Positions 1 through 64,000 of a DNA stretch of 64,000 nucleotides are shown piece by piece. The DNA comes from Dysgonomonas sp. BGC7 (GTDB lineage Bacteria > Bacteroidota > Bacteroidia > Bacteroidales > Dysgonomonadaceae): contig NZ_CVRP01000007.1 of the NCBI RefSeq assembly GCF_001261735.1, positions 310,001 to 374,000 on the forward strand. Direction: 5' to 3'. Below the pieces are notes generated by a model. That model saw nothing but the letters and a program-made list of their open reading frames with translations, was not told where the DNA came from and searched no databases. The translations under genes and the position numbers were made by a program. Position 1 is the first letter of the stretch; each line of letters opens with the position of its first letter.

Positions 1-1649
1 TAACCTACCTCATTTAGTCTGCCGGTTTGTACTAATTGGTCTTTGTAGTCCATATAATAGTAATTGGCACTGAAAGCGACTATGGAGTTCGCATATTTGT
101 ATCCAAATTCATAGTCATACAGTCTTTCAGGTTTGATACTGCGAGAAACTCCCTTTTTTAAAGACTCTTTCAGATCTGCTCGTAGAGGTTCGCGATTAGA
201 TATCCCCACAGAACCATAAATTTCATTGTATTTGCTGAAACGATAAGATAGTCCTCCTTGTGGATTGATAAAGTTATAATAGTTTTTATTGGTCAGGTCT
301 ATTAAATCATCATCCAGGCCCTTCATTCTGTAATCTATGTACCTGTCTTGTACTTCTGCAAATAATGATAGATTTTCTATAGGACGATATTCTGCTTTCA
401 GAAATGCATTGACATCTTGCTTTACAGCAGTGTTCCGGTTCCACTGATAACCGTATGGGATATTCTCATTATGCTTTATCCAAAGTATTCTTCCATAATG
501 CTCACCATCATAATAGGTAAACATACTACCAGCCGAAATCTTGAACTTATCTTTATTGTACTCTACATTTGCTCCACCTACATAGAAATTATTTTTCATT
601 AGCTTACGGAGTATAAGATCTGAGTTTTCATAGATTTTTCCATTTTCTACCTGATTGCTTAGCCCATAGTTGGCAAATGTTTCTCCTGTCAGATAGTTTT
701 CGTAATATCCATATCCGTTATTGTAACTCAAATTTATATTCAATGTCAACGAATTGGACAGGTAGCGTGTATAGATTAGTTGTCCTATGTTAGAATAATA
801 GTTGTCCGTATCATTATCATAGTAACGGGTTTTATCATTATCATCAGTGTATTCTCCTGCAGGATTGTAGCGGCGGTCTTTTTTTACCATTTCGGGGTCT
901 ATTCCCCACCATGTTATTCCTGTGTGCTGAATCCCGTTCATGTATATGAGGCGGATCAATTGCTTATCGGAATAATGGGATAATGCTGCATAAATATTTT
1001 TGTGGTCTACTTTTCCGTTACGAATATATCCATCACTTTTTATGGCAGAATAACGAGCATCAAGTGAAAAACCATTTTTGAGAATCCCTGTACCCGCAGC
1101 TCCTGACAATAGGAATGTATTGTATTGTCCATAGGCAGAAGATATGTCTGCATAGGCTTTTGGTCTTCCGCCCAAGGTCTGCATAGAAATACTTGCTCCG
1201 AAGGAGGCGGTGCCGTTAGTAGATGTACCTACGCCTCGTTGTACCTGCATACTCTGAAGAGAGTTTGACAAATCGGGTAGGTTGACCCAATATACTTCCT
1301 GACTCTCAGGATTATTTAACGGCATGCCGTTTAGTGTAATGTTGATGCGATTTGCATCTGTTCCCCGAATACGAAACGATGTGTTCCCAACCGCTGTTCC
1401 TCCTTCGCCATAGGATACTACAGAAGGTAAGGTCTGCAAAATGAACGGAATGTTTTTTGCTGCGTTGTCCTGTTTTATTTGTCCCTCACTCAAATCGGAG
1501 TAGGCGATTGGAGCATCTGCTCCTGCCCGTGTGGCAGAAACAACGACCTCTTCCAGTTTTACAACTTTAAGACTGTCAGCCTTCTGTTGTGAATAGATTA
1601 CTACACTGCTTGTAAACAAAGCAGAAAGAATAAGAAATACCTTTTTCAT
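1..1649 (-). CDS. TonB-dependent outer-membrane receptor, 5' part (probable thiamine/thiamine-precursor uptake)
   Basis: The frame is open from an ATG at 1647-1649 to the left edge, so about 549 N-terminal residues are present and the C-terminal barrel is cut off. The protein starts with a signal peptide (MKKVFLILSALFTSSVVIYSQ). A plug domain follows, recognisable by RIRGTDANRINITLNGMPLN and VQRGVGTSTNG, and then alternating beta-barrel segments. Receptors of this family bind a ligand at the cell surface and import it into the periplasm using TonB/ExbBD energy. No TonB-box or CarboxypepD-like extension is obvious before the plug. The leader carries a TPP riboswitch, which implies control by intracellular thiamine pyrophosphate. 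The substrate is therefore inferred to be thiamine or a precursor; the barrel sequence alone would not show this. The remaining genes of a thi locus may lie left of the window. Confidence 0.9.
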   Translation of the reverse strand, partial: MKKVFLILSALFTSSVVIYSQQKADSLKVVKLEEVVVSATRAGADAPIAYSDLSEGQIKQDNAAKNIPFILQTLPSVVSYGEGGTAVGNTSFRIRGTDANRINITLNGMPLNNPESQEVYWVNLPDLSNSLQSMQVQRGVGTSTNGTASFGASISMQTLGGRPKAYADISSAYGQYNTFLLSGAAGTGILKNGFSLDARYSAIKSDGYIRNGKVDHKNIYAALSHYSDKQLIRLIYMNGIQHTGITWWGIDPEMVKKDRRYNPAGEYTDDNDKTRYYDNDTDNYYSNIGQLIYTRYLSNSLTLNINLSYNNGYGYYENYLTGETFANYGLSNQVENGKIYENSDLILRKLMKNNFYVGGANVEYNKDKFKISAGSMFTYYDGEHYGRILWIKHNENIPYGYQWNRNTAVKQDVNAFLKAEYRPIENLSLFAEVQDRYIDYRMKGLDDDLIDLTNKNYYNFINPQGGLSYRFSKYNEIYGSVGISNREPLRADLKESLKKGVSRSIKPERLYDYEFGYKYANSIVAFSANYYYMDYKDQLVQTGRLNEVG

Positions 1650-1677
1650 TTAAGTTATTACTTTAATAAAGTACATA

Positions 1678-1691
1678 GCAATTCTGATTGC
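1678..1691 (-). promoter_or_regulatory. Small hairpin in receptor leader
   Basis: GCAAT-TCTG-ATTGC forms a 5-bp stem with a 4-base loop about 30 bases upstream of the receptor ATG, between the TPP aptamer and the start codon. It might be part of the expression platform (ribosome-site masking). No classical terminator with a U run is visible in this leader, so translational control is more likely than attenuation. Confidence 0.3.
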
Positions 1692-1777
1692 CATACACAT
1701 GTTAAACAAAAAAGGGGTTTTTATTAAGATGACTTCCCTAGAAAATTAAAGAATATGCGTGCGCACATGAGCATTTC

Positions 1778-1855
1778 TTCTTTCCCTACGCCGGCATTAT
1801 CCGGATCAGGTGTGTGGGTATGATCTCAGCCCGTTATATTAAGGCACCCCTAAGA
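1778..1855 (-). promoter_or_regulatory. TPP riboswitch (THI element)
   Basis: On the minus strand the conserved THI-box pieces appear in order: GGGGTGCC near 1850, CTGAGA near 1825, ACCTGATCCGGATAATGCC at about 1791-1809, and GCGTAGGGAA closing the P1 side near 1783. These are the hallmark T-loop, pyrimidine-sensing and pyrophosphate-sensing segments of the thiamine pyrophosphate aptamer. It lies about 130 bases upstream of the receptor start and on the same strand. A TAnnTTTG promoter element lies immediately upstream, so the aptamer starts almost at the predicted +1. Confidence 0.95.
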
Positions 1856-1861
1856 TTGCGA

Positions 1862-1869
1862 CAAAGATA
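1862..1869 (-). promoter_or_regulatory. -7 promoter element for the TPP-controlled receptor
   Basis: TATCTTTG on the minus strand matches the Bacteroidota primary-sigma -7 consensus TAnnTTTG. It would start the transcript just ahead of the riboswitch. No clear -33 TTTG is present. Confidence 0.6.
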
Positions 1870-1982
1870 AGTAAACCTTTTTAATAAATAAGTGTTTAAT
1901 CTTTATAAATTGTTTCTATAAATGCTAATTTCTGATGTAACTAAATGCAGAAATCAGAGTCTATATATTAAAGATAAAAATG

Positions 1983-1990
1983 TACCTTTG
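1983..1990 (+). promoter_or_regulatory. -7 promoter element for the lipoprotein/helicase pair
   Basis: TACCTTTG fits TAnnTTTG and lies 20 bases upstream of the lipoprotein ATG. A -33 TTTG is not evident. It is divergent from the receptor promoter about 115 bases away. Confidence 0.55.
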
Positions 1991-2010
1991 TCATTAAATT
2001 ATTAATTGTT

Positions 2011-2517
2011 ATGAAAAGATATAAAAACAAACTATTTACAACACTATTATTAATTGTTGCACTGGTAACATTCTCTTCTTGTGAGAATGATGAATATTGG
2101 AAAGCAACTACTCTTAATTTTGAAACAGAAGTGCCTGTTGATACATATAATGGGAGATTTAATTATACAATAAGAATATTGGATACAGATATTACTAGAA
2201 TGCAATTACTTGAAGTAAGAACTCTGAATTCATGGCTTATTGTATCCAATATGGTACAGCAAGATCGAGTTACTTTAAGGTTATTTGCGGATGGAGGAAA
2301 TATAAGCTATGATTATATGGGGACTATCTATGCAGATAGAAACGGAGAGTTTGCTATTGATGATAATGGGTTTAAGAATTTCATGGCAGATGTTATCGAT
2401 GCTATGAGGTACAAGGGATATGTGGATATTACAATTACTGGTACTTCTAATATCGGTGATGGTGGCCCTCTTATATTTACATTCAATAATAGCCTTGATA
2501 TATATGTCCGAGACTAA
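2011..2517 (+). CDS. Small secreted lipoprotein, unknown function
   Basis: A 168-residue protein with an N-terminal hydrophobic stretch (LFTTLLLIVALVTF) ending in a lipobox-type SSC at about residues 22-24, so it should be lipidated and envelope-anchored. The mature part is rich in short hydrophobic/polar alternations (for example YVDITITGTSN), which suggests an all-beta fold. I do not recognise the family. It ends only 3 bases before the helicase ATG, so the two are almost certainly co-transcribed and probably translationally coupled. That is a strange pairing of an exported protein with a DNA enzyme. Confidence 0.75.
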   Translation: MKRYKNKLFTTLLLIVALVTFSSCENDEYWKATTLNFETEVPVDTYNGRFNYTIRILDTDITRMQLLEVRTLNSWLIVSNMVQQDRVTLRLFADGGNISYDYMGTIYADRNGEFAIDDNGFKNFMADVIDAMRYKGYVDITITGTSNIGDGGPLIFTFNNSLDIYVRD

Positions 2518-2520
2518 TCA

Positions 2521-5500
2521 ATGTCGGATTATCTTAACGAAATAAGAGAAATAGATAAGTCTGCCTTATCTTTACGGGATAAGTATATCAGACTTAAACA
2601 AATACTGGAACGAAACTGCAAAGATATCACATCCGAGGAATCTTTGCAGTTTCCTTCTTTATTCTCCCGTATTGTCTTTATTGGCCAGAAATATACCCTG
2701 CCAAAATCGCTTGAACGACAACTCCAAAATGTACGTGTAAAAGCTAATTTCCTTCTCAAAAGCGAACAGAATACAATCTCTACCAATCAATATGAACAGG
2801 CTAAAGAAACAGTTGAGCGATTTTTACGGGCAATAGGCAATGATGCTGTATTCTGTGAGAATGAAGATTCTCTTGTAGCTGTACAAGAAGGAGTATTTGA
2901 GAAAATACGGGTGCAAATAACCTCTATCGATCAAAATAGTGGTATTATAGAATGCGAAGCCGATTCTTTTATCGGGCATACAATAAAGATACAGCCTTTC
3001 TTGTCTTCTTTAAAAGAAGACTTCAAAGAAACGCTAGATAATCTTTGGGTTGGGGCACAACTAAATCTTATAGATGCAAAGATTGATAAGTCGGGCTACT
3101 GTGTACCCAATATAATTGTAGTTGAGCCCGATTATTTGATAGATGCTTCTGCAATAGCTGAGTGCTTTCAGTCGTATGGAAGTTCACATCTGCACTATTT
3201 TAGACGGAAGTTCGAGCCGAGTGTAAATACGCATTATATATTGCTCGGAAATCTGGCTAACTTCTTCTTAGATGAACTTATCTATGCTGAAGATATAGAT
3301 CAGCTTTCTTTCGATGAGGTGTTTCTTAAATCATTTAAGACGATGCCCTTTGAGTATGCAGCATGTAAAGATATTGCAAGTAATGCCGACTTTAAGGAGT
3401 TTATGATAAAAGCCCAGACTCAGTTTGCTAATATCAAAAGAGTTGTTCAGGAGGATATGCCCGCTAATGGATTTAACCGAGAAGAGTGTATGCTGGAACC
3501 TTCTTTCTTCTGCGAAAAGTATGGTTTTCAGGGGCGTCTCGACTTGCTTCAATTGTCAAGTGACGATAATAGAGTAAGCCGTATTGTAGAATTGAAGTCA
3601 GGGAAGCCTCCTTATCCCCGCGAAGACGTAACTAGAATAGCGCCTAATCACGAGACGCAAACTATAGTCTATCGGCTGATGATACAGAGTGTGTTCGGAA
3701 AAAGTTCCCGTCAGATTTATCCAACCATATTATACTCTTCTGCTGAAAACAAAGGTGAGAATCTGCGCTTTGCTGCCACATATCATAAACTCGAGAAAGA
3801 GATAATCAATATCCGCAATATGGTTATAGCTACCGAACATAAGCTATATACAGGCGACTCGGATAGTGTAGCAGATGTGTTCTCATCTCTTTTCGATCTT
3901 GATAGTTATGGAAGAGTACCTCAGTTCTTCTGCGACAAATTGGACGAAATGCAAAAGGTGCTTAATAATGCAAGTACAGTTGAAAGAGCATACTTCAATC
4001 GTTATGTCAATTTTATATCAAGAGAACTATACCTGCTGAAAGTTGGTGATGAAGGTAGTGCTTCGTCAATGAGCGTGGCCAGCCTTTGGAACACAACGTT
4101 CCATGAACGACAGGATGCTTTAGAACTTATATCCGATCTCGAAATAGAAAGAATAGACAGTAGCGGTCGGGATATGGTAATCTCCTTTCAAAGAACTTTC
4201 CCCGATGAATGCGTCAATTTCCGTGAAGGAGAGATTTGTATTCTCTATCCTAAACAGAATGAAGATGAGACGGTTCTGACAAATCAGATTCTTAAAGGCA
4301 CGGTGGTTGAAATATCGTCAGCACAGGTTGTTCTGCGCTTCAGATACAAACAGCGAAACCTCAGCTTCTTTTCCCGCTACAAATATTGGACTGTAGAGCA
4401 CGACAAACTCGATCATGGCTACAACAATATGTTTAAGAGCCTTTTCTCTTTCTTGTCTTCCGCTCCCGACAGGAAGGCTTTATTGCTGGGGCATCAAAAG
4501 CCCGATTCATCGTATAAAGAAAGTAGAAGCACAGTCATGACAAAAGAGAGTAAGGAGCAAGAAGTAATTGATAAAGCCATTGCCGCACAAGACTACTTCC
4601 TTATAGTAGGTCCTCCCGGTACAGGAAAGACTTCTATATTTGCCCGAAAACTTATAGAGCAATTATATACTTCGCCAGATACGAATATCCTTGTAATGGC
4701 ATATACCAACAGGGCAGTAGATGAACTATGCGCTGCTATCTGTGAGGCATTTGCCGAAAGAGAAGAAGACTGTACCCGATATATACGAATTGGTTCGGAG
4801 CTGTCGTGTGGCGAAGCATATCGTCATCGCCTGTTGCAAAACGTTTCGCATAAAGCCCGAAGCAGAAAAGAACTGCTTGACGAAATACGTCATGCTCGTA
4901 TATTTGTGGGTACTTTGGCTTCTGTTATCGGAAAGCCTGAACTTATGGCTATAAAGCATTTCGATGTAGCTATTATAGATGAGGCTTCACAAATACTGGA
5001 GCCGCAAATAGTAGGACTGCTTCCTCTATTTGACAAGTTCATTATGATAGGCGACCACAAGCAGCTATCTACCATTACTCTCCAGAGCGAGAACAAGTCA
5101 CAGGTTGCAGATGGTTTACTAAACTCTATCGAATTATACGACTGCCGTGAATCTCTATTCGAAAGGCTGTTTCGTATCTGTCTTAAAAAAGAATGGACAC
5201 AAGCTTATGATACTCTTACATATCACGGTCGTATGCACGAAAAGATTGCCGAGCTCGTTAATGCTTCTTTTTACGATAGTCAGCTGCAAATAGCTACTGA
5301 AAGGCAGACTGAGCCTCTGTTATATAGAATTTACGATGAGAACGATTTTTTCGAGACACTTGTAGCTACCCGCAGAGTTTCTTTTTGTCCTGTACGAGAA
5401 GTTGATAATACAAATCTTACAGATAAAACAAACAGGGCGGAAGCCGACATGGTAGTTTCTATTGCCAAGGCAGTAGTCTCTTTATATAGAAAAAACGACT

Positions 5501-5850
5501 TGACCTTCAACTCTAATCGGACTCTAGGAATAGTAGCTCCTTACCGTAATCAGATAGCTCTTATAAAACACAAACTGGTAGAGACAGGAATTCCTGAGTT
5601 AGCTGATATCATGGTAGACACTGTCGAACGATATCAAGGGAGCCAACGAGATATTATCCTCGTTTCCTTTTGCTTCAACCATTCTTATCAACTGGACAAT
5701 TTTAGTAATATGAACAGGGAGGGTACAGTAGATCGCAAACTTAATGTTGCTCTTACCCGTGCTCGTGAACAACTGTTTCTTATCGGTAATGACTATATAC
5801 TACATCAAAATCCAATCTACAAAAATATCCTGCCGGATGATTTTAACTAA
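2521..5850 (+). CDS. Dna2-like PD-(D/E)XK nuclease fused to a superfamily 1B helicase
   Basis: A protein of 1109 residues. The middle region carries a Cas4/Dna2-type nuclease core: GRLDLL with D341, then VELKSG with E357 and K359. The C-terminal half is a UPF1/DNA2-type helicase. It has Walker A GPPGTGKT from G697, Walker B DEAS at 820-823, motif III GDHKQL, motif V ERYQGSQRD and motif VI LNVALTRAREQ. Such proteins are ATP-driven DNA or RNA translocases whose nuclease trims single strands during repair or replication. No four-cysteine Fe-S cluster like that of Dna2/AddB is obvious around the nuclease. The last two codons and the stop (TTT AAC TAA) coincide with the first bases of a dispersed repeat. 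The gene is coupled to the preceding lipoprotein by a 3-base gap. It could act in genome maintenance or defence; the context does not decide. Confidence 0.9.
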   Translation: MSDYLNEIREIDKSALSLRDKYIRLKQILERNCKDITSEESLQFPSLFSRIVFIGQKYTLPKSLERQLQNVRVKANFLLKSEQNTISTNQYEQAKETVERFLRAIGNDAVFCENEDSLVAVQEGVFEKIRVQITSIDQNSGIIECEADSFIGHTIKIQPFLSSLKEDFKETLDNLWVGAQLNLIDAKIDKSGYCVPNIIVVEPDYLIDASAIAECFQSYGSSHLHYFRRKFEPSVNTHYILLGNLANFFLDELIYAEDIDQLSFDEVFLKSFKTMPFEYAACKDIASNADFKEFMIKAQTQFANIKRVVQEDMPANGFNREECMLEPSFFCEKYGFQGRLDLLQLSSDDNRVSRIVELKSGKPPYPREDVTRIAPNHETQTIVYRLMIQSVFGKSSRQIYPTILYSSAENKGENLRFAATYHKLEKEIINIRNMVIATEHKLYTGDSDSVADVFSSLFDLDSYGRVPQFFCDKLDEMQKVLNNASTVERAYFNRYVNFISRELYLLKVGDEGSASSMSVASLWNTTFHERQDALELISDLEIERIDSSGRDMVISFQRTFPDECVNFREGEICILYPKQNEDETVLTNQILKGTVVEISSAQVVLRFRYKQRNLSFFSRYKYWTVEHDKLDHGYNNMFKSLFSFLSSAPDRKALLLGHQKPDSSYKESRSTVMTKESKEQEVIDKAIAAQDYFLIVGPPGTGKTSIFARKLIEQLYTSPDTNILVMAYTNRAVDELCAAICEAFAEREEDCTRYIRIGSELSCGEAYRHRLLQNVSHKARSRKELLDEIRHARIFVGTLASVIGKPELMAIKHFDVAIIDEASQILEPQIVGLLPLFDKFIMIGDHKQLSTITLQSENKSQVADGLLNSIELYDCRESLFERLFRICLKKEWTQAYDTLTYHGRMHEKIAELVNASFYDSQLQIATERQTEPLLYRIYDENDFFETLVATRRVSFCPVREVDNTNLTDKTNRAEADMVVSIAKAVVSLYRKNDLTFNSNRTLGIVAPYRNQIALIKHKLVETGIPELADIMVDTVERYQGSQRDIILVSFCFNHSYQLDNFSNMNREGTVDRKLNVALTRAREQLFLIGNDYILHQNPIYKNILPDDFN

Positions 5851-5944
5851 AACCTGACAAACTTGTACTCTTTTCTCTTATTTTTTCATTTATTACTTTT
5901 TTCTAGTTTGCTCGTACTGTTTATTAAAAACTTTATAGATAAAG
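5841..5944 (+). repeat. Dispersed ~100-bp intergenic element, copy A
   Basis: Head at 5841-5868: TTTTAACTAAAACCTGACAA followed by ACTTGTAC. A T-rich middle follows, and the tail ATAGATAAAG lies at 5935-5944. It shares head, tail and spacing with copies at 21284, 32526, 53242 and 56727. The head begins inside the final codons of the helicase gene and supplies its stop codon. No terminal inverted repeats or target duplication are visible. Confidence 0.8.
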
Positions 5945-6013
5945 TAAACTGTAAAATATAGGCTTGGTAAGTTCTGTAATTTTATTGAACTTATGATAAT
6001 ATAAAAATGTTTG

Positions 6014-6052
6014 GTTGAATGTTCAACTAATTGTTTTTTTGTCGTATCTTTG
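6014..6052 (+). promoter_or_regulatory. MarR operator and -7 element of the efflux operon
   Basis: A perfect inverted repeat GTTGAA-TG-TTCAAC lies at 6014-6027, typical of MarR dimer sites. It is followed by TATCTTTG (6045-6052), a TAnnTTTG -7 box 12 bases before the marR ATG at 6065. The palindrome covers the expected -33 region, so bound MarR should block RNA polymerase and autoregulate the operon. Confidence 0.7.
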
Positions 6053-6064
6053 CACTCAAATAAC

Positions 6065-6496
6065 ATGGACATGGTGCAAAAATTTATACAAACAATATTG
6101 CAGACCCAGTCTTACTACCGTCAGATAATCCATAGAGAAATACGAGAACATAATATAGATGTGACATTTGAGATGTTGCACATCTTACGATGTCTTGATG
6201 GAGCCGGCAATGTAAATCAGCAAGAGTTGGCAAATCTGACGTTTAAAGATAAATCGAGTCTGTCCTATCTTATCAAGAATATGGAAAAAAGAGGCTTGAT
6301 AAGACGAGAAGAGGATGTGAATGATAAAAGGAGCAAGCTTGTTCTCCTCACACAAAAGGGTAACGAACTTTACAAAGAAATAAAAAGAATAATTGAAGAC
6401 GTGTATAGCCAAATGGAAGAATGTCTCGATTTGGAGCATATCGGAATATGTATCGAATATATGCAGGAGTTTACACAGACTATAAAAGAAAAGTAG
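6065..6496 (+). CDS. MarR family transcriptional regulator
   Basis: About 143 residues from ATG 6065. An upstream in-frame TTG at 6011 would put the start inside the operator and promoter and is rejected. The protein has a MarR winged helix: VNQQELANLTFKDKSSLSYL is the recognition-helix region, followed by the wing LIRREEDVNDKRSKLVLLT with the family's DxRxK signature (NDKRSK). Flanking helices form the dimer interface. MarR proteins repress efflux genes and release DNA on binding small phenolic or toxic ligands. The gene heads an operon with a TolC-like protein, a membrane fusion protein and an MFS pump, and its palindromic operator sits just upstream. The stop TAG shares its G with the next start (TAGTG). 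Confidence 0.9.
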   Translation: MDMVQKFIQTILQTQSYYRQIIHREIREHNIDVTFEMLHILRCLDGAGNVNQQELANLTFKDKSSLSYLIKNMEKRGLIRREEDVNDKRSKLVLLTQKGNELYKEIKRIIEDVYSQMEECLDLEHIGICIEYMQEFTQTIKEK

Positions 6497-7803
6497 TGAA
6501 AAGAAGTTTAATAATAATTATCGCATTTTTCTCGGTTTTACCGCTACTGATAGCTCAATCGCCGTATAGGCTTACAGTAGAAGAACTTTTCGAGAGAGGG
6601 ATGCAAAATAGTATAGCAATACAGCAATCTGTAATTAAAGCGCATATCTCGGAAGACAAACTGGGTCTTGCAAAGAAAAAGCAGTTGCCTGATATTTATG
6701 TTAGTGGGCTGTTAGGGTATGTAGGTACACCGACAATTCTCGACAAAGATCTGTCTTTCTTGAAACATTCCGAAGCTCCGGATTGGAAGCAAAATTATCA
6801 AATCAGCGCCACTCAACCTATTTATCAGGGTGGAAGAATCAGCAATGGTATAGAAAAAGCCCGTCTGGAAAAAGAAGTTGCAGAATTAGGCTTGCAAAAA
6901 GATAAAGCAGAATTAAAACTGTGGCTGATAGGTAAATACCTAGACTTGTTTAATTTGTACAAAAGCCGAGATGTATATGCCCAAAATATAGAAGAAGCTA
7001 AGGTTCGTCTCAAAGATATTGAGAAAATGAAGGAGCAGGGTATGATAACAACTAACGATGTATTGCGGAGTAAGCTTTTACTCACAAACTATGAGTTGTC
7101 GTATAAAGAAACAGAAAATGATATATCTCTTGTTTCCCAGCAACTTAATATTGTATTGGGATTGGATGAAAGTCTGGTTTTAGAACCTGATATGGATCTT
7201 CTGGCTTCACGTACCAATACATTGCCCGAGAGCGATTATATATATCAGGCATATTTGCAATACCCCGATCTGAAAATGGCAGAACGTAATATAGACATAG
7301 CCCGCAGCAACCTGAAACTAACTAAGGCCGACTACCTCCCTACCTTGTCGCTACAGGCAAGTAATACTTTAGCCCGACCGATACCGAACATCTCTCCGGC
7401 GCAAGATCTGTTTCTGAACGCATGGGGGGTAAGTCTCAATTTGTCTTATCATATATCTGCCCTGTTCGATAAGAAACGCAACACCAATGTAGCCAGACAG
7501 CAGGTCAGTCTTCAAGAATTGGCGCAACTACAGCAGAAACAAAATATACGTACCAATGTGAAGTCGGCGTATGTAAAACATCAAGAAGCATTGGATAGGA
7601 TAAATGCTTTGAACGAATCGCTTGTGCAGGCAAAAGAAAATTACCGTATAGTAAAAAATAAATATTTTAACCAGTTGGCAATATTAACCGATTTGCTGGA
7701 TGCGAATTCAGTCCTTCTGACAGCAGAGCTACAACTTACTTCTGCCAAAACAAAAGCGATATATACTTATTATCAACTGCAAAAAGTTAGTGGAAATCTC
7801 TGA
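6496..7803 (+). CDS. TolC family outer-membrane efflux protein
   Basis: The start is placed at GTG 6496, overlapping the marR stop by one base. This leaves a clean signal peptide (VKRSLIIIIAFFSVLPLLIAQS) and about 435 residues. The alternative ATG at 6421 lies inside marR and adds a non-signal N-terminus. The mature chain has two long alpha-helical halves rich in Lys/Glu/Gln/Leu (for example RLEKEVAELGLQKDKAELKL) with the OEP-family pattern around YQGGRI. The protein forms the trimeric outer-membrane channel through which the downstream HlyD/MFS pair expels its substrate. Translational coupling to marR is likely. Confidence 0.92.
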   Translation: MKRSLIIIIAFFSVLPLLIAQSPYRLTVEELFERGMQNSIAIQQSVIKAHISEDKLGLAKKKQLPDIYVSGLLGYVGTPTILDKDLSFLKHSEAPDWKQNYQISATQPIYQGGRISNGIEKARLEKEVAELGLQKDKAELKLWLIGKYLDLFNLYKSRDVYAQNIEEAKVRLKDIEKMKEQGMITTNDVLRSKLLLTNYELSYKETENDISLVSQQLNIVLGLDESLVLEPDMDLLASRTNTLPESDYIYQAYLQYPDLKMAERNIDIARSNLKLTKADYLPTLSLQASNTLARPIPNISPAQDLFLNAWGVSLNLSYHISALFDKKRNTNVARQQVSLQELAQLQQKQNIRTNVKSAYVKHQEALDRINALNESLVQAKENYRIVKNKYFNQLAILTDLLDANSVLLTAELQLTSAKTKAIYTYYQLQKVSGNL

Positions 7804-7805
7804 TT

Positions 7806-8909
7806 ATGGATACAGAACAGTCAAAAATAGTAGATACAGAAAGATTAGAAGAAAAAGAAGCTTATCGAAAGCTTAAAAAGAAGCGTGTACGCAATATAAT
7901 CCTTAATACTGTCAGTATCTTGCTGGCACTGAGTGGTATAGCTTGGGGGGTAAATTTCTTTATACGATATTATCGTTACGAGATAACAAACGATGCCTCT
8001 GTAGAACAGTATATTACTCCGATAAACTCCCGTATAACAGGATACATAAAAGAGGTGCGTTTCACCGAACATCAATGGGTAGAAAAAGGAGATACACTAT
8101 TGATTATAGACGACAGGGAGTTTAAGATTAAGTTGCTTGATGCTGAAGCTGCCGTAATGGATGCAAAAAGCTCTGCATCTGTACTTTCGTCGAGCATAGC
8201 TACAACGTCAACAAATGTTACTGTTTCTGAGGCAAATATAGAAGAGGCTCAAGCTCGCCTTTGGAGAGCCGAGCAAGACCTGAAACGGTACAAGAACCTG
8301 TTGGATGCAGAATCTGTTTCGCAGCAGCAATACGATCAGGTGAAAAGTGAATATGAAGCGCAGAAGGCTCATTATTCAGCCCTGCTGAGACAGAAAGAAT
8401 CGTTGAGGTCAACATCGACAGAAGCTTCAAAAAAACAAGGTAATGCAGAAGCTTCTATACTTCGGCGTGAGGCTGATCTAGAAATGGCAAAGCTCAATCT
8501 TTCATATACGGCTATCATTGCTCCCTATAGTGGATATGTAGGACGGCGGACGCTTGAAGCGGGGCAGCTTGTGCAGGCCGGACAAACAATAACCAATCTG
8601 ATAAAGAATGATAATAAATGGATTATTGCTAACTATCGTGAAATGCAGATTGAAAATATTTATATAGGTCAGGAAATAAAAATCAAGGTAGATGCTATCA
8701 AAGGGAAAACGTTTAAGGGCAGAGTAACTGCAATATCGGAAGCTACAGGCTCGAAGTATTCGATGCTTCCTACCGATAATTCGGCAGGTAACTTTGTCAA
8801 GATACAACAGCGTATCCCTGTTCGTATCGACTTTGTAGATATTTCCGCAGAGGATATGCAAAAGTTACGAGCAGGAATGATGGTAACTACAGAAGCCATA
8901 AAGGACTAA
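7806..8909 (+). CDS. HlyD/EmrA-type membrane fusion protein
   Basis: A 367-residue protein with a Lys-rich cytosolic start, one TM helix (about 31-53, IILNTVSILLALSGIAWGVNFF), and then a split biotinyl-lipoyl domain (SRITGYIKEVRFTEHQWVEKGDTLL and later APYSGYVGRRTLEAGQLV). A coiled-coil hairpin of roughly 110 residues lies between the two halves, and a beta-barrel domain follows. It bridges the inner-membrane MFS pump to the TolC-like channel. It starts 2 bases after the tolC-like stop and ends 3 bases before the pump gene. Confidence 0.92.
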   Translation: MDTEQSKIVDTERLEEKEAYRKLKKKRVRNIILNTVSILLALSGIAWGVNFFIRYYRYEITNDASVEQYITPINSRITGYIKEVRFTEHQWVEKGDTLLIIDDREFKIKLLDAEAAVMDAKSSASVLSSSIATTSTNVTVSEANIEEAQARLWRAEQDLKRYKNLLDAESVSQQQYDQVKSEYEAQKAHYSALLRQKESLRSTSTEASKKQGNAEASILRREADLEMAKLNLSYTAIIAPYSGYVGRRTLEAGQLVQAGQTITNLIKNDNKWIIANYREMQIENIYIGQEIKIKVDAIKGKTFKGRVTAISEATGSKYSMLPTDNSAGNFVKIQQRIPVRIDFVDISAEDMQKLRAGMMVTTEAIKD

Positions 8910-8912
8910 GAG

Positions 8913-10520
8913 ATGATAATTCCAGTAATACGAACAACAACCATAAGCCCTTTCAGAAGTTGGGTACCCAATTGGCTGAAGGTGGTAGTGGCTCTCACTA
9001 TATTGGTTCCTATATTGTTAGTGAATGGAGCGTATACCGGAAGTAATATTGATATATCCAGTTATTTGGGGGTTATTTCAGAGGACATAAATATTGCATA
9101 TTATGCCTCGTCTGTAGGTATGGCTGTTGCACATTTGGTGATACCAAAGATTAAGCCTATTGCTACAGCCAAAACAATAATACTTGTGGTCTTATTATTT
9201 CAGGTGGCTCTCAGTCTTATTTGTGCCGAAACAAGCTATATCGAAGTTATCATTGTATGTAGCTTTTTTATAGGTTACTTTAAGGCTTTCTCGATGGTGG
9301 AGACTATCAATATTCTAATGCCGGCATTTAGCCCCAGTGGAACACGTAACGAGTTTTATGCTAAATTCTACCCTATAACTCTTACTTGCGGACAACTGTC
9401 TCTTGTGCTTACTGCCGAATTTGCTTATATATATAACTGGCAGTATATGTATTATTTTATGATATTGGTACTGTTAGTAGCTATTATAGCAGTAGTAGTG
9501 TGCATGACTTATGCACGCAGGCTGGTGAAAATTCCATTCAAAGAAATAGACTGGACAAGCTTCTTTCTTGTATCCGTTTGTTTTATGTCTATTATCTATG
9601 TGGCTACATATGGTAAAACAAAGGACTGGTTTACCTCGGGCAGTATTATCACTGCAACAGTGCTGATACCTCTCACCGGATGGCTGTTTATACGCAGACA
9701 ATTTTCCGATAAACCTTTTTTAGATATTAGTGTACTTAAAAACCGAAACTCGGTTACGGTGTATCTTCTTTCTTTTGTACTCATGTTCTTCGCATCATTC
9801 AGTATTCTTGTCTCCTCATATACTACCAATGTGCTGAGGCTGGATAGTACTCATATCAATGAGTTGTATCTTTATATGATTCCGGGTTTTGTTGTCGGAG
9901 CTATAATCTGCTATTATTGGTTTATGAAGGAAATACGTATGGCGTGGCTTATTTTTTTAGGATTTGCGTGTTTCACGATATCAATTGGGCTATTATATTT
10001 TAAGATTACTCCATCGGGCATGTATGAGGATTTGTATTTACTTATGTTTTTGAGAGGAGTTGGTATGCTTGTCTTATTTGTGGCATTTGCTATATATGGT
10101 ATATCTGGATTGTCTCCAAAACAGTTGATATATAATGCGTTCTTCCTTATTTCAGCTCGTTCGGCATTGGCTCCGGCTATTGGAGCATCTATACTGACTA
10201 ATTGGTTGTATCGCTTGCAACAAAAGAATGTAAGTGTACTTTCGGAAGGTGTAGACATGCAAAATGCTTTAGCCTCAAGCCAGTTTTCTTCATCGGTAAA
10301 TACGGCACTACAACAGGGATGGAGTGTAGAGGACGCACATAAAATAGCAACGAATCTATTATATCAAAGGATTCAGATACAGGCTATAACAGTCAGTATT
10401 AAAACGATTACAGGCTGGATGCTTATATTGGGTATAATTCTGTTGGTAGGGATAGTTCTTTACTTTTTACAATTCAAGCCTGTGAAGTTGATGAAGATGG
10501 GCAACGATATGTCCGGATAA
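8913..10520 (+). CDS. EmrB/QacA-type (DHA2) MFS multidrug transporter
   Basis: A 535-residue, very hydrophobic protein with about 14 predicted TM segments, the size and topology of DHA2 drug/proton antiporters. It follows an EmrA-like fusion protein and a TolC-like channel, which indicates a tripartite pump that exports toxic compounds directly across both membranes. Classic motif A is weak in this sequence, as in other Bacteroidota members. The gene ends only 1 base before the stop of the convergent CDF gene, with no terminator hairpin between them, so read-through antisense RNA is possible. Confidence 0.88.
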   Translation: MIIPVIRTTTISPFRSWVPNWLKVVVALTILVPILLVNGAYTGSNIDISSYLGVISEDINIAYYASSVGMAVAHLVIPKIKPIATAKTIILVVLLFQVALSLICAETSYIEVIIVCSFFIGYFKAFSMVETINILMPAFSPSGTRNEFYAKFYPITLTCGQLSLVLTAEFAYIYNWQYMYYFMILVLLVAIIAVVVCMTYARRLVKIPFKEIDWTSFFLVSVCFMSIIYVATYGKTKDWFTSGSIITATVLIPLTGWLFIRRQFSDKPFLDISVLKNRNSVTVYLLSFVLMFFASFSILVSSYTTNVLRLDSTHINELYLYMIPGFVVGAIICYYWFMKEIRMAWLIFLGFACFTISIGLLYFKITPSGMYEDLYLLMFLRGVGMLVLFVAFAIYGISGLSPKQLIYNAFFLISARSALAPAIGASILTNWLYRLQQKNVSVLSEGVDMQNALASSQFSSSVNTALQQGWSVEDAHKIATNLLYQRIQIQAITVSIKTITGWMLILGIILLVGIVLYFLQFKPVKLMKMGNDMSG

Positions 10521-10521
10521 T

Positions 10522-11505
10522 TCAACCTTCTTCTACAGTTATTAGTTTATCGGTCGAAAATTTTACTTGTTTTACAAAAGCCTCTTTTCTAAAAGGACAC
10601 TCTTTTACAAGGCAAGATGTACAGTATTTTTCCAGACAAGAATCGGAGTGTATAGATATTACTGTATCTTGAGGAAAAGCCTGGATGAGACACATTCGTA
10701 AATCTTCGCATCGTGTATGACCTTCATTTATATTATAGTACCAAGGTAGAGTGAGATCACAATCTATGAAATAATCACTACCATATTTTAGTACTTTTAG
10801 ATTATGTATGTCAATCCAGTCATCTTTCCGGTTTTCATTAATAGCTTCTGTTATTTTACCAAGAGTGGCACTATCTGCTGTATCAATAAGGTTTGTGATA
10901 GTTTTTCGGAGAATATTAATTCCTGTATATACAATGATACCTCCAAAAATAATAGCCAAAGCGCTATCTATCCAAACCAAACCTGTAAAATATAGAACCA
11001 GTAAGCCGATGACAAGCCCTATTGTGGAGTAAGTGTCGGACTGTAAATGCTTCCCCCCCGAAATAAGTGCTATGGAATCGTACTTCTTACCTTGACGAAT
11101 GCTATACCAGCCTAATATGTAATTTACCAATCCGGCAGCGGCAACTACGATGATACCAAAATCTAACTTCTCGATGACAGAGGGGGTAAATAACCTGCTT
11201 ATTCCCTCGTAGATAATAACTGCACCTGCTCCAAATATAAGAATACCTTCTATTGATGCTGAAATGAGTTCTATTTTTCCATGTCCAAACGGATGATCTT
11301 TATCTTTGGGCTTGGCAGCCAGATGAATTGCATATAAGCTTATTAGTCCTGCTACTACGTTAACAATGCTTTCCATAGCATCTGTCAAGATCCCAACAGA
11401 GTTTGTCAAGTAATAAGCTGTAAATTTTCCTATAAGAAGAAATACTCCGCATATTACTACAATCGTTTGTATGCGTTGTTTGACTCTACCCGATTCAGAA
11501 TTCAT
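10522..11505 (-). CDS. Cation diffusion facilitator (metal exporter) with Cys-rich tail
   Basis: A 327-residue CDF protein. TM2 has GILTDAMESIVN and TM5 has GGKHLQSDT, giving a site made of D-A-M-E-S in TM2 and H-x-x-x-D in TM5. HPFGHGKIE is the characteristic loop. After six TM segments comes the cytoplasmic ferredoxin-like domain. The C-terminus carries four cysteines in CLEKYCTSCLVKECPFR, which could bind metal or a cluster. The second TM2 ligand of FieF (D49) is not conserved. The protein probably exports Zn, Fe or a similar divalent metal; which one cannot be told from the sequence. A -7 element lies at 11530-11537 (TAACTTTG on the minus strand). Confidence 0.9.
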   Translation of the reverse strand: MNSESGRVKQRIQTIVVICGVFLLIGKFTAYYLTNSVGILTDAMESIVNVVAGLISLYAIHLAAKPKDKDHPFGHGKIELISASIEGILIFGAGAVIIYEGISRLFTPSVIEKLDFGIIVVAAAGLVNYILGWYSIRQGKKYDSIALISGGKHLQSDTYSTIGLVIGLLVLYFTGLVWIDSALAIIFGGIIVYTGINILRKTITNLIDTADSATLGKITEAINENRKDDWIDIHNLKVLKYGSDYFIDCDLTLPWYYNINEGHTRCEDLRMCLIQAFPQDTVISIHSDSCLEKYCTSCLVKECPFRKEAFVKQVKFSTDKLITVEEG

Positions 11506-11529
11506 TACTGGTCGTTTTATAGTTTACTC

Positions 11530-11537
11530 CAAAGTTA
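11530..11537 (-). promoter_or_regulatory. -7 promoter element of CDF gene
   Basis: TAACTTTG on the minus strand, 25 bases upstream of the CDF start codon, matches TAnnTTTG. No -33 match. Confidence 0.5.
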
Positions 11538-11709
11538 AATAGTTTTTCCGGCAGACATGGAAAATAATTATAAAACTTATTCAATCTTTCCGCTACATAA
11601 ATTACTTCATACTAGATTGGAGAATAATTCTTTTGTTTAATACGCATCTTTTGTCCCGAAAAAGGTGCAATATCTTCTAATATACTTTAATTTTGTTATT
11701 GTTGTAGAA

Positions 11710-12333
11710 ATGCTAAATATTATAGTAGTGAAATACTTACTGAATTGTATAGTAATAGGTATAATATCTCTCTTTGTGGTTTCTTCGTGTATAGATAAAA
11801 AATACGATTGGGCTAACTTAGACAAAAGTGGAGTAATAAAAATACCTCCTGTTCCATTAGGTAGTCTGGATACAATATATCTTAGCGGCCTTCCTCAGGG
11901 AGAGAGGCCGTGGGGAGTGCCGATACCGGATTTCTCGATAGTGAAAACTGATACAATGAGAAATCTCTTTGAAGGTAATGCTGTCAAGAATTTTTTCTTT
12001 GAAGGAGCCAGTACTGTCGAAATAGCTTCTGACGTAGATATATATATTGCCATAAAAGGTATAACAATAGATCTGTATCTGAGTATAATAGATCGAGATG
12101 GACAAAGGAACGAAAATGTTGTTATACCAAAACAAAGCCTGACAACAGTAAAGAATCAGAAATTGTCCATTCAGATAGCTTCTCAATATATGCGCTATAT
12201 GCAGGAGGCAAAAGACTTGCAATATACTATTGTTCTCAGTTCCGATGATGGTTCTGTGTGGATAGGCAAAAACGATTATATTTATTTGAGAGATGCTATC
12301 ATCAAAACCGGAGGATTTTACTACGAACTGTAA
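11710..12333 (+). CDS. Hypothetical lipoprotein
   Basis: About 207 residues from ATG 11710. A TAnnTTTG element (TAATTTTG at 11688-11695) lies between this ATG and an earlier in-frame ATG at 11665, so the shorter form is preferred; GTG 11728 is also possible. The N-terminus is a hydrophobic segment with a VVSSC lipobox, followed by DKKYDWANLDKSGVIKIPPVP. The family is not one I can name. It sits 10 bases ahead of a DUF5723 outer-membrane protein, so the two probably form an envelope operon, perhaps as partner subunits. Confidence 0.7.
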   Translation: MLNIIVVKYLLNCIVIGIISLFVVSSCIDKKYDWANLDKSGVIKIPPVPLGSLDTIYLSGLPQGERPWGVPIPDFSIVKTDTMRNLFEGNAVKNFFFEGASTVEIASDVDIYIAIKGITIDLYLSIIDRDGQRNENVVIPKQSLTTVKNQKLSIQIASQYMRYMQEAKDLQYTIVLSSDDGSVWIGKNDYIYLRDAIIKTGGFYYEL

Positions 12334-12343
12334 GTCTTAGATA

Positions 12344-13759
12344 ATGTATAGAGAGAGTATGCGCATAATTCTGATTTTAGTAATCTGCATTTTTTCTGTT
12401 ATTAAAGGATTTACACAAGTTAAGTCCGACTATTTTATGCAGACGTCTTATCTGAGGAATAGTCTGAATCCGGCTTTGATACCCGACCAGGGTTATTTGA
12501 TAGTGCCTGTACTTCCCAATATATATGCAAATGCTCAAACAAATACAATAAATCTCGATCACCTTTCTTTTAGAGGGACGGAGGGTAGGAGAGTAACATT
12601 TATGCATCAGAGTATAAATACTGACGATTTTCTTTCGGGGCTATCTAATAATAATTATGTGAATGTCGATGCCAACATAAAACTTTTCGCTTTGGGGATG
12701 TACAGAGGCGATAGCTTTTGGAATTTCGATTTTGGAATAAGGACACATGTAGACTTAAATATACCTAAGCCTTTCTTTGGATTGCTAAAAGAAGGTTTTG
12801 ATCAAAATGAACAGACCAGATATGATCTTTCCGATTTAGGAGCGACTGGTAATTCTTTTATCGAACTGGGCGTGGCACATTCACGGCCTTTTCTTGATCG
12901 TAGCCTGACGGTAGGTGTCAGAGCCAAGTTGCTTGGTGGTATTGGAGATTTTGATCTTGATGCTAAAAGCCTGACAATAGATGCCGGGCCTGACTATTGG
13001 ACGGCAAGGTCTAAGGTTTCTTTAAGGGCTTCGGCACCAGGAATAAAACAAAGATACGATAGTGAGGGATATATTGATGGTTTCGATTTCGGTTCTAAGT
13101 TTACTGTTCCCGGTATTGGTTTCGGGCTTGATATAGGCGCTGTGTACGATTTTAAAAATATTAATCCGTCTATGAAGGGATTGAAGGTATCTGCGGCTTT
13201 GAACGATCTGGGCTTTATAGCATGGACTAAAAATAATACAGTAAACCTTCATTCATCCGAAACTGACGTAACTGTTACTCCTCACGATTATAATATTTTC
13301 AGAGATGATGATGCTTCATTGAGTGACGTATTCGAAAAAGCATTTGACGATATAAAGAAGGCTGTTAATCTTGAAGGAGAAAAAGAAAAGGGGCGTGTTT
13401 CTAAGCTACGTATGAATATGAATCTCGGTGTCGAATATGAAATCTGGGAGCGAAAGTTCTCTGTGGGAGCATTATATTCAATCCGCTTTGGTAACTATAA
13501 GAATATATCGGAATATACGATGTCTCTCAATTATCGTCCTTGTTCGTGGCTTGCAGCCACTACCAGCTACTCTTTTTCGCATAGTAATTTAGATACGTTT
13601 GGTATGGCTTTACATCTGGCTCCATCTAAAGGAGTAAATTTCTTCTTTGCGAGCGATTATATTATACCTCATGTTTCATCTCAATTCATTCCTACAACAA
13701 GTCGGGCACTTAATCTGCAAGTCGGGATGAGCATACCTTTAGGCAAGAAAAGATACTAG
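12344..13759 (+). CDS. DUF5723-like outer-membrane protein
   Basis: A 471-residue protein with a signal peptide; the start could be ATG 12344 or the internal ATG 12359 that gives MRIILILVICIF. The mature part opens with LRNSLNPALIPDQGYL, a pattern of the Bacteroidota DUF5723 family. It continues as amphipathic beta strands and ends in a short C-terminal strand (LQVGMSIPLGKKRY), consistent with an outer-membrane beta barrel. The function of the family is unknown. It follows the lipoprotein gene closely and appears to share its promoter. Confidence 0.75.
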   Translation: MYRESMRIILILVICIFSVIKGFTQVKSDYFMQTSYLRNSLNPALIPDQGYLIVPVLPNIYANAQTNTINLDHLSFRGTEGRRVTFMHQSINTDDFLSGLSNNNYVNVDANIKLFALGMYRGDSFWNFDFGIRTHVDLNIPKPFFGLLKEGFDQNEQTRYDLSDLGATGNSFIELGVAHSRPFLDRSLTVGVRAKLLGGIGDFDLDAKSLTIDAGPDYWTARSKVSLRASAPGIKQRYDSEGYIDGFDFGSKFTVPGIGFGLDIGAVYDFKNINPSMKGLKVSAALNDLGFIAWTKNNTVNLHSSETDVTVTPHDYNIFRDDDASLSDVFEKAFDDIKKAVNLEGEKEKGRVSKLRMNMNLGVEYEIWERKFSVGALYSIRFGNYKNISEYTMSLNYRPCSWLAATTSYSFSHSNLDTFGMALHLAPSKGVNFFFASDYIIPHVSSQFIPTTSRALNLQVGMSIPLGKKRY

Positions 13760-13867
13760 ATCGTTAAGAGGAAATAAAATAAAGGAATTTTTTAATATCT
13801 CTCTTTGTTTTTTATATATTTAGGTCTTGTTTCTAGAATATAAGTTATTAATCTTATTTATTTCAAT

Positions 13868-14875
13868 ATGAATGTAAAAGAACAATACTGGAAATATTCA
13901 CTTATTATCCTTATCCTTTTCATGGGTATTATTCTCTTTCGGGAAATAGCACCTTTTCTAAGTGGTATATTAGGTGCTTCTACGATATATATTATGGTAA
14001 GGAAGCAAATGTTTTTTCTTACAGAGAAGAAGAAAATGAAAAACAGTATTGCTGCTATTCTGATACTGGGAGAAGCTATTCTTTGTTTTCTCATTCCTTT
14101 CTCTATTGCAGTATGGCTTTTGATAGATGAACTTCATGGTATAAACCTTGATCCTACAGCTACAATAGATGCTGTTCAACGATTTTCGGGTCTGATACAA
14201 GAACGGACAGGATATAATGTTCTTAGTTCCGATAATATAGTTACTGCTGCCGGATATTTGCCTAAGGTAGGGCAGGTGCTTGTCAATAGTGTAAGCAGTT
14301 TTGTGATAAACTCATTGGTTCTTATCTTTTTTCTTTATTTTATGCTTATTGGAGGGCGGCGAATGGAGAGCTACCTTTATACTTTGTTGCCATTCAATGA
14401 AGATAATAAGAGAAATGTTTTGACTGAAATAAATATGATGGTTAAATCGAATGCGGTGGGTATTCCTCTTCTTGCCGTTATACAAGGTTTAGTTGCTCTT
14501 ATTGGATATTTGATATTTGGTGCACCTAACCCTATTCTGTTTGGCTTTCTAACTTGTTTTGCTACTATTATACCTCTTGTTGGTACCTCTTTGGTCTGGT
14601 TTCCTTTAGCTCTTTATTTGGGCTTGTCCGGCGATTGGTTCAATGGTATCGGATTGGCTATATATGCCTTGGTGGTAATCTCCAACTCGGACAATTTAAT
14701 CCGCTTTATATTGCAGAAGAAGATGGCCGATACACACCCTCTTATCACCGTTTTTGGTGTTATTATCGGTCTTACTCTGTTTGGTTTCTGGGGTGTTATA
14801 TTCGGGCCTCTGTTTTTGTCTATGTTTATACTTTGTCTCAATATATTTAAGATAGAATATTTGGATCCGAAATAG
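13868..14875 (+). CDS. AI-2E family permease (PerM/YdiK type)
   Basis: A 335-residue integral membrane protein with about eight TM segments and the family's C-terminal signature region PLVGTSLVWFPLALYL followed by SNSDNLIRFILQKKMADTHP and FGFWGVIFGPLF. Members export autoinducer-2, Na+/H+ or other solutes; the individual substrate is not predictable. It is a single gene, ended by a strong bidirectional terminator at 14884-14916. Confidence 0.9.
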   Translation: MNVKEQYWKYSLIILILFMGIILFREIAPFLSGILGASTIYIMVRKQMFFLTEKKKMKNSIAAILILGEAILCFLIPFSIAVWLLIDELHGINLDPTATIDAVQRFSGLIQERTGYNVLSSDNIVTAAGYLPKVGQVLVNSVSSFVINSLVLIFFLYFMLIGGRRMESYLYTLLPFNEDNKRNVLTEINMMVKSNAVGIPLLAVIQGLVALIGYLIFGAPNPILFGFLTCFATIIPLVGTSLVWFPLALYLGLSGDWFNGIGLAIYALVVISNSDNLIRFILQKKMADTHPLITVFGVIIGLTLFGFWGVIFGPLFLSMFILCLNIFKIEYLDPK

Positions 14876-14883
14876 ATAAAAAA

Positions 14884-14916
14884 ATAAAGAGGAGCTATCA
14901 AATAGCTCCTCTTTAT
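14884..14916. terminator. Bidirectional intrinsic terminator
   Basis: A 14-bp perfect stem (ATAAAGAGGAGCTA paired with TAGCTCCTCTTTAT) with loop TCAAA, A-rich on one side and T-rich on the other. It lies between the convergent permease and lipoprotein genes and serves both. Confidence 0.85.
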
Positions 14917-14932
14917 TTTTATCTTAATTTTT

Positions 14933-15412
14933 CTATTCTTCTGAAGAAAGTCCTCTTTTGAAAGAATCTATCGCATTTGCTTTAATAATTACGCTTTCGT
15001 CTATATCTAAGATACTCGAGACATCTTCTTTTAGATCTGATATAATAGATATTGTAGAATTTTCCTGTACTGCAGTCTTAACTCCTCTGGTATCATCCAT
15101 CGAGTAAATGTTTTTACTTGTAAAATGATATATTCCTTTTAGTGGTTCGGCATAATTGATATAATAGTAATATGTCTTATCATTCTTTAGCTCATAGCTT
15201 ACCTGATATGACTTATATCTGTTTTCTATATAATCGATTATTGCTTGCTTTACGGAAGGATCTGTAACATAAACTTCTGCTTTTGTCCCTGAATATATCC
15301 AATGGCCTTCAACACTTTTGGTATAAGTGTTCTCCTCCTTGTCGCAAGAATTAAGCGATAGGAATAAAGCCATTAATGGTATGAGCAAATATGTCAAGAA
15401 CCCTATTTTCAC
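14933..15412 (-). CDS. Hypothetical lipoprotein with lipocalin-like size
   Basis: A 159-residue protein starting at GTG. The signal sequence ends in LSLNSC, a lipobox-like site. The mature part VEGHWIYSGTKAEVYV resembles the opening of lipocalin-like or DUF4923-type beta-barrel proteins, where a GxW motif starts the barrel, but the assignment is tentative. It is monocistronic, ending at the shared terminator. Confidence 0.6.
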   Translation of the reverse strand: MKIGFLTYLLIPLMALFLSLNSCDKEENTYTKSVEGHWIYSGTKAEVYVTDPSVKQAIIDYIENRYKSYQVSYELKNDKTYYYYINYAEPLKGIYHFTSKNIYSMDDTRGVKTAVQENSTISIISDLKEDVSSILDIDESVIIKANAIDSFKRGLSSEE

Positions 15413-15586
15413 GAGGGAATTAAGTTTATTTCACAAATGTACATAATAAAAACGATATTTTATGAATTATATTGTGTTTTTTGAGGAATTAAAATGGAAA
15501 AAGTGTTAAGCTTATATCCTATAACACATTCTCCATTCTATTACTACGTCTCTGATAATTGTCATATCAATTTTTGGACAATTCTT

Positions 15587-17074
15587 TCAATCAAAATAAT
15601 GATTGTAATAATGATAATTATAACCATAGTTGTATATTTTATTAGGATTAATCCAATACGATTCTCTCAGAGGAGACTCGATAATTACTTTTTTATTAGC
15701 TGGTTTTGTTATTGTTACTATATAGTTTTCTAAATTCCATTTGTTGCTTTTATCATACCAGTTAGGCTTGATAGTCAGTAGAGAATCAGAAAGAATATAG
15801 TCCAGTTTCGCAGACTCGGCTTTTCTGTTTGCCTGAATTTTATTATTTGCAAAACTAACTTTTTTTATCTCAATTTTGTATGTTGAAAGAAGAGAATCTT
15901 CTTCTATTTTTATTGGAGGTAATATTGTCACTTGTCTGTCTCTGATTTTCTCTCCTCGATAAAACATTGCGGAATTAATCGGTTGAGGATGTGCGCTCAT
16001 ATATTCTTCTCCTATTTTGACGTAGAGGGTGTCCGAAGTCGTATTTACAGCAATGTTTTCGATGTTTTCTCCTTCTTGTTGGAATGAATATGCAAATTTG
16101 AAACCTGTATTTCCTATATATGCTAAAGCCCCTATCCAAATAACTAATCCTATGATAAAGCTAACAAGAGTACGTGTTGTAAATGAGCTTCTTCTTACAA
16201 TTTTCATCATCAACCAAAATAAGCCAAGAGCCGGTGTGGCAAGAACTACGGCCAATGCCGTTTGCAATTCCAGTGTGTTATAACCCAGTAAGACCATATA
16301 GTTGGTGGCGCCTAATATATCGGTGTCTACATATAACCATATTAATAAAGCGACAACACCTATGAAGGAGATAAAAGATACAATAGCTATAAGTATAGCT
16401 ATAACATTGACAAAAACTTTTATAAAACTATTAGCTGACGCTCCTTTATATTTTCTTGAGGGAGACAGTAGTCGTTCTTCTATGTTTTCTATCGAAGGGT
16501 TATCTCCTGTCATGGCGAGCTTTTGTTTAAAAGTCTTGGCGGCAGGCATTATTATCCATAATAATATATATGCAAGTACTATTGTTGCTATCGCTTTGAA
16601 CGAGAAAAGATATAATAAGAAGACTGCTGTAGCCACTCCAATCCGTATAGCTGTTGGATCTATTCTGAAATAATGCCCGATACCACTACAAACGCCTCCT
16701 ATAATTTTATTGCTATTATCCCGGTATAGTTTTTTCTCGAACAGATCGCTATTCTTTTTATTATTATCGTTGATTGGTGGAATATTCTCTTCGTGGAAAG
16801 AAGATGTTGTACTATCTTCAAAGTCTTTAGGATTACCCATTATAGAGATTATTTCCTGAGCATCGCTGAGTGTAAATATTGTTTCTTTACTTTTCATCCG
16901 CATTTGCAATAGTTCACTCATGCGCAGCTCTATATCGTTTATTATTTCTTCGGCCTCAGCATTCCTTTGGAAGTGTTGTTTCAGGGCTTGCAGATAATCA
17001 TTAAAGACATGATAGGCATCTTCTTCAATGTCGAATGCCATTCCTCCTATGCTGACTTTTATTGTTGGTTTCAT
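15587..17074 (-). CDS. PspC-domain membrane protein, long form
   Basis: A 495-residue protein. Residues 1-90 form a helical module that starts IKVSIGGMAFDIEEDAYHVF. A PspC domain follows at about 113-185 (KLYRDNSNKIIGGVCSGIGHYF plus a TM helix), then four more TM segments and a C-terminal beta-rich region. PspC proteins act in envelope-stress sensing as inner-membrane sensors or anti-repressors. The gene is the last of an operon PspC-short, PadR, PspC-long, 4 bases after the PadR stop. Its N-terminal module is clearly paralogous to that of the short PspC protein. Confidence 0.88.
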   Translation of the reverse strand: MKPTIKVSIGGMAFDIEEDAYHVFNDYLQALKQHFQRNAEAEEIINDIELRMSELLQMRMKSKETIFTLSDAQEIISIMGNPKDFEDSTTSSFHEENIPPINDNNKKNSDLFEKKLYRDNSNKIIGGVCSGIGHYFRIDPTAIRIGVATAVFLLYLFSFKAIATIVLAYILLWIIMPAAKTFKQKLAMTGDNPSIENIEERLLSPSRKYKGASANSFIKVFVNVIAILIAIVSFISFIGVVALLIWLYVDTDILGATNYMVLLGYNTLELQTALAVVLATPALGLFWLMMKIVRRSSFTTRTLVSFIIGLVIWIGALAYIGNTGFKFAYSFQQEGENIENIAVNTTSDTLYVKIGEEYMSAHPQPINSAMFYRGEKIRDRQVTILPPIKIEEDSLLSTYKIEIKKVSFANNKIQANRKAESAKLDYILSDSLLTIKPNWYDKSNKWNLENYIVTITKPANKKVIIESPLRESYWINPNKIYNYGYNYHYYNHYFD

Positions 17075-17078
17075 AGTT

Positions 17079-17414
17079 TTATTTATTTCTGATGTTGTCT
17101 ATAACTCTGACCAGATCTGCCCATACAATATCAAGTTCGTTGAGTACAGCGCGACCTTTATCTGTTATTTCGTAATACTTACGCGGAGGACCTTGCGTCG
17201 ATTCTTCCCAGCGGTAACTTAATATTCCCTGATTTTTTTGGCGGGTAAGCAATGGGTATAAGGTTCCTTCTACGACAATCATCTCCGAATCTTTCAACTC
17301 GTTGATAATGTCAGATACATATGCGTCTCCTTTCGATAAAATACTTAGAATACAGTATTCCAGTATTCCTTTGCGCATTTGGGCTTTTATATTGTCTACA
17401 TTTATAACTTCCAT
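17079..17414 (-). CDS. PadR family transcriptional regulator
   Basis: A 111-residue PadR winged helix: MRKGILEYCILSILSKGDAYVSDII, then VVEGTLYPLLTRQKNQGILSY and PPRKYYEITDKGRAVL, the diagnostic wing. PadR proteins are dimeric repressors that respond to ligands or membrane stress. It lies between two PspC genes on the same strand. A palindrome TACTATGT-AAT-ACATAGTA at 18064-18082 ahead of the operon fits the ATGT/ACAT type of PadR site and suggests autoregulation. Confidence 0.92.
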   Translation of the reverse strand: MEVINVDNIKAQMRKGILEYCILSILSKGDAYVSDIINELKDSEMIVVEGTLYPLLTRQKNQGILSYRWEESTQGPPRKYYEITDKGRAVLNELDIVWADLVRVIDNIRNK

Positions 17415-17426
17415 AATTATTGGTGT

Positions 17427-17996
17427 TTATTTGTGTTGTGAGGTAAATTTTCTTATGTTTTCGGCAGTAGTAGCATATCCTCTTAACTGGAGCTTTTGAG
17501 CTATACTGGTTGCTTTAGGCGCTACGATCCAAATGACTAAATAAGATATTATAGTTATTCCGTATGCAAATGCCAAAACTACAAATAGGATGCGTATAAT
17601 AGTTACATCTATTTTTGTGTAAGTGGCTATTCCGTTGCACACACCGGCGAGCATTTTGCCATCCATGTCGCGATAGAATTTCTTTTCTCCTTCCATGTAA
17701 TTTTGATTGTTATTCTGAGAATTGTCTTCTTCATATTCAGGTTTTGATTCTATTTCCCCTAGATGATTTATAACTATCTGTACAAGCGATATATTAACAA
17801 CCTGATTTGGGTATTTCATTTCTTTCTGAAAGATTTCGGCAACTCTGGCTTCTACATCTTCCATTACCTCTTTGGCTTCTCTCTTATCTTCTATTGTTTC
17901 TTCAAAGTTTTTCAGATATTCTTTTAATCTGAAATAGGCATCGTCTTCTATGGTAAAGTTTATCTTCCCTATACTAACATTTGTAACTCTTTTCAT
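17427..17996 (-). CDS. PspC-domain membrane protein, short form
   Basis: A 189-residue protein, first gene of the operon. The N-terminal helical module (VTNVSIGKINFTIEDDAYFRLKEYL) matches the start of the long PspC protein at 15587-17074. The PspC domain at about 107-170 (KFYRDMDGKMLAGVCNGIATY, then one or two TM helices ending APKA) follows a Glu/Asn-rich linker. It is likely an inner-membrane partner of the long form. The PadR gene begins about 12 bases downstream of its stop. Confidence 0.88.
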   Translation of the reverse strand: MKRVTNVSIGKINFTIEDDAYFRLKEYLKNFEETIEDKREAKEVMEDVEARVAEIFQKEMKYPNQVVNISLVQIVINHLGEIESKPEYEEDNSQNNNQNYMEGEKKFYRDMDGKMLAGVCNGIATYTKIDVTIIRILFVVLAFAYGITIISYLVIWIVAPKATSIAQKLQLRGYATTAENIRKFTSQHK

Positions 17997-18041
17997 ATCC
18001 TATTTTATTTAATACTGTTTTATGCACTGTTGTTTGTAATG

Positions 18042-18082
18042 CAAATATATTAATAAATAAATATACTATGTAATACATAGTA
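18042..18082 (-). promoter_or_regulatory. PspC-PadR promoter with palindromic operator
   Basis: On the minus strand TATATTTG (18042-18049) is a TAnnTTTG -7 box. The perfect inverted repeat TACTATGT-AAT-ACATAGTA lies at 18064-18082 and covers the position expected for the -33 box, about 20 bases upstream. Repressor binding there would block polymerase; PadR is the obvious candidate. Confidence 0.65.
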
Positions 18083-18144
18083 CTGTTATGTTTTGTGAAA
18101 TTAGTGTAATTGTTTGATTTTTAGTAGTTAGTGTAAATAATAAA

Positions 18145-18174
18145 AAAAGTTAATTGAATTTCAATTAACTTTTT
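18145..18174. terminator. Intrinsic terminator, probably for the thioesterase gene
   Basis: AAAAGTTAATTGA and TCAATTAACTTTT form a perfect 13-bp stem around ATT, flanked by A and T runs. It lies 29 bases past the thioesterase stop on the minus strand. Confidence 0.7.
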
Positions 18175-18202
18175 ACTTATCTAAATAGAAGAAGATAGAT
18201 CT

Positions 18203-18640
18203 TTATTTATGAGCTTTTATGTATATGACCTTTTTTACTACGGCATTTGTAATGCGAATTGTAGATATAAGTCTGTTGGTATTTTCTGAAAATACATCTA
18301 CATTCCAAACATGAGTAGATCGTCCCTTGTGCAATATTGTGCCTTTGGCTCTGACTGTATCACCAACTTCGGCACTTGATATGTGGCTTGCACTAATCTG
18401 CATACCAAAACATCGTTCGTCACTTGCACATAAGGTGTTGGAGCCGGCTCCGGCTAAAGATTCGGCTAAAGTTATTGTTGCTCCGCCATGTAAGATGCGC
18501 ATTGTTTGAGTAAGCTTTTGTGTAACGGGCATAATAGCTTCGAGTGAAGCTTCGTCATCAGATTCAATGAAAGTGATGCCTAGCGTTTCCATCAATGTGT
18601 TTTTTATACGTTCTTTTATATCGTTTGAGTCGAGCTTCAT
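18203..18640 (-). CDS. PaaI-type hotdog-fold thioesterase
   Basis: A 145-residue hotdog protein. The motif LHGGATITLAESLAGAGSNT carries the HGG and catalytic Glu/Asp-type position of PaaI/MenI acyl-CoA thioesterases. The second half (VGDTVRAKGTILHKGRSTHVW) is the usual beta-sheet signature. It hydrolyses an acyl- or aryl-CoA. 1,4-dihydroxy-2-naphthoyl-CoA (menaquinone synthesis) is one candidate, but no men genes are nearby. It starts 5 bases after the Hint-domain gene ends, so the two are co-transcribed. Confidence 0.85.
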   Translation of the reverse strand: MKLDSNDIKERIKNTLMETLGITFIESDDEASLEAIMPVTQKLTQTMRILHGGATITLAESLAGAGSNTLCASDERCFGMQISASHISSAEVGDTVRAKGTILHKGRSTHVWNVDVFSENTNRLISTIRITNAVVKKVIYIKAHK

Positions 18641-18645
18641 GTCTA

Positions 18646-19176
18646 TTAATTAATCCCAACTAAAAATCCATTGGCTATGAAAGCTCCTTCGCTACTGTCT
18701 TCCAATTCTATATTGAATGTTTGTACCGGATCGAGAATCCCTTGAATCACGCTTACTTCTACATAGTCGGTAGTTGTAGTATTGTAGTATAATACAAACT
18801 CACCTATATTCAATCGTTGAGTATTGCCATACTTTTCGTTTGTTCTGGTGCGGTTAGGGTCTACAGAAGCCCATCCCTTTTCTGCATATATAGGATTTTC
18901 TATTGTTCCGGTGATGTTTGCACCAGTTTCGAGAGTGATGCGGATAAGACGGTTTTGCATTACATTCTTAATGCCTTTCACCTTCTTTTCTTCATACACT
19001 TTGTCCTTTATATTAAAAACAAGTATTTTATCTCCTGCAATAATCTTCTCTATATTTTTTTTGCTGTCGTCAGCCATTGTTATCCGGGTTCCTGCGGCTA
19101 GGCTACTTTGTGCATTCATACTTAAACTGAGTATAAAAAGACAAACTAAAGCAAAGAAGAATGTTTTGATTTTCAT
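18646..19176 (-). CDS. Secreted stand-alone Hint-domain (intein/Hedgehog fold) protein, likely non-splicing
   Basis: A 176-residue protein: a signal peptide (to about residue 23, SMNAQ) and then nothing but a Hint-like domain. It begins S24-S25-LAAGTRITMADDSKKNIE, which matches intein block A with the usual Cys1 replaced by Ser. It continues with IIAGDKILVFN. The block B region is TGTIENPIYAEKGW, where the usual TxxH histidine is Asn. It ends TFNIELEDSSEGAFIANGFLVGIN, the block F/G pattern with terminal Asn176. Hint domains cleave or splice themselves. The loss of His and the odd junctions suggest a binding or processing role instead. The partner gene is a thioesterase. Confidence 0.7.
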   Translation of the reverse strand: MKIKTFFFALVCLFILSLSMNAQSSLAAGTRITMADDSKKNIEKIIAGDKILVFNIKDKVYEEKKVKGIKNVMQNRLIRITLETGANITGTIENPIYAEKGWASVDPNRTRTNEKYGNTQRLNIGEFVLYYNTTTTDYVEVSVIQGILDPVQTFNIELEDSSEGAFIANGFLVGIN

Positions 19177-19207
19177 AACTAAATCTGTTTTTATGTAAAG
19201 TTTTTTG

Positions 19208-19260
19208 CAAATATAAGAATATTTTACAGAAAGATAACCTTAGCCGTAAGTTATCAAAAA
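19208..19260 (-). promoter_or_regulatory. Promoter of the Hint gene overlapping the glmS terminator region
   Basis: TATATTTG on the minus strand (19208-19215) is a TAnnTTTG -7 box 32 bases upstream of the Hint ATG. Just upstream, GATAACTTACGGCTAAGGTTATC with a following T-rich run (about 19230-19260, minus strand) can fold as a bulged hairpin and may terminate glmS transcripts. Confidence 0.45.
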
Positions 19261-19277
19261 ATATTCCTTCAGTTTAT

Positions 19278-21122
19278 TTATTCTACAGTTACGGATTTAG
19301 CCAGATTGCGTGGCATGTCTACATCCCGATTTTTATTTACTGCAATATGGTATGCCAGTAACTGCAAAGGAATAGAAGTAAGTAATGGATCGAGACACTC
19401 CTGTGTGGCAGGTATTTCTATATAATGATCTGCCAGAGCTTTCATTGTTTCGTCCCCTTCATTGATGATAGCTATGACTCTGCCCTTACGAGCCTTTATT
19501 TCCTGAATATTGCTCACTACCTTTTCGTATATAGTGCTGTTCGTAGCTATTGTTACTATTGGCATCTCATTGTCTATAAGTGCTATGGGGCCATGCTTCA
19601 TCTCTGCTGCCGGATAGCCTTCGGCATGTATATAGGAGATTTCTTTTAGCTTCAGAGCTCCTTCTAGCGCTATAGGATAGTTGTAACCCCTTCCCAAATA
19701 AATGAAATTTTGAGCATAAGTAAAGATGAGGGATAGTTCTTTTATTTTATCGTTCAGCGAGAGTATGCGTTCTATTTTGTTCGGTATATCTTGTAAGTTC
19801 TTAATTGTATTCAGATATTGTTCATTGCTCACTGTTGCCTTCTCTTTTGCTATAACAAGTGCCATCAGAGTAAGAACCGTAACTTGTGCTGTGAATGCTT
19901 TTGTAGAAGCAACACCTATTTCGTGGCCGCAATGAGTATATGATCCCGAGTCTGTATTACGGGGAATGGATGACCCTACAACGTTACATACTCCGTAAAC
20001 GAATGCTCCGGCTTTGCGGGCAAGCTCTATAGCAGCCAGAGAGTCTGCTGTTTCTCCCGACTGTGATATTGCTATTACGATGTCGTCGGGATATATAACA
20101 GGGTGTCTGTACCTAAATTCGGAGGCATACTCCACTTCTACAGGGATACGGCAAAATTCTTCGAACAGATATTCTCCTATCAACCCCGCATGCCACGATG
20201 TACCACAAGCGATGATGATGATTCGGCGAGCATTTATAAATCTCTCTTTATGGTCGATAATACCGGATAGCGTAACATTCGTACCTTCTATATTGATTCG
20301 TCCACTCATACAGTTTTTTAGAGTTTCGGGTTGCTCAAATATCTCTTTCAGCATGAAGTGAGGGTAACCTCCTCTTTCCAACTGACTGAGATTCATTTCC
20401 AGCTCTTTTATCTCGGGTGTTTTCTCTATGTTCGAGATAGTAACTATTTTAGGCTCTTCGTGTCTTTTTATTATTGCGATTTCTTCATCATCGAGATAAA
20501 TAACCTTATTTGTATATTCTATAATAGGAGAGGCATCGGAACCAATGAAAAACTCATCACTGCCAATTCCTATTACCAAAGGGCTGCTTTTTCGGGCTGC
20601 TATGATCTGGTCAGGGTTTCCTCTTTCTATTACAGCAATTGCATAAGCACCTACTACCTGATTCAATGCTAGCTGAACAGCGGTGAACAAGTTGCAGTTG
20701 TTTAATTGCTTTATGTATTCGATGAGTTGTACCAATACTTCTGTGTCTGTACTGCTTTGAAAAGTATATCCTTTTCTTTGCAATTCTGCCTTCAGTACCG
20801 AATAGTTTTCTATGATCCCATTGTGTATCAGAGCCAGAGATTCACTTTGCGAATAGTGAGGGTGTGCATTTGCATTGCTGGGCTCGCCATGTGTTGCCCA
20901 TCGGGTATGTGCAATACCTATCGTACCCGAGGTATTCTTGTCGCGGGCGTATTCTTCAAGATCCTGTACTCTACCTTTGGCTTTATATACAGATAATTTA
21001 TTCTCGTTGTTTATTATTGCTACACCTGCACTGTCGTACCCTCTATACTCGAGCCTGTGCAGGCCTTTTATCAAAATGGGGTAGGCTTCTCGGAAGCCAA
21101 TATATCCTACTATTCCACACAT
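19278..21122 (-). CDS. glmS: Glutamine-fructose-6-phosphate aminotransferase (isomerizing)
   Basis: A 614-residue full-length GlmS. It begins MCGIVGYIG with Cys2 as the class-II glutamine amidotransferase nucleophile, and has RWATHG and HNGIIEN in the glutaminase domain. Two SIS domains follow (ACGTSWHAG, AISQSGETADSLAA, GRGYNYPIALEGALKLKEISY). The C-terminus is PRNLAKSVTVE, the conserved isomerase tail. It converts fructose-6-phosphate and glutamine to glucosamine-6-phosphate, the first step toward UDP-GlcNAc for peptidoglycan and lipid A. It appears monocistronic. No glmS ribozyme is seen in its leader. Confidence 0.98.
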   Translation of the reverse strand: MCGIVGYIGFREAYPILIKGLHRLEYRGYDSAGVAIINNENKLSVYKAKGRVQDLEEYARDKNTSGTIGIAHTRWATHGEPSNANAHPHYSQSESLALIHNGIIENYSVLKAELQRKGYTFQSSTDTEVLVQLIEYIKQLNNCNLFTAVQLALNQVVGAYAIAVIERGNPDQIIAARKSSPLVIGIGSDEFFIGSDASPIIEYTNKVIYLDDEEIAIIKRHEEPKIVTISNIEKTPEIKELEMNLSQLERGGYPHFMLKEIFEQPETLKNCMSGRINIEGTNVTLSGIIDHKERFINARRIIIIACGTSWHAGLIGEYLFEEFCRIPVEVEYASEFRYRHPVIYPDDIVIAISQSGETADSLAAIELARKAGAFVYGVCNVVGSSIPRNTDSGSYTHCGHEIGVASTKAFTAQVTVLTLMALVIAKEKATVSNEQYLNTIKNLQDIPNKIERILSLNDKIKELSLIFTYAQNFIYLGRGYNYPIALEGALKLKEISYIHAEGYPAAEMKHGPIALIDNEMPIVTIATNSTIYEKVVSNIQEIKARKGRVIAIINEGDETMKALADHYIEIPATQECLDPLLTSIPLQLLAYHIAVNKNRDVDMPRNLAKSVTVE

Positions 21123-21562
21123 ACTAACTTTAGTTTTGGTTGTAAAGTTAAATAAAAAAGATCATTTTTTTATTTATGAATAACAAATGTATCTTTAGTT
21201 TTATTTCCACGCTTTTATCTTGTCTTTTTGACGTCTTGTGTTTGTTCGAATTTATTAAAGTTCAAAAGTAAGTGCAACTATAATTTTAACTAAAACCTGA
21301 CAAAGTTGTACATTTTCCTCTCCTTTTTGCATTTATCATTATTTATTTCTCTTAGTTTCTCCCAAGCCTCCTCGCTAGGAGCGGTTGTATATAGATAAAG
21401 ATTTGTTGTTCTAGCAGCAGTTCTTTTTTTTGTATAAAATATAAATTCAACTTCTGATTCGCTTAAATAATCTAAAAGGAAACTTTATGTCTTAACCGTT
21501 TTGTTTATATTTGTTTCGTAGTGTTTAAGACTAATGAAAAAAATAAACTTTGTAGAGTAAAC
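21123..21562. other. 440-base divergent intergenic region
   Basis: It holds the upstream sequence of glmS (minus strand), repeat copy B (21284-21401), and a -7 box TATATTTG at 21506-21513 for the TonB_C gene. No coding frame of interest is present. Confidence 0.7.
21284..21401 (+). repeat. Dispersed intergenic element, copy B
   Basis: Head at 21284-21311: TTTTAACTAAAACCTGACAA then AGTTGTAC. Tail ATAGATAAAG at 21392-21401. The T-rich interior (CATTTATCATTATTTATTTC) resembles copy A. The copy is 118 bases long, the longest in the window; a small CTCCT-CGCT-AGGAG hairpin before the tail accounts for some of the extra length. Confidence 0.8.
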
Positions 21563-22402
21563 ATGATACGCAAATTTTTCTGTTTTCTGTTTTTCTTATT
21601 TTTTAGTTACAATCTTGTTGCCCAAAGTGGTGTTACTGTAAGTTTATCGAAATCGGATAATTCTTCGGAAAAGGTTTTCGATACTTATCTCTTTCCCGGA
21701 GGAGAGGACGCTTTATATAAATATATATCGGATAATGTAAAATATCCGCCTTTGCTTATTAAAATAGAAATGGAAGGAGATGTTTCTGTAAAAGTAAAGC
21801 TTAACGAAGAAGGAAAGGTACAGGATGTTGAAATACTAAGGGGTTTTGATCCGTTGGCTGACGATGAGGTAGTTCGGGTTTTGAAGAGAATGCCAAAATG
21901 GGATAAAGTGTCATCTTCGACTACTACTGTAGAACAGCAGTTTCAGTTGTTGATAACCTTTAAGCTAAACGATTACCTTCGTGAGTTTATAAAAGATCCT
22001 CAAAATTTAATTCCTAAAAACACCCATCTCGAAGAGCCTGTAAAAGAGCTGGAGGTAGAAGGCGCCAAAGATTCTATACCTGTTTTGATAGTAGATTCGT
22101 TGAATCGGGCTCCCTTATTTTCGGGAGGACAGGAAGCATTAGATGCTTATTTTGCTGCCAATTTGAAATATCCTAAAAGGGCAATAGAATATGGTATCGA
22201 AGGACGTGTATTATTTAATATAACTATAACTGCCGAAGGCGAAATAACAAATATAAGATTGCTGAAAGGTATATTCATGGATTGCAATGAGGAAGCATTT
22301 TACTTAATTAAGAAAATGCCGAGATGGATACCCGGCCTCAAAGACGGAAAGGCTGTTGCTATGTCTGTTGTTCTTCCTATTCCTTTTGTTCTTCCAAAAT
22401 AA
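21563..22402 (+). CDS. Energy-transducer-like protein with two TonB C-terminal domains
   Basis: About 279 residues from ATG 21563. An in-frame GTG at 21521 is rejected because it lies within 8 bases of the -7 box. A signal peptide (FFCFLFFLFFSYNLVAQ) is followed by two TonB_C-like domains. The first is around FPGGEDALYKYISDNVKYPP and EGDVSVKVKLNEEGKVQDVEILRG. The second is around FSGGQEALDAYFAANLKYP and EGRVLFNITITAEGEITNIRLL. The protein has a cleavable signal and no Pro-rich spanning linker. It is therefore probably a periplasmic receptor-contact or scaffold protein rather than a true TonB. Confidence 0.82.
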   Translation: MIRKFFCFLFFLFFSYNLVAQSGVTVSLSKSDNSSEKVFDTYLFPGGEDALYKYISDNVKYPPLLIKIEMEGDVSVKVKLNEEGKVQDVEILRGFDPLADDEVVRVLKRMPKWDKVSSSTTTVEQQFQLLITFKLNDYLREFIKDPQNLIPKNTHLEEPVKELEVEGAKDSIPVLIVDSLNRAPLFSGGQEALDAYFAANLKYPKRAIEYGIEGRVLFNITITAEGEITNIRLLKGIFMDCNEEAFYLIKKMPRWIPGLKDGKAVAMSVVLPIPFVLPK

Positions 22403-22408
22403 AAATAG

Positions 22409-22442
22409 AAAAGCCCCTGTAGTATTCTTTACAGAGACTTTT
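22409..22442. terminator. Weak bidirectional terminator
   Basis: AAAAG...CTGTA and TACAG...CTTTT form a stem with a 3x3 internal loop between the convergent TonB_C and YceI genes. The hairpin is imperfect, so efficiency is doubtful. Confidence 0.45.
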
Positions 22443-22461
22443 GTAGACTACCGTTTTAATT

Positions 22462-23127
22462 TTATTGCTGAGGTTGTACTGCTTTTGCTACTATAGTAAT
22501 TTGTAACTCTATATTATCATTTACTATATTTTCTTTCAGATCGGCAAATAATGTCTTCGAGCCATATTTAACATTCCATTGTGTGCGGTCGATAGTAAAA
22601 GGAACAGTTACTGCTTTGTATATATCGTTTTCCTTTGTTATTTTAGCTCCGAATGTGATATTCTTTTCTACATCTTTTAGCTTCAGGTTTCCACTAACCA
22701 TGTGTGATACACTATCCGTTGGAGTTGTGGCAACTTCTACTTTAGTGATGGTAAACGAGCTTTCTGGATATTTAGCCACATCAAAGAAATCTTCGCTCTT
22801 TAAGTGATTTACCAACATGTCATTCATTTCTTTCTGTGTAAGATCTTCATCTGTTATAGTATTCATATCTATAACAAAAGAGCCGGAAGCAACCTCTTCT
22901 CCGTTAATTGCTAAAGTGGCACTTTTTAGCCCGATAGTACCATGGTGCGAGCCGCCTACTTTAGATCCTTTCCAGTGTATAGACGAGGCTTGTGTGTCTA
23001 CTGTCAACTCTTGTCCTGCACCTTCAGCTGCTGCCTGAGCATCTGTTCCCTCTACTTTGTTTTTTGTGGCTGTATTGCACGACACTACAAATAAAAGAGT
23101 GGCGATTGCTAAAAAGTATGTTTTCAT
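22462..23127 (-). CDS. YceI family lipoprotein
   Basis: A 221-residue protein with lipobox LLFVVSCNT at about residue 17. The YceI/lipocalin-like domain starts VDTQASSIHWKGSKVGGSHHGTIG and ends VPFTIDRTQWNVKYGSKTLFADLKENIVNDNIEL, the family's most conserved stretch. YceI proteins bind polyisoprenoid or amphiphilic ligands in the periplasm. It has a good promoter at 23185-23215. The divergent neighbour is a LysR regulator that could control it. Confidence 0.93.
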   Translation of the reverse strand: MKTYFLAIATLLFVVSCNTATKNKVEGTDAQAAAEGAGQELTVDTQASSIHWKGSKVGGSHHGTIGLKSATLAINGEEVASGSFVIDMNTITDEDLTQKEMNDMLVNHLKSEDFFDVAKYPESSFTITKVEVATTPTDSVSHMVSGNLKLKDVEKNITFGAKITKENDIYKAVTVPFTIDRTQWNVKYGSKTLFADLKENIVNDNIELQITIVAKAVQPQQ

Positions 23128-23184
23128 CCTTGTTTCCTGTTTTGGTTTATATTATTAATTGATTGTTTATTATCAAATATGTGG

Positions 23185-23215
23185 CAAAGTTAAATGATGT
23201 TATTCTATTCTCAAA
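23185..23215 (-). promoter_or_regulatory. Bacteroidota promoter of yceI-like gene
   Basis: On the minus strand TTTG (23212-23215), 19 bases, then TAACTTTG (23185-23192): an exact -33/-7 pair. The expected start of transcription is near 23178, about 50 bases before the ATG. Confidence 0.75.
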
Positions 23216-23357
23216 ATAGCTTATTTTATATATTGTTATTAAAAATTTTATAGATTTGTGTTTGAAATAGACTTTCTATATATTATTAACAAATATAAAA
23301 GGTATATTGTTTTTCATTTTCGAGGTCGAATTTAAGATTTAAATATTTTAGTATTAA

Positions 23358-24269
23358 ATGGTTAATTTAGAATGGTACAGAACCTTTAAGGCTATCTATC
23401 AATATGGAACCCTTACACGGGCAGCACAGGAATTGATGATTTCGCAGCCCAATATGAGTATCCAATTGGCATCGCTGGAGAGTTATATTGGAAAGCCTTT
23501 GTTTGTGAGAATGCCTCGTAAGATGATGCCCACAGAGTATGGTAAACAGCTATATACTCAGATTGTAGAGTCTATAGATAATCTGGAGAGGGTAGAGTCT
23601 GAGTTTAAAAGGACTGTTTTGAACAAAGCGCCCAGCATACGCTTTGGAACACCTTCTGAGATATTTAAAAACTATCTTGCAGAGTATGTAGGGACAGAAG
23701 AGGATTTGCATCTTTCGGTAGAGTATGGATTAGCCAATGTTCTTATCGAGAAGTTGGTTAACAACGAACTGGATATTGCTGTTATAACGAGGCAAAACAA
23801 ATCGGAAGAAATTCTGACTTATGAGCCTTTGTTCACAGAATCGTTTATGATTGTTTGCAGTACAGTATTTGATACTACTGAAATAGATGGGCATATTGCC
23901 CGTGAAGATTCGGTCAGCATTGAGAAATGGCTAAGATCTCAGAAATGGTTTGCATACAGTAGCGACTTGGCTTTGATCAGGCGTTTTTGGCGCGAGAATT
24001 TCAAGAAACGTCCTATACTGAAGCTAAGTGCGACTATACCCGATAATGATGCTATTTTGAAAGCTGTAGGTAATAGTGACGGACTTTCGGTTTCTTCTAA
24101 CCTCATTGCAGGAAAAGCTTTGGAAAATAAACAGGTCAAAGTACTATGGCAGGGAAACAGCCTTGCTACAAATACTATATATCTGGCTTATAATAAAAAC
24201 AAAATAGAACCACGCTATATAGATAAAATAAGAACATTTATAAAATCTCATGTAAATACAGCCCAATGA
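23358..24269 (+). CDS. LysR family transcriptional regulator
   Basis: A 303-residue protein. The N-terminal helix-turn-helix (WYRTFKAIYQYGTLTRAAQELMISQPNMSIQLASLE) is typical LysR. Residues about 90-300 form the periplasmic-binding-like effector domain. It overlaps the following TPR gene by four bases (ATGA), so they are translationally coupled. The effector is unknown. The divergent YceI lipoprotein is a plausible target. Confidence 0.93.
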   Translation: MVNLEWYRTFKAIYQYGTLTRAAQELMISQPNMSIQLASLESYIGKPLFVRMPRKMMPTEYGKQLYTQIVESIDNLERVESEFKRTVLNKAPSIRFGTPSEIFKNYLAEYVGTEEDLHLSVEYGLANVLIEKLVNNELDIAVITRQNKSEEILTYEPLFTESFMIVCSTVFDTTEIDGHIAREDSVSIEKWLRSQKWFAYSSDLALIRRFWRENFKKRPILKLSATIPDNDAILKAVGNSDGLSVSSNLIAGKALENKQVKVLWQGNSLATNTIYLAYNKNKIEPRYIDKIRTFIKSHVNTAQ

Positions 24270-25075
24270 TAACACGTTATATAAAATATGCTCTTTCGGT
24301 TGCCTCTGTGATGCTATTTTCTTCATGTAGCTCTTCCTTTGTTGGTATTGGAATGGTCGGGGTAATTGCTCTTTTTGTTCTCATGTTTATTCTTTTTGCC
24401 CTCATGTTTTATCTGATTGCAAGGCGGAAAAAGCAGGGAGAGAAAAGTCTGGTGAAGTTCAATAATGATGTATATCTGGCTTTGAATAAATTAGGTACAT
24501 CTCAGCAAAAGATTAATATGTTGAACAATCTGATAGAACGCATCAATACTGACGAGAAGTATAAAAAAGATCCCGAATGGAGAGATAAAGTGCTTCTTAA
24601 AACATATCTGCATCTGGCAACTGTATATTATCAGGAAGGAGATGAGATACAAACATTGAATGCCAGTAGCAAAATTATAGAGCTTGATCCTAACGATGGA
24701 ATGGCATATTACAATAGAGGTTCTATATATAGTAATATGGGGTTGTATGAGAAAGCTTTACACGACCTGAACCGCACAGTTGAACTTATGCCTGATTATG
24801 CTAGTGCTTATAATAACAGAGGGCTGGTACATGAAAAAATGGAGCATTATGAGGAGGCTTTATCCGATTTTGATAAAGCAATAGAATTAGAGTCGTCTCC
24901 TTTTGCTTATTACAACAGAGGTAATACGCATTATGAGCAGAGCGAATATGAGTTGGCTCTAAAAGATTATGAATCGACTCTTAATGTATTGGACTCACAA
25001 TCCGAATCAAGCTTTAGGCAAGAGGTGGAAGTAAGCATAAAGGCCGCCAAAGAAAAAATGGCTAAAGAATATTAA
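24266..25075 (+). CDS. TPR-repeat membrane lipoprotein
   Basis: A 269-residue protein. The N-terminus has a lipobox-like LFSSCSSS followed by a TM-like stretch (GVIALFVLMFILFALMFYLIA). From about residue 115 there are several tetratricopeptide repeats (AYYNRGSIYSNMGLYEKALHDLNRTVEL, AYNNRGLVHEKMEHYEEALSDFDKAIEL, AYYNRGNTHYEQSEYELALKDY). TPRs mediate protein-protein contacts. It is coupled to the LysR gene by ATGA overlap, so it may act with whatever that regulator controls. Confidence 0.85.
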   Translation: MITRYIKYALSVASVMLFSSCSSSFVGIGMVGVIALFVLMFILFALMFYLIARRKKQGEKSLVKFNNDVYLALNKLGTSQQKINMLNNLIERINTDEKYKKDPEWRDKVLLKTYLHLATVYYQEGDEIQTLNASSKIIELDPNDGMAYYNRGSIYSNMGLYEKALHDLNRTVELMPDYASAYNNRGLVHEKMEHYEEALSDFDKAIELESSPFAYYNRGNTHYEQSEYELALKDYESTLNVLDSQSESSFRQEVEVSIKAAKEKMAKEY

Positions 25076-25088
25076 AGACATTATATAT

Positions 25089-25120
25089 TTTGTAAGATCC
25101 GTTTAAATAGGATAATTTTG
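25089..25120 (+). promoter_or_regulatory. Bacteroidota promoter of the U32 gene
   Basis: TTTG (25089-25092), 20 bases, then TAATTTTG (25113-25120): exact -33/-7 elements. They lie 48 bases ahead of the ATG at 25168. Confidence 0.75.
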
Positions 25121-25167
25121 CAGTCCAATTTTAAGATAATGGAGGCAGGAGTCTCTAAAACACAATA

Positions 25168-26442
25168 ATGAGAAATAACATATCGGAATTTGAGATAATG
25201 GCACCTGTAGGATCATACGATTCTTTGGCTGCTGCTATACAGGGAGGGGCAGATTCAATATACTTTGGTATAGAAGGTCTGAACATGCGAGCTAAATCTT
25301 CTAATAATTTTACCTTAGACGACCTCAAGCAGATTGCGTCTATATGTAAAGAAAATGGGTTGAAAAGTTATCTTACTGTCAATACAATCATTTATGATAA
25401 TGATATTTCATTGATGCACAAAATTGTAGATGCAGCTAAGGATGCTCAGTTGTCGGCTGTGATTGCATCGGATGTATCTGTTATGATGTATGCACGCAGT
25501 ATTGGAGTAGAAGTACATCTTTCTACCCAATTAAATATAACCAACACAGAAGCTCTTAAATTTTACGGACAGTTTGCCGATGTTGTAGTATTGGCTCGTG
25601 AACTGAATATGGATCAGGTAGCAGCTATATACAAGGATATAGTAGAACAGGAGATAAAAGGTCCCGGAGGAGAATTAATACGGATAGAGATGTTTAGTCA
25701 TGGTGCTCTGTGTATGGCGGTTTCGGGTAAATGTTACCTGAGTTTGCATGAAAAAGACCTTTCGGCAAATAGAGGAGCATGTAACCAGATATGCCGAAGA
25801 GGATATATTGTAAAAGATAAAGAAACTGACATAGAGCTTGAGATAGATAACGAATACATTATGTCTCCAAAAGACTTGAAGACAATTCATTTTATGAATA
25901 AGATGATGGATGCAGGTGTTCGTGTATTTAAGATAGAAGGGCGTGCACGTGGGCCGGAATACGTTCGTACTGTAGTGGAATGCTATAAGGAAGCTATAGG
26001 GGCATATTGTTCCGATACTTTTACCGAAGATAAAATTGCAGATTGGGATGAACGCTTGGCTACTGTGTTCAATCGTGGTTTCTGGGATGGTTATTATCTT
26101 GGTCAGCGTTTGGGTGAATGGTCTAGCAACTATGGTTCGGGAGCAACCAAACGAAAAATATATATCGGAAAAGGAATTAAATATTTCTCAAACCTTGGTG
26201 TTGCCGAATTTTTAATGGAAACACAGTCTCTGAAAGTTGGGGATGAAATACTTATCACCGGTCCCACTACCGGTGCTGTTACTCAGATTGTAGACGAAAT
26301 CAGAGTCGACTTGAAGCCTGTAGCCGAAACAGTAAAGGGTGAAAAATTTTCGATAAAGGTAGAAGATAAGATACGTCCTTCTGATAAACTTTTTAAGTTG
26401 ATAAAAGTAGAAAAGAAAAAGAAGTTTGTAGAAAAAGCATAA
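25168..26442 (+). CDS. Peptidase U32 family protein (tRNA hydroxylation, TrhP-like)
   Basis: A 424-residue U32 protein. The family signature IEMFSHGALCMAVSGKCYLS is present, followed by GACNQICRRGY, supplying the conserved cysteines. The N-terminal TIM-barrel part begins FEIMAPVGSYDSLAAAIQGGADSIYFG. Size and motifs fit the TrhP/YegQ-YhbU branch. E. coli TrhP takes part in 5-hydroxyuridine formation at tRNA position 34; older annotations call this family collagenase. It is monocistronic with its own promoter and a strong terminator. Confidence 0.92.
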   Translation: MRNNISEFEIMAPVGSYDSLAAAIQGGADSIYFGIEGLNMRAKSSNNFTLDDLKQIASICKENGLKSYLTVNTIIYDNDISLMHKIVDAAKDAQLSAVIASDVSVMMYARSIGVEVHLSTQLNITNTEALKFYGQFADVVVLARELNMDQVAAIYKDIVEQEIKGPGGELIRIEMFSHGALCMAVSGKCYLSLHEKDLSANRGACNQICRRGYIVKDKETDIELEIDNEYIMSPKDLKTIHFMNKMMDAGVRVFKIEGRARGPEYVRTVVECYKEAIGAYCSDTFTEDKIADWDERLATVFNRGFWDGYYLGQRLGEWSSNYGSGATKRKIYIGKGIKYFSNLGVAEFLMETQSLKVGDEILITGPTTGAVTQIVDEIRVDLKPVAETVKGEKFSIKVEDKIRPSDKLFKLIKVEKKKKFVEKA

Positions 26443-26445
26443 GAG

Positions 26446-26474
26446 AAAAGAGGCATCATACAGATGCCTCTTTT
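26446..26474. terminator. Bidirectional intrinsic terminator
   Basis: AGAGGCATC-ATACA-GATGCCTCT, a perfect 9-bp stem extended by A/T pairs and followed by seven or more T. It sits between the convergent U32 and UBA-like genes. Confidence 0.88.
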
Positions 26475-26475
26475 T

Positions 26476-27075
26476 TTATAAATTACGAAAATGCCTTAGC
26501 AGTTCTTCCTTTAATATAGTTGTTTTTAAACTTATAGACTGATTTGCTTTAGCAAATTCTTTATTGTCATCCAATAGCTTACTACGTCGCACAAATTCTT
26601 CTAAAAGATCTGTTTCTTTATAGCCCTCAAATATTTTATCTCGTGCTTCTTTGGCTTCTTTTATCTGCAGCGCAGTTTCGTGTAGGGCAGGAATAAGCAA
26701 TATAGTCGTTGAAGCTGTATTTATTATATCATATTCTATAGCTACTCCAAAACCGTCGGAATCAACAATTCTTATCCATTGCAGCGCCGCAGATATTCCT
26801 TCCTTGGTAAGGCCTTCTATGGGAGTATAGTTCTCATCGAATAAGGTTTCCCTTATACTGGATACTGTCCTGTTGAAATCATATTTTTCTCTTTCGTAAT
26901 GCTCTGAGGCCATAGTCTCATCGCAACCTGTAATCTGTTGTATTTCCTTTAGCGATTTCTCTTTAAACTTGTAAATGCAGGTCTCTATGTCTCCACCATT
27001 ATCTTTTAATAGTTGAGAGGCTTCTCCTATTGGAATAGGAATTATCTTCCGAAGTTCTTTTATTTTATCAATCAT
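26476..27075 (-). CDS. Protein with tandem UBA/EF-Ts-N-like modules
   Basis: A 199-residue cytosolic protein. Residues 1-40 (IKELRKIIPIPIGEASQLLKDNGGDIETCIYKF) have the pattern of the EF-Ts N-terminal UBA-like helical module. A second similar unit follows (LKEIQQITGCDETMASEHYEREKYDFNRTVSSI). The rest is a mixed alpha/beta domain with no motif I recognise. UBA-like modules in bacteria mediate protein or ribosome-factor contacts. No signal peptide or TM is present. It stands alone between the U32 terminator and a divergent sulfatase. Confidence 0.6.
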   Translation of the reverse strand: MIDKIKELRKIIPIPIGEASQLLKDNGGDIETCIYKFKEKSLKEIQQITGCDETMASEHYEREKYDFNRTVSSIRETLFDENYTPIEGLTKEGISAALQWIRIVDSDGFGVAIEYDIINTASTTILLIPALHETALQIKEAKEARDKIFEGYKETDLLEEFVRRSKLLDDNKEFAKANQSISLKTTILKEELLRHFRNL

Positions 27076-27146
27076 ATTTTCCTGTTCATATTTGTAAAAA
27101 ACCTTATTCGCAATAAATATGCCAATGATTCATCGATCAAAAATAC

Positions 27147-27154
27147 TATATTTG
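27147..27154 (+). promoter_or_regulatory. -7 promoter element of sulfatase gene
   Basis: TATATTTG matches TAnnTTTG and lies 28 bases before the sulfatase ATG. No TTTG is found at -33. Confidence 0.5.
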
Positions 27155-27182
27155 TGATATAAATCAATACATCCTTGAGAAC

Positions 27183-28790
27183 ATGAATAAGATGAAGACC
27201 ATTACTGCTGTTGTTCTTCCAATAACTTTGATGAACAGCGCATGTACTGTAAAGAACGCGCCGAAAGAAGATAAGGTAAAGACTCCCAATATTGTGTATA
27301 TTATGACAGATGATCATTCTTATCAGACGATAAGTGCATATGGGCATCCATTATCTCAACTAGCTCCTACTCCTAATATAGACAGGTTGGCAAATGAAGG
27401 TATTTTGTTTCGTCAGGCTTTTGTTGAGAATTCATTATCTACGCCAAGCCGTGCATGTCTTATGACAGGGCTTTATAGTCATCAGAATGGACAACGTCAG
27501 CTGGGTAAAGGTATAGATTCTACAAAGACCTTTTTCTCCGAACTGCTTCAGCAGGCCGGATACGAGACTGCTGTAGTAGGTAAGTGGCATATGCAATGTG
27601 AGCCTAAAGGTTTTGATTATTATAATATATTGTGGGATCAGGGCGAATATTACAATCCCGAATTCAAATCTAAAGAGACAAATGGGAAATATGTGAAAGA
27701 GGAAGGGTATGCTACAACATTGATAACAGACCATTCTATCGAATTCCTTGAACAACGAGACAAGTCTAAGCCTTTTTGTCTATTAGTACATCATAAGGCT
27801 CCGCATCGAAACTGGATGCCCGAACCTCAGTATTTGGACTTATATGAAGATATCGAGTTCCCGAAACCGGAAACATTCAGAGATGATTACGCTACGCGCT
27901 GTTCTCCTGCTCATACTCAGGATATGACTATAGATAAGACAATGACTCTGATTTATGATCTTAAAGTGTATGAACTTAAAGATCGTCCACCTTATAATAA
28001 AGAGTGGAATGTTGAAGGGCTTGAGCAATCCTTAGATAGAATGACTCCATCGCAACTGAAAACATGGAATAATGCATATCATACCCGAAACGAGAACTTT
28101 ATAGGTCAGAATCTTACTGGGGATGAGCTTCTCAATTGGAAATATCAGAGATATATTAAAGATTATCTTCGTTGTATAAAGAGTATCGACGATCAGGTCG
28201 GACGCCTTATAGCTTATCTGGAAAAAGAAGGGCTGATGGATAATACGCTGATAGTATATACATCAGATCAGGGCTTTTATATGGGAGAGCATGGTTGGTT
28301 CGACAAACGGTTTATGTATGAAGAATCTTTCCGAACTCCATTAATAATGCATTATCCTAAGGCAATAAAAGCAGGAGTAAAAGTCGATGCTCTTGTGCAA
28401 AATATAGACTATGCTCCTACGTTTCTGTCTTTGGCCGGAGTGGATAAGCCCAAAGAAATGAGTGGGGTATCGCTTGAGCCTTTGTTTGGCGGAGATAAGC
28501 CTACAGACTGGCGAACTGATTTATACTATCATTATTATGATTATCCGGCCATCCATAGCGTTCGCAGACATGATGGTGTACGTACCGATCGGTACAAACT
28601 AATTCATTTCTATGGTGAAGGAAAGATGGCTAATGACAAAGATATAGACTGTAATGAATTGTACGATCTGCAAGAAGATCCTCACGAACTTAATAATCTG
28701 TATGGTAAAGGTGGATATGAAAAAATTACAGCGGAGTTGCAAACTGCTCTGACGAACTATAGAACCAAACTAGCTGTAGACGAGTATTAA
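27183..28790 (+). CDS. Family S1 sulfatase, Ser-type, lipoprotein
   Basis: A 535-residue protein. The signal ends in a lipobox LMNSAC (Cys21). The metal-binding start IVYIMTDDHSYQT supplies Asp43/Asp44. The activation motif is STPSRACLMTG with Ser86, so formylglycine must come from Ser through an anaerobic radical-SAM sulfatase-maturating enzyme, which is not in the window. The C-terminal half has TSDQGFYMGEHGWFDKR. It removes sulfate esters from host or plant glycans (mucin, glycosaminoglycans or fucoidan); the exact substrate is unclear. No SusC/SusD pair lies next to it. Confidence 0.93.
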   Translation: MNKMKTITAVVLPITLMNSACTVKNAPKEDKVKTPNIVYIMTDDHSYQTISAYGHPLSQLAPTPNIDRLANEGILFRQAFVENSLSTPSRACLMTGLYSHQNGQRQLGKGIDSTKTFFSELLQQAGYETAVVGKWHMQCEPKGFDYYNILWDQGEYYNPEFKSKETNGKYVKEEGYATTLITDHSIEFLEQRDKSKPFCLLVHHKAPHRNWMPEPQYLDLYEDIEFPKPETFRDDYATRCSPAHTQDMTIDKTMTLIYDLKVYELKDRPPYNKEWNVEGLEQSLDRMTPSQLKTWNNAYHTRNENFIGQNLTGDELLNWKYQRYIKDYLRCIKSIDDQVGRLIAYLEKEGLMDNTLIVYTSDQGFYMGEHGWFDKRFMYEESFRTPLIMHYPKAIKAGVKVDALVQNIDYAPTFLSLAGVDKPKEMSGVSLEPLFGGDKPTDWRTDLYYHYYDYPAIHSVRRHDGVRTDRYKLIHFYGEGKMANDKDIDCNELYDLQEDPHELNNLYGKGGYEKITAELQTALTNYRTKLAVDEY

Positions 28791-28821
28791 AGATATAAGT
28801 TTTGCTTATGTAAAAAAGAAA

Positions 28822-28912
28822 TGGTTGTCGTCACGACAACCAATCTTCATTGTTAACCTTAAATCTAATACTATGAAAAACACATAATATTAACGTAACA
28901 AATCGAAGATTG
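28822..28912. other. Structured intergenic segment after the sulfatase
   Basis: A perfect 10-bp inverted repeat TGGTTGTCGT-C-ACGACAACCA lies at 28822-28842; it could act as a terminator although no T run follows. Directly after come CAATCTTC (28841-28848) and its complement GAAGATTG (28905-28912). They bracket TAACCTTAAATCTAATACTATG, a leader typical of Bacteroidota SusC-like genes, which here opens only a five-codon frame (MKNT and stop). It may be a remnant of a lost gene start. Confidence 0.45.
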
Positions 28913-28949
28913 TTCATGTCGCTCTGGTTAAATAATGTGAAATGTTAAT

Positions 28950-31900
28950 TTATATCTCAACAACCTTACCCAAAGCTATATAGCATACATATCCTTTGAT
29001 GTTCTCGTAGCCCATTTTTCGTATTTGTTCCATGTAATATTTTACCTGACGAATATATTTCCGGTCTTCTTTTTGTCCGAATTTATAGTCGATAACAATC
29101 ACTTCCCCGTCTTTGATCATTACACGGTCGGGACGGCTAAAAGTTCCTTTGGGTTGAAGTATTTGTACTTCGTTGAGTACCTTATACTCTCCAGAATACC
29201 ATGACGATACAATAGGAGAAGATAGGTATTGTCGTAGCTTGTCGTTTATCTCTTCCTCCTGCTCTTTGGTTATATCTCCTGCTGTCAGGTATTCCTGCAC
29301 AGCCCTGTCTATGTCCGATATGGTATTTATCTTACTTACTATCTCATGCATCAATATACCATAATCCCGTTTACCTGTGTCTGAGAAATAGTATTTGTTT
29401 TTCAACCGCAGTTTTACCCGGCTGTCATACTGTATGCTAGGCAGAGCGTCTATACTGATCTCTTTAGTATCTTTTCTATTATCCTCTTTCTGTGAGGAAT
29501 AATTTTCTCCTATCTCGAATATTCCTTCATCTTCGTCAATGTGTTTATTCAGAGACAAGAGCAGGGCATTGTTGTTGGTTGCTTGTTCGTTATTGATACT
29601 AGCCCAAAGTAGTGATGATATATTATTTATTTCATCTCTCTTAGGTTTTGGAGAATATATGATAAGCTCATTTTTCGCTCTGGTAAAGGCTACATATAAG
29701 ATATTTATATTGTCGATAAAAGCATGGAGACGTTCGTCAAAATACTCGTAACTGAAAATAGTGTTTTTTAGTTTTTGCGAATACTTAACGGGTACTAGAT
29801 GCAATCGGTCGAATGGAGCAACTTCGGGGTGACACCACAGAATTGTTGTCAGCTTATGGTCTATTTCCCAGTTGCAGAAAGGTATCAGTACAACGTTGAA
29901 ACCTAGCCCTTTCGATTTGTGTATGGTCATTATGCGAATAGCATCCTGCTCGTCGGGGGTGAATATCGTTTTGTTCACACCCGTGTCGTCCCACCATTTC
30001 AGGAAACTGTCCAGGTCGGAAGAATAACGAACCGTAAAGTCCAGCACCATATCCAGAAATGATTGCATATATATTTGCTCATTATCCTCCATTGCACTAC
30101 GAAACAAATTGAATATTTCCTCAGTCATTTCATAGAGAGGTAGTTCGCGTATGCGGCTAAGTTCTGCTGTTATTTCGGCAGGTAATTCGTCCTTTGCTGA
30201 AAAGTATTTTTGGAGAGCATCTTCCGCATTCAGCTGATTGTTATATTTGAAATACTCGTATACAGCCAAAGCCTTCAGGGAGTTGTCTGTTGGTGTATGA
30301 AGGTATTTTAATAATGCTATTATCAGCTTTATGCTTTTCGAATTGCCTACAAACAAGGCTTCATCCGATATAATGTCATACCTGTATTTAGAATCGGGGT
30401 GTGAACTCTTGTATTCCAAGAGCCGATTGGCTACATCAGCTCCTTCTTTTTTTGTACGCACAAGAATAGCAATGTCCTTCAATGAATACCCTTTGTCTTG
30501 CAACAATTCTATTTGCGAAGGCAGCCGCTCCAATACCTGATCTTGCCAGCTTTGTTCTTCGGTGTTTTCTATAAACTCGACTTTTACATGTCCTTCGTTG
30601 TCCTTGTGGCTTTCGGGAATGTATTGAATCAGCTCATCGTAAGCTTTTGTTATACGTGTCAGAAACGGTTGCAGTCTCTTATCGTCTACGTCTTCGAGCG
30701 ATCTGTTGTATGTCTCTTGCAATAGTTGTGCACCTTGCAAAAAAATCGCATTGTTGAACATTATCACATTACGTGCACTTCGCCAGTTGGCATTCAGTGT
30801 TTCGTGGTTTATGCCTTCTGTCTCGAAATCCTTGTCCAGTTGTTCGTCGAGCAGCTTCCAGTCCGAGTTTCGCCAACGGTAGATACTTTGTTTTACATCA
30901 CCTACTATAAAGTCCTTATTGCCTGCACTAAGACTATCTCGCACCAAAGGCAGGAAGTTTTGCCATTGCATGCCCGACGTGTCCTGAAACTCATCTATCA
31001 TATAGTTGCTAATGCGCATACCTACTTTTTCGTATATGAAAGGAGACTCATTGCCTTCTATAATACGATTGAGCAGCTCCGTCGTGTCCGATATCAGCAT
31101 TATATTGTTTTCTGAGGCGTTCTTCCTTATCTTGCTGTCTACATCGGCAAGTATACCCAGAGTGAAGAAGTATCGGTTTATTTCATAAGCTGTCTGGTAA
31201 GTCTTACTGTCATCGTAGTGAGCTACAATATCGCATACACAAGCATTTAGTTCGGTATAGGCAGATTCTATTTTAGCTTTCGTTTCGGCAGTTGCTTTTG
31301 CTGTGTACCAGTTAGATACATCATCGGCAAGTAGCCGAAAAGTATTTGTAGGTTCAGTTACAGTCTTATTAGCCCATTTGATGAACGAAAAGAACGGAGA
31401 ACGGGCGCCTCCTTTAAAATCTTCCGGAGTAAGGGTATACCTTTCCATTATATTCAGAGCCTTTTCGCCTGTTTGCTGCGAAGTATTTTCGAAAGTCTGT
31501 ATGATGGCAAAGAGCATATCTTTATAGTCGGTCATCAATTGCTTGTCGGCAATATCGGACTGTACTTTATCGCTATATGCTTTATAACTTTCTTTAAATA
31601 TTTCGGAAGAAAGCGACTGTATGTCGTTTCTTATATTCCATGTTTCGCCATTCTCTACTTTTTCTTCCGAGAAGCGTATCAGCCAATCGAGCAAAAGTTT
31701 ATTGTCGCTGCTTTCCAGATCATACAACATGGAGTCTATGGCTTCGCTTAGTACCTTGCCGGTATCCAGTTCCACGTTATATCCGCCTCCTAGTCCTATT
31801 TCACGGGTAAAAGCACGCATTGTCTGCTGAAAGAACTTATCTATTGTACTGACCGAGAAAGATGAGTAGTCGTGCAATATTCTGATAAGAGTGTTACGAG

Positions 31901-32177
31901 CCCTTTCCCTTACCTGTATTTCGTTTAGCTTGTATTCTTCCGACAGAGATTTTATATAGTCCGATTTCTTGCCTGTGGCTAGATTGGCCAGTTCCGATAT
32001 TATACGGTTTTTCATCTCGTCTGTGGCCTTGTTTGTGAAGGTGACAGCTAAGATGTGCCTGTAGGCGTATTCGGACGAGAATAGTAGGTGCAGATATTCT
32101 TCGGTCAGGCGGTGTGTTTTTCCTGAGCCTGCCGAAGCCTTATATACATGAAGATTTACTTTGTCGTTAAATAACAC
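28950..32177 (-). CDS. AddA/RecB-like UvrD-family helicase-nuclease
   Basis: A 1075-residue protein starting at GTG and overlapping the SUI1 gene by 11 bases. Motif I is ASAGSGKT with K20, motif II is IDEFQD, and VGDVKQSIYRWR and VAFTRAKNELII are motifs III/VI. The C-terminal nuclease shows GILMHEIVSKI, RPDRVMIKDGEVIVIDYKFGQK, a complete PD-(D/E)XK site. This enzyme class resects double-strand breaks and loads RecA. AddA normally works with AddB, often from an adjacent gene; no AddB is seen in this window. Confidence 0.92.
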   Translation of the reverse strand: MLFNDKVNLHVYKASAGSGKTHRLTEEYLHLLFSSEYAYRHILAVTFTNKATDEMKNRIISELANLATGKKSDYIKSLSEEYKLNEIQVRERARNTLIRILHDYSSFSVSTIDKFFQQTMRAFTREIGLGGGYNVELDTGKVLSEAIDSMLYDLESSDNKLLLDWLIRFSEEKVENGETWNIRNDIQSLSSEIFKESYKAYSDKVQSDIADKQLMTDYKDMLFAIIQTFENTSQQTGEKALNIMERYTLTPEDFKGGARSPFFSFIKWANKTVTEPTNTFRLLADDVSNWYTAKATAETKAKIESAYTELNACVCDIVAHYDDSKTYQTAYEINRYFFTLGILADVDSKIRKNASENNIMLISDTTELLNRIIEGNESPFIYEKVGMRISNYMIDEFQDTSGMQWQNFLPLVRDSLSAGNKDFIVGDVKQSIYRWRNSDWKLLDEQLDKDFETEGINHETLNANWRSARNVIMFNNAIFLQGAQLLQETYNRSLEDVDDKRLQPFLTRITKAYDELIQYIPESHKDNEGHVKVEFIENTEEQSWQDQVLERLPSQIELLQDKGYSLKDIAILVRTKKEGADVANRLLEYKSSHPDSKYRYDIISDEALFVGNSKSIKLIIALLKYLHTPTDNSLKALAVYEYFKYNNQLNAEDALQKYFSAKDELPAEITAELSRIRELPLYEMTEEIFNLFRSAMEDNEQIYMQSFLDMVLDFTVRYSSDLDSFLKWWDDTGVNKTIFTPDEQDAIRIMTIHKSKGLGFNVVLIPFCNWEIDHKLTTILWCHPEVAPFDRLHLVPVKYSQKLKNTIFSYEYFDERLHAFIDNINILYVAFTRAKNELIIYSPKPKRDEINNISSLLWASINNEQATNNNALLLSLNKHIDEDEGIFEIGENYSSQKEDNRKDTKEISIDALPSIQYDSRVKLRLKNKYYFSDTGKRDYGILMHEIVSKINTISDIDRAVQEYLTAGDITKEQEEEINDKLRQYLSSPIVSSWYSGEYKVLNEVQILQPKGTFSRPDRVMIKDGEVIVIDYKFGQKEDRKYIRQVKYYMEQIRKMGYENIKGYVCYIALGKVVEI

Positions 32178-32505
32178 GTGATTTTATATATCCTTCTTTT
32201 TGAAGGAGTTCCAGTATCTTTGTCCTAAAATCCCCTTGAATAATTATCTCTCCATCCTTGGCTGAACCTCCGACTCCGCATTTAACTTTCAGTAGTTTAC
32301 TCAATGCTTCCAGATCTTCGGTAGTGCCAATGAAACCTGTAATTAGCGAGACGGCTTTTCCTTTTCGGTTTCGTTTATCCAAAGAGATTCGGAGTTGTTG
32401 CTTTTCCTTAGCCAGAGTGTCTTGTTCTTCTTCGTCTTCTTTTTCGTATTCGAAATTTGGATTGGTCGAATATACTACATTCAGACGGTCTTTCCAGTCG
32501 CTCAT
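32167..32505 (-). CDS. SUI1/YciH family translation-initiation-factor-like protein
   Basis: A 112-residue protein. The C-terminal SUI1 domain shows LRISLDKRNRKGKAVSLITGFIG, LSKLLKVKCGVGGSAKDGEIIIQGDFRTKI, the eIF1-type signature. Bacterial YciH homologues affect start-codon selection or act as stress-time translation inhibitors. Its stop lies inside the start of the AddA-like gene, so the two are translationally coupled. Repeat copy C sits about 20 bases upstream of its ATG. Confidence 0.9.
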   Translation of the reverse strand: MSDWKDRLNVVYSTNPNFEYEKEDEEEQDTLAKEKQQLRISLDKRNRKGKAVSLITGFIGTTEDLEALSKLLKVKCGVGGSAKDGEIIIQGDFRTKILELLQKEGYIKSRVI

Positions 32506-32525
32506 CGTTTTTCGCTTATTTCATT

Positions 32526-32625
32526 TTTTAACTAAAACCTGACAAACTTGTACTTTTTTTGGATGTTTTTCTGTTTGTTCCTTTTTGTCGGGTCTTTATT
32601 CTAATTTTCTATTTTATAGATAAAT
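32526..32625 (+). repeat. Dispersed intergenic element, copy C
   Basis: Head 32526-32553 (TTTTAACTAAAACCTGACAA, ACTTGTAC), tail ATAGATAAAT at 32616-32625; 100 bases. It fills nearly the whole gap between mgsA and the SUI1 gene, both read on the opposite strand. Confidence 0.8.
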
Positions 32626-32632
32626 AAGATGT

Positions 32633-33112
32633 TTAATCTTTCATTTTCTTAAACATCTCGTCGAAAGCAGCCCTATCAAAATTTACATACTGAGGTTTCG
32701 TTGGTGTATAGTCTTCATCGTCCCACAATGTGCTGGTTATCATCAAGTCGGCGCTATATCGGTTACATGCAATAGGTACATTGTGTACACGACACTGACG
32801 CAGTAACATCATAATGTCTGCTTCATGTGGCTGCGGGTTGAGGTCGTCGATCAGGAAAATGGCGAAGTCGATCTCGTGTCGTACTACCATTGCTGCAATT
32901 TCCGCATCACCACCCAACGGACCTGAATTCATGCGTGTAATTTCTGCATTTATTCCTTTTTCTTCAAAGGCTTCTTTGATAAGAGCTCCTGTAGTTCCTG
33001 TACACACAAGATGATGTTCTGCTAAAAAATCGGAATTGTAATAACACCATTCTACCATATCTGCTTTGCGGTGATCGTGTGCAACCAAAGCTATTGTTAA
33101 TTTCTTTTTCAT
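32633..33112 (-). CDS. mgsA: Methylglyoxal synthase
   Basis: A 159-residue full-length MgsA. The opening IALVAHDHRKADMVEW, the phosphate-site region VCTGTTGALI, and the catalytic segment MNSGPLGGDAEIAAMV with FLIDDLNPQPHEAD are all present. It converts dihydroxyacetone phosphate to methylglyoxal, an overflow route that relieves phosphate-limited glycolysis. A -7 box TATCTTTG lies at 33209-33216 on the minus strand, giving a leader of about 90 bases. Confidence 0.96.
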   Translation of the reverse strand: MKKKLTIALVAHDHRKADMVEWCYYNSDFLAEHHLVCTGTTGALIKEAFEEKGINAEITRMNSGPLGGDAEIAAMVVRHEIDFAIFLIDDLNPQPHEADIMMLLRQCRVHNVPIACNRYSADLMITSTLWDDEDYTPTKPQYVNFDRAAFDEMFKKMKD

Positions 33113-33273
33113 AATTGTTTCTTTTGTGATATGTGAAGTTCAGTCACATTCTTATGTTATTACTATTCTATTGCTTCCTAAATAGAAGATCTTAATATCT
33201 TATGTTTTCAAAGATAAAACTTTTCTGTTTCATATTGGTTAAGTAATAATTAAACTTGTGAATATTGCAAGAA

Positions 33274-33306
33274 TAAAAAATGGCCGAAAACTATATCCGA
33301 CCATTC
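33274..33306 (-). terminator. Intrinsic terminator of the DoxX gene
   Basis: On the minus strand AATGGTCG pairs with CGGCCATT (one wobble), followed by a TTTTTATTC run, 24 bases past the DoxX stop. Confidence 0.65.
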
Positions 33307-33329
33307 TTATACTTAACTATATCAGTTTG

Positions 33330-33740
33330 TTAATCCCATAGTTTCTTGCTGCTCAAAGCATATTTTCCACCACCGGTAAATATAAGGGCTACAGCTCCGA
33401 AGAAATATAAGGCCTGTAACTCTATTGTCAATCCTCCTGTAGGACTAAGCGTGAATATTTCGGCAGCATGAGCCATACCTACAGCCACTATCATATTGAA
33501 GGCAAAGATGGCTGCGGCTATACGTGTGCCATACCCCAGTATGATGAACAAAGGTGCTATGACTTCTCCTACATATACTCCATACACGATGAATGATGGC
33601 AGACCGGAAGCTTCCAGCATTTGCTCTATTCCACCAGCCCCGTATACCAATTTTGCGATGCCGTGCAACAGCATTAAAATACCTATGCTCAGACGGAGTA
33701 TAAGTATTCCCAAGTCTGTATTCTTTTCTAATATCTTCAT
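33330..33740 (-). CDS. DoxX family membrane protein
   Basis: A 136-residue protein with four TM segments. It begins DLGILILRLSIGILMLLHGIAKL, followed by GEVIAPLFIILGYGTRIAAAIFAFNMIV, the DoxX/SURF4-like pattern. Proteins of this family are small inner-membrane components linked to quinol oxidase or redox homeostasis; the function is not established for this member. It stands alone with its own terminator. Confidence 0.88.
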   Translation of the reverse strand: MKILEKNTDLGILILRLSIGILMLLHGIAKLVYGAGGIEQMLEASGLPSFIVYGVYVGEVIAPLFIILGYGTRIAAAIFAFNMIVAVGMAHAAEIFTLSPTGGLTIELQALYFFGAVALIFTGGGKYALSSKKLWD

Positions 33741-33864
33741 GATTTCCTTAATCTATTTATATTGTTGTTACTATAGCCTAAATAATAAACAATAATATAT
33801 AAATTATGTTCATGATTCCATTAGTCTCTCGTATGCAGGATCTTGTATGTTTTTTTGTTTATAT

Positions 33865-34797
33865 CTATTTGGTACTTATTATTTTGTCTCCTCTGAATGT
33901 CAGATTGCCCGCAGGGTAACTCCAAAGTTCGGTAGCTCCTTTTGTGGTTATGTCTGTAGGCTCTCCCCACGCCAGTCGGGTCATTTCTTTTGTCATCCCT
34001 ACACGTATTTTGTTTTGTAGAATACGGCGAAAGTTATTCTGATTGAATTGCTTCGTATAGCTGTCGGCTTCACTTTCGGTATATATTGTTTTAATACCTT
34101 CTGCCTTTAGTATAGAAAAAGGAACTGATATTTTTACTCCTCCCGGATTTTGCAGTATCAGAGATAATTCGTTAGTGCTATTGTCAATGTTGACATCCGT
34201 ACACTTCCATTTTTGTCCTGTTATAGGAGTTATTGCTTTTCCTGTGACTATATTTCGGGACATTTTCAATTCACTGTCCGAAAGTACATATACATTTCCT
34301 GTAAACAGTTGTCTTTGTTTTTCAAAATACCCCCTTACAATGAATGGAAAAGTATATTCTGCATTTACATCATATTTATAATATACAATGTCTCCACTGG
34401 TCAATTCTTGCAGTTTTAGATAAAAATCGGTGTTAGTGCTGACTTCTCCCTGCTTCCCTTTAGGGTGTTTTATCACTTCTAATACATGAAAATATTTATG
34501 GGCAAGATCCTCGTACCGGGAGTTGTAGTTATCGTTTGACTTATATATATTCTTTTCGTCATTCAACAAACCATCATCCTTTTTGTATTTGAGAATAAAT
34601 CCGCTGTAACCATAGGCTTGCGAAGGTTTATCCAATCCCATGAGGAACAGTTCTTGTCCTGTATATCCGGTTGCATTCTTTCCTAAAAAGTTGACTGTGC
34701 TATCGTAAGGTATGGCTAAATCTGTTTTACTACTCTTCTGAGCAAATAGAGAGCATGTTAATGAGATTAAAATTATTGAGATAAGTAGTTTTTTCAT
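33865..34797 (-). CDS. Secreted protein with C-terminal SmpA/BamE-like module
   Basis: A 310-residue protein with a signal peptide (LLISIILISLTCSLFAQ). The central region is beta-rich and unknown. The C-terminus IRVGMTKEMTRLAWGEPTDITTKGATELWSYPAGNLTFRGDKI follows the GMTxxEvxxxxGxP pattern of SmpA/OmlA-type domains, which mediate envelope protein contacts. No lipobox is present, so it should be free in the periplasm or surface-attached by other means. Confidence 0.65.
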   Translation of the reverse strand: MKKLLISIILISLTCSLFAQKSSKTDLAIPYDSTVNFLGKNATGYTGQELFLMGLDKPSQAYGYSGFILKYKKDDGLLNDEKNIYKSNDNYNSRYEDLAHKYFHVLEVIKHPKGKQGEVSTNTDFYLKLQELTSGDIVYYKYDVNAEYTFPFIVRGYFEKQRQLFTGNVYVLSDSELKMSRNIVTGKAITPITGQKWKCTDVNIDNSTNELSLILQNPGGVKISVPFSILKAEGIKTIYTESEADSYTKQFNQNNFRRILQNKIRVGMTKEMTRLAWGEPTDITTKGATELWSYPAGNLTFRGDKIISTK

Positions 34798-35105
34798 ATT
34801 CTAAGTACATGTTAATATTTGATGTCACATTTCAGAATTATTACTGTCAATCCGTCTGAAAAGATTCATTTGTTTTGGGTGTTCAAAAATACAAATATTA
34901 CTCCATATAAAAGAACCGATAGTTTTTATCTAACATTCTTGATGTGTTTGCTGTTTTGTAACTTGTTTGTAAATAGATAGTTGTTCGTTTTATTTAATTT
35001 TTCGACAAAAAATATAAAATATATTTCTCTCTCATTCGTCATAAATAATGGATATATCCCCAATGTTATTAAAGTGAATGATAATGTATAATATGAAAAA
35101 GAATA
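34798..35105. other. 308-base divergent intergenic region
   Basis: Very AT-rich. A -7-like TATTTTTG on the minus strand at 34884-34891 could serve the secreted protein. Nothing else is identified apart from short AT-rich frames. Confidence 0.5.
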
Positions 35106-35327
35106 ATGTTTAGGAGAGAAAAAAAGCAAGTAGCATCGTTACATATATTTGAAAAGAAATGCACAGGTTGTGAAAAATGTGTCTCACATTGCAGGCCAAG
35201 AGTGCTGGGGATGGTATATAAAGAAGATCGAAGTTATGCTACAGTAGAGTTTTTGCAAAGATGTGTCGGTTGTGGAAAATGTACTTGGGTTTGTCCTGTA
35301 GATGCTATTGAATTAATATTAGTTTAA
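35106..35327 (+). CDS. 2[4Fe-4S] ferredoxin
   Basis: A 73-residue protein. There are two cluster motifs: CTGCEKCVSHCRP starting at about residue 19, and CVGCGKCTWVCP starting at about 53. Each has CxxCxxCxxxC spacing. A short basic N-terminus (MFRREKKQ) precedes them and there is no signal peptide, so it is a cytosolic electron carrier. It is followed within 2 bases by a tiny membrane protein and then a membrane protein/sigma-factor pair on the same strand. Confidence 0.9.
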   Translation: MFRREKKQVASLHIFEKKCTGCEKCVSHCRPRVLGMVYKEDRSYATVEFLQRCVGCGKCTWVCPVDAIELILV

Positions 35328-35329
35328 TA

Positions 35330-35479
35330 ATGATTATAGAAATGGAAAAAAGTATAGAGAAAAAAGGAAATGCAGAGAATGCGATAATGCCGGCTTTGGT
35401 TATTCTGACCTCATTGTTGATGGCTTTGGCAAGCATTTTGTATTTAATCTTTTGGGTAGGCGAAACTATCGTGAAATAA
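35330..35479 (+). CDS. Small single-TM protein, unknown
   Basis: A 49-codon frame from ATG 35330 (an internal ATG at 35342 gives 45). A charged N-terminus (MEKSIEKKGNAENA) is followed by one TM helix (IMPALVILTSLLMALASILYLIFWVG). It begins 2 bases after the ferredoxin stop, which supports a real, co-translated gene although it is too short for usual gene finding. It could anchor the ferredoxin to the membrane. Confidence 0.6.
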   Translation: MIIEMEKSIEKKGNAENAIMPALVILTSLLMALASILYLIFWVGETIVK

Positions 35480-35566
35480 AAAAATAATGTGTTTTGACTA
35501 TGTAATCGACACTAAAAGTTATATTTAGATAAATAATTGTTCTGTGAAATAAAAAAATAAATTGAT

Positions 35567-35977
35567 ATGAAAAATTTTAGAATAAAAAGAATATTAGGAG
35601 TGTTTATTTTTATTGCAGTCTTTGCTGCTGCTATAGCTGTTGTAATGTTGCTTTGGAACGCATTGATCCCTTCAATCGTTGGTTGGACGACAATCAATTA
35701 CTGGCAAGCGGCCGGATTGATGATATTATGTCGATTGTTGCTTGGAGGATTCGGCCGATTTGGAAAGTGGGGTAGAGGTGGTGCTTTCGGAGACAGGCGT
35801 AAGGACTTTGCTCATTGGCATGGGCTTAAAGATAAAATGGAAGGTATGTCTCGCGAAGAGCGTAAAGAGTATATCCGAAAACATATGAACGAGCACTGGA
35901 AGAGGGGGGATGACTGTTGTAGAAGAAATCATTCTGACGAAAGACAAGAAAATACGGATCGCGAATATGACCAATGA
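35567..35977 (+). CDS. Two-TM protein paired with sigma factor
   Basis: A 136-residue protein. Two TM segments (ILGVFIFIAVFAAAIAVVMLLW and INYWQAAGLMILCRLLLGGF) are followed by a Lys/Arg/His-rich cytosolic tail with MSREERKEYIRKHMNEHW and a final Cys pair (DDCCRRN). Similar small proteins precede ECF-type sigma genes in other Bacteroidota. It overlaps the sigma gene by 11 bases. A role as membrane anchor or anti-sigma partner is inferred, not shown. Confidence 0.65.
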   Translation: MKNFRIKRILGVFIFIAVFAAAIAVVMLLWNALIPSIVGWTTINYWQAAGLMILCRLLLGGFGRFGKWGRGGAFGDRRKDFAHWHGLKDKMEGMSREERKEYIRKHMNEHWKRGDDCCRRNHSDERQENTDREYDQ

Positions 35978-36536
35978 TATATCGAATAGCCAACAGAGCG
36001 TATCCTATATCTTTAAGAAGTATCGTGCACAATTAAGAAATTATATAAATAAACGTGTATTGTCGAAAGAAGATAGTGAGGATATCTTGCAAAATGTCTT
36101 TTATCAACTTTCGAAGGTCGATTTGATAGATAAGCCGATCGAACACATGTCTGCATGGCTGTATTCGGTAGCCAATAATCAAATTATAGATCGTAGCCGT
36201 AAGCGAAAAGAGGTGGAAATGCCCACTGTTTATAGCGCAGACGAAGATGAATTGTTTTTAATTGAGATTGCAAATGTGCTGGCCGATGATGATTCCTCTC
36301 CCGAAGAAGAATATCTGCGCTCGTTGGTGTGGCAGGAGTTAGAAACAGCATTGTCAGAGTTACCTCCCGAACAGCGGGATGTATTCGAGCTGACGGAGAT
36401 AGACGGCTTCTCTTTTAAAGAAATATCAGGTGCTACTGGTATTGCCATAAATACTCTTATTTCGCGTAAAAGATATGCAGTCTTGCATTTGAGACAGAAG
36501 CTGCGGAAGCTGTATGACGAGTTTCTATACCAATAA
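35967..36536 (+). CDS. ECF-like RNA polymerase sigma-70 factor
   Basis: About 189 residues from ATG 35967. The longer frame from 35910 lies mostly inside the preceding gene. Region 2 (LRNYINKRVLSKEDSEDILQNVFYQL and WLYSVANNQIIDRSRKRK) and region 4 (ALSELPPEQRDVFELTEIDGFSFKEISGATGIAINTLISRKRYAVLHLRQKL) are both complete, with a Glu/Asp-rich linker. It redirects RNA polymerase to a regulon that cannot be read here. It overlaps the two-TM protein gene, its likely regulator. Confidence 0.9.
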   Translation: MTNDISNSQQSVSYIFKKYRAQLRNYINKRVLSKEDSEDILQNVFYQLSKVDLIDKPIEHMSAWLYSVANNQIIDRSRKRKEVEMPTVYSADEDELFLIEIANVLADDDSSPEEEYLRSLVWQELETALSELPPEQRDVFELTEIDGFSFKEISGATGIAINTLISRKRYAVLHLRQKLRKLYDEFLYQ

Positions 36537-36572
36537 AAAAACAGCAATGAGAAGTCTCATTGCTGTTTTTAT
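36535..36572. terminator. Bidirectional intrinsic terminator
   Basis: A-run, then ACAGCAATGAGA paired with TCTCATTGCTGT, then TTTTTATT. It separates the sigma gene from the convergent surface-protein gene. Confidence 0.88.
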
Positions 36573-36604
36573 TATATTATGTCTGATGATTGAGGGATAA
36601 CTCT

Positions 36605-38137
36605 TTATTGAGCTGTTACCTGGGTAAATTTAATAAAGACTTTTAACTTTTCAGGTGAAACTGCTGTTCCCGGAGTAGGAGTGTCTAAAGCCGCCATGAC
36701 AAGAATTTCATAAGATACTTTATTGTTAGCGCCCAACGGAATCCATGTATAGCGTCTGTATTCGGGGCCACTCCCGTCATAAATACCTATATTTCCCATA
36801 TAACCTCCATAAGCCGTGTTATAGGCTGTAGCATTATACCATGTGCTGCCGCTATCGCTATTATTTCCACCCCATCTTTTAGCTGGTATAGTGAGAGTAT
36901 TGGCGCCTGCTACGGTTCCACCGCTGTAAATGGTATTGTAATTCCATATTACGGTTTGTGCAGCATCCTGATTATTTCTTATCTGTATGTTTATATATTG
37001 GTTTCCTATTGCAATCGAACTTACACCTGATGGCACACGAACTCTTGCTGAGAACTTACCATCGGGTGAATTGCATTGTAGTGTATACCCAGTAGTTCCT
37101 ACATCATTGCCTGTATTGTCTGTAGTGTACATTAAGTATCCCATTACAGATGTTTCTTCTATTGATGCCGTTAGAACGTTCCCAACAGTAACTTCGTTAC
37201 AGCCTGTGATACCTGTATTGGATGAAAGAAAGTTAGCGAGATCAAAAGTGATACCATTAGGTGCCTGTTGGTCTATTGTTGGCGTACCTGACAATGAGAA
37301 GTTGAGCATACCATTCCCTACTGATAGCATGCCTCCGGAAATAGTAGCTTTTACATCCGGGTTGCCTACCGAAGTAAGTGTTGTTCCATTGAAGCTACCC
37401 CCGTTACTTCCCGAATATGGTATTTGCAATACAGTACCTGATATTATAGGTGTTCCTCCCACAACTTGCTGGCTCGGACTCATTGATGTGCCTGAACAGT
37501 TCAGGGTGGCAGATGCAGACTCAGCAGAAGCATTGGCAAAGATCCTCCATTGATCACCGTCCCAAAACATATAACCCACCGTGCTGAAATTTACGTTGTT
37601 ACCTGTATTGTATACTAATAATCCGGTAGTCGGGTTTACGATTGTAGTTTTGTCAGTAGAACTTTTTAATGTTACTCTGGGAAGTAATACACCTTTATTG
37701 GCCGATTGTACATTCAGTATCGCCGTTGGATCTGCTTTGCCGTCATATCCGATAGCAACAGACCCCATCTGATAAATGTCTTGCAGATTGGATGTTGCCT
37801 GCTTAGCTGAGTCTGATACAAACCATGGTTCGGTAGGTTCTCCACTGGTTCCTACCCACTTAGTACCATCCCAATACTCAAGTTGTTTCTTAGTTGTGTT
37901 GTAAATAAATAAACCAACAGCCTTAGTCGCAGTATCCCCTGTTAGTGAGCCTAAATTTAAGTTGTTGCGTTCTGTGGTAGTGAAGTGAGGCATACGTAGA
38001 CCTCCTTTGCCTGAAGAAATAAGTTCTAGTACCGAATAGCTTTGAGGTTTTTCGTTGCTGCCAATAGTCACTTGTGCTACCATACTTTGAGTAAGTAAGT
38101 AACAAGAGGCTAATAAAATCATTAATCTTACATTCAT
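36605..38137 (-). CDS. Large secreted surface protein, unknown
   Basis: About 510 residues from ATG 38135-38137; the in-frame ATG at 38200 would add a non-signal extension. A signal peptide (LMILLASCYLLTQSMVAQ) is followed by the pattern QVTIGSNEKPQSYSVLEL...GGLRMPHFTTTERNNL...LEYWDGTKWV. That pattern is common at the N-terminus of Bacteroidota surface and fimbrium-like proteins. A second related block follows (DPTAILNVQSANKGVLLPRV...GYMFWDGDQWRIF). The rest is Gly/Thr/Ser-rich beta sequence. It is probably displayed on the cell surface; the ligand is unknown. A -7 box TATCTTTG lies at 38246-38253 (minus strand). Confidence 0.7.
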   Translation of the reverse strand: MNVRLMILLASCYLLTQSMVAQVTIGSNEKPQSYSVLELISSGKGGLRMPHFTTTERNNLNLGSLTGDTATKAVGLFIYNTTKKQLEYWDGTKWVGTSGEPTEPWFVSDSAKQATSNLQDIYQMGSVAIGYDGKADPTAILNVQSANKGVLLPRVTLKSSTDKTTIVNPTTGLLVYNTGNNVNFSTVGYMFWDGDQWRIFANASAESASATLNCSGTSMSPSQQVVGGTPIISGTVLQIPYSGSNGGSFNGTTLTSVGNPDVKATISGGMLSVGNGMLNFSLSGTPTIDQQAPNGITFDLANFLSSNTGITGCNEVTVGNVLTASIEETSVMGYLMYTTDNTGNDVGTTGYTLQCNSPDGKFSARVRVPSGVSSIAIGNQYINIQIRNNQDAAQTVIWNYNTIYSGGTVAGANTLTIPAKRWGGNNSDSGSTWYNATAYNTAYGGYMGNIGIYDGSGPEYRRYTWIPLGANNKVSYEILVMAALDTPTPGTAVSPEKLKVFIKFTQVTAQ

Positions 38138-38245
38138 TATTGTCCCAATTAGTAAAGTTTTTCTATGAAAGAAAGATGTATTGTTTGTCTTCCACTCCAA
38201 TACATATATTAAATATAATGTCTACACTTTTTTGTCTGTTTTTGG

Positions 38246-38253
38246 CAAAGATA
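38246..38253 (-). promoter_or_regulatory. -7 promoter element of surface-protein gene
   Basis: TATCTTTG on the minus strand, about 110 bases upstream of the start codon, matches TAnnTTTG. It lies in the 332-base gap 38138-38469, which otherwise holds only the promoter and operator of the opposite operon. Confidence 0.5.
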
Positions 38254-38419
38254 TGCAATTCTGTTGGTTTTAGAATCTTTCTCTATATGATTTTCTAAAA
38301 TATAATGTTAAATTTTTATTTGACTATATTTTGTTGTATATTAGATGTTTAAAAGTGTCCTTTCGGGAGGCTTATATCCACTTTTGATTGAGAATCTGTT
38401 TAAGTTTTTATTGTTTTGT

Positions 38420-38460
38420 TTTGTTAGTTCGAATATATCTATTTACTTTGTGTTTCAAAG
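38420..38460 (+). promoter_or_regulatory. Promoter plus CTTTGnnnTTCAAAG operator of winged-helix operon
   Basis: TTTG (38420-38423), 19 bases, then TTACTTTG (38443-38450) as a near-consensus -7 box. The palindrome CTTTGTGTTTCAAAG (38446-38460) overlaps the -7 box and ends 9 bases before the ATG at 38470. The same palindrome recurs before creD. Confidence 0.65.
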
Positions 38461-38469
38461 TAGAATGAT

Positions 38470-39075
38470 ATGGATGCAAATCTTGAAGATCTGAAGCATA
38501 TACGTTCCATGATGGAGCGTTCGAGTAAATTTCTCTCGCTGAGTGGTATGTCTGGTGTTTCTGCCGGAGCTTTTGCTTTGTTGGGTGCCGGTGTAGGGCA
38601 TCTTATTTTGTCGGAGCAATTTACTTTTACAAATAGTAAATTATATGATTTTATAATATTGGCAGGTCTTGTATTGTTATGTGCTGGGCTTTCTGGGCTT
38701 TTCTTTTGCATGAAGAAGGCCAAAAAGAGTGGAGCAAAGCTTTGGATGCCTGTTACTGTCCAGATAGTGAAAGATTTTTCGGTGCCTATGCTTGTAGGAG
38801 GTATCTTTTGTGTGATACTCATCTTTCAGCATGCAACTCGCATGGTAGCGCCATCTATGCTCATCTTTTACGGTTTGGCACTCATTACAGCCGGTGCACG
38901 TACCTATCGAGATATAAAGATACTTGGAGCTTGTGAAATAGTATTAGGTTTGCTTGCGGGGGTATTTGTATATAACGGATTGTTGTTTTGGGCTGTTGGT
39001 TTTGGTGTTATGCATATAATATATGGCATTGTAATCTATTATAAATATGACATGAAGTCTGGTAAAAACGGTTGA
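38470..39075 (+). CDS. Multi-spanning membrane protein, unknown
   Basis: A 201-residue protein with about six TM segments after a short soluble start (MDANLEDLKHIRSMMERSSKFLSLSGMSG). The start resembles other Bacteroidota membrane proteins that sit next to winged-helix regulators and CreD. No catalytic motif is visible. It starts the operon, and the regulator begins 2 bases after its stop. Confidence 0.7.
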   Translation: MDANLEDLKHIRSMMERSSKFLSLSGMSGVSAGAFALLGAGVGHLILSEQFTFTNSKLYDFIILAGLVLLCAGLSGLFFCMKKAKKSGAKLWMPVTVQIVKDFSVPMLVGGIFCVILIFQHATRMVAPSMLIFYGLALITAGARTYRDIKILGACEIVLGLLAGVFVYNGLLFWAVGFGVMHIIYGIVIYYKYDMKSGKNG

Positions 39076-39077
39076 TT

Positions 39078-39374
39078 ATGAAAGATATTATATCTGGCTT
39101 GAATAAAGTCTTCGACAGCCGTGTCAGACTAGGGATTATGTCGGTATTAATGGTTAATGACAGCGTCGACTTCAATACAATGAAAGAGTTGCTCGATGTC
39201 ACAGACGGGAATTTGGCTAGTCATTTGAAGGCATTAGAGAAGGAATCGGTAATAGAGGTACGTAAACAATTTGTGGGGAGAAAACCAAATACTTCATACA
39301 AAGTGACTCCATTGGGAGAAAAGCTTTTTAAAGAACATATCGATGCTCTTGAAAAACTAATTAATCCTCTCTGA
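39078..39374 (+). CDS. Winged-helix DNA-binding regulator
   Basis: A 98-residue protein. The start is ATG 39078; a TTG two codons earlier overlaps the previous stop and is not preferred. A single wHTH domain (VRLGIMSVLMVNDSVDFNTMKELLDVTDGNLASHLKALEKESVIEVRKQFVGRKPNTSYKVTPLGEKLF) fills the protein, like small MarR/ArsR-type regulators. No metal-binding cysteines are present. Two matching palindromes, before its own operon and before creD, are its probable binding sites. Confidence 0.88.
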   Translation: MKDIISGLNKVFDSRVRLGIMSVLMVNDSVDFNTMKELLDVTDGNLASHLKALEKESVIEVRKQFVGRKPNTSYKVTPLGEKLFKEHIDALEKLINPL

Positions 39375-39393
39375 TTATTTTTTTATTCATTTG

Positions 39394-39408
39394 CTTTGAA
39401 ATTCAAAG
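39394..39408 (+). promoter_or_regulatory. CTTTGnnnTTCAAAG operator before creD
   Basis: CTTTGAAATTCAAAG is a perfect palindrome (7-bp arms around one A). It matches the site at 38446-38460 in all 12 specified positions and lies 29 bases before the creD ATG. Confidence 0.7.
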
Positions 39409-39436
39409 AACTTTTAATTAATTATAAATTCTCATT

Positions 39437-40786
39437 ATGAAAACAAACTTTGGAATAAATGTAGACATGATTTTTGTCAAAATTATTGTTGTTGCAGTCT
39501 TGGTCGTAGTTATGCTGATACCTATCAGCCTTATAAAATCGCTTGTAGAGGAACGCGAAGAAAATCAGCAGTCTGCTCAGGACGATATTAGTACCAAGTG
39601 GGGTGGGGTGCAGAAAATAACAGGGCCTATACTTGTGTTGCCCTATCAGGTGGGAGTGGATAAAAATCAAAATCTATTGATCAACTATGCTTATTTTCTC
39701 CCCGACAGTTATGAGGTAGATGGTAATGTAAACACAGAAGAGCGAAACCGGAGTCTTTTTAAAACTCTCGTTTATCAATCAGACTTGCAGGTGTCAGGTA
39801 AGTTTGCCCTACCCGACTATCGTAAGCTGAATATAAAAGAGGAATCTGTGATTTGGAAAGACGCCCATGTGGTTATTGGCATTCCGTATCTTCAGGGGGT
39901 AAAAAATAAAATTGAGTTTAATGTAAATGGAACGCTGCAACCCGTCCAACCTGGCGTAAATGCGAATAGTACTGTAGACTCAGGATTGACAGTTAGTTTT
40001 CCTCTAAACCCGGAAACGACAGAATATAATTTCGATTTTTTACTAACCCTTAATGGCAGCGAAGGCTTGTATTTTACTCCTATAGGAAAAGAAACACATG
40101 TGCACCTTAAGTCGCCATGGAAAACAGTATCTTTTGATGGGAATTTTCTGCCCGAGCGCAAAATAGATAGTAACGGATTCGATGCCAAATGGAGTGTTTT
40201 CGATTATAACCGCAACTATGTGCAGATGTGGAAGGGTAGCAACGAGAAATTAACATCTTCCTCTCTTGGTGTCGATTTCAAGCTTCCTGTCGATAAATAT
40301 CAGATGACAATGCGTTCTGTTAAATATGCTATAATGTTTATTGTACTCACGTTTGTCGTATTCTTTTTGGTCGAGCTGTTGAGTAAAAAGAAGATTCACC
40401 CTGTCCAATATCTATTGGTAAGCTGTGCATTGGTTCTGTTCTATACGCTATTGCTTGCTATATCCGAGCATCTTAGCTTTAGTCTGTCCTATCTTATATC
40501 GGCTTTTGCAACCACAGCTTTGATAACCCTATACTCCACTACTATGTTCAAAAACCTGAAACAAACAGCCATGATGGGATTATTCCTGACAATTCTCTAT
40601 GCGTATCTTTATGTCATACTGCAACAGGAAAACATGGCATTGCTGTTTGGTGCAGTAGGTCTGTTCATAGCTTTGGCTATAGTAATGTTTGTGTTACGAA
40701 GAGTAGATTGGTATAAGAACAATACCGATGAGTCCGAAATTGTAGAAGATAACAGTTCTGAATATATCTCACAAGATGATAAATAA
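39437..40786 (+). CDS. creD: CreD-like inner-membrane protein
   Basis: A 449-residue protein. One N-terminal TM helix (IFVKIIVVAVLVVVMLIPISLIKSLVEERE) is followed by a long periplasmic domain beginning STKWGGVQKITGPILVLPY, the CreD hallmark. A C-terminal bundle of about six TM segments ends in an acidic tail. CreD is an inner-membrane protein induced by envelope or beta-lactam stress in proteobacteria. Here it is linked to a small winged-helix regulator rather than to CreBC. It is followed by a terminator. Confidence 0.9.
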   Translation: MKTNFGINVDMIFVKIIVVAVLVVVMLIPISLIKSLVEEREENQQSAQDDISTKWGGVQKITGPILVLPYQVGVDKNQNLLINYAYFLPDSYEVDGNVNTEERNRSLFKTLVYQSDLQVSGKFALPDYRKLNIKEESVIWKDAHVVIGIPYLQGVKNKIEFNVNGTLQPVQPGVNANSTVDSGLTVSFPLNPETTEYNFDFLLTLNGSEGLYFTPIGKETHVHLKSPWKTVSFDGNFLPERKIDSNGFDAKWSVFDYNRNYVQMWKGSNEKLTSSSLGVDFKLPVDKYQMTMRSVKYAIMFIVLTFVVFFLVELLSKKKIHPVQYLLVSCALVLFYTLLLAISEHLSFSLSYLISAFATTALITLYSTTMFKNLKQTAMMGLFLTILYAYLYVILQQENMALLFGAVGLFIALAIVMFVLRRVDWYKNNTDESEIVEDNSSEYISQDDK

Positions 40787-40819
40787 TTTATAGCTCATTG
40801 CGTTTACATAAGTTTTAAG

Positions 40820-40860
40820 AAAAGGTTTGAAGTGTTAAATAACATTTCAGGCCTTTTTTT
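40820..40860 (+). terminator. Intrinsic terminator after creD
   Basis: A long stem AAAAGGTTTGAAGTGTT with AACATTTCAGGCCTTTT (several G-T pairs), followed by T residues. Confidence 0.7.
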
Positions 40861-40890
40861 ATTGTATTAATAAGCAAAATATTATCTTTG
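40861..40890 (+). promoter_or_regulatory. Promoter of DUF2264-GH88 operon
   Basis: TTG (40862-40864), 18 bases, then TATCTTTG (40883-40890), a good -7 box, 43 bases before the DUF2264 start. Confidence 0.55.
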
Positions 40891-40933
40891 CTTACAACGA
40901 ATTTTATAATTAAAAGACCTTGTAAATAATTTG

Positions 40934-42175
40934 ATGACCATGAAGAAAACTACATTCCAATTTGGATTTGTTCTCCTTTGCTTTCTTATCAGCTTAAGTC
41001 TGTATTCTCAAACAGATAAGATGAAAAAAGATAGAGCCTATTGGGTAGATATGCTGTGTAAACTATCAGAACCCGTACTCTATAATATGAGTAAGGGTGA
41101 GCTTAAAAAGAATATGGCAGTAGAGCTTAGTCCTACTTGGGATGGACGTACCAAAAACGTTACATACATGGAAGCATTTGGCCGGTTAATGGCGGGAGTC
41201 GCTCCGTGGCTGGCTTTACCCGATGATGAAACCTCGGAGGGTAAGCGTAGAAAACAGATGCGTGAATGGGCTTTGCTGAGCTATGCTAATGCTGTCAATC
41301 CCGATAGTCCCGATTACTTACAATGGACAGGATCTAGTCAGGTGTTGGTCGATGCTGCTTATATTGCTAATAGTTTTATACGTGCACCAAAGGCTCTATG
41401 GGAGCCTCTCGATCAGGTTACGAAAGATCGTTATGTGAAAGAGTTCAAATCGTTGAGAACAATAAAGCCTGCTTATAACAACTGGTTATTGTTTCGGGGT
41501 ATGGTTGAGGTCTTTTTGCTGTCGATAGGAGAGGATTATGATGGTTTTGCTCTCGATGTCGCTATCCGCAAAATGAATGAGTGGTATCTCGGAGACGGCT
41601 GGTATGGAGATGGGCCTGAGTTTTCGCTCGACTATTATAATGGTTATGTAATACATCCTATGTTGGTCGAGATAGTAGAGATTGCCGAACAGAAGAAGAA
41701 ACCTTCTGTTATTAGCCTGGATTTAGCATTGAGACGTATGCAAAGATATAATGAGCTGATAGAGCGTCTGATATCGCCCGAAGGAACATTTCCTGCTGTA
41801 GGAAGATCTATGACATACCGTATGGGTGCTTTCCAAACATTAGCTTTGTCTGCATGGAAATATGGATTGCCTGAGAGTATGTCTGAGGGGCAAGTGCGTA
41901 GTGCTCTGACTGCGGTGATGAAAAGAATGTTTTCGATGGAAGGAAACTTTAATAAGGAGGGATTCTTACAGCTTGGTTTTGTCGGACATCAAACTAATCT
42001 GGCCGATTATTATACAAATAATGGTAGTCTGTATATCACTTCGTTAGTGTTTTTACCATTGGGTTTATCAGCCGATCACTCATTTTGGACTTCGCCTGCT
42101 CAAGAGTGGACATCTCAAAAAGCGTGGGGAGGTAAAGCATTTCCTAAAGATTACCATCAGTCAATAGCTAAATAA
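40934..42175 (+). CDS. DUF2264 protein, glycan-associated
   Basis: About 413 residues from ATG 40934 (ATG 40940 is also possible; a TTG at 40931 is not preferred). A signal peptide (FGFVLLCFLISLSLYSQ) is followed by a DUF2264 domain with LQWTGSSQVLVDAAY, YNNWLLFRGMVEVF, DGPEFSLDYYNGYVIHPMLV and EGTFPAVGRSMTYRMGAFQ. The fold is an alpha/alpha toroid related to polysaccharide lyases and unsaturated-sugar hydrolases. It is followed after 11 bases by a GH88 gene, so the two likely act on uronic-acid-containing glycan fragments in the periplasm. Confidence 0.88.
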   Translation: MTMKKTTFQFGFVLLCFLISLSLYSQTDKMKKDRAYWVDMLCKLSEPVLYNMSKGELKKNMAVELSPTWDGRTKNVTYMEAFGRLMAGVAPWLALPDDETSEGKRRKQMREWALLSYANAVNPDSPDYLQWTGSSQVLVDAAYIANSFIRAPKALWEPLDQVTKDRYVKEFKSLRTIKPAYNNWLLFRGMVEVFLLSIGEDYDGFALDVAIRKMNEWYLGDGWYGDGPEFSLDYYNGYVIHPMLVEIVEIAEQKKKPSVISLDLALRRMQRYNELIERLISPEGTFPAVGRSMTYRMGAFQTLALSAWKYGLPESMSEGQVRSALTAVMKRMFSMEGNFNKEGFLQLGFVGHQTNLADYYTNNGSLYITSLVFLPLGLSADHSFWTSPAQEWTSQKAWGGKAFPKDYHQSIAK

Positions 42176-42186
42176 TTGAATAATAT

Positions 42187-43431
42187 ATGATACACCTTAA
42201 CCTTAAATTATTTATTGTCACAGGACTTTTGTCTCTGTGTATATTCTCTTGTAGTTCTGACGAAAGAGCTAAAAGTCAGTTTGTAGATGAGAATATTGCA
42301 TACGCTACAGCTCAGACAGATAAAATGCTGGAACAGGTAGGAGAGCCTACAGGAAAGAATTATCCGCGCACTATGAGGAAAGACAGCACTTTGGCTGTTA
42401 CCAATATGTATGACTGGACTCCCGGTTTCTTTCCCGGTTCGTTATGGTATTTGTACGAACTGACTAAAGATTCTAAGTGGAAAGATATTGCCGAGAAATG
42501 GACTGCATCTTTAGAACCTTTAAAAACTTTTACAGGACATCACGATTTAGGTTTTATGATGTATTGTAGCTATGGTAACGCAGAAAGGCTTGCGCCAAAA
42601 CCGGAGTATAAAGATATTCTTATCGAAAGTGCAGAGTCCCTGTCTACTCGTTTTAGTGAAAAAACGGGAGTTATAAAATCATGGAATAGGTTCAAATCGT
42701 GGAATGACAGTTCTTTGTTTTACTATCCTGTAATCATTGATAATATGATGAATCTGGAAATGCTCTTTTACGCCTCAAAGGTATCGGGGAATAAAAAATA
42801 TTATGATATTGCCGTACAACATGCCGATGCCACACTTAAGAACCAATTTAGGGAAGATTTTAGTACCTATCATGTTATTGCCTACGATACTGTTAGTAGC
42901 AATGTGGTAGGGAAAATGACAGCACAGGGTTTTAGTGACAATTCTACATGGTCGCGTGGGCAGGCGTGGGCTATTTATGGATTTACTATGGTGTATCGTG
43001 AAACACAAGATAAAAAATATCTGGATGCAGCAGTTAAAGCAACGGATTACTATCTGAAAAATTTACCTGACGATTTAGTTCCTTTATGGGACTTCAATGT
43101 AGGTGTGGATGGATATGTTCCTGGGCAAAGGTCTTATTCTGCTACTTTTCAGGAAAAGCTTCGTGATGCGTCAGCCGCAGCTATTGTTTGTTCTGCTCTT
43201 TTCGAGTTAGGGCAAATTGCCAATAATCAATCTTACATAGATTATGCGGAGAAGATGATTCATAGCCTGGCTTCTCCTACATATAGGGCTCCTTTAGGTA
43301 AAAATGCAGATTTTCTTATTATGCACTGTGTGGGTAGTATACCTCACCGTTCCGAAATTGATCGTCCGTTGGTATATGCTGATTATTATTTCTTGGAAGC
43401 ATTGGTAAGATACAAGAATCTTAAGAGTTAA
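42187..43431 (+). CDS. Glycoside hydrolase family 88 (unsaturated glucuronyl hydrolase)
   Basis: A 414-residue lipoprotein (lipobox LCIFSC). GH88 features are MYDWTPGFFPGSLWYLYELT, TGHHDLGFMMYCSYG, VIIDNMMNLEMLFYAS with the catalytic Asp of this segment, and DNSTWSRGQAWAIYGFTMVYRET. The enzyme hydrates the 4,5-unsaturated uronic acid left by polysaccharide lyases on oligosaccharides from glycosaminoglycans or plant polymers. It is partnered with DUF2264. No SusC/SusD or lyase is adjacent, so the substrate remains open. Confidence 0.93.
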   Translation: MIHLNLKLFIVTGLLSLCIFSCSSDERAKSQFVDENIAYATAQTDKMLEQVGEPTGKNYPRTMRKDSTLAVTNMYDWTPGFFPGSLWYLYELTKDSKWKDIAEKWTASLEPLKTFTGHHDLGFMMYCSYGNAERLAPKPEYKDILIESAESLSTRFSEKTGVIKSWNRFKSWNDSSLFYYPVIIDNMMNLEMLFYASKVSGNKKYYDIAVQHADATLKNQFREDFSTYHVIAYDTVSSNVVGKMTAQGFSDNSTWSRGQAWAIYGFTMVYRETQDKKYLDAAVKATDYYLKNLPDDLVPLWDFNVGVDGYVPGQRSYSATFQEKLRDASAAAIVCSALFELGQIANNQSYIDYAEKMIHSLASPTYRAPLGKNADFLIMHCVGSIPHRSEIDRPLVYADYYFLEALVRYKNLKS

Positions 43432-43459
43432 GTTTGTCCACTAAAATAAATTATTAGAT

Positions 43460-44194
43460 ATGAAAATATACATTTTCCTCCTTACATTTATTCTTGTTAT
43501 GTTTTCTTGTGAAGGAAACAAAAGACAAGAACCTGTGGACTATACGGATGATAATACCAGCACATTGTCGATTGAAAATATATTGACCGATACATCTAAA
43601 GTGTTGATGGCCGAATCGCCTGTCTATTTCGACAGTACACGCATTATAATTCATCCTATAGGCTTTGTAAGTTTGGATGAACCGAAGCGAAGCAGATTTT
43701 CAAAGTCTTCTTACGATGGTTATGAGGCGCCGATGGCGAATAATAGTAAGGATTTTATCAGAGGCAATATAACGTATTTGTTATTCGAGGATGTAGACAA
43801 TGGTGTTACGCGTCCACTAACCAAAGAAGTGTTGAATATATCTAGTGTTGAGTATATGCGTGATTTGGCTCGTAAAAAAGACAAGCATTATCTGTTGTAT
43901 ATTTTACAGGATAAAGATACAAATAAGGATGGGATTATAGATAGTAGGGATATTACTTCCTTATATATCAGCAATCTGGATGGAACAGGGTTTTTGAAAA
44001 TATCTAAAAACTTTTTTCAGTACAGAGGAGGCGAGTGGGTTAGCTGGTGTTCTCGTTATTACTTCCAAACAATAGAAGATGCAGACCGAAACGGAGAATT
44101 TGACAAGAGGGATACATATCATTACTATTATATAGATTTTTCTTCCGATTCTTATAAGGTAGTAGAATATAATCCATTGAAAGCTGTATTATAA
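43460..44194 (+). CDS. Lipoprotein with two EF-hand/dockerin-like calcium loops
   Basis: A 244-residue protein with a lipobox LVMFSC. Two 12-residue loops fit the calcium-binding DxDxDG pattern: DTNKDGIIDSRD at 153-164 and DADRNGEFDKRD at 207-218. They are separated by a beta-rich segment with WVSWCSRYYF. The fold otherwise is unknown. The protein is probably an envelope calcium-binding factor. It follows GH88 after 28 bases and may belong to the same transcript. Confidence 0.65.
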   Translation: MKIYIFLLTFILVMFSCEGNKRQEPVDYTDDNTSTLSIENILTDTSKVLMAESPVYFDSTRIIIHPIGFVSLDEPKRSRFSKSSYDGYEAPMANNSKDFIRGNITYLLFEDVDNGVTRPLTKEVLNISSVEYMRDLARKKDKHYLLYILQDKDTNKDGIIDSRDITSLYISNLDGTGFLKISKNFFQYRGGEWVSWCSRYYFQTIEDADRNGEFDKRDTYHYYYIDFSSDSYKVVEYNPLKAVL

Positions 44195-44358
44195 TAAATA
44201 TATATTAATATCAGTGTTTTTCTTTTCTGCATTAACATTATAGTTGAGGTTCAATAGTGGAATGAGCTTTCTATATATAAAAAGTAAAGAGAATTAAACC
44301 TTTCAATATATTTCATGTTCTAATATAAAAAGATAGAACTTATAAATAATAGATAAAT

Positions 44359-44943
44359 ATGAAGAAATTATCTCTAATAATAATTATGATAGCATTCCTC
44401 CTCACATCTTGTGGAGCGATAAAACTTGCCGATGTGAATAATTTATCTCAGGGTATGACACAAATGGAGGTTAGTCGGATAATGGGAAATCCTGTGAGAA
44501 TTTTATCTACCAGTTACACCCAGTATGGTCGGCAGGAAGTTTTCGAATATCATACCTATCGTAGCGAAGTGTATGCTATTGAGTTTCTTGATGGACGAAT
44601 GACCGGATATGATTTTATGTATGAAGAAGTTCCGCCAGTAGGGCTTGATCCGGGACCTCCGGTTTATGTGCCTAATAGACCACATCGTCCCTCGCAACCC
44701 AATCGCCCTTCACAGCCAAGTCGTCCTTCTGAGCCGAGCAGACCTTCTCAGCCTAATAGGCCAACAGAGCCTAGTCGTCCCGAAAACAATCAGAAACCGG
44801 GAAATACAAGGCCGAGTACTAGACCATCGACCGGAAATACTACAGGACGATCTACTCCAGAGAAGTCGGAGACTACAAGATCGAATGATGATAAATCTAC
44901 TACCACTACTACATCGAGATCAGGATCAACTACTAATAGATAA
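44359..44943 (+). CDS. SmpA/BamE-like lipoprotein with Pro/Ser/Arg-rich repetitive tail
   Basis: A 194-residue protein: a lipobox (AFLLTSCGA, Cys18), then an SmpA/OmlA-type domain (LSQGMTQMEVSRIMGNPVRIL) to about residue 90. Next comes a low-complexity tail built of repeated RPSQPN / RPSEPS hexapeptides (about 111-143), ending in a Ser/Thr/Arg-rich segment. The globular part resembles envelope assembly lipoproteins. The basic tail could reach peptidoglycan or other polyanions. It has no operon partner. Confidence 0.75.
   Translation: MKKLSLIIIMIAFLLTSCGAIKLADVNNLSQGMTQMEVSRIMGNPVRILSTSYTQYGRQEVFEYHTYRSEVYAIEFLDGRMTGYDFMYEEVPPVGLDPGPPVYVPNRPHRPSQPNRPSQPSRPSEPSRPSQPNRPTEPSRPENNQKPGNTRPSTRPSTGNTTGRSTPEKSETTRSNDDKSTTTTTSRSGSTTNR
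44685..44790 (+). repeat. In-gene hexapeptide (18-base) tandem repeat
   Basis: The coding sequence for RPSQPN/RPSEPS/RPTEPS units repeats about five to six times, imperfectly. It could vary in copy number between strains by slippage. Confidence 0.6.
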
Positions 44944-45000
44944 TATTTGAAGAGAAAGTATTTGTAAATATCAGTAAACTAGCGTACTACTCTAAACGGG

Positions 45001-45031
45001 TTTGTTCTATTCACTTTTTTTATTACTTTTG
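45001..45031 (+). promoter_or_regulatory. Bacteroidota promoter of DUF805 gene
   Basis: TTTG (45001-45004), 19 bases, TACTTTTG (45024-45031): exact -33/-7 pair, giving a leader of about 90 bases before the ATG at 45129. Confidence 0.75.
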
Positions 45032-45128
45032 CAAAAATAAATGAATTGGAGTTCAGAAACCAGGAAAAAAAACGAGGCGTATCCGAAAAGCCAAATGAGT
45101 AGGAACTTACATAAACTAGACAAACTAT

Positions 45129-45506
45129 ATGGAATGGTTTTTAAAAGTCGTAAAAGAACATTACGCAGATTTTAATGGAAGAGCAAGACGCAAAGAGTAT
45201 TGGATGTTTGTATTATTTCAATACATCATTGTTCTTGCTGTTTATATCGTTGCTATTATTTTAAGCCTAATTGCAAGTACATTAGGTGCAATATTTACGG
45301 GAGCTGCAGGATTGGCTATGTTGGCTTTATTGGTGCCAAGTATTGCTGTTGGCGTAAGAAGGTTGCATGATATAGGCAAGAGTGGCTGGATGCTTCTTGT
45401 GTGTCTTATACCTTTTATTGGATCTATTTGGCTTCTTATTATGCTTTGTACAGAAGGACAAAAAGGAGATAATGAATATGGACCGGATCCTAAAACTGGC
45501 GAATAA
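45129..45506 (+). CDS. DUF805 membrane protein
   Basis: A 125-residue protein. It begins MEWFLKVVKEHYADFNGRARRKEYWMF and has VGVRRLHDIGKSGWMLL, both diagnostic of DUF805. There are three to four TM segments. The function is unknown. It is monocistronic with its own promoter and a strong terminator. Confidence 0.92.
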   Translation: MEWFLKVVKEHYADFNGRARRKEYWMFVLFQYIIVLAVYIVAIILSLIASTLGAIFTGAAGLAMLALLVPSIAVGVRRLHDIGKSGWMLLVCLIPFIGSIWLLIMLCTEGQKGDNEYGPDPKTGE

Positions 45507-45522
45507 TCATTGAAATAACGAT

Positions 45523-45560
45523 AAAAAAGCATGGATACTTCTCAATATCCATGCTTTTTG
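45523..45560 (+). terminator. Intrinsic terminator after DUF805
   Basis: AAAAAAGCATGGATA and TATCCATGCTTTTTG form a long stem with loop CTTCTCAA, followed by T-rich sequence. Confidence 0.85.
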
Positions 45561-45817
45561 TTTTCTATAGATATTTACGATAACTAAAAAAATGTTAAAG
45601 TGGGTATTCTCCGAATATTTTCTCTATTTTTGTGTTATAGTAATTCTTAGAAGGACAACAAGCTTCTTTTGCTTAGTCAGCGAAGTAAAACGAATTTGTA
45701 CAAAACTTGTTCATCCAGAGATACAATAATAATGAAGTAGGCTTTTGAAGAGTCTCACTTGTACATGCAATAATATAGAGTTAATAATAGAGTAAACATA
45801 TAGTTAAATAATACCAA
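45561..45817 (+). other. Leader region of the AraC gene
   Basis: A -7-like TATTTTTG lies at 45625-45632, about 185 bases before the AraC start. The long leader shows no recognisable riboswitch or coding frame. Confidence 0.4.
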
Positions 45818-46678
45818 ATGGAATTATTATATCCTCACGAACATCTTTCTTGCTATAACTATGAGAAGGGCGCCAGGCCAACAATTGAAAAAATAATGTT
45901 GGGGAAGAGGCAAAGATGGGATATCTCTGCTTTGGAGAATAAGGCTCTATTTATGATGGATGGAACTCTATCATTTTCGTTAGGTAATAGTATTGATGAA
46001 AAACTGTATAAAGGTAAAATATTGCTTCTTACGGCCGGAAGTGCTCTGTCAGGTCAGGCTGATTCAGATTCTACAATAATGATAATCCGGCTGCATAATA
46101 CAAAACAGTTGTGCGATTGTTTCTCATTAGATATGTTATTGCGCGAGGAAAAAAATAATATGATCAAATCAGGTATTTGTTATCTGGATATAAATGAACG
46201 CACAAATGATTTTTTACTGTTTTTAGATACATGTATTTCAGACGGATTGAAATGTACCTATTTTTTCGCTTTGAAAGTTAAAGAATTTCTATATCTATTG
46301 AGAGCTTATTATACAAAAACAGAACTTTTAGGATTCTTCTATCCCTTGCTGAGTAAAGATATATCGTTCTCCGATTTCATTATGAAGAACTATCATAAAG
46401 CAAAATCAGTTCAGGAGCTTGCTGATATGACTCATTATAGTCTTTCTGGATTTCAGAAGAGATTTAAAAAGGTCTTTGGAATATCAGCATATCATTGGAT
46501 GAGGGATGCCAGAGCTAAGCTTATTTATCATCAGTTAAATAGTACTGAAAAATCATTTAAAGAGATTAGCGATGAATATGGTTTTTCGTCTCCATCTCAT
46601 TTCAATGATTTTTGTAAAACTACATTCGGTACAACTCCGGGCAGAATTAGAAATAAAAAGGAGCTCTCCAAGTCTTAA
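45818..46678 (+). CDS. AraC family transcriptional regulator
   Basis: A 286-residue protein. The C-terminal about 100 residues hold the two AraC HTH motifs: AKSVQELADMTHYSLSGFQKRFKKVFGISAYHWMRDARAKLIYHQL, and SFKEISDEYGFSSPSHFNDFCKTTFGTTPGRIR. The N-terminal part is a cupin-like sensor domain without a recognised ligand. Such regulators typically activate sugar-use or surface genes. No obvious target lies beside it. Confidence 0.9.
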   Translation: MELLYPHEHLSCYNYEKGARPTIEKIMLGKRQRWDISALENKALFMMDGTLSFSLGNSIDEKLYKGKILLLTAGSALSGQADSDSTIMIIRLHNTKQLCDCFSLDMLLREEKNNMIKSGICYLDINERTNDFLLFLDTCISDGLKCTYFFALKVKEFLYLLRAYYTKTELLGFFYPLLSKDISFSDFIMKNYHKAKSVQELADMTHYSLSGFQKRFKKVFGISAYHWMRDARAKLIYHQLNSTEKSFKEISDEYGFSSPSHFNDFCKTTFGTTPGRIRNKKELSKS

Positions 46679-46786
46679 TCACAAAAAGGTGTAATTTATG
46701 AAAAAGCAGGCATGATTATGTAATGATAGATGATTGTTATAGCCTTACATTTGTAGTGTAAATATATGAGGAAATATATTTATGCT

Positions 46787-46933
46787 AAATGAAAACCTGA
46801 CTAGGTTGTAGTTTAACTCTATTATTGTGTAGTTTTGTAAAGTTTGTGTTAAGGTTGGAAAGTCTGCGAAGAGAATTTGCGGGCTTTTTGCGTTTTATAT
46901 AATCTATGATTATTTATTAGTGTAACTAAAACC
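46787..46933 (+). repeat. Two degenerate heads of the dispersed element upstream of prfA
   Basis: 46787-46814 reads AAATGAAAACCTGACTAGGT then TGTAG, a decayed version of the element head. TAACTAAAACCT at 46922-46933 is a second fragment. Both have the same orientation as the intact copies; no tail motif is found. They lie in the 342-base gap 46679-47020, where a possible -7 box TACATTTG (46746-46753) is also seen. Confidence 0.45.
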
Positions 46934-47020
46934 TTAAATTCTTCTTTATAGTACCCTTATATGCCTCTCGTTTTAGTCTTTTTTTAATTACCTTTGTTCT
47001 CAAATTTTAAGAATAAGAAA

Positions 47021-48106
47021 ATGGCGCAATCATCCTTACTGGAGAAGCTAGATGCTTTAGTTATACGTTTCGAAGAAATAGGAAAGCTTATTACAGACCC
47101 TTCTGTTATTGCAGATATGAAGCGCTATGTAAAGCTAAATAAAGAATATCGGGATCTCGAAAAAATTAGCAACGCTCGTAACGAATATAACCAATTGTTA
47201 ACTACAGTTGATGAAGCTAAAAATATACTTGAAACAGAAAATGATTCCGAACTGAGAGAGATCGCAAAAGAAGAGCTCGATCTGGCAAATGAAAGATTAC
47301 CCCATCTGGAAGAAGAAATAAAAATATTATTAGTCCCTGCCGATCCGCAAGATGCTAAAGATGCCATTGTCGAAATTCGAGGTGGAACAGGTGGAGATGA
47401 AGCTGCTATATTTGCCGGTGACCTATATCGTATGTATATTAAATACTGCGAACTCAAAGGCTGGAGAACAGAAGTGACAAGCCTTACGGAAGGAACTTCT
47501 GGAGGGTATAAAGAAATAATCTTTACCGTTAGCGGAGAGGGTGTATATGGCATACTTAAATATGAATCCGGAGTTCATCGTGTACAACGCGTACCTGCTA
47601 CAGAGACACAAGGACGTGTGCATACATCGGCTGCTACAGTAGCAGTTTTACCCGAAGCCGAAGAAGTAGATGTAGATATCAATCCAGCCGATATAGAAAT
47701 GCAAACTGCTCGTTCGAGTGGAGCAGGGGGGCAGAATGTAAATAAGGTAGAAACAAAGGTTCAGCTTACGCACAAACCTTCGGGGTTAGTCGTTGTTTGC
47801 CAGCAGGCACGTTCTCAATTAGCGAATAGAGAGTTGGCTATGCAAATGCTTAGAACAAAACTATATGATATAGAATTGAGTAAATATCAGGAAGAGATTG
47901 CATCGAAGCGTAAAACTATGGTCTCCACGGGTGACCGTTCTGCAAAAATACGTACATATAACTATCCACAGGGCAGGGTAACCGATCATCGTATAAACCT
48001 GACATTGTATAATCTTGCAGGAGTTATGGATGGCGAAATTCAATCTATTATAGATCAATTGATAATAGCCGAAAATGCAGAAAGATTAAAGGAAAGTGAA
48101 TTATAA
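47021..48106 (+). CDS. prfA: Peptide chain release factor 1
   Basis: The start is ATG 47021 ([20 protein letters not shown]); an in-frame upstream codon at 46994 adds a non-conserved extension. About 361 residues. The peptidyl-hydrolysis GGQ motif is in [15 protein letters not shown]. The family signature [27 protein letters not shown] and the C-terminal [13 protein letters not shown] are present. The codon-recognition loop lies between them. It releases peptides at UAA and UAG. pyrF follows after 40 bases. Confidence 0.97.
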
Positions 48107-48146
48107 AATAGAAATATAGAGAGATTTTAAATACTCAGATACTATT

Positions 48147-48974
48147 ATGACTAAAGCAGAATTATTTGAAAATATAAAAAGAAAACAATCTTTTCTTTGT
48201 GTAGGACTCGATACTGATATAAAAAAAATTCCATCTTTTTTGTTAGAAGAAGAAGATCCGATATATTCTTTCAATAAGGCAATAGTAGATGCGACATATA
48301 AATATTGTGTAGCGTATAAGCCCAATACGGCTTTTTATGAAAGTCAGGGTATAAAAGGGATATTGGCTTTAGAGAAAACAATAGAATATATAAGGACAAA
48401 ATATCCTGATCAGTTTATCATTCTTGATGCCAAACGCGGAGATATTGGAAATACATCGGAAATGTATGCTGTTTCTGCTTTTGAACATTTAAAAGCGAAT
48501 GCTGTAACTGTAGCTCCATATATGGGAGAGGATAGTGTGAAACCTTTTGTAAAATATCCGGGCAGGTGGGTTATTCTTTTAGCTTTGACTTCGAACAAAG
48601 GCTCTGCCGATTTTCAGTTTCTCGAAGACAAAGAAGGAGAACGCTTGTTCGAAAAAGTTTTGAGAAAATCTCAGGAATGGGCTTCTGACGAACAGTTGAT
48701 GTATGTAGTAGGAGCCACGCAAGGTGAAATGTTTGCCGACATACGTAAGTATGTACCCAATCATTTTCTTTTAGTACCGGGTGTAGGTGCACAAGGTGGT
48801 AGCTTGGAAGAGGTAGTGAAATATGGGGTGAATTCTCAGTGTGGACTGTTGGTAAACGCTTCCCGTTCTATTATTTATGCTGATAATACTCGCGAATTTG
48901 CATTTGCAGCCGCAAGCGAGGCTGAAAAATTACAGATAGAAATGTCCGGTTATCTAAAAAAGCTGAATTCGTAA
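48147..48974 (+). CDS. pyrF: Orotidine 5'-phosphate decarboxylase
   Basis: A 275-residue PyrF of the larger type-2 class. The catalytic segment is [19 protein letters not shown] (Asp-Lys-Asp arrangement), followed by [18 protein letters not shown] and [11 protein letters not shown]. It converts OMP to UMP, the last step of pyrimidine synthesis. It is likely co-transcribed with prfA and ends at a strong terminator. Confidence 0.97.
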
Positions 48975-49121
48975 ATGCTCTAAATAAATATTCCTAAAAG
49001 AATTATTCATCTACTATCTCTGATATATTGAACATTCGTGTACTCTGCTATATTCTAGTCTGAAGCATTTTCTTTACTAATAATAAATTGTACATTTCTA
49101 AATAAATTACTTTATCTTTTA

Positions 49122-49162
49122 ATAAAAGCCCTGTCAAGACCTATGACGGGGCTTTTTATTTT
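49122..49162 (+). terminator. Intrinsic terminator of prfA-pyrF
   Basis: AAAAGCCCTGTCA and TGACGGGGCTTTT form the stem with loop AGACCTA, then TTATTTTT. It lies about 150 bases past the pyrF stop. Confidence 0.8.
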
Positions 49163-49235
49163 TGAGGTAATGTGTCTTATAATGAATAAGATAATTTGGA
49201 TAGTGTAATTTTTCTTAAAAAAAACTTTAAAATGT

Positions 49236-49267
49236 TTTGTTGAAAAAGATAAAATGATATATATTTG
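49236..49267 (+). promoter_or_regulatory. Bacteroidota promoter of the ammonium operon
   Basis: TTTG (49236-49239), 20 bases, TATATTTG (49260-49267): exact -33/-7 spacing. The leader of about 85 bases precedes the TorF-like gene. The rest of the 48975-49360 gap holds only the terminator above. Confidence 0.78.
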
Positions 49268-49360
49268 CCATTGTAAAATATCAAAAAGAAACTCCTGTAT
49301 CATTTTTCTAATCAAAAGTAAAGTAAAAATGTTTGTTTAACATCTTTAAATATTTTGATT

Positions 49361-50089
49361 ATGGAAATTTCAACATTGAAGAAAAACGTTTGTTTGATTA
49401 TCGCAATTCTTTGTACTACATCTGTAATGCAGATCAAAGCTCAGTCTGAAATTGAAGTCGATCTTGGTGCAGATTTGGTCAATTCATATGTTTGGAGAGG
49501 TTTTAAGCAAGCTGGGGCAAGTGTACAGCCGGGGATAAGTGCCAGTATGAGTGGCTTTACTTTAGGAGCATGGGGGGCAACAGATATAAGTAGTGTTGGT
49601 AAAAAAGAGGTTGACCTTTATGCATCTTACGAAAAAAGTGGATTAAAATTAGCTGTTACAGATTATTGGTGGGACGGAGAAGATGCCTTCCGTTACTTTA
49701 GTAGTCCGAAAGATGGATTTAATGGTCATTATCTGGAAGCAACATTAGGCTATACCTTGCCCGAGGCCTTTCCGTTGAGTATATCATGGAACACTTTCTT
49801 ATTAGGAAAAGGTAATAAGAAGGAAAATGGAGATAACTCGTATTCTACTTATGTAGAGCTTGCATACCCTTTTTCGGTAAAAGGAGTTGATATGGGGATC
49901 GCTGCCGGATTTACACCATGGGAAAGTTCTGTATACCCTACATCCGGTTTTAAATTTACATCTATAATGCTTAATGCATCGAAGAGTATAAAGATCAATG
50001 ATTCGTATTCTTTGCCTGTATTTGCAAATATAATCTGTAACCCCAATACGGAAGATATTCATTTCGTATTTGGAATCTCAATAAAATAA
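49361..50089 (+). CDS. TorF family outer-membrane protein
   Basis: About 242 residues from ATG 49361; a TTG two codons upstream is not preferred. A signal peptide (NVCLIIAILCTTSVMQIKAQ) is followed by beta strands typical of a small barrel (VDLGADLVNSYVWRGFKQAG, HYLEATLGYTLPEAFPLSISWNTF), with a C-terminal aromatic/hydrophobic strand. Its place directly before GlnK and Amt suggests a role in nitrogen-compound passage across the outer membrane; this is inference. Confidence 0.82.
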   Translation: MEISTLKKNVCLIIAILCTTSVMQIKAQSEIEVDLGADLVNSYVWRGFKQAGASVQPGISASMSGFTLGAWGATDISSVGKKEVDLYASYEKSGLKLAVTDYWWDGEDAFRYFSSPKDGFNGHYLEATLGYTLPEAFPLSISWNTFLLGKGNKKENGDNSYSTYVELAYPFSVKGVDMGIAAGFTPWESSVYPTSGFKFTSIMLNASKSIKINDSYSLPVFANIICNPNTEDIHFVFGISIK

Positions 50090-50112
50090 ATCATTCTTAA
50101 TTATTATTTAAT

Positions 50113-50469
50113 ATGAAAAAAATTGAAGCGATTATTCGCAAATCAAAGTTCAATGAAGTACGTGCGGCGTTACACGAAGCTGATATTGACTTTCTGTCAT
50201 GGTGGGATGTAAAAGGACAGGGTAGTGCTCGCCAAGGATTAATCTTTAGAGGTATAGCTTATGATATAAATGCTATAGACCGTATATATATATCATTCGT
50301 AGTGAGAAATATAAATGTAGATAAGTCTATAGAGGCAATTCTAAGTTCGGCATATACAGGAGAAAGTGGCGATGGCCGCATATTCGTTTCCAGTGTCGAA
50401 CAGTCTATACGTATCCGTACAGGCGATCATGGAGATGAGTCTTTGTATGATAAAGAGGACGATAAATAA
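50113..50469 (+). CDS. PII-type nitrogen regulator, GlnK-like
   Basis: A 118-residue PII. The core is complete: MKKIEAIIRKSKFNEVRAALHEADI at the start and YTGESGDGRIFVSSVEQSIRIRTGD at the B/C loops. The T-loop reads GQGSARQGLIFRG, so the uridylylated Tyr51 of enterobacterial PII is Phe45 here. Regulation must depend on ATP/ADP/2-oxoglutarate binding rather than uridylylation. It lies 41 bases before the Amt gene, which it should block under nitrogen sufficiency. Confidence 0.92.
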   Translation: MKKIEAIIRKSKFNEVRAALHEADIDFLSWWDVKGQGSARQGLIFRGIAYDINAIDRIYISFVVRNINVDKSIEAILSSAYTGESGDGRIFVSSVEQSIRIRTGDHGDESLYDKEDDK

Positions 50470-50510
50470 GGATTTGGTTTATAAAGGTTTAAGCAAAAAA
50501 AATATAGAAT

Positions 50511-51932
50511 ATGAAACGAGTTTTATTCAAATATATTACTATCCTGTTATTAATGATATTGTCTGTGCCTTCATTTGTGGCAGCACAAGGTTCAGTCGCA
50601 TTAGCTACAGATTCGGCGAAGGTAACTGCGGCCATTCCTGTAATAGAGGCTGTTACCGTTACCGAAGAAGTACCTACATTAGACTCCGGAAATACAGCTT
50701 GGATGATAGTTGCCACTATATTGGTCATGATGATGACTGTTCCCGGGTTAGCTTTGTTTTATGGAGGACTGGTTCGCCAAAAGAATATCTTAAGTATAAT
50801 AATGCAATGCCTCTTTGTTACGGGCGTTATCAGTATATTGTGGATCGCATTCGGATATAGCTGGGTGTTTGGGACTGATTTTATGGAGGCTGATAGCGCC
50901 TTAGGGGCTGTGATTGGAGGATGGGACAAAGTGTTTCTTTCCGGATTGACATTAGACACTCTTACAGCAGGAAACATACCGGAAATACTATTTGCTGTTT
51001 TCCAATGTATGTTTGCTGTTATAACCCCTGCTTTGATAATTGGAGCTTTTGCAGAAAGAATCAAATTCTCAGGTTATGTTGTATTTATAGTTCTATGGTC
51101 TATAATAGTATACAACCCGATGGCTCATTGGGTATGGGGTGGAGGTTGGTTGCAAGGAATAGGAGCAATCGACTTTGCAGGGGGTACAGTTGTACACATC
51201 AATGCTGGGATATCTGCTCTTGTTATGGCGATTATGTTAGGACGCCGCAAGGGGTATCGGACTATAGGTCATCCGTTTACTCCTCATAATATTCCGTTTG
51301 TTTTCATTGGGACTGCTTTACTTTGGTTAGGATGGTTTGGTTTCAATGCAGGAAGCGGCTTGGCTGCTGACGGCCTCGCTGCCAATGCATTTCTTGTAAC
51401 GCATTTGGCTACATGTGTTGCTGCTACTATATGGATGAGCCTTGAGTGGATTATGTATAAGAAACCCACCGTAGTCGGCTTTTGTACAGGGGCAGTGGCC
51501 GGACTTGTGGCCATTACGCCTGCTGCAGGAACAGTCGATGTTGCCGGTGCAATTGCTATCGGAGGTGTGTCTGCTCTTGTTTGCTTCTGGATGGTAGCGT
51601 ATATTAAACCAAAATTAAAATATGACGATTCTCTTGACGCTTTTGGTGTTCATGGCATTGGAGGTATCGTAGGTTCTGTTCTTACAGGTGTATTTGCTAC
51701 TCAGGCCATAACAGGAGAAGGTGGAGTGCAAGGTGCATTGTATGGAGATTGGAACCAGTTATGGATACAAATAATTGCAACTGTGGCATCTATAGCCTAT
51801 AGTGCAGTTCTGACATTTATTTTGTTCTTCATTGTTAATAAGACTATTGGGCTTAGAGTATCTAAGGAAGATGAATCTATCGGATTAGATATCTCTCAGC
51901 ATGGAGAAATAGCTTATAGCGAGGATGAATAG
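50511..51932 (+). CDS. amt: Ammonium transporter Amt
   Basis: A 473-residue Amt/Rh protein. It has a signal-like start (FKYITILLLMILSVPSFVAAQ) and an acidic periplasmic stretch before the first transport helix (GNTAWMIVATILVMMMTVPGLALFYGGLVRQKN). Other Amt motifs include WVWGGGWL, DFAGGTVVHINAG and FGVHGIGGIVGSVLTG, with pore histidines in HIN and HGIGG. It carries ammonium into the cell. It is controlled by the adjacent PII. Confidence 0.96.
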   Translation: MKRVLFKYITILLLMILSVPSFVAAQGSVALATDSAKVTAAIPVIEAVTVTEEVPTLDSGNTAWMIVATILVMMMTVPGLALFYGGLVRQKNILSIIMQCLFVTGVISILWIAFGYSWVFGTDFMEADSALGAVIGGWDKVFLSGLTLDTLTAGNIPEILFAVFQCMFAVITPALIIGAFAERIKFSGYVVFIVLWSIIVYNPMAHWVWGGGWLQGIGAIDFAGGTVVHINAGISALVMAIMLGRRKGYRTIGHPFTPHNIPFVFIGTALLWLGWFGFNAGSGLAADGLAANAFLVTHLATCVAATIWMSLEWIMYKKPTVVGFCTGAVAGLVAITPAAGTVDVAGAIAIGGVSALVCFWMVAYIKPKLKYDDSLDAFGVHGIGGIVGSVLTGVFATQAITGEGGVQGALYGDWNQLWIQIIATVASIAYSAVLTFILFFIVNKTIGLRVSKEDESIGLDISQHGEIAYSEDE

Positions 51933-51975
51933 AAATATCTTATACTATCAAAAACACAAAAAATTCAGAGAAGGT

Positions 51976-52010
51976 ATGGAGTTCCTGCGATAGGAACTCC
52001 ATTTCTATTG
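51976..52010. terminator. Bidirectional intrinsic terminator
   Basis: ATGGAGTTCCT-GCGAT-AGGAACTCCAT, a perfect 11-bp stem followed by TTCTATT, between convergent amt and the yegP-like gene. Confidence 0.85.
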
Positions 52011-52028
52011 TAGGTTAAAAACCCGTTC

Positions 52029-52364
52029 TTATTCGAGAGTCAAATCCACGACTTCGGCATCAGGTGCATTTTTTGTAACAGATGCGATACCATTATCTCT
52101 GCTGGCCACACTTTCATACATTTCACTTGTACCTATTATTTGTCCGTTAGTGGCTTTCAGATTGAAGTATGGTTTGCCATTTTTAGCTTCCAGTTTGTCG
52201 AAGCGAGCTTCTACCAGACTGTTCTTTTTTACTGATTCAATACCGTTTTTGCAGTTTTCTTTTGTTGTGTAGCCTTCACTTGTAAGTATTACTTGTCCAT
52301 TACTAGCTTTAAGATCGAACTGAAATTCACCGTTCTTTCTTTTTTTAATTTCAAATTTTCCCAT
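52029..52364 (-). CDS. YegP-like protein, tandem DUF1508
   Basis: A 111-residue protein of two DUF1508 repeats: FEIKKRKNGEFQFDLKASNGQVILTSEGYTTKENCKNGIESVKKN, and FDKLEAKNGKPYFNLKATNGQIIGTSEMYESVASRDNGIASVTKN. The fold is a small alpha/beta barrel-like dimer. Function is unknown; homologues respond to stress. It stands alone, behind the amt terminator. Confidence 0.92.
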   Translation of the reverse strand: MGKFEIKKRKNGEFQFDLKASNGQVILTSEGYTTKENCKNGIESVKKNSLVEARFDKLEAKNGKPYFNLKATNGQIIGTSEMYESVASRDNGIASVTKNAPDAEVVDLTLE

Positions 52365-52464
52365 TTTGTTTAGTTTTAAAAAGATGTTTGTATTAAATAA
52401 GAACGTAAGATAATGATAAAATGTTTTGGCTATGTATCTTTTTCAACCAAAAGGAGTTAAATCG

Positions 52465-53169
52465 CTATTTATAGAGGAGAAAAATACAGAGTTGCTTTGC
52501 CATATCTGGCAGTGTTTTCGACCATTGTTTTACTGTCTTGGTCTTTATGTATTCATCTTCACACGTTATGTTCATGGCTATGCATAGTCTTGTATTAGCA
52601 TTGCAATGTTTGAGTATATCCTCTACCAGTTTTTGATTGCGATAGGGGGTTTCTATGAATATTTGTGTTTGATGTTCCTGATAAATAAGATTCTCGAGCT
52701 GTTTTATCTTTTTCGCCCTCTCGGAAACATCTACCGGCAAATAGCCCTGAAAAGCGAAGCTTTGTCCGTTAAAACCCGATGCCATTAGCGATAGTAGTAT
52801 CGACGACGGACCCACAAGAGGCACTACTTTGTATTCTTTTCGTTGAGCTATAGCTACTATATCGCTTCCCGGATCGGCTACAGCAGGACAGCCGGCTTCC
52901 GAAATTATTCCTACATGAAATCCTTTAGATATGGGTTGCAGATAGCTGTCTATTTGGTCGAGGTTGGTATGTTTGTTTAATTCGTAAAACGTGAGTTCAT
53001 CTATATTTATGTTACCGTCCACCTTTTTAAGGAAACGACGTGCCGACCGAATATTTTCTACTACGAAATATTTGATTTGTAAGATAATATCTTTGTTGTG
53101 TGGAGGAATAACTTCTCCTATACCGGTTTCACCCAGTGTTACAGGGATCAAAAAAAGAGATGGTTGCAT
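52465..53169 (-). CDS. RsmI-like SAM-dependent methyltransferase
   Basis: A 234-residue tetrapyrrole-methylase-fold protein. VGIISEAGCPAVADPGSDIVAIA and VPLVGPSSILLSLMASGFNGQSFAFQGYLP are the RsmI/SAM-binding signatures. RsmI makes the 2'-O-methylation at C1402 of 16S rRNA. This protein is shorter than E. coli RsmI and lacks the C-terminal domain, as is usual for the second Bacteroidota paralogue, so the exact target is uncertain. Confidence 0.85.
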   Translation of the reverse strand: MQPSLFLIPVTLGETGIGEVIPPHNKDIILQIKYFVVENIRSARRFLKKVDGNINIDELTFYELNKHTNLDQIDSYLQPISKGFHVGIISEAGCPAVADPGSDIVAIAQRKEYKVVPLVGPSSILLSLMASGFNGQSFAFQGYLPVDVSERAKKIKQLENLIYQEHQTQIFIETPYRNQKLVEDILKHCNANTRLCIAMNITCEDEYIKTKTVKQWSKTLPDMAKQLCIFLLYK

Positions 53170-53241
53170 ATATAAATAGATCGTTTGTTTATATCAAAAA
53201 AGTGAATACAGACTATTTTCGTCTGTTTATGTCAAGCATGA

Positions 53242-53340
53242 TTTTAACTAAAAAGTAACGAAAGTAACGTTTTTTGCTCATTTTTTTATTTGTTACTTTT
53301 AATACCGTTTCTTAAGCATATTTTCTTTATATAGATAAAG
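53242..53340 (+). repeat. Dispersed intergenic element, diverged copy F
   Basis: It begins TTTTAACTAAAA but continues AGTAACGAAAGTAACG instead of the usual head. The T-rich interior (CATTTTTTTATTTGTTACTTTT) resembles copy A, and the tail ATAGATAAAG at 53331-53340 is intact. It is 99 bases long, in the same + orientation, in the 360-base gap between the RsmI-like and RsmF-like genes. Confidence 0.65.
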
Positions 53341-53500
53341 TTTCGAAAAAAGAAAACAGTTTCCACTCCTTTATCTAAAGTATGATTCTCATAGACAAAA
53401 ATAAGTAAAAAATCTATAGAGTCTCTTTTATATCAGCTATACATACATGCGAATGAATAAATAATAGTGATTCTCTTATTCTGAAAAAATATTTTTGTCC

Positions 53501-53508
53501 TAACTTTG
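53501..53508 (+). promoter_or_regulatory. -7 promoter element of rsmF-like gene
   Basis: TAACTTTG, 21 bases before the ATG at 53530; it rules out the in-frame TTG at 53506 as start codon. The -33 is not clear. Confidence 0.6.
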
Positions 53509-53529
53509 CAAAAATATAAATATTTAAGA

Positions 53530-54909
53530 ATGAATCTGCCTCTCGATTTCATAGCTCGTACAAAACCTTTATTGAAAGAAGAATGGGACAAGTTTGCTGC
53601 ATCTCTCAACGAAGAAACTCCTGTTAGCATACGCTATAATAAAATTAAGACTGCACAGATAGATAAGCCTGATTTTTCTTCTGTTCCATGGGCTGATTCA
53701 GGATATTATTTGTCTCAAAGACCTCAATTTACGTTCGATCCTTTGTTTCATGCCGGATGCTATTATGTACAGGAAGCTTCTTCTATGTTTGTCGGACATG
53801 CTCTGAAACAGTACCTGAAAGGAGATGTAAAAGTTCTTGACCTATGTGCGGCGCCGGGAGGAAAGTCGACGTTGATAGCTGATACTATCAGTAGCCAAAG
53901 TTTGTTGGTAGCTAATGAAATAATTCGCTCTCGGGCAAATATATTGGCTGAGAATATTGCTAAATGGGGTAATCCTAATACTGTGGTTACCAACAATAAT
54001 TCATTTGAGATAGGTAAACTTAGAGAGTTCTTCGATGTCATACTTGTAGATGCTCCATGTTCGGGCGAAGGTATGTTTCGCAAAGACGAAAATGCGATTT
54101 CCGAATGGTCTGAAGATAATGTGATGCATTGTCAGGCTCGCCAACGTGAAATATTGGCTGATATATGGCCTGCGCTCAAGCCGGGAGGATTGCTGCTGTA
54201 TAGCACTTGCACATATAACATGGAGGAGAATGAGGCAAATGTAGAATGGCTTAGGAGCGAGCTATATGCAGAAATTCTTCCTGTAGAAACAAAAGAAGAG
54301 TGGGGGATAACCCCTTCTTTGATAGATGGAGTAACAGCCTATCGCTTCTTTCCGCATAAGACCAAGGGCGAAGGCTTTTTCTTTGCTTTATTGAGAAAGC
54401 CGGAATCTGAACAAACGGGTATGAAGAGAACTAAAGGTGGTAAGAACAAACAGGCAAAGGAAGACTTACCTTCTGTATATAAGAACTATATACTGAATAA
54501 AGAGCAATTCACCTTCTATCAAAAGAGAGATAATTGGTATGCCTTTCCTTCCGCTCAGTACGAAGACCTATTGACAATAAGTTCCATCCTTAATGTCGTT
54601 TCGGAAGGTATTTGTCTGGGGCAATTTAAAGGGAAAGATTTTATCCCCGATCAGTCTTTGGCTCTGACTAATAGCCTGAATATAGAAGCTTTCACTTCCT
54701 GCGAAATAGACTGGGCTACTGCCATCGCATTTCTTCGCAAAGAGGCACTGGTACTGGCTGATTATCCCAAGGGCTATTTGCTACTCACTTATCGAGATAT
54801 ACCTCTGGGCTTTGTGAAAAATATAGGGAACAGAGCAAATAATCTTTATCCGCAGGAGTGGCGCATTCGCTCTTCCAATCTCCCAGAGAGAGAAGTGAGG
54901 GTGATTTAG
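53530..54909 (+). CDS. RsmF/NOL1-NOP2-Sun family rRNA (cytosine-C5) methyltransferase
   Basis: About 459 residues. The SAM site is VLDLCAAPGGKSTLIADTI. Motif IV is VDAPCSGEGMFRKDE with the Pro-Cys catalytic pair. Motif VI YSTCTYNMEENEANV supplies the second cysteine. The C-terminal half includes a PUA-like RNA-binding region (LADYPKGYLLLTYRDIPLGFVKN), as in RsmF/YebU. It methylates a cytosine of 16S rRNA or tRNA. Its stop abuts the stop of the convergent glycosyltransferase with no gap. Confidence 0.93.
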   Translation: MNLPLDFIARTKPLLKEEWDKFAASLNEETPVSIRYNKIKTAQIDKPDFSSVPWADSGYYLSQRPQFTFDPLFHAGCYYVQEASSMFVGHALKQYLKGDVKVLDLCAAPGGKSTLIADTISSQSLLVANEIIRSRANILAENIAKWGNPNTVVTNNNSFEIGKLREFFDVILVDAPCSGEGMFRKDENAISEWSEDNVMHCQARQREILADIWPALKPGGLLLYSTCTYNMEENEANVEWLRSELYAEILPVETKEEWGITPSLIDGVTAYRFFPHKTKGEGFFFALLRKPESEQTGMKRTKGGKNKQAKEDLPSVYKNYILNKEQFTFYQKRDNWYAFPSAQYEDLLTISSILNVVSEGICLGQFKGKDFIPDQSLALTNSLNIEAFTSCEIDWATAIAFLRKEALVLADYPKGYLLLTYRDIPLGFVKNIGNRANNLYPQEWRIRSSNLPEREVRVI

Positions 54910-55728
54910 TTATCCTTTGACAAAGCCTAATATTCTGCCTATTTTACAGAATGCACGGAAGCAATTGTATATCCAGCTTTTCGATTTCATAATGTCTGTA
55001 ACAAAGCCATTCTGTTCTAGATAATAGAGCCGTTCGAGTCTTTTTACGGCGCTTTCTTTCAGCAATTCTCTGCATACCTTTAGTTTTTCGGGGTAAATAA
55101 CCTCGCCGCCTATCTGAGTGCTGAAACCTTCCATATTGTATATAACAATAAAAGTGTCGACATATTTCACCGGCAGATGGTCGATTGCTATTCCCTGAAA
55201 GAACAATTTCCAATCGGCTACCACTCGCAACGATTCGTCGTATAGACCAAACTGTTCAAAATTGCTGCGGTGTATAAAGAATGCCTGATGGCATAAGAAG
55301 CCCGAAAATAGCTCGTATATAGCCAGATTCCAATCACGGTCTTTATACGATGTGTCGGGTGTCAACTGACCTTTTTGCTCCATGTAAAAACTTCCGCAGA
55401 TAAATGGATCATGAGGATCGGCGGCAAAAACTTTTTCGAGCGTATCGGCAGCATAAAGAGCATCTCCCGAATTAAGGAAATAGAGGTATTCCCCTTTGGC
55501 CTGCTTTATGCCCTTGTTTTGTGCATTGTATATGCCACTGTCTTTTTCACTTACCCAATAAGATACTTTGTCGCCTAGTTCTTCTATTAATCCTACACTA
55601 CCATCAGTAGACTTACCGTCGATAATAATGAATTCGTAGTCGGTAAATGTTTGCGATACTACGCTGTCTATCGTTTTTCTGAGACCTGCTTCATCATTCA
55701 GGTTTATTGTTATTATTGATAACTTCAT
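54910..55728 (-). CDS. Family 2 glycosyltransferase
   Basis: A 272-residue GT-A fold protein: MKLSIITINLNDEAGLRKTIDSVVSQTFTDYEFIIIDGKSTDGS, then IYNAQNKGIKQAKGEYLYFLNSGD as the nucleotide-sugar/metal region. It transfers a sugar from a nucleotide donor to a growing surface glycan; donor and acceptor are not predictable. It is close to the GT2 at 61388 in pattern (ITINxND, SGD). It is the last gene of the minus-strand polysaccharide cluster. Confidence 0.92.
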   Translation of the reverse strand: MKLSIITINLNDEAGLRKTIDSVVSQTFTDYEFIIIDGKSTDGSVGLIEELGDKVSYWVSEKDSGIYNAQNKGIKQAKGEYLYFLNSGDALYAADTLEKVFAADPHDPFICGSFYMEQKGQLTPDTSYKDRDWNLAIYELFSGFLCHQAFFIHRSNFEQFGLYDESLRVVADWKLFFQGIAIDHLPVKYVDTFIVIYNMEGFSTQIGGEVIYPEKLKVCRELLKESAVKRLERLYYLEQNGFVTDIMKSKSWIYNCFRAFCKIGRILGFVKG

Positions 55729-55737
55729 GGGAAAATG

Positions 55738-56616
55738 CTATTTTCTTTTCGATTTTAATAGAAATGGGCTTACAAATATTAGTTTTTGGTAGAGCATAAG
55801 CACTGCTGCGGCTTTCCTCAGTCCATACCCCTTGGCATAGTATATTTGTAACTTATACATCCTCCTGATGCGCTCTATAATTGTTTTTTTGAACTGGTTG
55901 CTTGTATATTTATTGAATTCGTCTAATAAGAATAACATCCAGGCAGTTTGGTTGAGCGGTTTCAGCGTGGAAGACATTCCTCCCAAATGCTGCCTGTATA
56001 CGGCCATATAGTCGGGCAGGAATTTTATTTTTCCCGATAGCGATACTATAAGTTGCAGGGCATAGTCTCCGTTCTTTACCTTGTAGTACCAGTCGGGCGT
56101 TTTGTGTGCCTCTTTGCGAAAGAATATAGAGGCAGTGAGCAATCCCCAGTCTTTAGCCAGAATATCCTCGGTAGTAAGTACGTCACGCTCCATTTCTATG
56201 TTTTCGTCCAAGTGCCCACACATCAGTGTGTGAACCTTATGCGAACATAGGGCAAAGTCGGGGTGGGCTTCCATAAAGTCGAACTGCTTCTGCAATTTGT
56301 ATGGGTCTGACCAATAGTCGTCACCGTCGCACAGAGCGATGTATTTGCCTTGTCCGCTGCTAATATTGTTTATCCAATTGAGCATCATACCCTGATTGGT
56401 TTCCGGCAGACGAAGACGTATTATATCGGGGTATTTCTTTTGGTACTCAATACAGATCTCACGAGTGCTGTCTGTGCTGCAATCTTCCCCTATTACAAGT
56501 TTGAAGGGGAAATCTGTCTTTTGCATCACAACTCCCTCTATGGCTTCAGCAATAAATTTCTCATGATTGTATGTAATCATGGAAACGGATACCATTATGT
56601 TTTTTTGCTCTGACAT
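55738..56616 (-). CDS. Family 2 glycosyltransferase
   Basis: A 292-residue GT2 of the variant with VSMITYNHEKFIAEAIEGVVMQKTDFPFKLVIGEDCSTDSTREI and YIALCDGDDYWSDPYKLQKQFDFME. The C-terminal part is basic with a hydrophobic end. The start codon ATG 56614-56616 shares its first base with repeat copy D, so the promoter or ribosome site of this gene lies within that repeat. It begins the distal GT pair, separated from the rest of the cluster by two repeat copies. Confidence 0.92.
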   Translation of the reverse strand: MSEQKNIMVSVSMITYNHEKFIAEAIEGVVMQKTDFPFKLVIGEDCSTDSTREICIEYQKKYPDIIRLRLPETNQGMMLNWINNISSGQGKYIALCDGDDYWSDPYKLQKQFDFMEAHPDFALCSHKVHTLMCGHLDENIEMERDVLTTEDILAKDWGLLTASIFFRKEAHKTPDWYYKVKNGDYALQLIVSLSGKIKFLPDYMAVYRQHLGGMSSTLKPLNQTAWMLFLLDEFNKYTSNQFKKTIIERIRRMYKLQIYYAKGYGLRKAAAVLMLYQKLIFVSPFLLKSKRK

Positions 56617-56643
56617 TTTAACTAAAACCTGACAAACTTGTAC
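56616..56643 (+). repeat. Dispersed element, head-only copy D
   Basis: TTTTAACTAAAACCTGACAA followed by ACTTGTAC, identical to the heads of copies A and C. No ATAGATAAAG tail follows before the next copy begins 84 bases later. Its first T is the A of the GT2 start codon on the other strand. Confidence 0.75.
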
Positions 56644-56726
56644 AACTTAAAAGCCCCTCTTTGTCTTCCCGGAGGGTAGAAACTGCTGACGCAATAAACT
56701 TATTCCACCTGTGCTAGCTTTTGACT

Positions 56727-56827
56727 TTTTAACTAAAACCTGACAAAGTTGTACTTGTTTCGTCAATATTATATTTTTCTTAAACTTTATTGTAATCAAA
56801 GGATTATCTCTCACGATATAGATAAAG
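56727..56827 (+). repeat. Dispersed element, copy E
   Basis: Head 56727-56754 (AGTTGTAC variant like copy B), T-rich interior, tail ATAGATAAAG at 56818-56827; 101 bases. It forms a same-orientation pair with copy D and lies inside the polysaccharide cluster. Confidence 0.8.
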
Positions 56828-56849
56828 ATATTCTTTTTGTACATCTTGT

Positions 56850-57815
56850 TTATTGGAGTTTTATACTGTGTATTATCTCCACTATTCTCTTCATATCTTC
56901 CTCATCGTAACGATGGTCGCAAGGCAGAGGCAGCAGATAATTTACAACCTTGTATTCGGCAGAATCTTTTTCTACAAGAGCCAATGTTTCTTTCCAGTAT
57001 GTAGAAACATATATTTTATTCTCTATCAGCTTTTTTCTGAGGTTAGGGTCTTCGGAATAAAACATATAGCTCAACGGACAAGTATCGGCAGGGAAATTGT
57101 CGTATTCGAATCTATTCTCTTTGCCTAAGACCGAGTGCAGATAGTTGAAATTTTTGATTTGTCGCTCTCTCAAATTCTCATAATCTATATTTGCAAGCAG
57201 AGCCGATGCGAGGTTCGACATCCGTTTTATCGGTTGACCAACAAGGCTGGCGCAATAGTCAAGATAGTCCTGATAGGCTGCACTTGCGCTTCCAAACTCG
57301 ATACGTTTCATAAGGTGAGTCATATGAGGAATAGACATATCCTGCTCCAGTTCTTCATCCAATAATGTGTCGGTATACAGATAAGCTCCATCGGGAAGCC
57401 CAAAAAACTTACGTGGAGAATATATGGTGTCGATGCCTTCATGCGGACGTGAAAAGAAAGCATGCGTATTGTCTACAATCAATTGCTTGCCAAACCTTTT
57501 CACCAGTTTTTCTACTGTACAGCATTTTATACCATAGGTATCGGAGAAGAAGAATACTTCGTCTTTTCCCAACTCTTTGTCGAAAATAGGATCGAGCCTG
57601 AAATCGACAGAATAGAATTCATAGTCTATTCTCAGCTTTTTAATCGGTTCCCAGATTACTTCCGAATCGAGATACGGAATATATATTTTCTTATATTTCT
57701 TTGCCCTAAGTATATATTCGAGGCAGTTGCGTGCTGTATTTAGTTGCACAGCTCCTGTGTGATAGTGCTCGCCTTTGCGTAGCTGGAGTTCGAAGTATCC
57801 ACCTATTTCTTTCAT
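56850..57815 (-). CDS. PLP-dependent aminotransferase-fold protein of the polysaccharide cluster
   Basis: A 321-residue protein. It has an aspartate-aminotransferase-like core: LIVDNTHAFFSRP with D115 as the pyridine-nitrogen partner and YSPRKFFGLPDGAYL with K136 as a likely Schiff-base lysine. The arrangement resembles DegT/DnrJ sugar aminotransferases but the overall sequence is far from the neighbour at 58529. It may make an unusual amino sugar or act on an acyl group. It follows WbqC by 21 bases. Confidence 0.7.
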   Translation of the reverse strand: MKEIGGYFELQLRKGEHYHTGAVQLNTARNCLEYILRAKKYKKIYIPYLDSEVIWEPIKKLRIDYEFYSVDFRLDPIFDKELGKDEVFFFSDTYGIKCCTVEKLVKRFGKQLIVDNTHAFFSRPHEGIDTIYSPRKFFGLPDGAYLYTDTLLDEELEQDMSIPHMTHLMKRIEFGSASAAYQDYLDYCASLVGQPIKRMSNLASALLANIDYENLRERQIKNFNYLHSVLGKENRFEYDNFPADTCPLSYMFYSEDPNLRKKLIENKIYVSTYWKETLALVEKDSAEYKVVNYLLPLPCDHRYDEEDMKRIVEIIHSIKLQ

Positions 57816-57836
57816 CTTATTTATCTGTCACTAAGA

Positions 57837-58532
57837 TTATATTAGTTGATAATTTTCTAACATTGTTTTTATGTCCTCTACCGAATTGAACATCATAACA
57901 TCTACGATAGAAAGCCAAGGTACAAAGTTTTCTCCAAACTGCTTGTATTCGATAGTATTACTCGATAAAAAACTAAGTTCTATATTTTCACGGGCAAAGT
58001 CCTCTTTGCTGTACAGGGATTGTCCGCCTATCGAGTTGTAATAGCAGTCAGCTTTCAGTTCTTTGCATAATGCTATTACTTTATCTTGCCCTTTCAGCGT
58101 ATGATCCATATCTATGGTAGACGATACAATCAGTTCTGTTTCTATTTGCAGATAAGTTTTTATTTGTTCTATCGAATAAAATATATAGTGGGCAAGGTTG
58201 TCTTCCTCTTTGTTTATTATATTTTCTAACAATGGCATTACTGTATCAAAGAACGGAGCTTTGCGGTATGCCTCACGAATCTGATTGATCAGTTTTTTTC
58301 TGTCAAAATTCTTAGAAACATAACGCTCCCTTACATCCAGATAGTCCGAATCTTTTTCTAAAGGGATAGTAATTAGAACATCACTTCCGTTTCGGAGTAT
58401 GCGATTCCTGTTTATCCAGCCTTTTTTCGTATATTCTATATTGTCATATATCACATATTTGTCAACTGTGTTCATTAGCTGAAAATACCCGATATACGGT
58501 AAGAAATAAGGTTGCATTATTCCAAGTTTCAT
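57837..58532 (-). CDS. WbqC family protein
   Basis: The start is ATG 58530-58532, which overlaps the DegT stop as ATGA; an in-frame TTG at 58541 is not preferred. 231 residues. It begins MKLGIMQPYFLPYIGYFQLMNTVDKYVIYDNIEYTKKGWINRN, the WbqC signature. WbqC-like proteins occur in O-antigen and capsule clusters and are proposed to act in assembly of modified amino sugars, next to sugar aminotransferases as here. No enzymatic mechanism is established. Confidence 0.9.
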   Translation of the reverse strand: MKLGIMQPYFLPYIGYFQLMNTVDKYVIYDNIEYTKKGWINRNRILRNGSDVLITIPLEKDSDYLDVRERYVSKNFDRKKLINQIREAYRKAPFFDTVMPLLENIINKEEDNLAHYIFYSIEQIKTYLQIETELIVSSTIDMDHTLKGQDKVIALCKELKADCYYNSIGGQSLYSKEDFARENIELSFLSSNTIEYKQFGENFVPWLSIVDVMMFNSVEDIKTMLENYQLI

Positions 58533-59650
58533 TTTTGCCAAGGCTTATTTTCTATTAGTTCGCAAATTCTTTTTACATCTTCGGCAGACAAATTTGCGTA
58601 CATTGGCAGGCAAATAATCTCTTTCGACACTTGTGTTGCAACAGGTAGATTGGCTGTATTGGCAGATGGAAGCCCCTTGTAGGTCGGAAAATCACTAATT
58701 AACGGGTAAAAATAGCGACGACCGAAAACATCATATTCCTGCAACTTAAAGTATAGTTCGTCCCGTGTCATCCCGTATTCTTTTGCATTTATTCGTATAG
58801 GATAGTAAGGGTAGGTATGTTCTACTCCTTCGGCTACTTCCATTATTGTAATACCTGCAATACCTTTCAATAAGCTGTTGTATAGCTGAGCCAGACTGAG
58901 GCGATTGTTAATATAACTATCTACATATTTTAGCTGCAAAGACCCGTAAGCAGCTTGTAGTTCGTTCATCTTGGCGTTGATACCCGGTTCTATAACAGTA
59001 GTTTCATTTCTGAATCCGAAGTTTTTGAGCAGGTCTATCCGTTGCTTTGTTTTCTCGTCCTGACAAACTATAGCACCGCCTTCTATTGTGTTATACACTT
59101 TCGTTGCATGAAAGCTGAGTATAGACAAATCGCCCCAATTCATCACAGATTGTCCGTCTTTTTTTACGGCAAAAGCATGTGCTGCGTCATAGATTACTCT
59201 TAGCCCGTATACGTCTGCTATGCGTTGTATTTCTTCTACATCACACGGATTGCCATATACATGAACAGGCATGATAGCTGTGGTTCGCGGAGTAATGGCA
59301 GCTTCTATCTTAGCGGGATCTATATTGTAATATTTATTGTCGATGTCGACAAATACAGGTTTGATATTATTCCACCACAAAGAGTGTGTTGTAGCCACAA
59401 AGCTGAATGGTGTGGTTATTACCTCTCCCGTAATGCGTAATGCTTGCAGCGCTGTGATTAGCGCCAGCGTACCGTTCGAGAAAACAGAGATATATTTTAC
59501 ACCCAGATATGCCGCCAATTCTTTTTCAAATTGTTCGTGAAAAGGGCCATTATTGGTCAGCCATTTATTGTCCCATATCTTTTCCAGATAAGGGATGAAT
59601 TCTTCTAATGGCGGAAGTGCCGGTTGTGTGACTAATATTTTTTTACTCAT
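58529..59650 (-). CDS. DegT/DnrJ/EryC1 sugar aminotransferase
   Basis: A 373-residue enzyme. SNGTLALITALQAL binds the cofactor phosphate, VIYDAAHAFAV holds D155, and SFHATKVYNTIEGG holds the PLP lysine K184. It converts a nucleotide-linked keto sugar to an amino sugar, in the style of FdtB/VioA. The gene overlaps the upstream GT2 by four bases and WbqC by ATGA, so all three are one operon and probably one pathway for an N-acylated amino sugar. Confidence 0.94.
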   Translation of the reverse strand: MSKKILVTQPALPPLEEFIPYLEKIWDNKWLTNNGPFHEQFEKELAAYLGVKYISVFSNGTLALITALQALRITGEVITTPFSFVATTHSLWWNNIKPVFVDIDNKYYNIDPAKIEAAITPRTTAIMPVHVYGNPCDVEEIQRIADVYGLRVIYDAAHAFAVKKDGQSVMNWGDLSILSFHATKVYNTIEGGAIVCQDEKTKQRIDLLKNFGFRNETTVIEPGINAKMNELQAAYGSLQLKYVDSYINNRLSLAQLYNSLLKGIAGITIMEVAEGVEHTYPYYPIRINAKEYGMTRDELYFKLQEYDVFGRRYFYPLISDFPTYKGLPSANTANLPVATQVSKEIICLPMYANLSAEDVKRICELIENKPWQK

Positions 59651-60495
59651 AATTTTCTATATATCTTTTTTACAAAATCGGGAGTAATTTTTTTCATTCT
59701 GCCTTTCAGAGACTTGTCTCCATAGAGTAGAGTTTGCAGCCCTTGTTTGTATTTTGTAAATGGTTTGGTATACTTATAGTCGAAATACTTGTCGTATTGA
59801 TTTACCAACTCTATAATGCGCAGGTTTTGCTGCTCTTCGTTCATTTTCGACCATTGCCCGTTGTCGTGTATACGATAAGCAGAGGTAACATTTTTGATAT
59901 ACGCCAAAGCGCCGAATTGTCCCATATACATACCTAGCATCCAGTCTGCGATTTCTATGTCGAAGAGTTTCGGGTCAATGTCTTTTATCAGCCTACCTCT
60001 GAATGTGCAGCACGAAAGATTGCCTATTCGGTTTCCTGTTGCCAGTTGCGAGGTTGTTATCAGTTCGAATTCCTTGTCAGTATTCCAGTCGAATATTTCT
60101 TCTCTGTTCTGATCCTCGAACAGGCGTACGTGGCGATTGAAACACATGGAGCATTCGGGGTGGCTTTCGAGAAAGATAATATGGTTTTCGAGATGATTCG
60201 ATTCTGTCCAATAGTCATCGCCCTCCATGATGGTTACATAGTCTCCCGAACAAGCTGCAAATGCTTGTTGATAATTCTTTACATAACCTAGATTTTTCTC
60301 ATTAGCGAGATATTTGAAAGAAAATGAAGTTTTATTTTCATACTCTTTGATAATCTCTAAAGTATTATCGGGCGAACAGTCATCTGCAACTACAATCTCT
60401 ACATCATGCTCCGTTTGTTGCATAAGAATGCTTTCGAGCGTTTGCCGAATGTAATGTGAATGATTATATGTAATGAGTATGATATTTACTTTCAT
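59647..60495 (-). CDS. Family 2 glycosyltransferase
   Basis: A 282-residue GT2 with VNIILITYNHSHYIRQTLESILMQQTEHDVEIVVADDCSPDNTLEI and YVTIMEGDDYWTESNHLENHIIFLESHPE. The pattern is the same subtype as the GT at 55738 (EGDDYW / DGDDYW). The C-terminus is basic. It overlaps the DegT gene by four bases and is preceded by a 50-base gap. Confidence 0.92.
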   Translation of the reverse strand: MKVNIILITYNHSHYIRQTLESILMQQTEHDVEIVVADDCSPDNTLEIIKEYENKTSFSFKYLANEKNLGYVKNYQQAFAACSGDYVTIMEGDDYWTESNHLENHIIFLESHPECSMCFNRHVRLFEDQNREEIFDWNTDKEFELITTSQLATGNRIGNLSCCTFRGRLIKDIDPKLFDIEIADWMLGMYMGQFGALAYIKNVTSAYRIHDNGQWSKMNEEQQNLRIIELVNQYDKYFDYKYTKPFTKYKQGLQTLLYGDKSLKGRMKKITPDFVKKIYRKL

Positions 60496-60545
60496 CGAGC
60501 TTTGTGTATGTTCTTATAAACATATTTAATAGTTTGTGAATCTTC

Positions 60546-61403
60546 TCAAGAGAATAGCTTCCTAAAGACTTTTTTTATAAACATGAAAGGTGCATAAAGA
60601 AGTCTTCCTATCTTATATTCCGAAGAGTTTTTATACGCCTTTGCCTCCTGCTTATAGTGTTCTGCTTCGATGCGGTCTCTTATCGGATTAAAATATTCTA
60701 AGAACAAAGGTACATGATTCCTGAACATTTGGAGAAGCATTGCATCGTTTTTTTCTTTGTGAGTATTGATTGCCGCAGAACGAGACACTGATTTTATTCT
60801 GTACAAATAATGAAAAGCATTCAGTTTAATCACTTTGTCGGTTGGTTTCAGCAATGACAGATAAAAGTCCCAATCTTCTATTCCATTCACCATATTGGGG
60901 TTATATCCCCCAACTTCAATAAAATGAGCACGGTGAAATATTGCAGAATTGAAAATCTGATTTTCAGTTATCATATTCTCGAAGACAAATTCTTTGTTTA
61001 TGATCTTTTCGTTTCGTTCGCCAAAAAGAATTGTATCGCTGTATATCAGTTTTACTTCCGGATATTTCTCAAATGTTTCAATACTTTCTTTCAGATAATC
61101 CGGCCCTATCTTATCATCTCCATCGAGGGGAAGGATATATTTTCCTACTGCTTGCGCCACTCCATAGTTGCGGGTATCGCAAACTCCACTGTTTTCTTTA
61201 TAGAAGTACTTTATCCGATTATCTTTATTTACCCATTGCAAGGCGGCTTCTTCCGTGTTGTCAGGAGAACCATCATTTACGATAATACATTCCCAATTCT
61301 GATATGTCTGATCAAGAACAGACTGTAAAGCTTCGGGTAGATATTCTGCCTGATTGTAACATGGAACGATAATCGAAATTAAAGGGGTTATAGTTTCAGC
61401 CAT
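60546..61403 (-). CDS. Family 2 glycosyltransferase
   Basis: A 285-residue GT2: ISIIVPCYNQAEYLPEALQSVLDQTYQNWECIIVNDGSPDNTEEAAL and GKYILPLDGDDKIGPDYLKESIETF. DGDD is the metal-binding motif. The C-terminal MFIKKVFRKLF is amphipathic and may associate with the membrane. It overlaps the preceding GT gene by 16 bases. Confidence 0.93.
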   Translation of the reverse strand: MAETITPLISIIVPCYNQAEYLPEALQSVLDQTYQNWECIIVNDGSPDNTEEAALQWVNKDNRIKYFYKENSGVCDTRNYGVAQAVGKYILPLDGDDKIGPDYLKESIETFEKYPEVKLIYSDTILFGERNEKIINKEFVFENMITENQIFNSAIFHRAHFIEVGGYNPNMVNGIEDWDFYLSLLKPTDKVIKLNAFHYLYRIKSVSRSAAINTHKEKNDAMLLQMFRNHVPLFLEYFNPIRDRIEAEHYKQEAKAYKNSSEYKIGRLLYAPFMFIKKVFRKLFS

Positions 61404-62179
61404 TTCAAAAAACCTATTTTTTTAAGTAATCTTACACTTACCGAAGTTTTCAGTTTGTATAATTCTTGACTCTTACTTCTCCATTCTTTATATAAACTGT
61501 GATACAACGGATAATGTTCTTTGATATGCTCTTCTTTCTCTTCCCATAATAGAGCATGATTGGCCGAGTCGGAGCTTATTCCATCGAGATAGTAAGTAGA
61601 AAAGCATTCGTTTATATGCTTATAAGAGCATTGGCGCAAGCATATAGCGTCAGCAAAAAAAGCCCAGTCGGCACCTAGCTTCATTGAGTCGTTATATCCT
61701 CCGTACGCTCTGAGTACTTCTGTTTTTATGAACGATGCCTGATGAGGAAGTGATCTTTCTGCAAAGAATTTAAAGTCGATATAATCGGGACAAGTATTTA
61801 CCTGTTTTTTCGCATTGTGGCAATTTGCTATTTCTATGTTATGGAAAATAATATCTTCTCCTCCGGCAAGGTGTGAAATTGTTTTTTTTAGGTCGATATC
61901 TTTATTCAATATATCGCCACTGTTCATAAATAGGAGATAGTCGCCTGTTGCTTTCGACAGGCCTTTGTTCATTGCGTCGAATACGCCTTTGTCAGGCTCG
62001 CTCATCTGAAAGTTTATCTGTTCAGCATATTTCCGGATATGTTCTATGCTGCCGTCGGTAGATGCACCATCGATAACAATATATTCGACATCTTCTGAGC
62101 AATGGGGCATGATGCTTTCTATCGTTCTGAGAAGTCCGTCAGCATTGTTATAATTGATTGTTATTATAGATAGTTTCAT
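61388..62179 (-). CDS. Family 2 glycosyltransferase
   Basis: A 263-residue GT2: MKLSIITINYNNADGLLRTIESIMPHCSEDVEYIVIDGASTDGS, then GVFDAMNKGLSKATGDYLLFMNSGD. It is closely related in pattern to the GT at 54910. It overlaps the GT4 gene by four bases (ATGA) and the next GT2 by 16 bases, showing tight translational coupling. Confidence 0.93.
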   Translation of the reverse strand: MKLSIITINYNNADGLLRTIESIMPHCSEDVEYIVIDGASTDGSIEHIRKYAEQINFQMSEPDKGVFDAMNKGLSKATGDYLLFMNSGDILNKDIDLKKTISHLAGGEDIIFHNIEIANCHNAKKQVNTCPDYIDFKFFAERSLPHQASFIKTEVLRAYGGYNDSMKLGADWAFFADAICLRQCSYKHINECFSTYYLDGISSDSANHALLWEEKEEHIKEHYPLYHSLYKEWRSKSQELYKLKTSVSVRLLKKIGFLKWLKL

Positions 62180-63402
62180 CTGCCAAGTATCTCATTATAA
62201 AGTTTAATATACCTTTCTGTCTGCAACGTATCGCTAAAGTTATTTTCAGCATATTGTCTGATTTGTTCTCTGTTGAAAGTATATTTATCGTTCAAAAAGT
62301 CATTCAGAGATTGCACTAGCGTGTCAACTCCTATTTTTTCGATTAAGATTCCGTTTTCGCCAGTTTTTACATGTTCTGCCATGCCTCCATTACTGAAACT
62401 TATAATGGGTGTTCCGTTGGCAAACGATTCGAGCATCACATTCGGTAGGTTATCTTCTCTCGAAGGGATAACAGTTATATCAGCGGCGGTGTAATAATCG
62501 TTCAAAATAGTAGTGTCGTTTATATTTTCAGCATGAATATGGTTTGTATTCTTGTTTATATACGATTTGTCGGAAAGACTGCCTACCGTAATTAAATTGA
62601 ACAAGTCCGGGTTTAATTTATTTACGGCGTCAAATAGTATGGGAAACCCTTTTTGCTCGTTTTCGAGAGAAGCTCCTACTGCAAGAATGTTTTTTTTGCT
62701 GTTATTGATTCCCAATTTATATCTTGCTTGTTCTTTCTCTTTGAGAGGATAATATGAAAATTCGATCCCGTTAGGAATCAAATAGTGAGGATATCTCTGA
62801 AAGGCTTTACTTGCTTGTGACTTGGCTTTCATCCATTCAGATAGGCAGACAATGGATATATCATCCTTTTTGTTGATGGATTTTGCTTTTAGATCCAGCG
62901 TTTTCTGGTCTAGTGCCCCATAATGTTCAGAGTTTTTCTCCCTGTCAGAATCGAAATGGAACATACCTCTAAATGCGTTGATGTCATGCAATGTCCATAC
63001 AATGGGTTGTTTTATATTTTTAAAGAATGTAGGATAGTTAAGAAATTCTGCTACCCAATGCAAATGGATAATATCTGCGTCTTTTATTATTGGTAATTTT
63101 TCTAATCGGTATGATGTGGTAGCAAATGTGGCAATTTCGTAATTTTTGGGATATTTATTGAGATTCACCCAGTGGTAATGCTCGGTGTGTACGTTGAATC
63201 TTTTCCGGATACGTGTTATCAAATTACGATCTGTATTTGCCGTATATATGTTATTTTCTTTTGCAGATTCTCTGTCTATCGGAAACCTTTGAACGAAAGC
63301 AGATTCTATATCATGCTCTTTCATCAGACTTCGGTGAAGCCTGAAAGCTGCTATTGCCGCACCTCCATATGTGGCAGATGATGATATGTGTACTACTTTC
63401 AT
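62176..63402 (-). CDS. Family 4 glycosyltransferase
   Basis: A 408-residue GT-B protein. The N-terminal domain opens VVHISSSATYGGAAIAAFRLHRSL. The C-terminal domain has ILAVGASLENEQKGFPILFDAVNKL, ADITVIPSREDNLPNVMLESFANGTPIISFSNGGMAEHV and GENGILI, the GT4 donor-binding ExxxxxE region. It likely adds a hexose with retention of configuration. It overlaps both neighbours by four bases. Confidence 0.95.
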   Translation of the reverse strand: MKVVHISSSATYGGAAIAAFRLHRSLMKEHDIESAFVQRFPIDRESAKENNIYTANTDRNLITRIRKRFNVHTEHYHWVNLNKYPKNYEIATFATTSYRLEKLPIIKDADIIHLHWVAEFLNYPTFFKNIKQPIVWTLHDINAFRGMFHFDSDREKNSEHYGALDQKTLDLKAKSINKKDDISIVCLSEWMKAKSQASKAFQRYPHYLIPNGIEFSYYPLKEKEQARYKLGINNSKKNILAVGASLENEQKGFPILFDAVNKLNPDLFNLITVGSLSDKSYINKNTNHIHAENINDTTILNDYYTAADITVIPSREDNLPNVMLESFANGTPIISFSNGGMAEHVKTGENGILIEKIGVDTLVQSLNDFLNDKYTFNREQIRQYAENNFSDTLQTERYIKLYNEILGR

Positions 63403-64000
63403 TTATTTTCTGTATCGAATCTGTAACCATAAAAATGATCAAACCCTATTTTCAATAGAAGTTTATTTATAAAGCTCAATTTATATAAATTATATTGAAT
63501 GTAATGTAAGAAAATATTCGTTTTAAAGTATAATTTTTTATTTATTATTTTTTTAGAATAGAAAAAACTATTAACTCTATTCATTTTAGAAACCTCTTTT
63601 CGTAAATCAGACTCTTCTGACACTGAATAATGATAAACCATAGCCTCATAAGTTCCGTACAAGGCTTTTATACAATTATTATAATCTCTTCTGTCTTTGA
63701 TTTTATCACAGACCATATTTGCGTATAGCTCGAATCCTGTAATAGTATTTGATATATTTGATTTTTTAAATTCAAAACGATATGCAGAATCCAGATAGCT
63801 GAAATCATCTAAAACCTGATATCGTATGTTCTCTACTAAAAGTGCTCGTGTATGAAATTCCGGATCCTGCAGTCTGGGAAACCTTTCATCGAAACCAATC
63901 ATATTTTCTCTTATAAATTCAGATTTCCATATAGGACAAGAGGTTTGCCACGCCAGTCTATAAGAAAGGAAGGCATATAAATAGTTATCCTCTTTGTGAG
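63399..64000 (-). CDS. Family 2 glycosyltransferase, C-terminal part (cut by window edge)
   Basis: The minus-strand frame stays open beyond an ATG at 63902 to the right edge. Before that ATG it reads RLAWQTSCPIWKSEFIREN, so the ATG is internal. IGFDERFPRLQDPEFHTRALL is the conserved GT2 region in which the acceptor-side Asp follows the donor domain. About 200 C-terminal residues are visible; the donor-binding half lies outside. It leads the operon segment seen here. Confidence 0.8.
   Translation of the reverse strand, partial: HKEDNYLYAFLSYRLAWQTSCPIWKSEFIRENMIGFDERFPRLQDPEFHTRALLVENIRYQVLDDFSYLDSAYRFEFKKSNISNTITGFELYANMVCDKIKDRRDYNNCIKALYGTYEAMVYHYSVSEESDLRKEVSKMNRVNSFFYSKKIINKKLYFKTNIFLHYIQYNLYKLSFINKLLLKIGFDHFYGYRFDTENK

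Follow-up and report, generated by a model that had tools for sequence, protein, structure and literature searches.

The repeat and its copies in the window

The window, a 64,000-nucleotide stretch of the Dysgonomonas sp. BGC7 genome, carries a dispersed repeat of about 100 nucleotides that was recognized in a preliminary description and is borne out here by six heads, five of them with tails (Table 1). The exact head, TTTTAACTAAAACCTGACAA, occurs five times, always on the forward strand, where shuffling expects 0.01 occurrences, and the diverged copy 4 has an identical 12-base core with a different second half (AGTAACGAAAGTAAC). The tail, TATAGATAAA, closes five copies, against 0.70 occurrences expected in the window; two more, at 11790 and 24218, lie within listed open reading frames and have no head within 330 nt. 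The ends of head and tail are alike in the manner of a weak inverted repeat (TTTATCTATA / TTTAACTAAA, 8 of 10 positions alike by eye). Two decayed heads that had been placed before prfA were not found: a search of the window allowing three mismatches returned just two extra matches, at 21592 and 34405, both on the reverse strand (chance rate 1.36), and a second search of the window gave no further match.

Table 1. Copies of the repeat, in window coordinates
Feature	Position	Strand	Parts and setting
Copy 1	5841..5943	+	head 5841-5868, tail 5934-5943
Copy 2	21284..21399	+	head 21284-21311, tail 21390-21399; GC-rich stretch in interior
Copy 3	32526..32624	+	head 32526-32553, tail 32615-32624
Copy 4, other dialect	53242..53339	+	TTTTAACTAAAA + AGTAACGAAAGTAAC, tail 53330-53339; divergent genes either side
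Head-only unit, 111 nt	56616..56726	+	adjoins copy 5 at its head side
Copy 5	56727..56826	+	head 56727-56754, tail 56817-56826

The head of copy 1 provides the final codons (AAC TAA) of a helicase-like open reading frame (2521-5850), and copies 2 and 3 are located upstream of a glmS-like gene (19278-21122, reverse strand) and a SUI1-domain gene (32167-32505, reverse strand), respectively. The head-only unit has more copies elsewhere in the genome (74-85% identity by BLAST) and is missing from the orthologous place in UBA5412, where the counterpart of copy 5 retains head and tail without a matching interior. A simple tandem duplication is not favoured as the source of this unit, because its interior resembles that of units at other places in the genome and not that of its neighbour.

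Placement and orientation across the genome

The whole genome contains 107 heads, and the reversed control none. Interiors are mosaic and head units can stand in tandem. A 60-nt module lies next to the head in 23 of 87 left flanks and 3 of 87 right flanks, on the left confined to heads of the CC type and their close variants; as the module is a feature of a subset, a larger palindromic parent element was rejected.

The uniform strand of the copies, described as a polarity of the element, holds within the window but not genome-wide, where 63 heads are forward and 44 reverse (71 and 49 with a looser head pattern). Nor is orientation independent of the adjacent genes, as had been thought, since the element sits 5' of its neighbouring gene. 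Of the 98 heads outside reading frames, 92 have an opposite-strand gene on their left; divergent gaps, which are uninformative on orientation, account for 32 of the 92, and the telling count is that of tandem gaps, 60 to 3. Because reading frames were called crudely, as the longest frames with ATG starts, all distances to start codons are approximate. What polarity there is follows the neighbouring gene, and the case is a caution that repeat polarity in a single window can mirror gene layout.

A strand-polarized replication site, one of the possibilities raised earlier, finds no support in these data. In G003, a single-contig relative, the best two-arc split of 87 sites, fitted without a mapped origin, was no better than with shuffled orientations (consistency 0.621 versus a shuffled mean of 0.622; 169 of 300 shuffles reached the best split), and a KOPS-like site was rejected because orientation does not follow this split.

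A TerS-like gene and its putative sites in the genus

The absence of an open frame is true of the window copies but not of the family, as six copies in the genome carry one orphan gene for a homologue of the phage terminase small subunit (TerS) between the same tail and head. Both ends are present in each, the tail being identified with one mismatch allowed. These units are about 0.65 kb long, in the order tail, terS, head. Phage satellites of the PICI type have an integrase, att sites and replication genes; with a single gene between tail and head, the units were rejected as such satellites.

The protein, which has an N-terminal helix-turn-helix, belongs to the TerS family by sequence: it matches phrog_309 (terminase small subunit; E 6.6e-12 and 1.5e-13) and a phage TerS (36% identity across 63% of the query, E 5e-16), and family members adjoin a Pfam terminase large subunit at three of four loci tested (L238, L239 and L240; the neighbour at L251 gave no match). 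No Pfam terminase was found in the single downstream gene of each of the six units. The helix-turn-helix also exceeds the Pfam cut-off for PF01527 ("Transposase"), a match that covers residues 2-43 to 2-45 only; no catalytic transposase domain was recognized in the protein, and it has no Y1 (HUH) transposase match. Solved structures searched with the protein alignment gave no significant match, the best being 2ao9 at E 0.54; confidence in the AlphaFold model is intermediate (mean pLDDT 70.5), and a defence library gave a weak helix-turn-helix match and nothing else.

A search of 24 relatives in the same genus revealed different dialects of the head at the same loci. In the relatives the head reads GTNAC-N4-GTNAC and is often followed, 22-23 nt further on, by a third half-site that is inverted: in 11 of 14 sites in G014 (10 of them at 22 nt), 6 of 8 in G017, mostly at the same places, and 6 of 30 in G003 (at 22-23 nt), compared with a shuffle mean of 0.95 for these 52 sites pooled. 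The commonest head in BGC7, CCTGACAAA[CG]TTGTAC, departs from a clean GTNAC pair, and only 7 of 87 elements have a strict third half-site (shuffle 0.7). The terS units show a weaker orientation bias, their downstream gene being co-directional in 32 of 44. In these units a canonical GTNAC pair lies directly 3' of the gene in just 16 of 45, and 9 of these 16 have the inverted third half-site at 21-24 nt; in G015, some stop codons have other repeats behind them.

Gene and sites tend to occur together. By hand tally, at least nine sites are present in 19 of the 20 genus genomes that carry terS, a low bar given that the reversed control reaches 8-11 in some genus genomes, and none of the five without terS, four of them incomplete, exceeds five. 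The 98% complete genome G013 lacks terS and has one and three sites by the two patterns, and G016 is an exception, with five terS genes and only two sites by these patterns.

Sites are also persistent. At the positions that match four window loci, relatives have an element in 19 of 38 tests (hand tally), to be read against base rates of 14 sites to 328 genes in G014 and, in the window, 5 loci per 59. Heads at corresponding loci differ as genome-specific dialects, and presence differs between species. Between sister genomes about 95% alike, none of 13 testable sites was gained or lost, and 5 of 13 heads had changed. Substitution in this pair was 1.9% in the head, 6.8% in the interior, 5.7% in the right flank and 12.0% in the left flank, the conservation of the head being inflated by choosing sites in one of the two genomes. 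Neither the 13 sister-pair sites nor the orthologous loci yielded a clean empty site or target duplication; deeper comparisons blur the junctions.

Interpretation and comparison with known systems

On balance, we favour the reading that the family is a long-lived population of sites for a TerS-like protein, mobile in origin and retained upstream of genes. The sites are probably docking sites for this packaging-protein relative, held in place over long evolutionary time. The earlier suggestion of a non-autonomous mobile element is thereby kept for the origin, in view of the gene-bearing form with the same ends, the dispersed copies and the variable presence between species; but no catalytic transposase domain is recognized in the TerS homologue that the gene encodes, and sister genomes have their sites at unchanged positions. 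A MITE would have a related transposase-coding element; here the product of the gene-bearing form is TerS-like, with a helix-turn-helix. What the comparisons show are the common ends, the fixed half-site geometry in relatives, the joint occurrence of gene and sites in the genus, the placement 5' of genes in one orientation, the persistence at corresponding places and the genome-specific heads; binding, mobilization and any effect on transcription are inferred.

We postulate that the TerS-like protein, probably as an oligomer, would bind the half-sites, and that new copies would be laid down rarely, via a mobile process dependent on this protein. Old copies would remain, with heads rewritten in place by gene conversion or by added head units, which would keep the sites matched to the protein. 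Protein bound between a gene and the promoter of the next may be useful or harmless there, so that sites are retained; their position suggests a transcription boundary or a regulatory role. It is tempting to speculate, and we do so tentatively, that a phage TerS has been turned into a chromosome-wide DNA-binding system whose site dialects track the resident terS through homing-like rewriting in place. The same speculation, no firmer, envisages that each genome has dozens to hundreds of sites upstream of genes and that G017 may have a dialect for each chromosomal region.

The repeats may instead be purely selfish, as non-autonomous derivatives of the terS units that some transposase or recombinase moves and that favour insertion close to promoters and in one orientation; they would be lost slowly and homogenized at their heads by gene conversion. 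This is a serious but doubtful alternative. The identical ends with and without the gene, the mosaic interiors and tandem head units, the variable presence between species (including the unit missing in UBA5412) and the PF01527 match all speak for it. However, head and tail outlive the interior at orthologous places, and excerpts of the published account of BOX treat enrichment downstream of genes as a sign of parasitic repeats (PMC3049150), whereas here convergent gaps hold only 3 of 98 heads and tandem gaps are split 60 to 3, although just 8 of 112 gaps are convergent in any case.

Improbable, in our judgement, is a large cellular regulon of regulatory or insulator sites merely captured by terS units. 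Upstream placement, orientation and retention at orthologs would suit it, as would the promoter-like TAnnTTTG after the head (49 occurrences, compared with 23 on the other strand and a mean of 15.6 in single-base shuffles), but the genes beside the window copies have no common function or theme, the same ends flank a dispersed multicopy gene, and site numbers are near background in genomes without terS. In phages the pac sites are found close to terS, and satellites rely on a TerS of their own. Sites of this kind, at which the TerS-like protein guides the large terminase of a helper phage so that adjoining host DNA is packaged and carried from cell to cell, would agree with the protein family and with the lack of a large-subunit match in the one downstream gene of each BGC7 unit; the placement 5' of genes in one orientation is not predicted by this idea, which we consider very unlikely. 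Least credible is a structured RNA, as had also been suggested, or a transcription terminator read in the direction of the gene. Elements often lie directly 3' of upstream stop codons, some interiors contain GC-rich palindromes, and 8 and 6 of 46 elements have a folding z below -2, but no window copy matches Rfam and the mean z of the 46 elements is only -0.5 and -0.7.

If the more speculative reading of a chromosome-wide system is true, the repeats would be a global DNA-binding, self-maintaining system with no counterpart among the literature matches listed; no paper title among the open-access matches listed concerns TerS-linked repeats. The docking-site reading would add a route from phage packaging protein to keeper of a chromosomal repeat population, and offer a natural experiment on the joint change of hundreds of binding sites. 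The dialects at the same loci across 24 relatives make coevolution, conversion and selection directly testable.

Several known systems resemble the family in part. Porphyromonas gingivalis, the host of BrickBuilt, belongs to the same order as Dysgonomonas. BrickBuilt likewise has a leader and tail enclosing a variable repeated interior, but differs in its IS-like terminal inverted repeats and 23-nt tandem repeats, and excerpts of its description do not mention a terS link (PMC4596501). The BOX and RUP repeats of Streptococcus pneumoniae are, from excerpts of their description, similarly modular, interspersed and about 100 nt long with variable interiors, and some large BOX elements encode reading frames, but they have inverted ends, target duplications and a distribution read as parasitic (PMC3049150). 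In contrast, the Dysgonomonas comparisons revealed no target duplication, and placement is 5' of genes. In the pac arrangement of phages and satellites, a TerS gene stands beside a repeated DNA motif. The protein family and the small-subunit gene adjoining such a motif recall this arrangement; unlike it, the gene downstream of the six BGC7 units has no large-subunit match, and the sites number dozens to hundreds per chromosome. In REPIN-RAYT systems, the RAYT type is a Y1 transposase. As in excerpts of their accounts (PMC8049555, PMC3116915, PMC8266576), the Dysgonomonas repeats are short intergenic sequences that make up a dispersed, persistent population linked with a single gene family, but the gene-bearing form's units hold a TerS homologue, orientation is locked to genes and the gene has several dispersed copies. 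The overall logic may be like that of REPIN-RAYT systems, the transposase being replaced by a relative of a packaging protein.

Heads, tails and the interiors between them

The exact head TTTTAACTAAAACCTGACAA has five matches in the window, all on the + strand, and the tail TATAGATAAA is found after a head five times, as the preliminary description had it; at 53242 the head core is present with a different second half. When the search was extended to the whole genome, the 20-base head was recovered 63 times forward and 44 times in reverse (at most two mismatches; reversed control, none), and the proposed single-strand polarity thus holds within the window and fails genome-wide. A looser head pattern gave 120 matches in this genome and was matched in 16 of 61 genomes searched, all 16 within one genus; in a scan of named genomes, 55 of the 80 loci among the matches listed were from Dysgonomonas, 19 from Bacteroidia bacterium PG1894_169 and 6 from others.

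Of 101 distinct heads, 76 have ATAGATAA in the 330 nt read after them, with no other head intervening. Head-to-tail spacing spans 80-252 nt and clusters mainly at about 85-95, with a second cluster at about 112-118. The second half of the head is variable, being mostly CCTGACAAA[CG]TTGTAC, with GTNAC-N4-GTNAC forms (two GTNAC half-sites) also found. The single-contig relative G003 has heads without the TTTTAACT part, most of those read being AAAAA or AAAAG plus GTNAC-N4-GTNAC, and a tail was seen at 16 of its 30 places read. Beyond the head, a third half-site in inverted orientation, GTNACNTTT, is present in 11 of 14 sites of G014 (ten at 22 nt, one at 31), in 6 of 8 of its sister genome G017 (all at 22 nt, largely at the same places) and in 6 of 30 of G003 (22-23 nt), or 23 of 52 pooled against a shuffle mean of 0.95; for the BGC7 genome itself the figures are 7 of 87 and 0.7. 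T-tracts recur in BGC7 elements near positions 31-33 and 41-44, and also near 55-57 in those with GTNAC-type heads.

Several other arrangements were seen. GC-rich palindromic modules (AGCCTCCC...GGGAGG), frequent in interiors (for example at L003, L004, L012 and L027 of BGC7), resemble a second repeat family. A 30-nt sequence, AACCAACGGTCACAGGAGCGAAGCGTATGT, and its variants lie exactly between both half-sites of some heads, and also at places outside heads (19 rows at up to four edits, at least one place being listed twice; reversed control, 0). PG1894_169 carries arrays of three to five tandem heads in one orientation, tail-free between heads (L124, L146, L153, L159, L182); three of the five end in a head with a tail behind it, L153 having none within 400 nt and the L124 sequence ending early. 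At window positions 5841-5850, a helicase-like ORF (2521-5850) runs into the head, which provides its final two codons, AAC TAA.

Placement and persistence of the sites

With the head strand set as +, the neighbours of 99 BGC7 heads were (-,-) in 60 cases, (-,+) in 32, (+,-) in three and (+,+) in three, with one head inside a frame; the 60 against three contradict the earlier view that polarity is independent of adjacent gene direction. Gaps of at least 120 nt over 400 kb of G014 were tandem in 73 cases, divergent in 31 and convergent in 8, and because convergent gaps are few anyway, the placement signal is the tandem orientation rather than the scarcity of convergent sites. The tandem bias was repeated in G003 (13:2, 30 places), UBA5412 (12:2) and other sets. 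G029, from another genus of the family, has 63 pattern matches, and of the 24 distinct places read there, 15 were tandem with matching orientation, none was tandem with reversed orientation, five were divergent, three convergent and one lay inside a frame. TAnnTTTG, which we take to be the Bacteroidetes -7 box, occurs after the head in gene direction 49 times (single-base shuffle mean 15.6; other strand 23). The neighbouring genes in the window are ordinary, with a Pfam match for 9 of 10.

Corresponding places in relatives were located through flanking genes and not through the element; at 21284 the glmS-like gene alone was required, and the 480 nt before it were read. Over four loci combined, the element was at the corresponding place in 19 of 38 cases.

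Window features, corresponding places in relatives, and places of the 30-nt sequence
Feature	Position or locus	Strand	Observation
TPP riboswitch	1766-1861	-	Rfam match
Element	5841		In 3 of 4 relatives; six further genomes share right-hand gene alone, without element; nine without right flank
Element	21284		In 8 of 17, one weak (G023, no exact tail); opposite-orientation head at L384, extra genome
FopS sRNA	28811-28883	-	Rfam match
Element	32526		In 3 of 7 with both flanking genes; one more a remnant; four one-flank cases left out
DUF805 RNA	45041-45109	+	Rfam match
Element	56616		In 5 of 10; eight non-syntenic rows left out (heads in same orientation at L364, opposite at L367)
30-nt AACCAACGGTCACAGGAGCGAAGCGTATGT sequence	G017 L415, L424; also L379, L229, L357, L151, L317		

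A separate pairwise comparison began from elements in both genomes, leaving out own-genome (L116) and terS-matched rows; by hand count, 27 locus pairs had a common flanking gene, of which 21 agreed in side and orientation, two were shifted by one gene and four were opposite or different. Head sequence is genome-specific at one and the same place. Aligned pairs (5841/L107, 5841/L194, 56727/L145) have head and tail in both members and a barely alignable interior; in the 5841 pairs the aligner offset one tail from the other, slightly or completely.

Over 400 kb, G014 and G017 are about 95% identical, with flanks at 91-99%. Thirteen of 14 exact G014 sites could be aligned, and in G017 eight were intact and five altered in place (two heads by point changes, one by loss of a 9-bp repeat, two by an additional 30 bp separating the half-sites); G014 in turn has every one of the 8 exact G017 sites. 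The sites persist while their heads change. Substitutions numbered 5/264 in the head, 57/844 in the interior, 86/714 in the left flank and 44/768 in the right, the head figure being biased downwards because sites were chosen in G014 and by itself no proof of selection. Among the G017 sites listed, the head form GTGACAAAAGTGAC accounts for 21 of 28 on contig C1, 13 of 17 on C2 and 1 of 20 on C3 (hand count; mis-binning is possible), and the terS copies there have the head form of their own contig.

The gene-bearing form and its protein

Some heads without a nearby tail have one about 600 nt off, with one opposite-strand reading frame in between, and the preliminary statement that the element has no open frame holds for the window copies and not for the family. 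The frame, terS, encodes a TerS-like protein that matches PHROG terminase small subunit families, its best phage relatives coming from two Porphyromonas phage records, where they are annotated as terminase small subunits (36% identity); a plasmid-record search with it gave no match. Its N-terminal helix-turn-helix, and that alone, is covered by a match to PF01527 'Transposase' that passes the cut-off (E 3e-7 to 4.4e-6). Phage-type family members at L238, L239 and L240 adjoin a terminase large subunit, and the neighbour of another, at L251, has no Pfam match. Downstream of BGC7 units lies a GSCFA, nitroreductase, TilS-like, UvrB or M28 peptidase gene, or one with no match (one gene tested per unit, n=6); a large subunit may lie elsewhere. 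The tail-like TTATCNATN stands at most 110 nt before the start in 35 of 45 distinct units. Six G015 loci (L236, L244, L253, L255, L257, L260) have other repeats 3' of the terS stop codon, among them one rich in palindromes and resembling yet another nested short repeat; at L244 there is a head about 290 nt further on.

The gene is present in 20 of 25 genus genomes, in up to 19 copies, and a profile at E 1e-10 detected it in 9 genomes out of 393 from the order, four belonging to this genus and one (G029) to a different genus in the family. Sequence around the gene is shared between L166 and L205 and between L148 and L206, each pair joining a named Dysgonomonas locus to one from the genus of the window, which is therefore Dysgonomonas. 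Across the genus, gene and sites co-occur: in a hand tally taking the larger of two pattern counts per genome, 19 of the 20 genomes with terS had at least 9 sites, G006 (9) and G022 (10) having the fewest, and G016, which has five genes, was the exception at two sites. Of the five genomes lacking terS, none exceeded 5 sites; four of these are incomplete (55-82%) and one, G013, is 98% complete.

Origin and comparison with known systems

A mobile origin of the family is likely, because dispersed gene-bearing and gene-less forms share common ends, interiors are mosaic, and a unit was either gained at 56616 or lost in UBA5412. The terS unit of Marseille-P4677 (L206) occupies a place where UBA5412 (L140) has both ends and, between them, only a short frame without demonstrated terS relation. 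We favour a scheme in which the TerS-like protein would bind the sites, and the elements would spread rarely, have their heads rewritten in place and be retained at gene-upstream places. We do not apply the MITE label, since no transposase-bearing parent turned up and a duplication could not be demonstrated. The closest functional analogue of the element and terS is the REPIN-RAYT system, which relies on a Y1 transposase; the gene in the present units is not one, and the family is therefore not filed under that heading.
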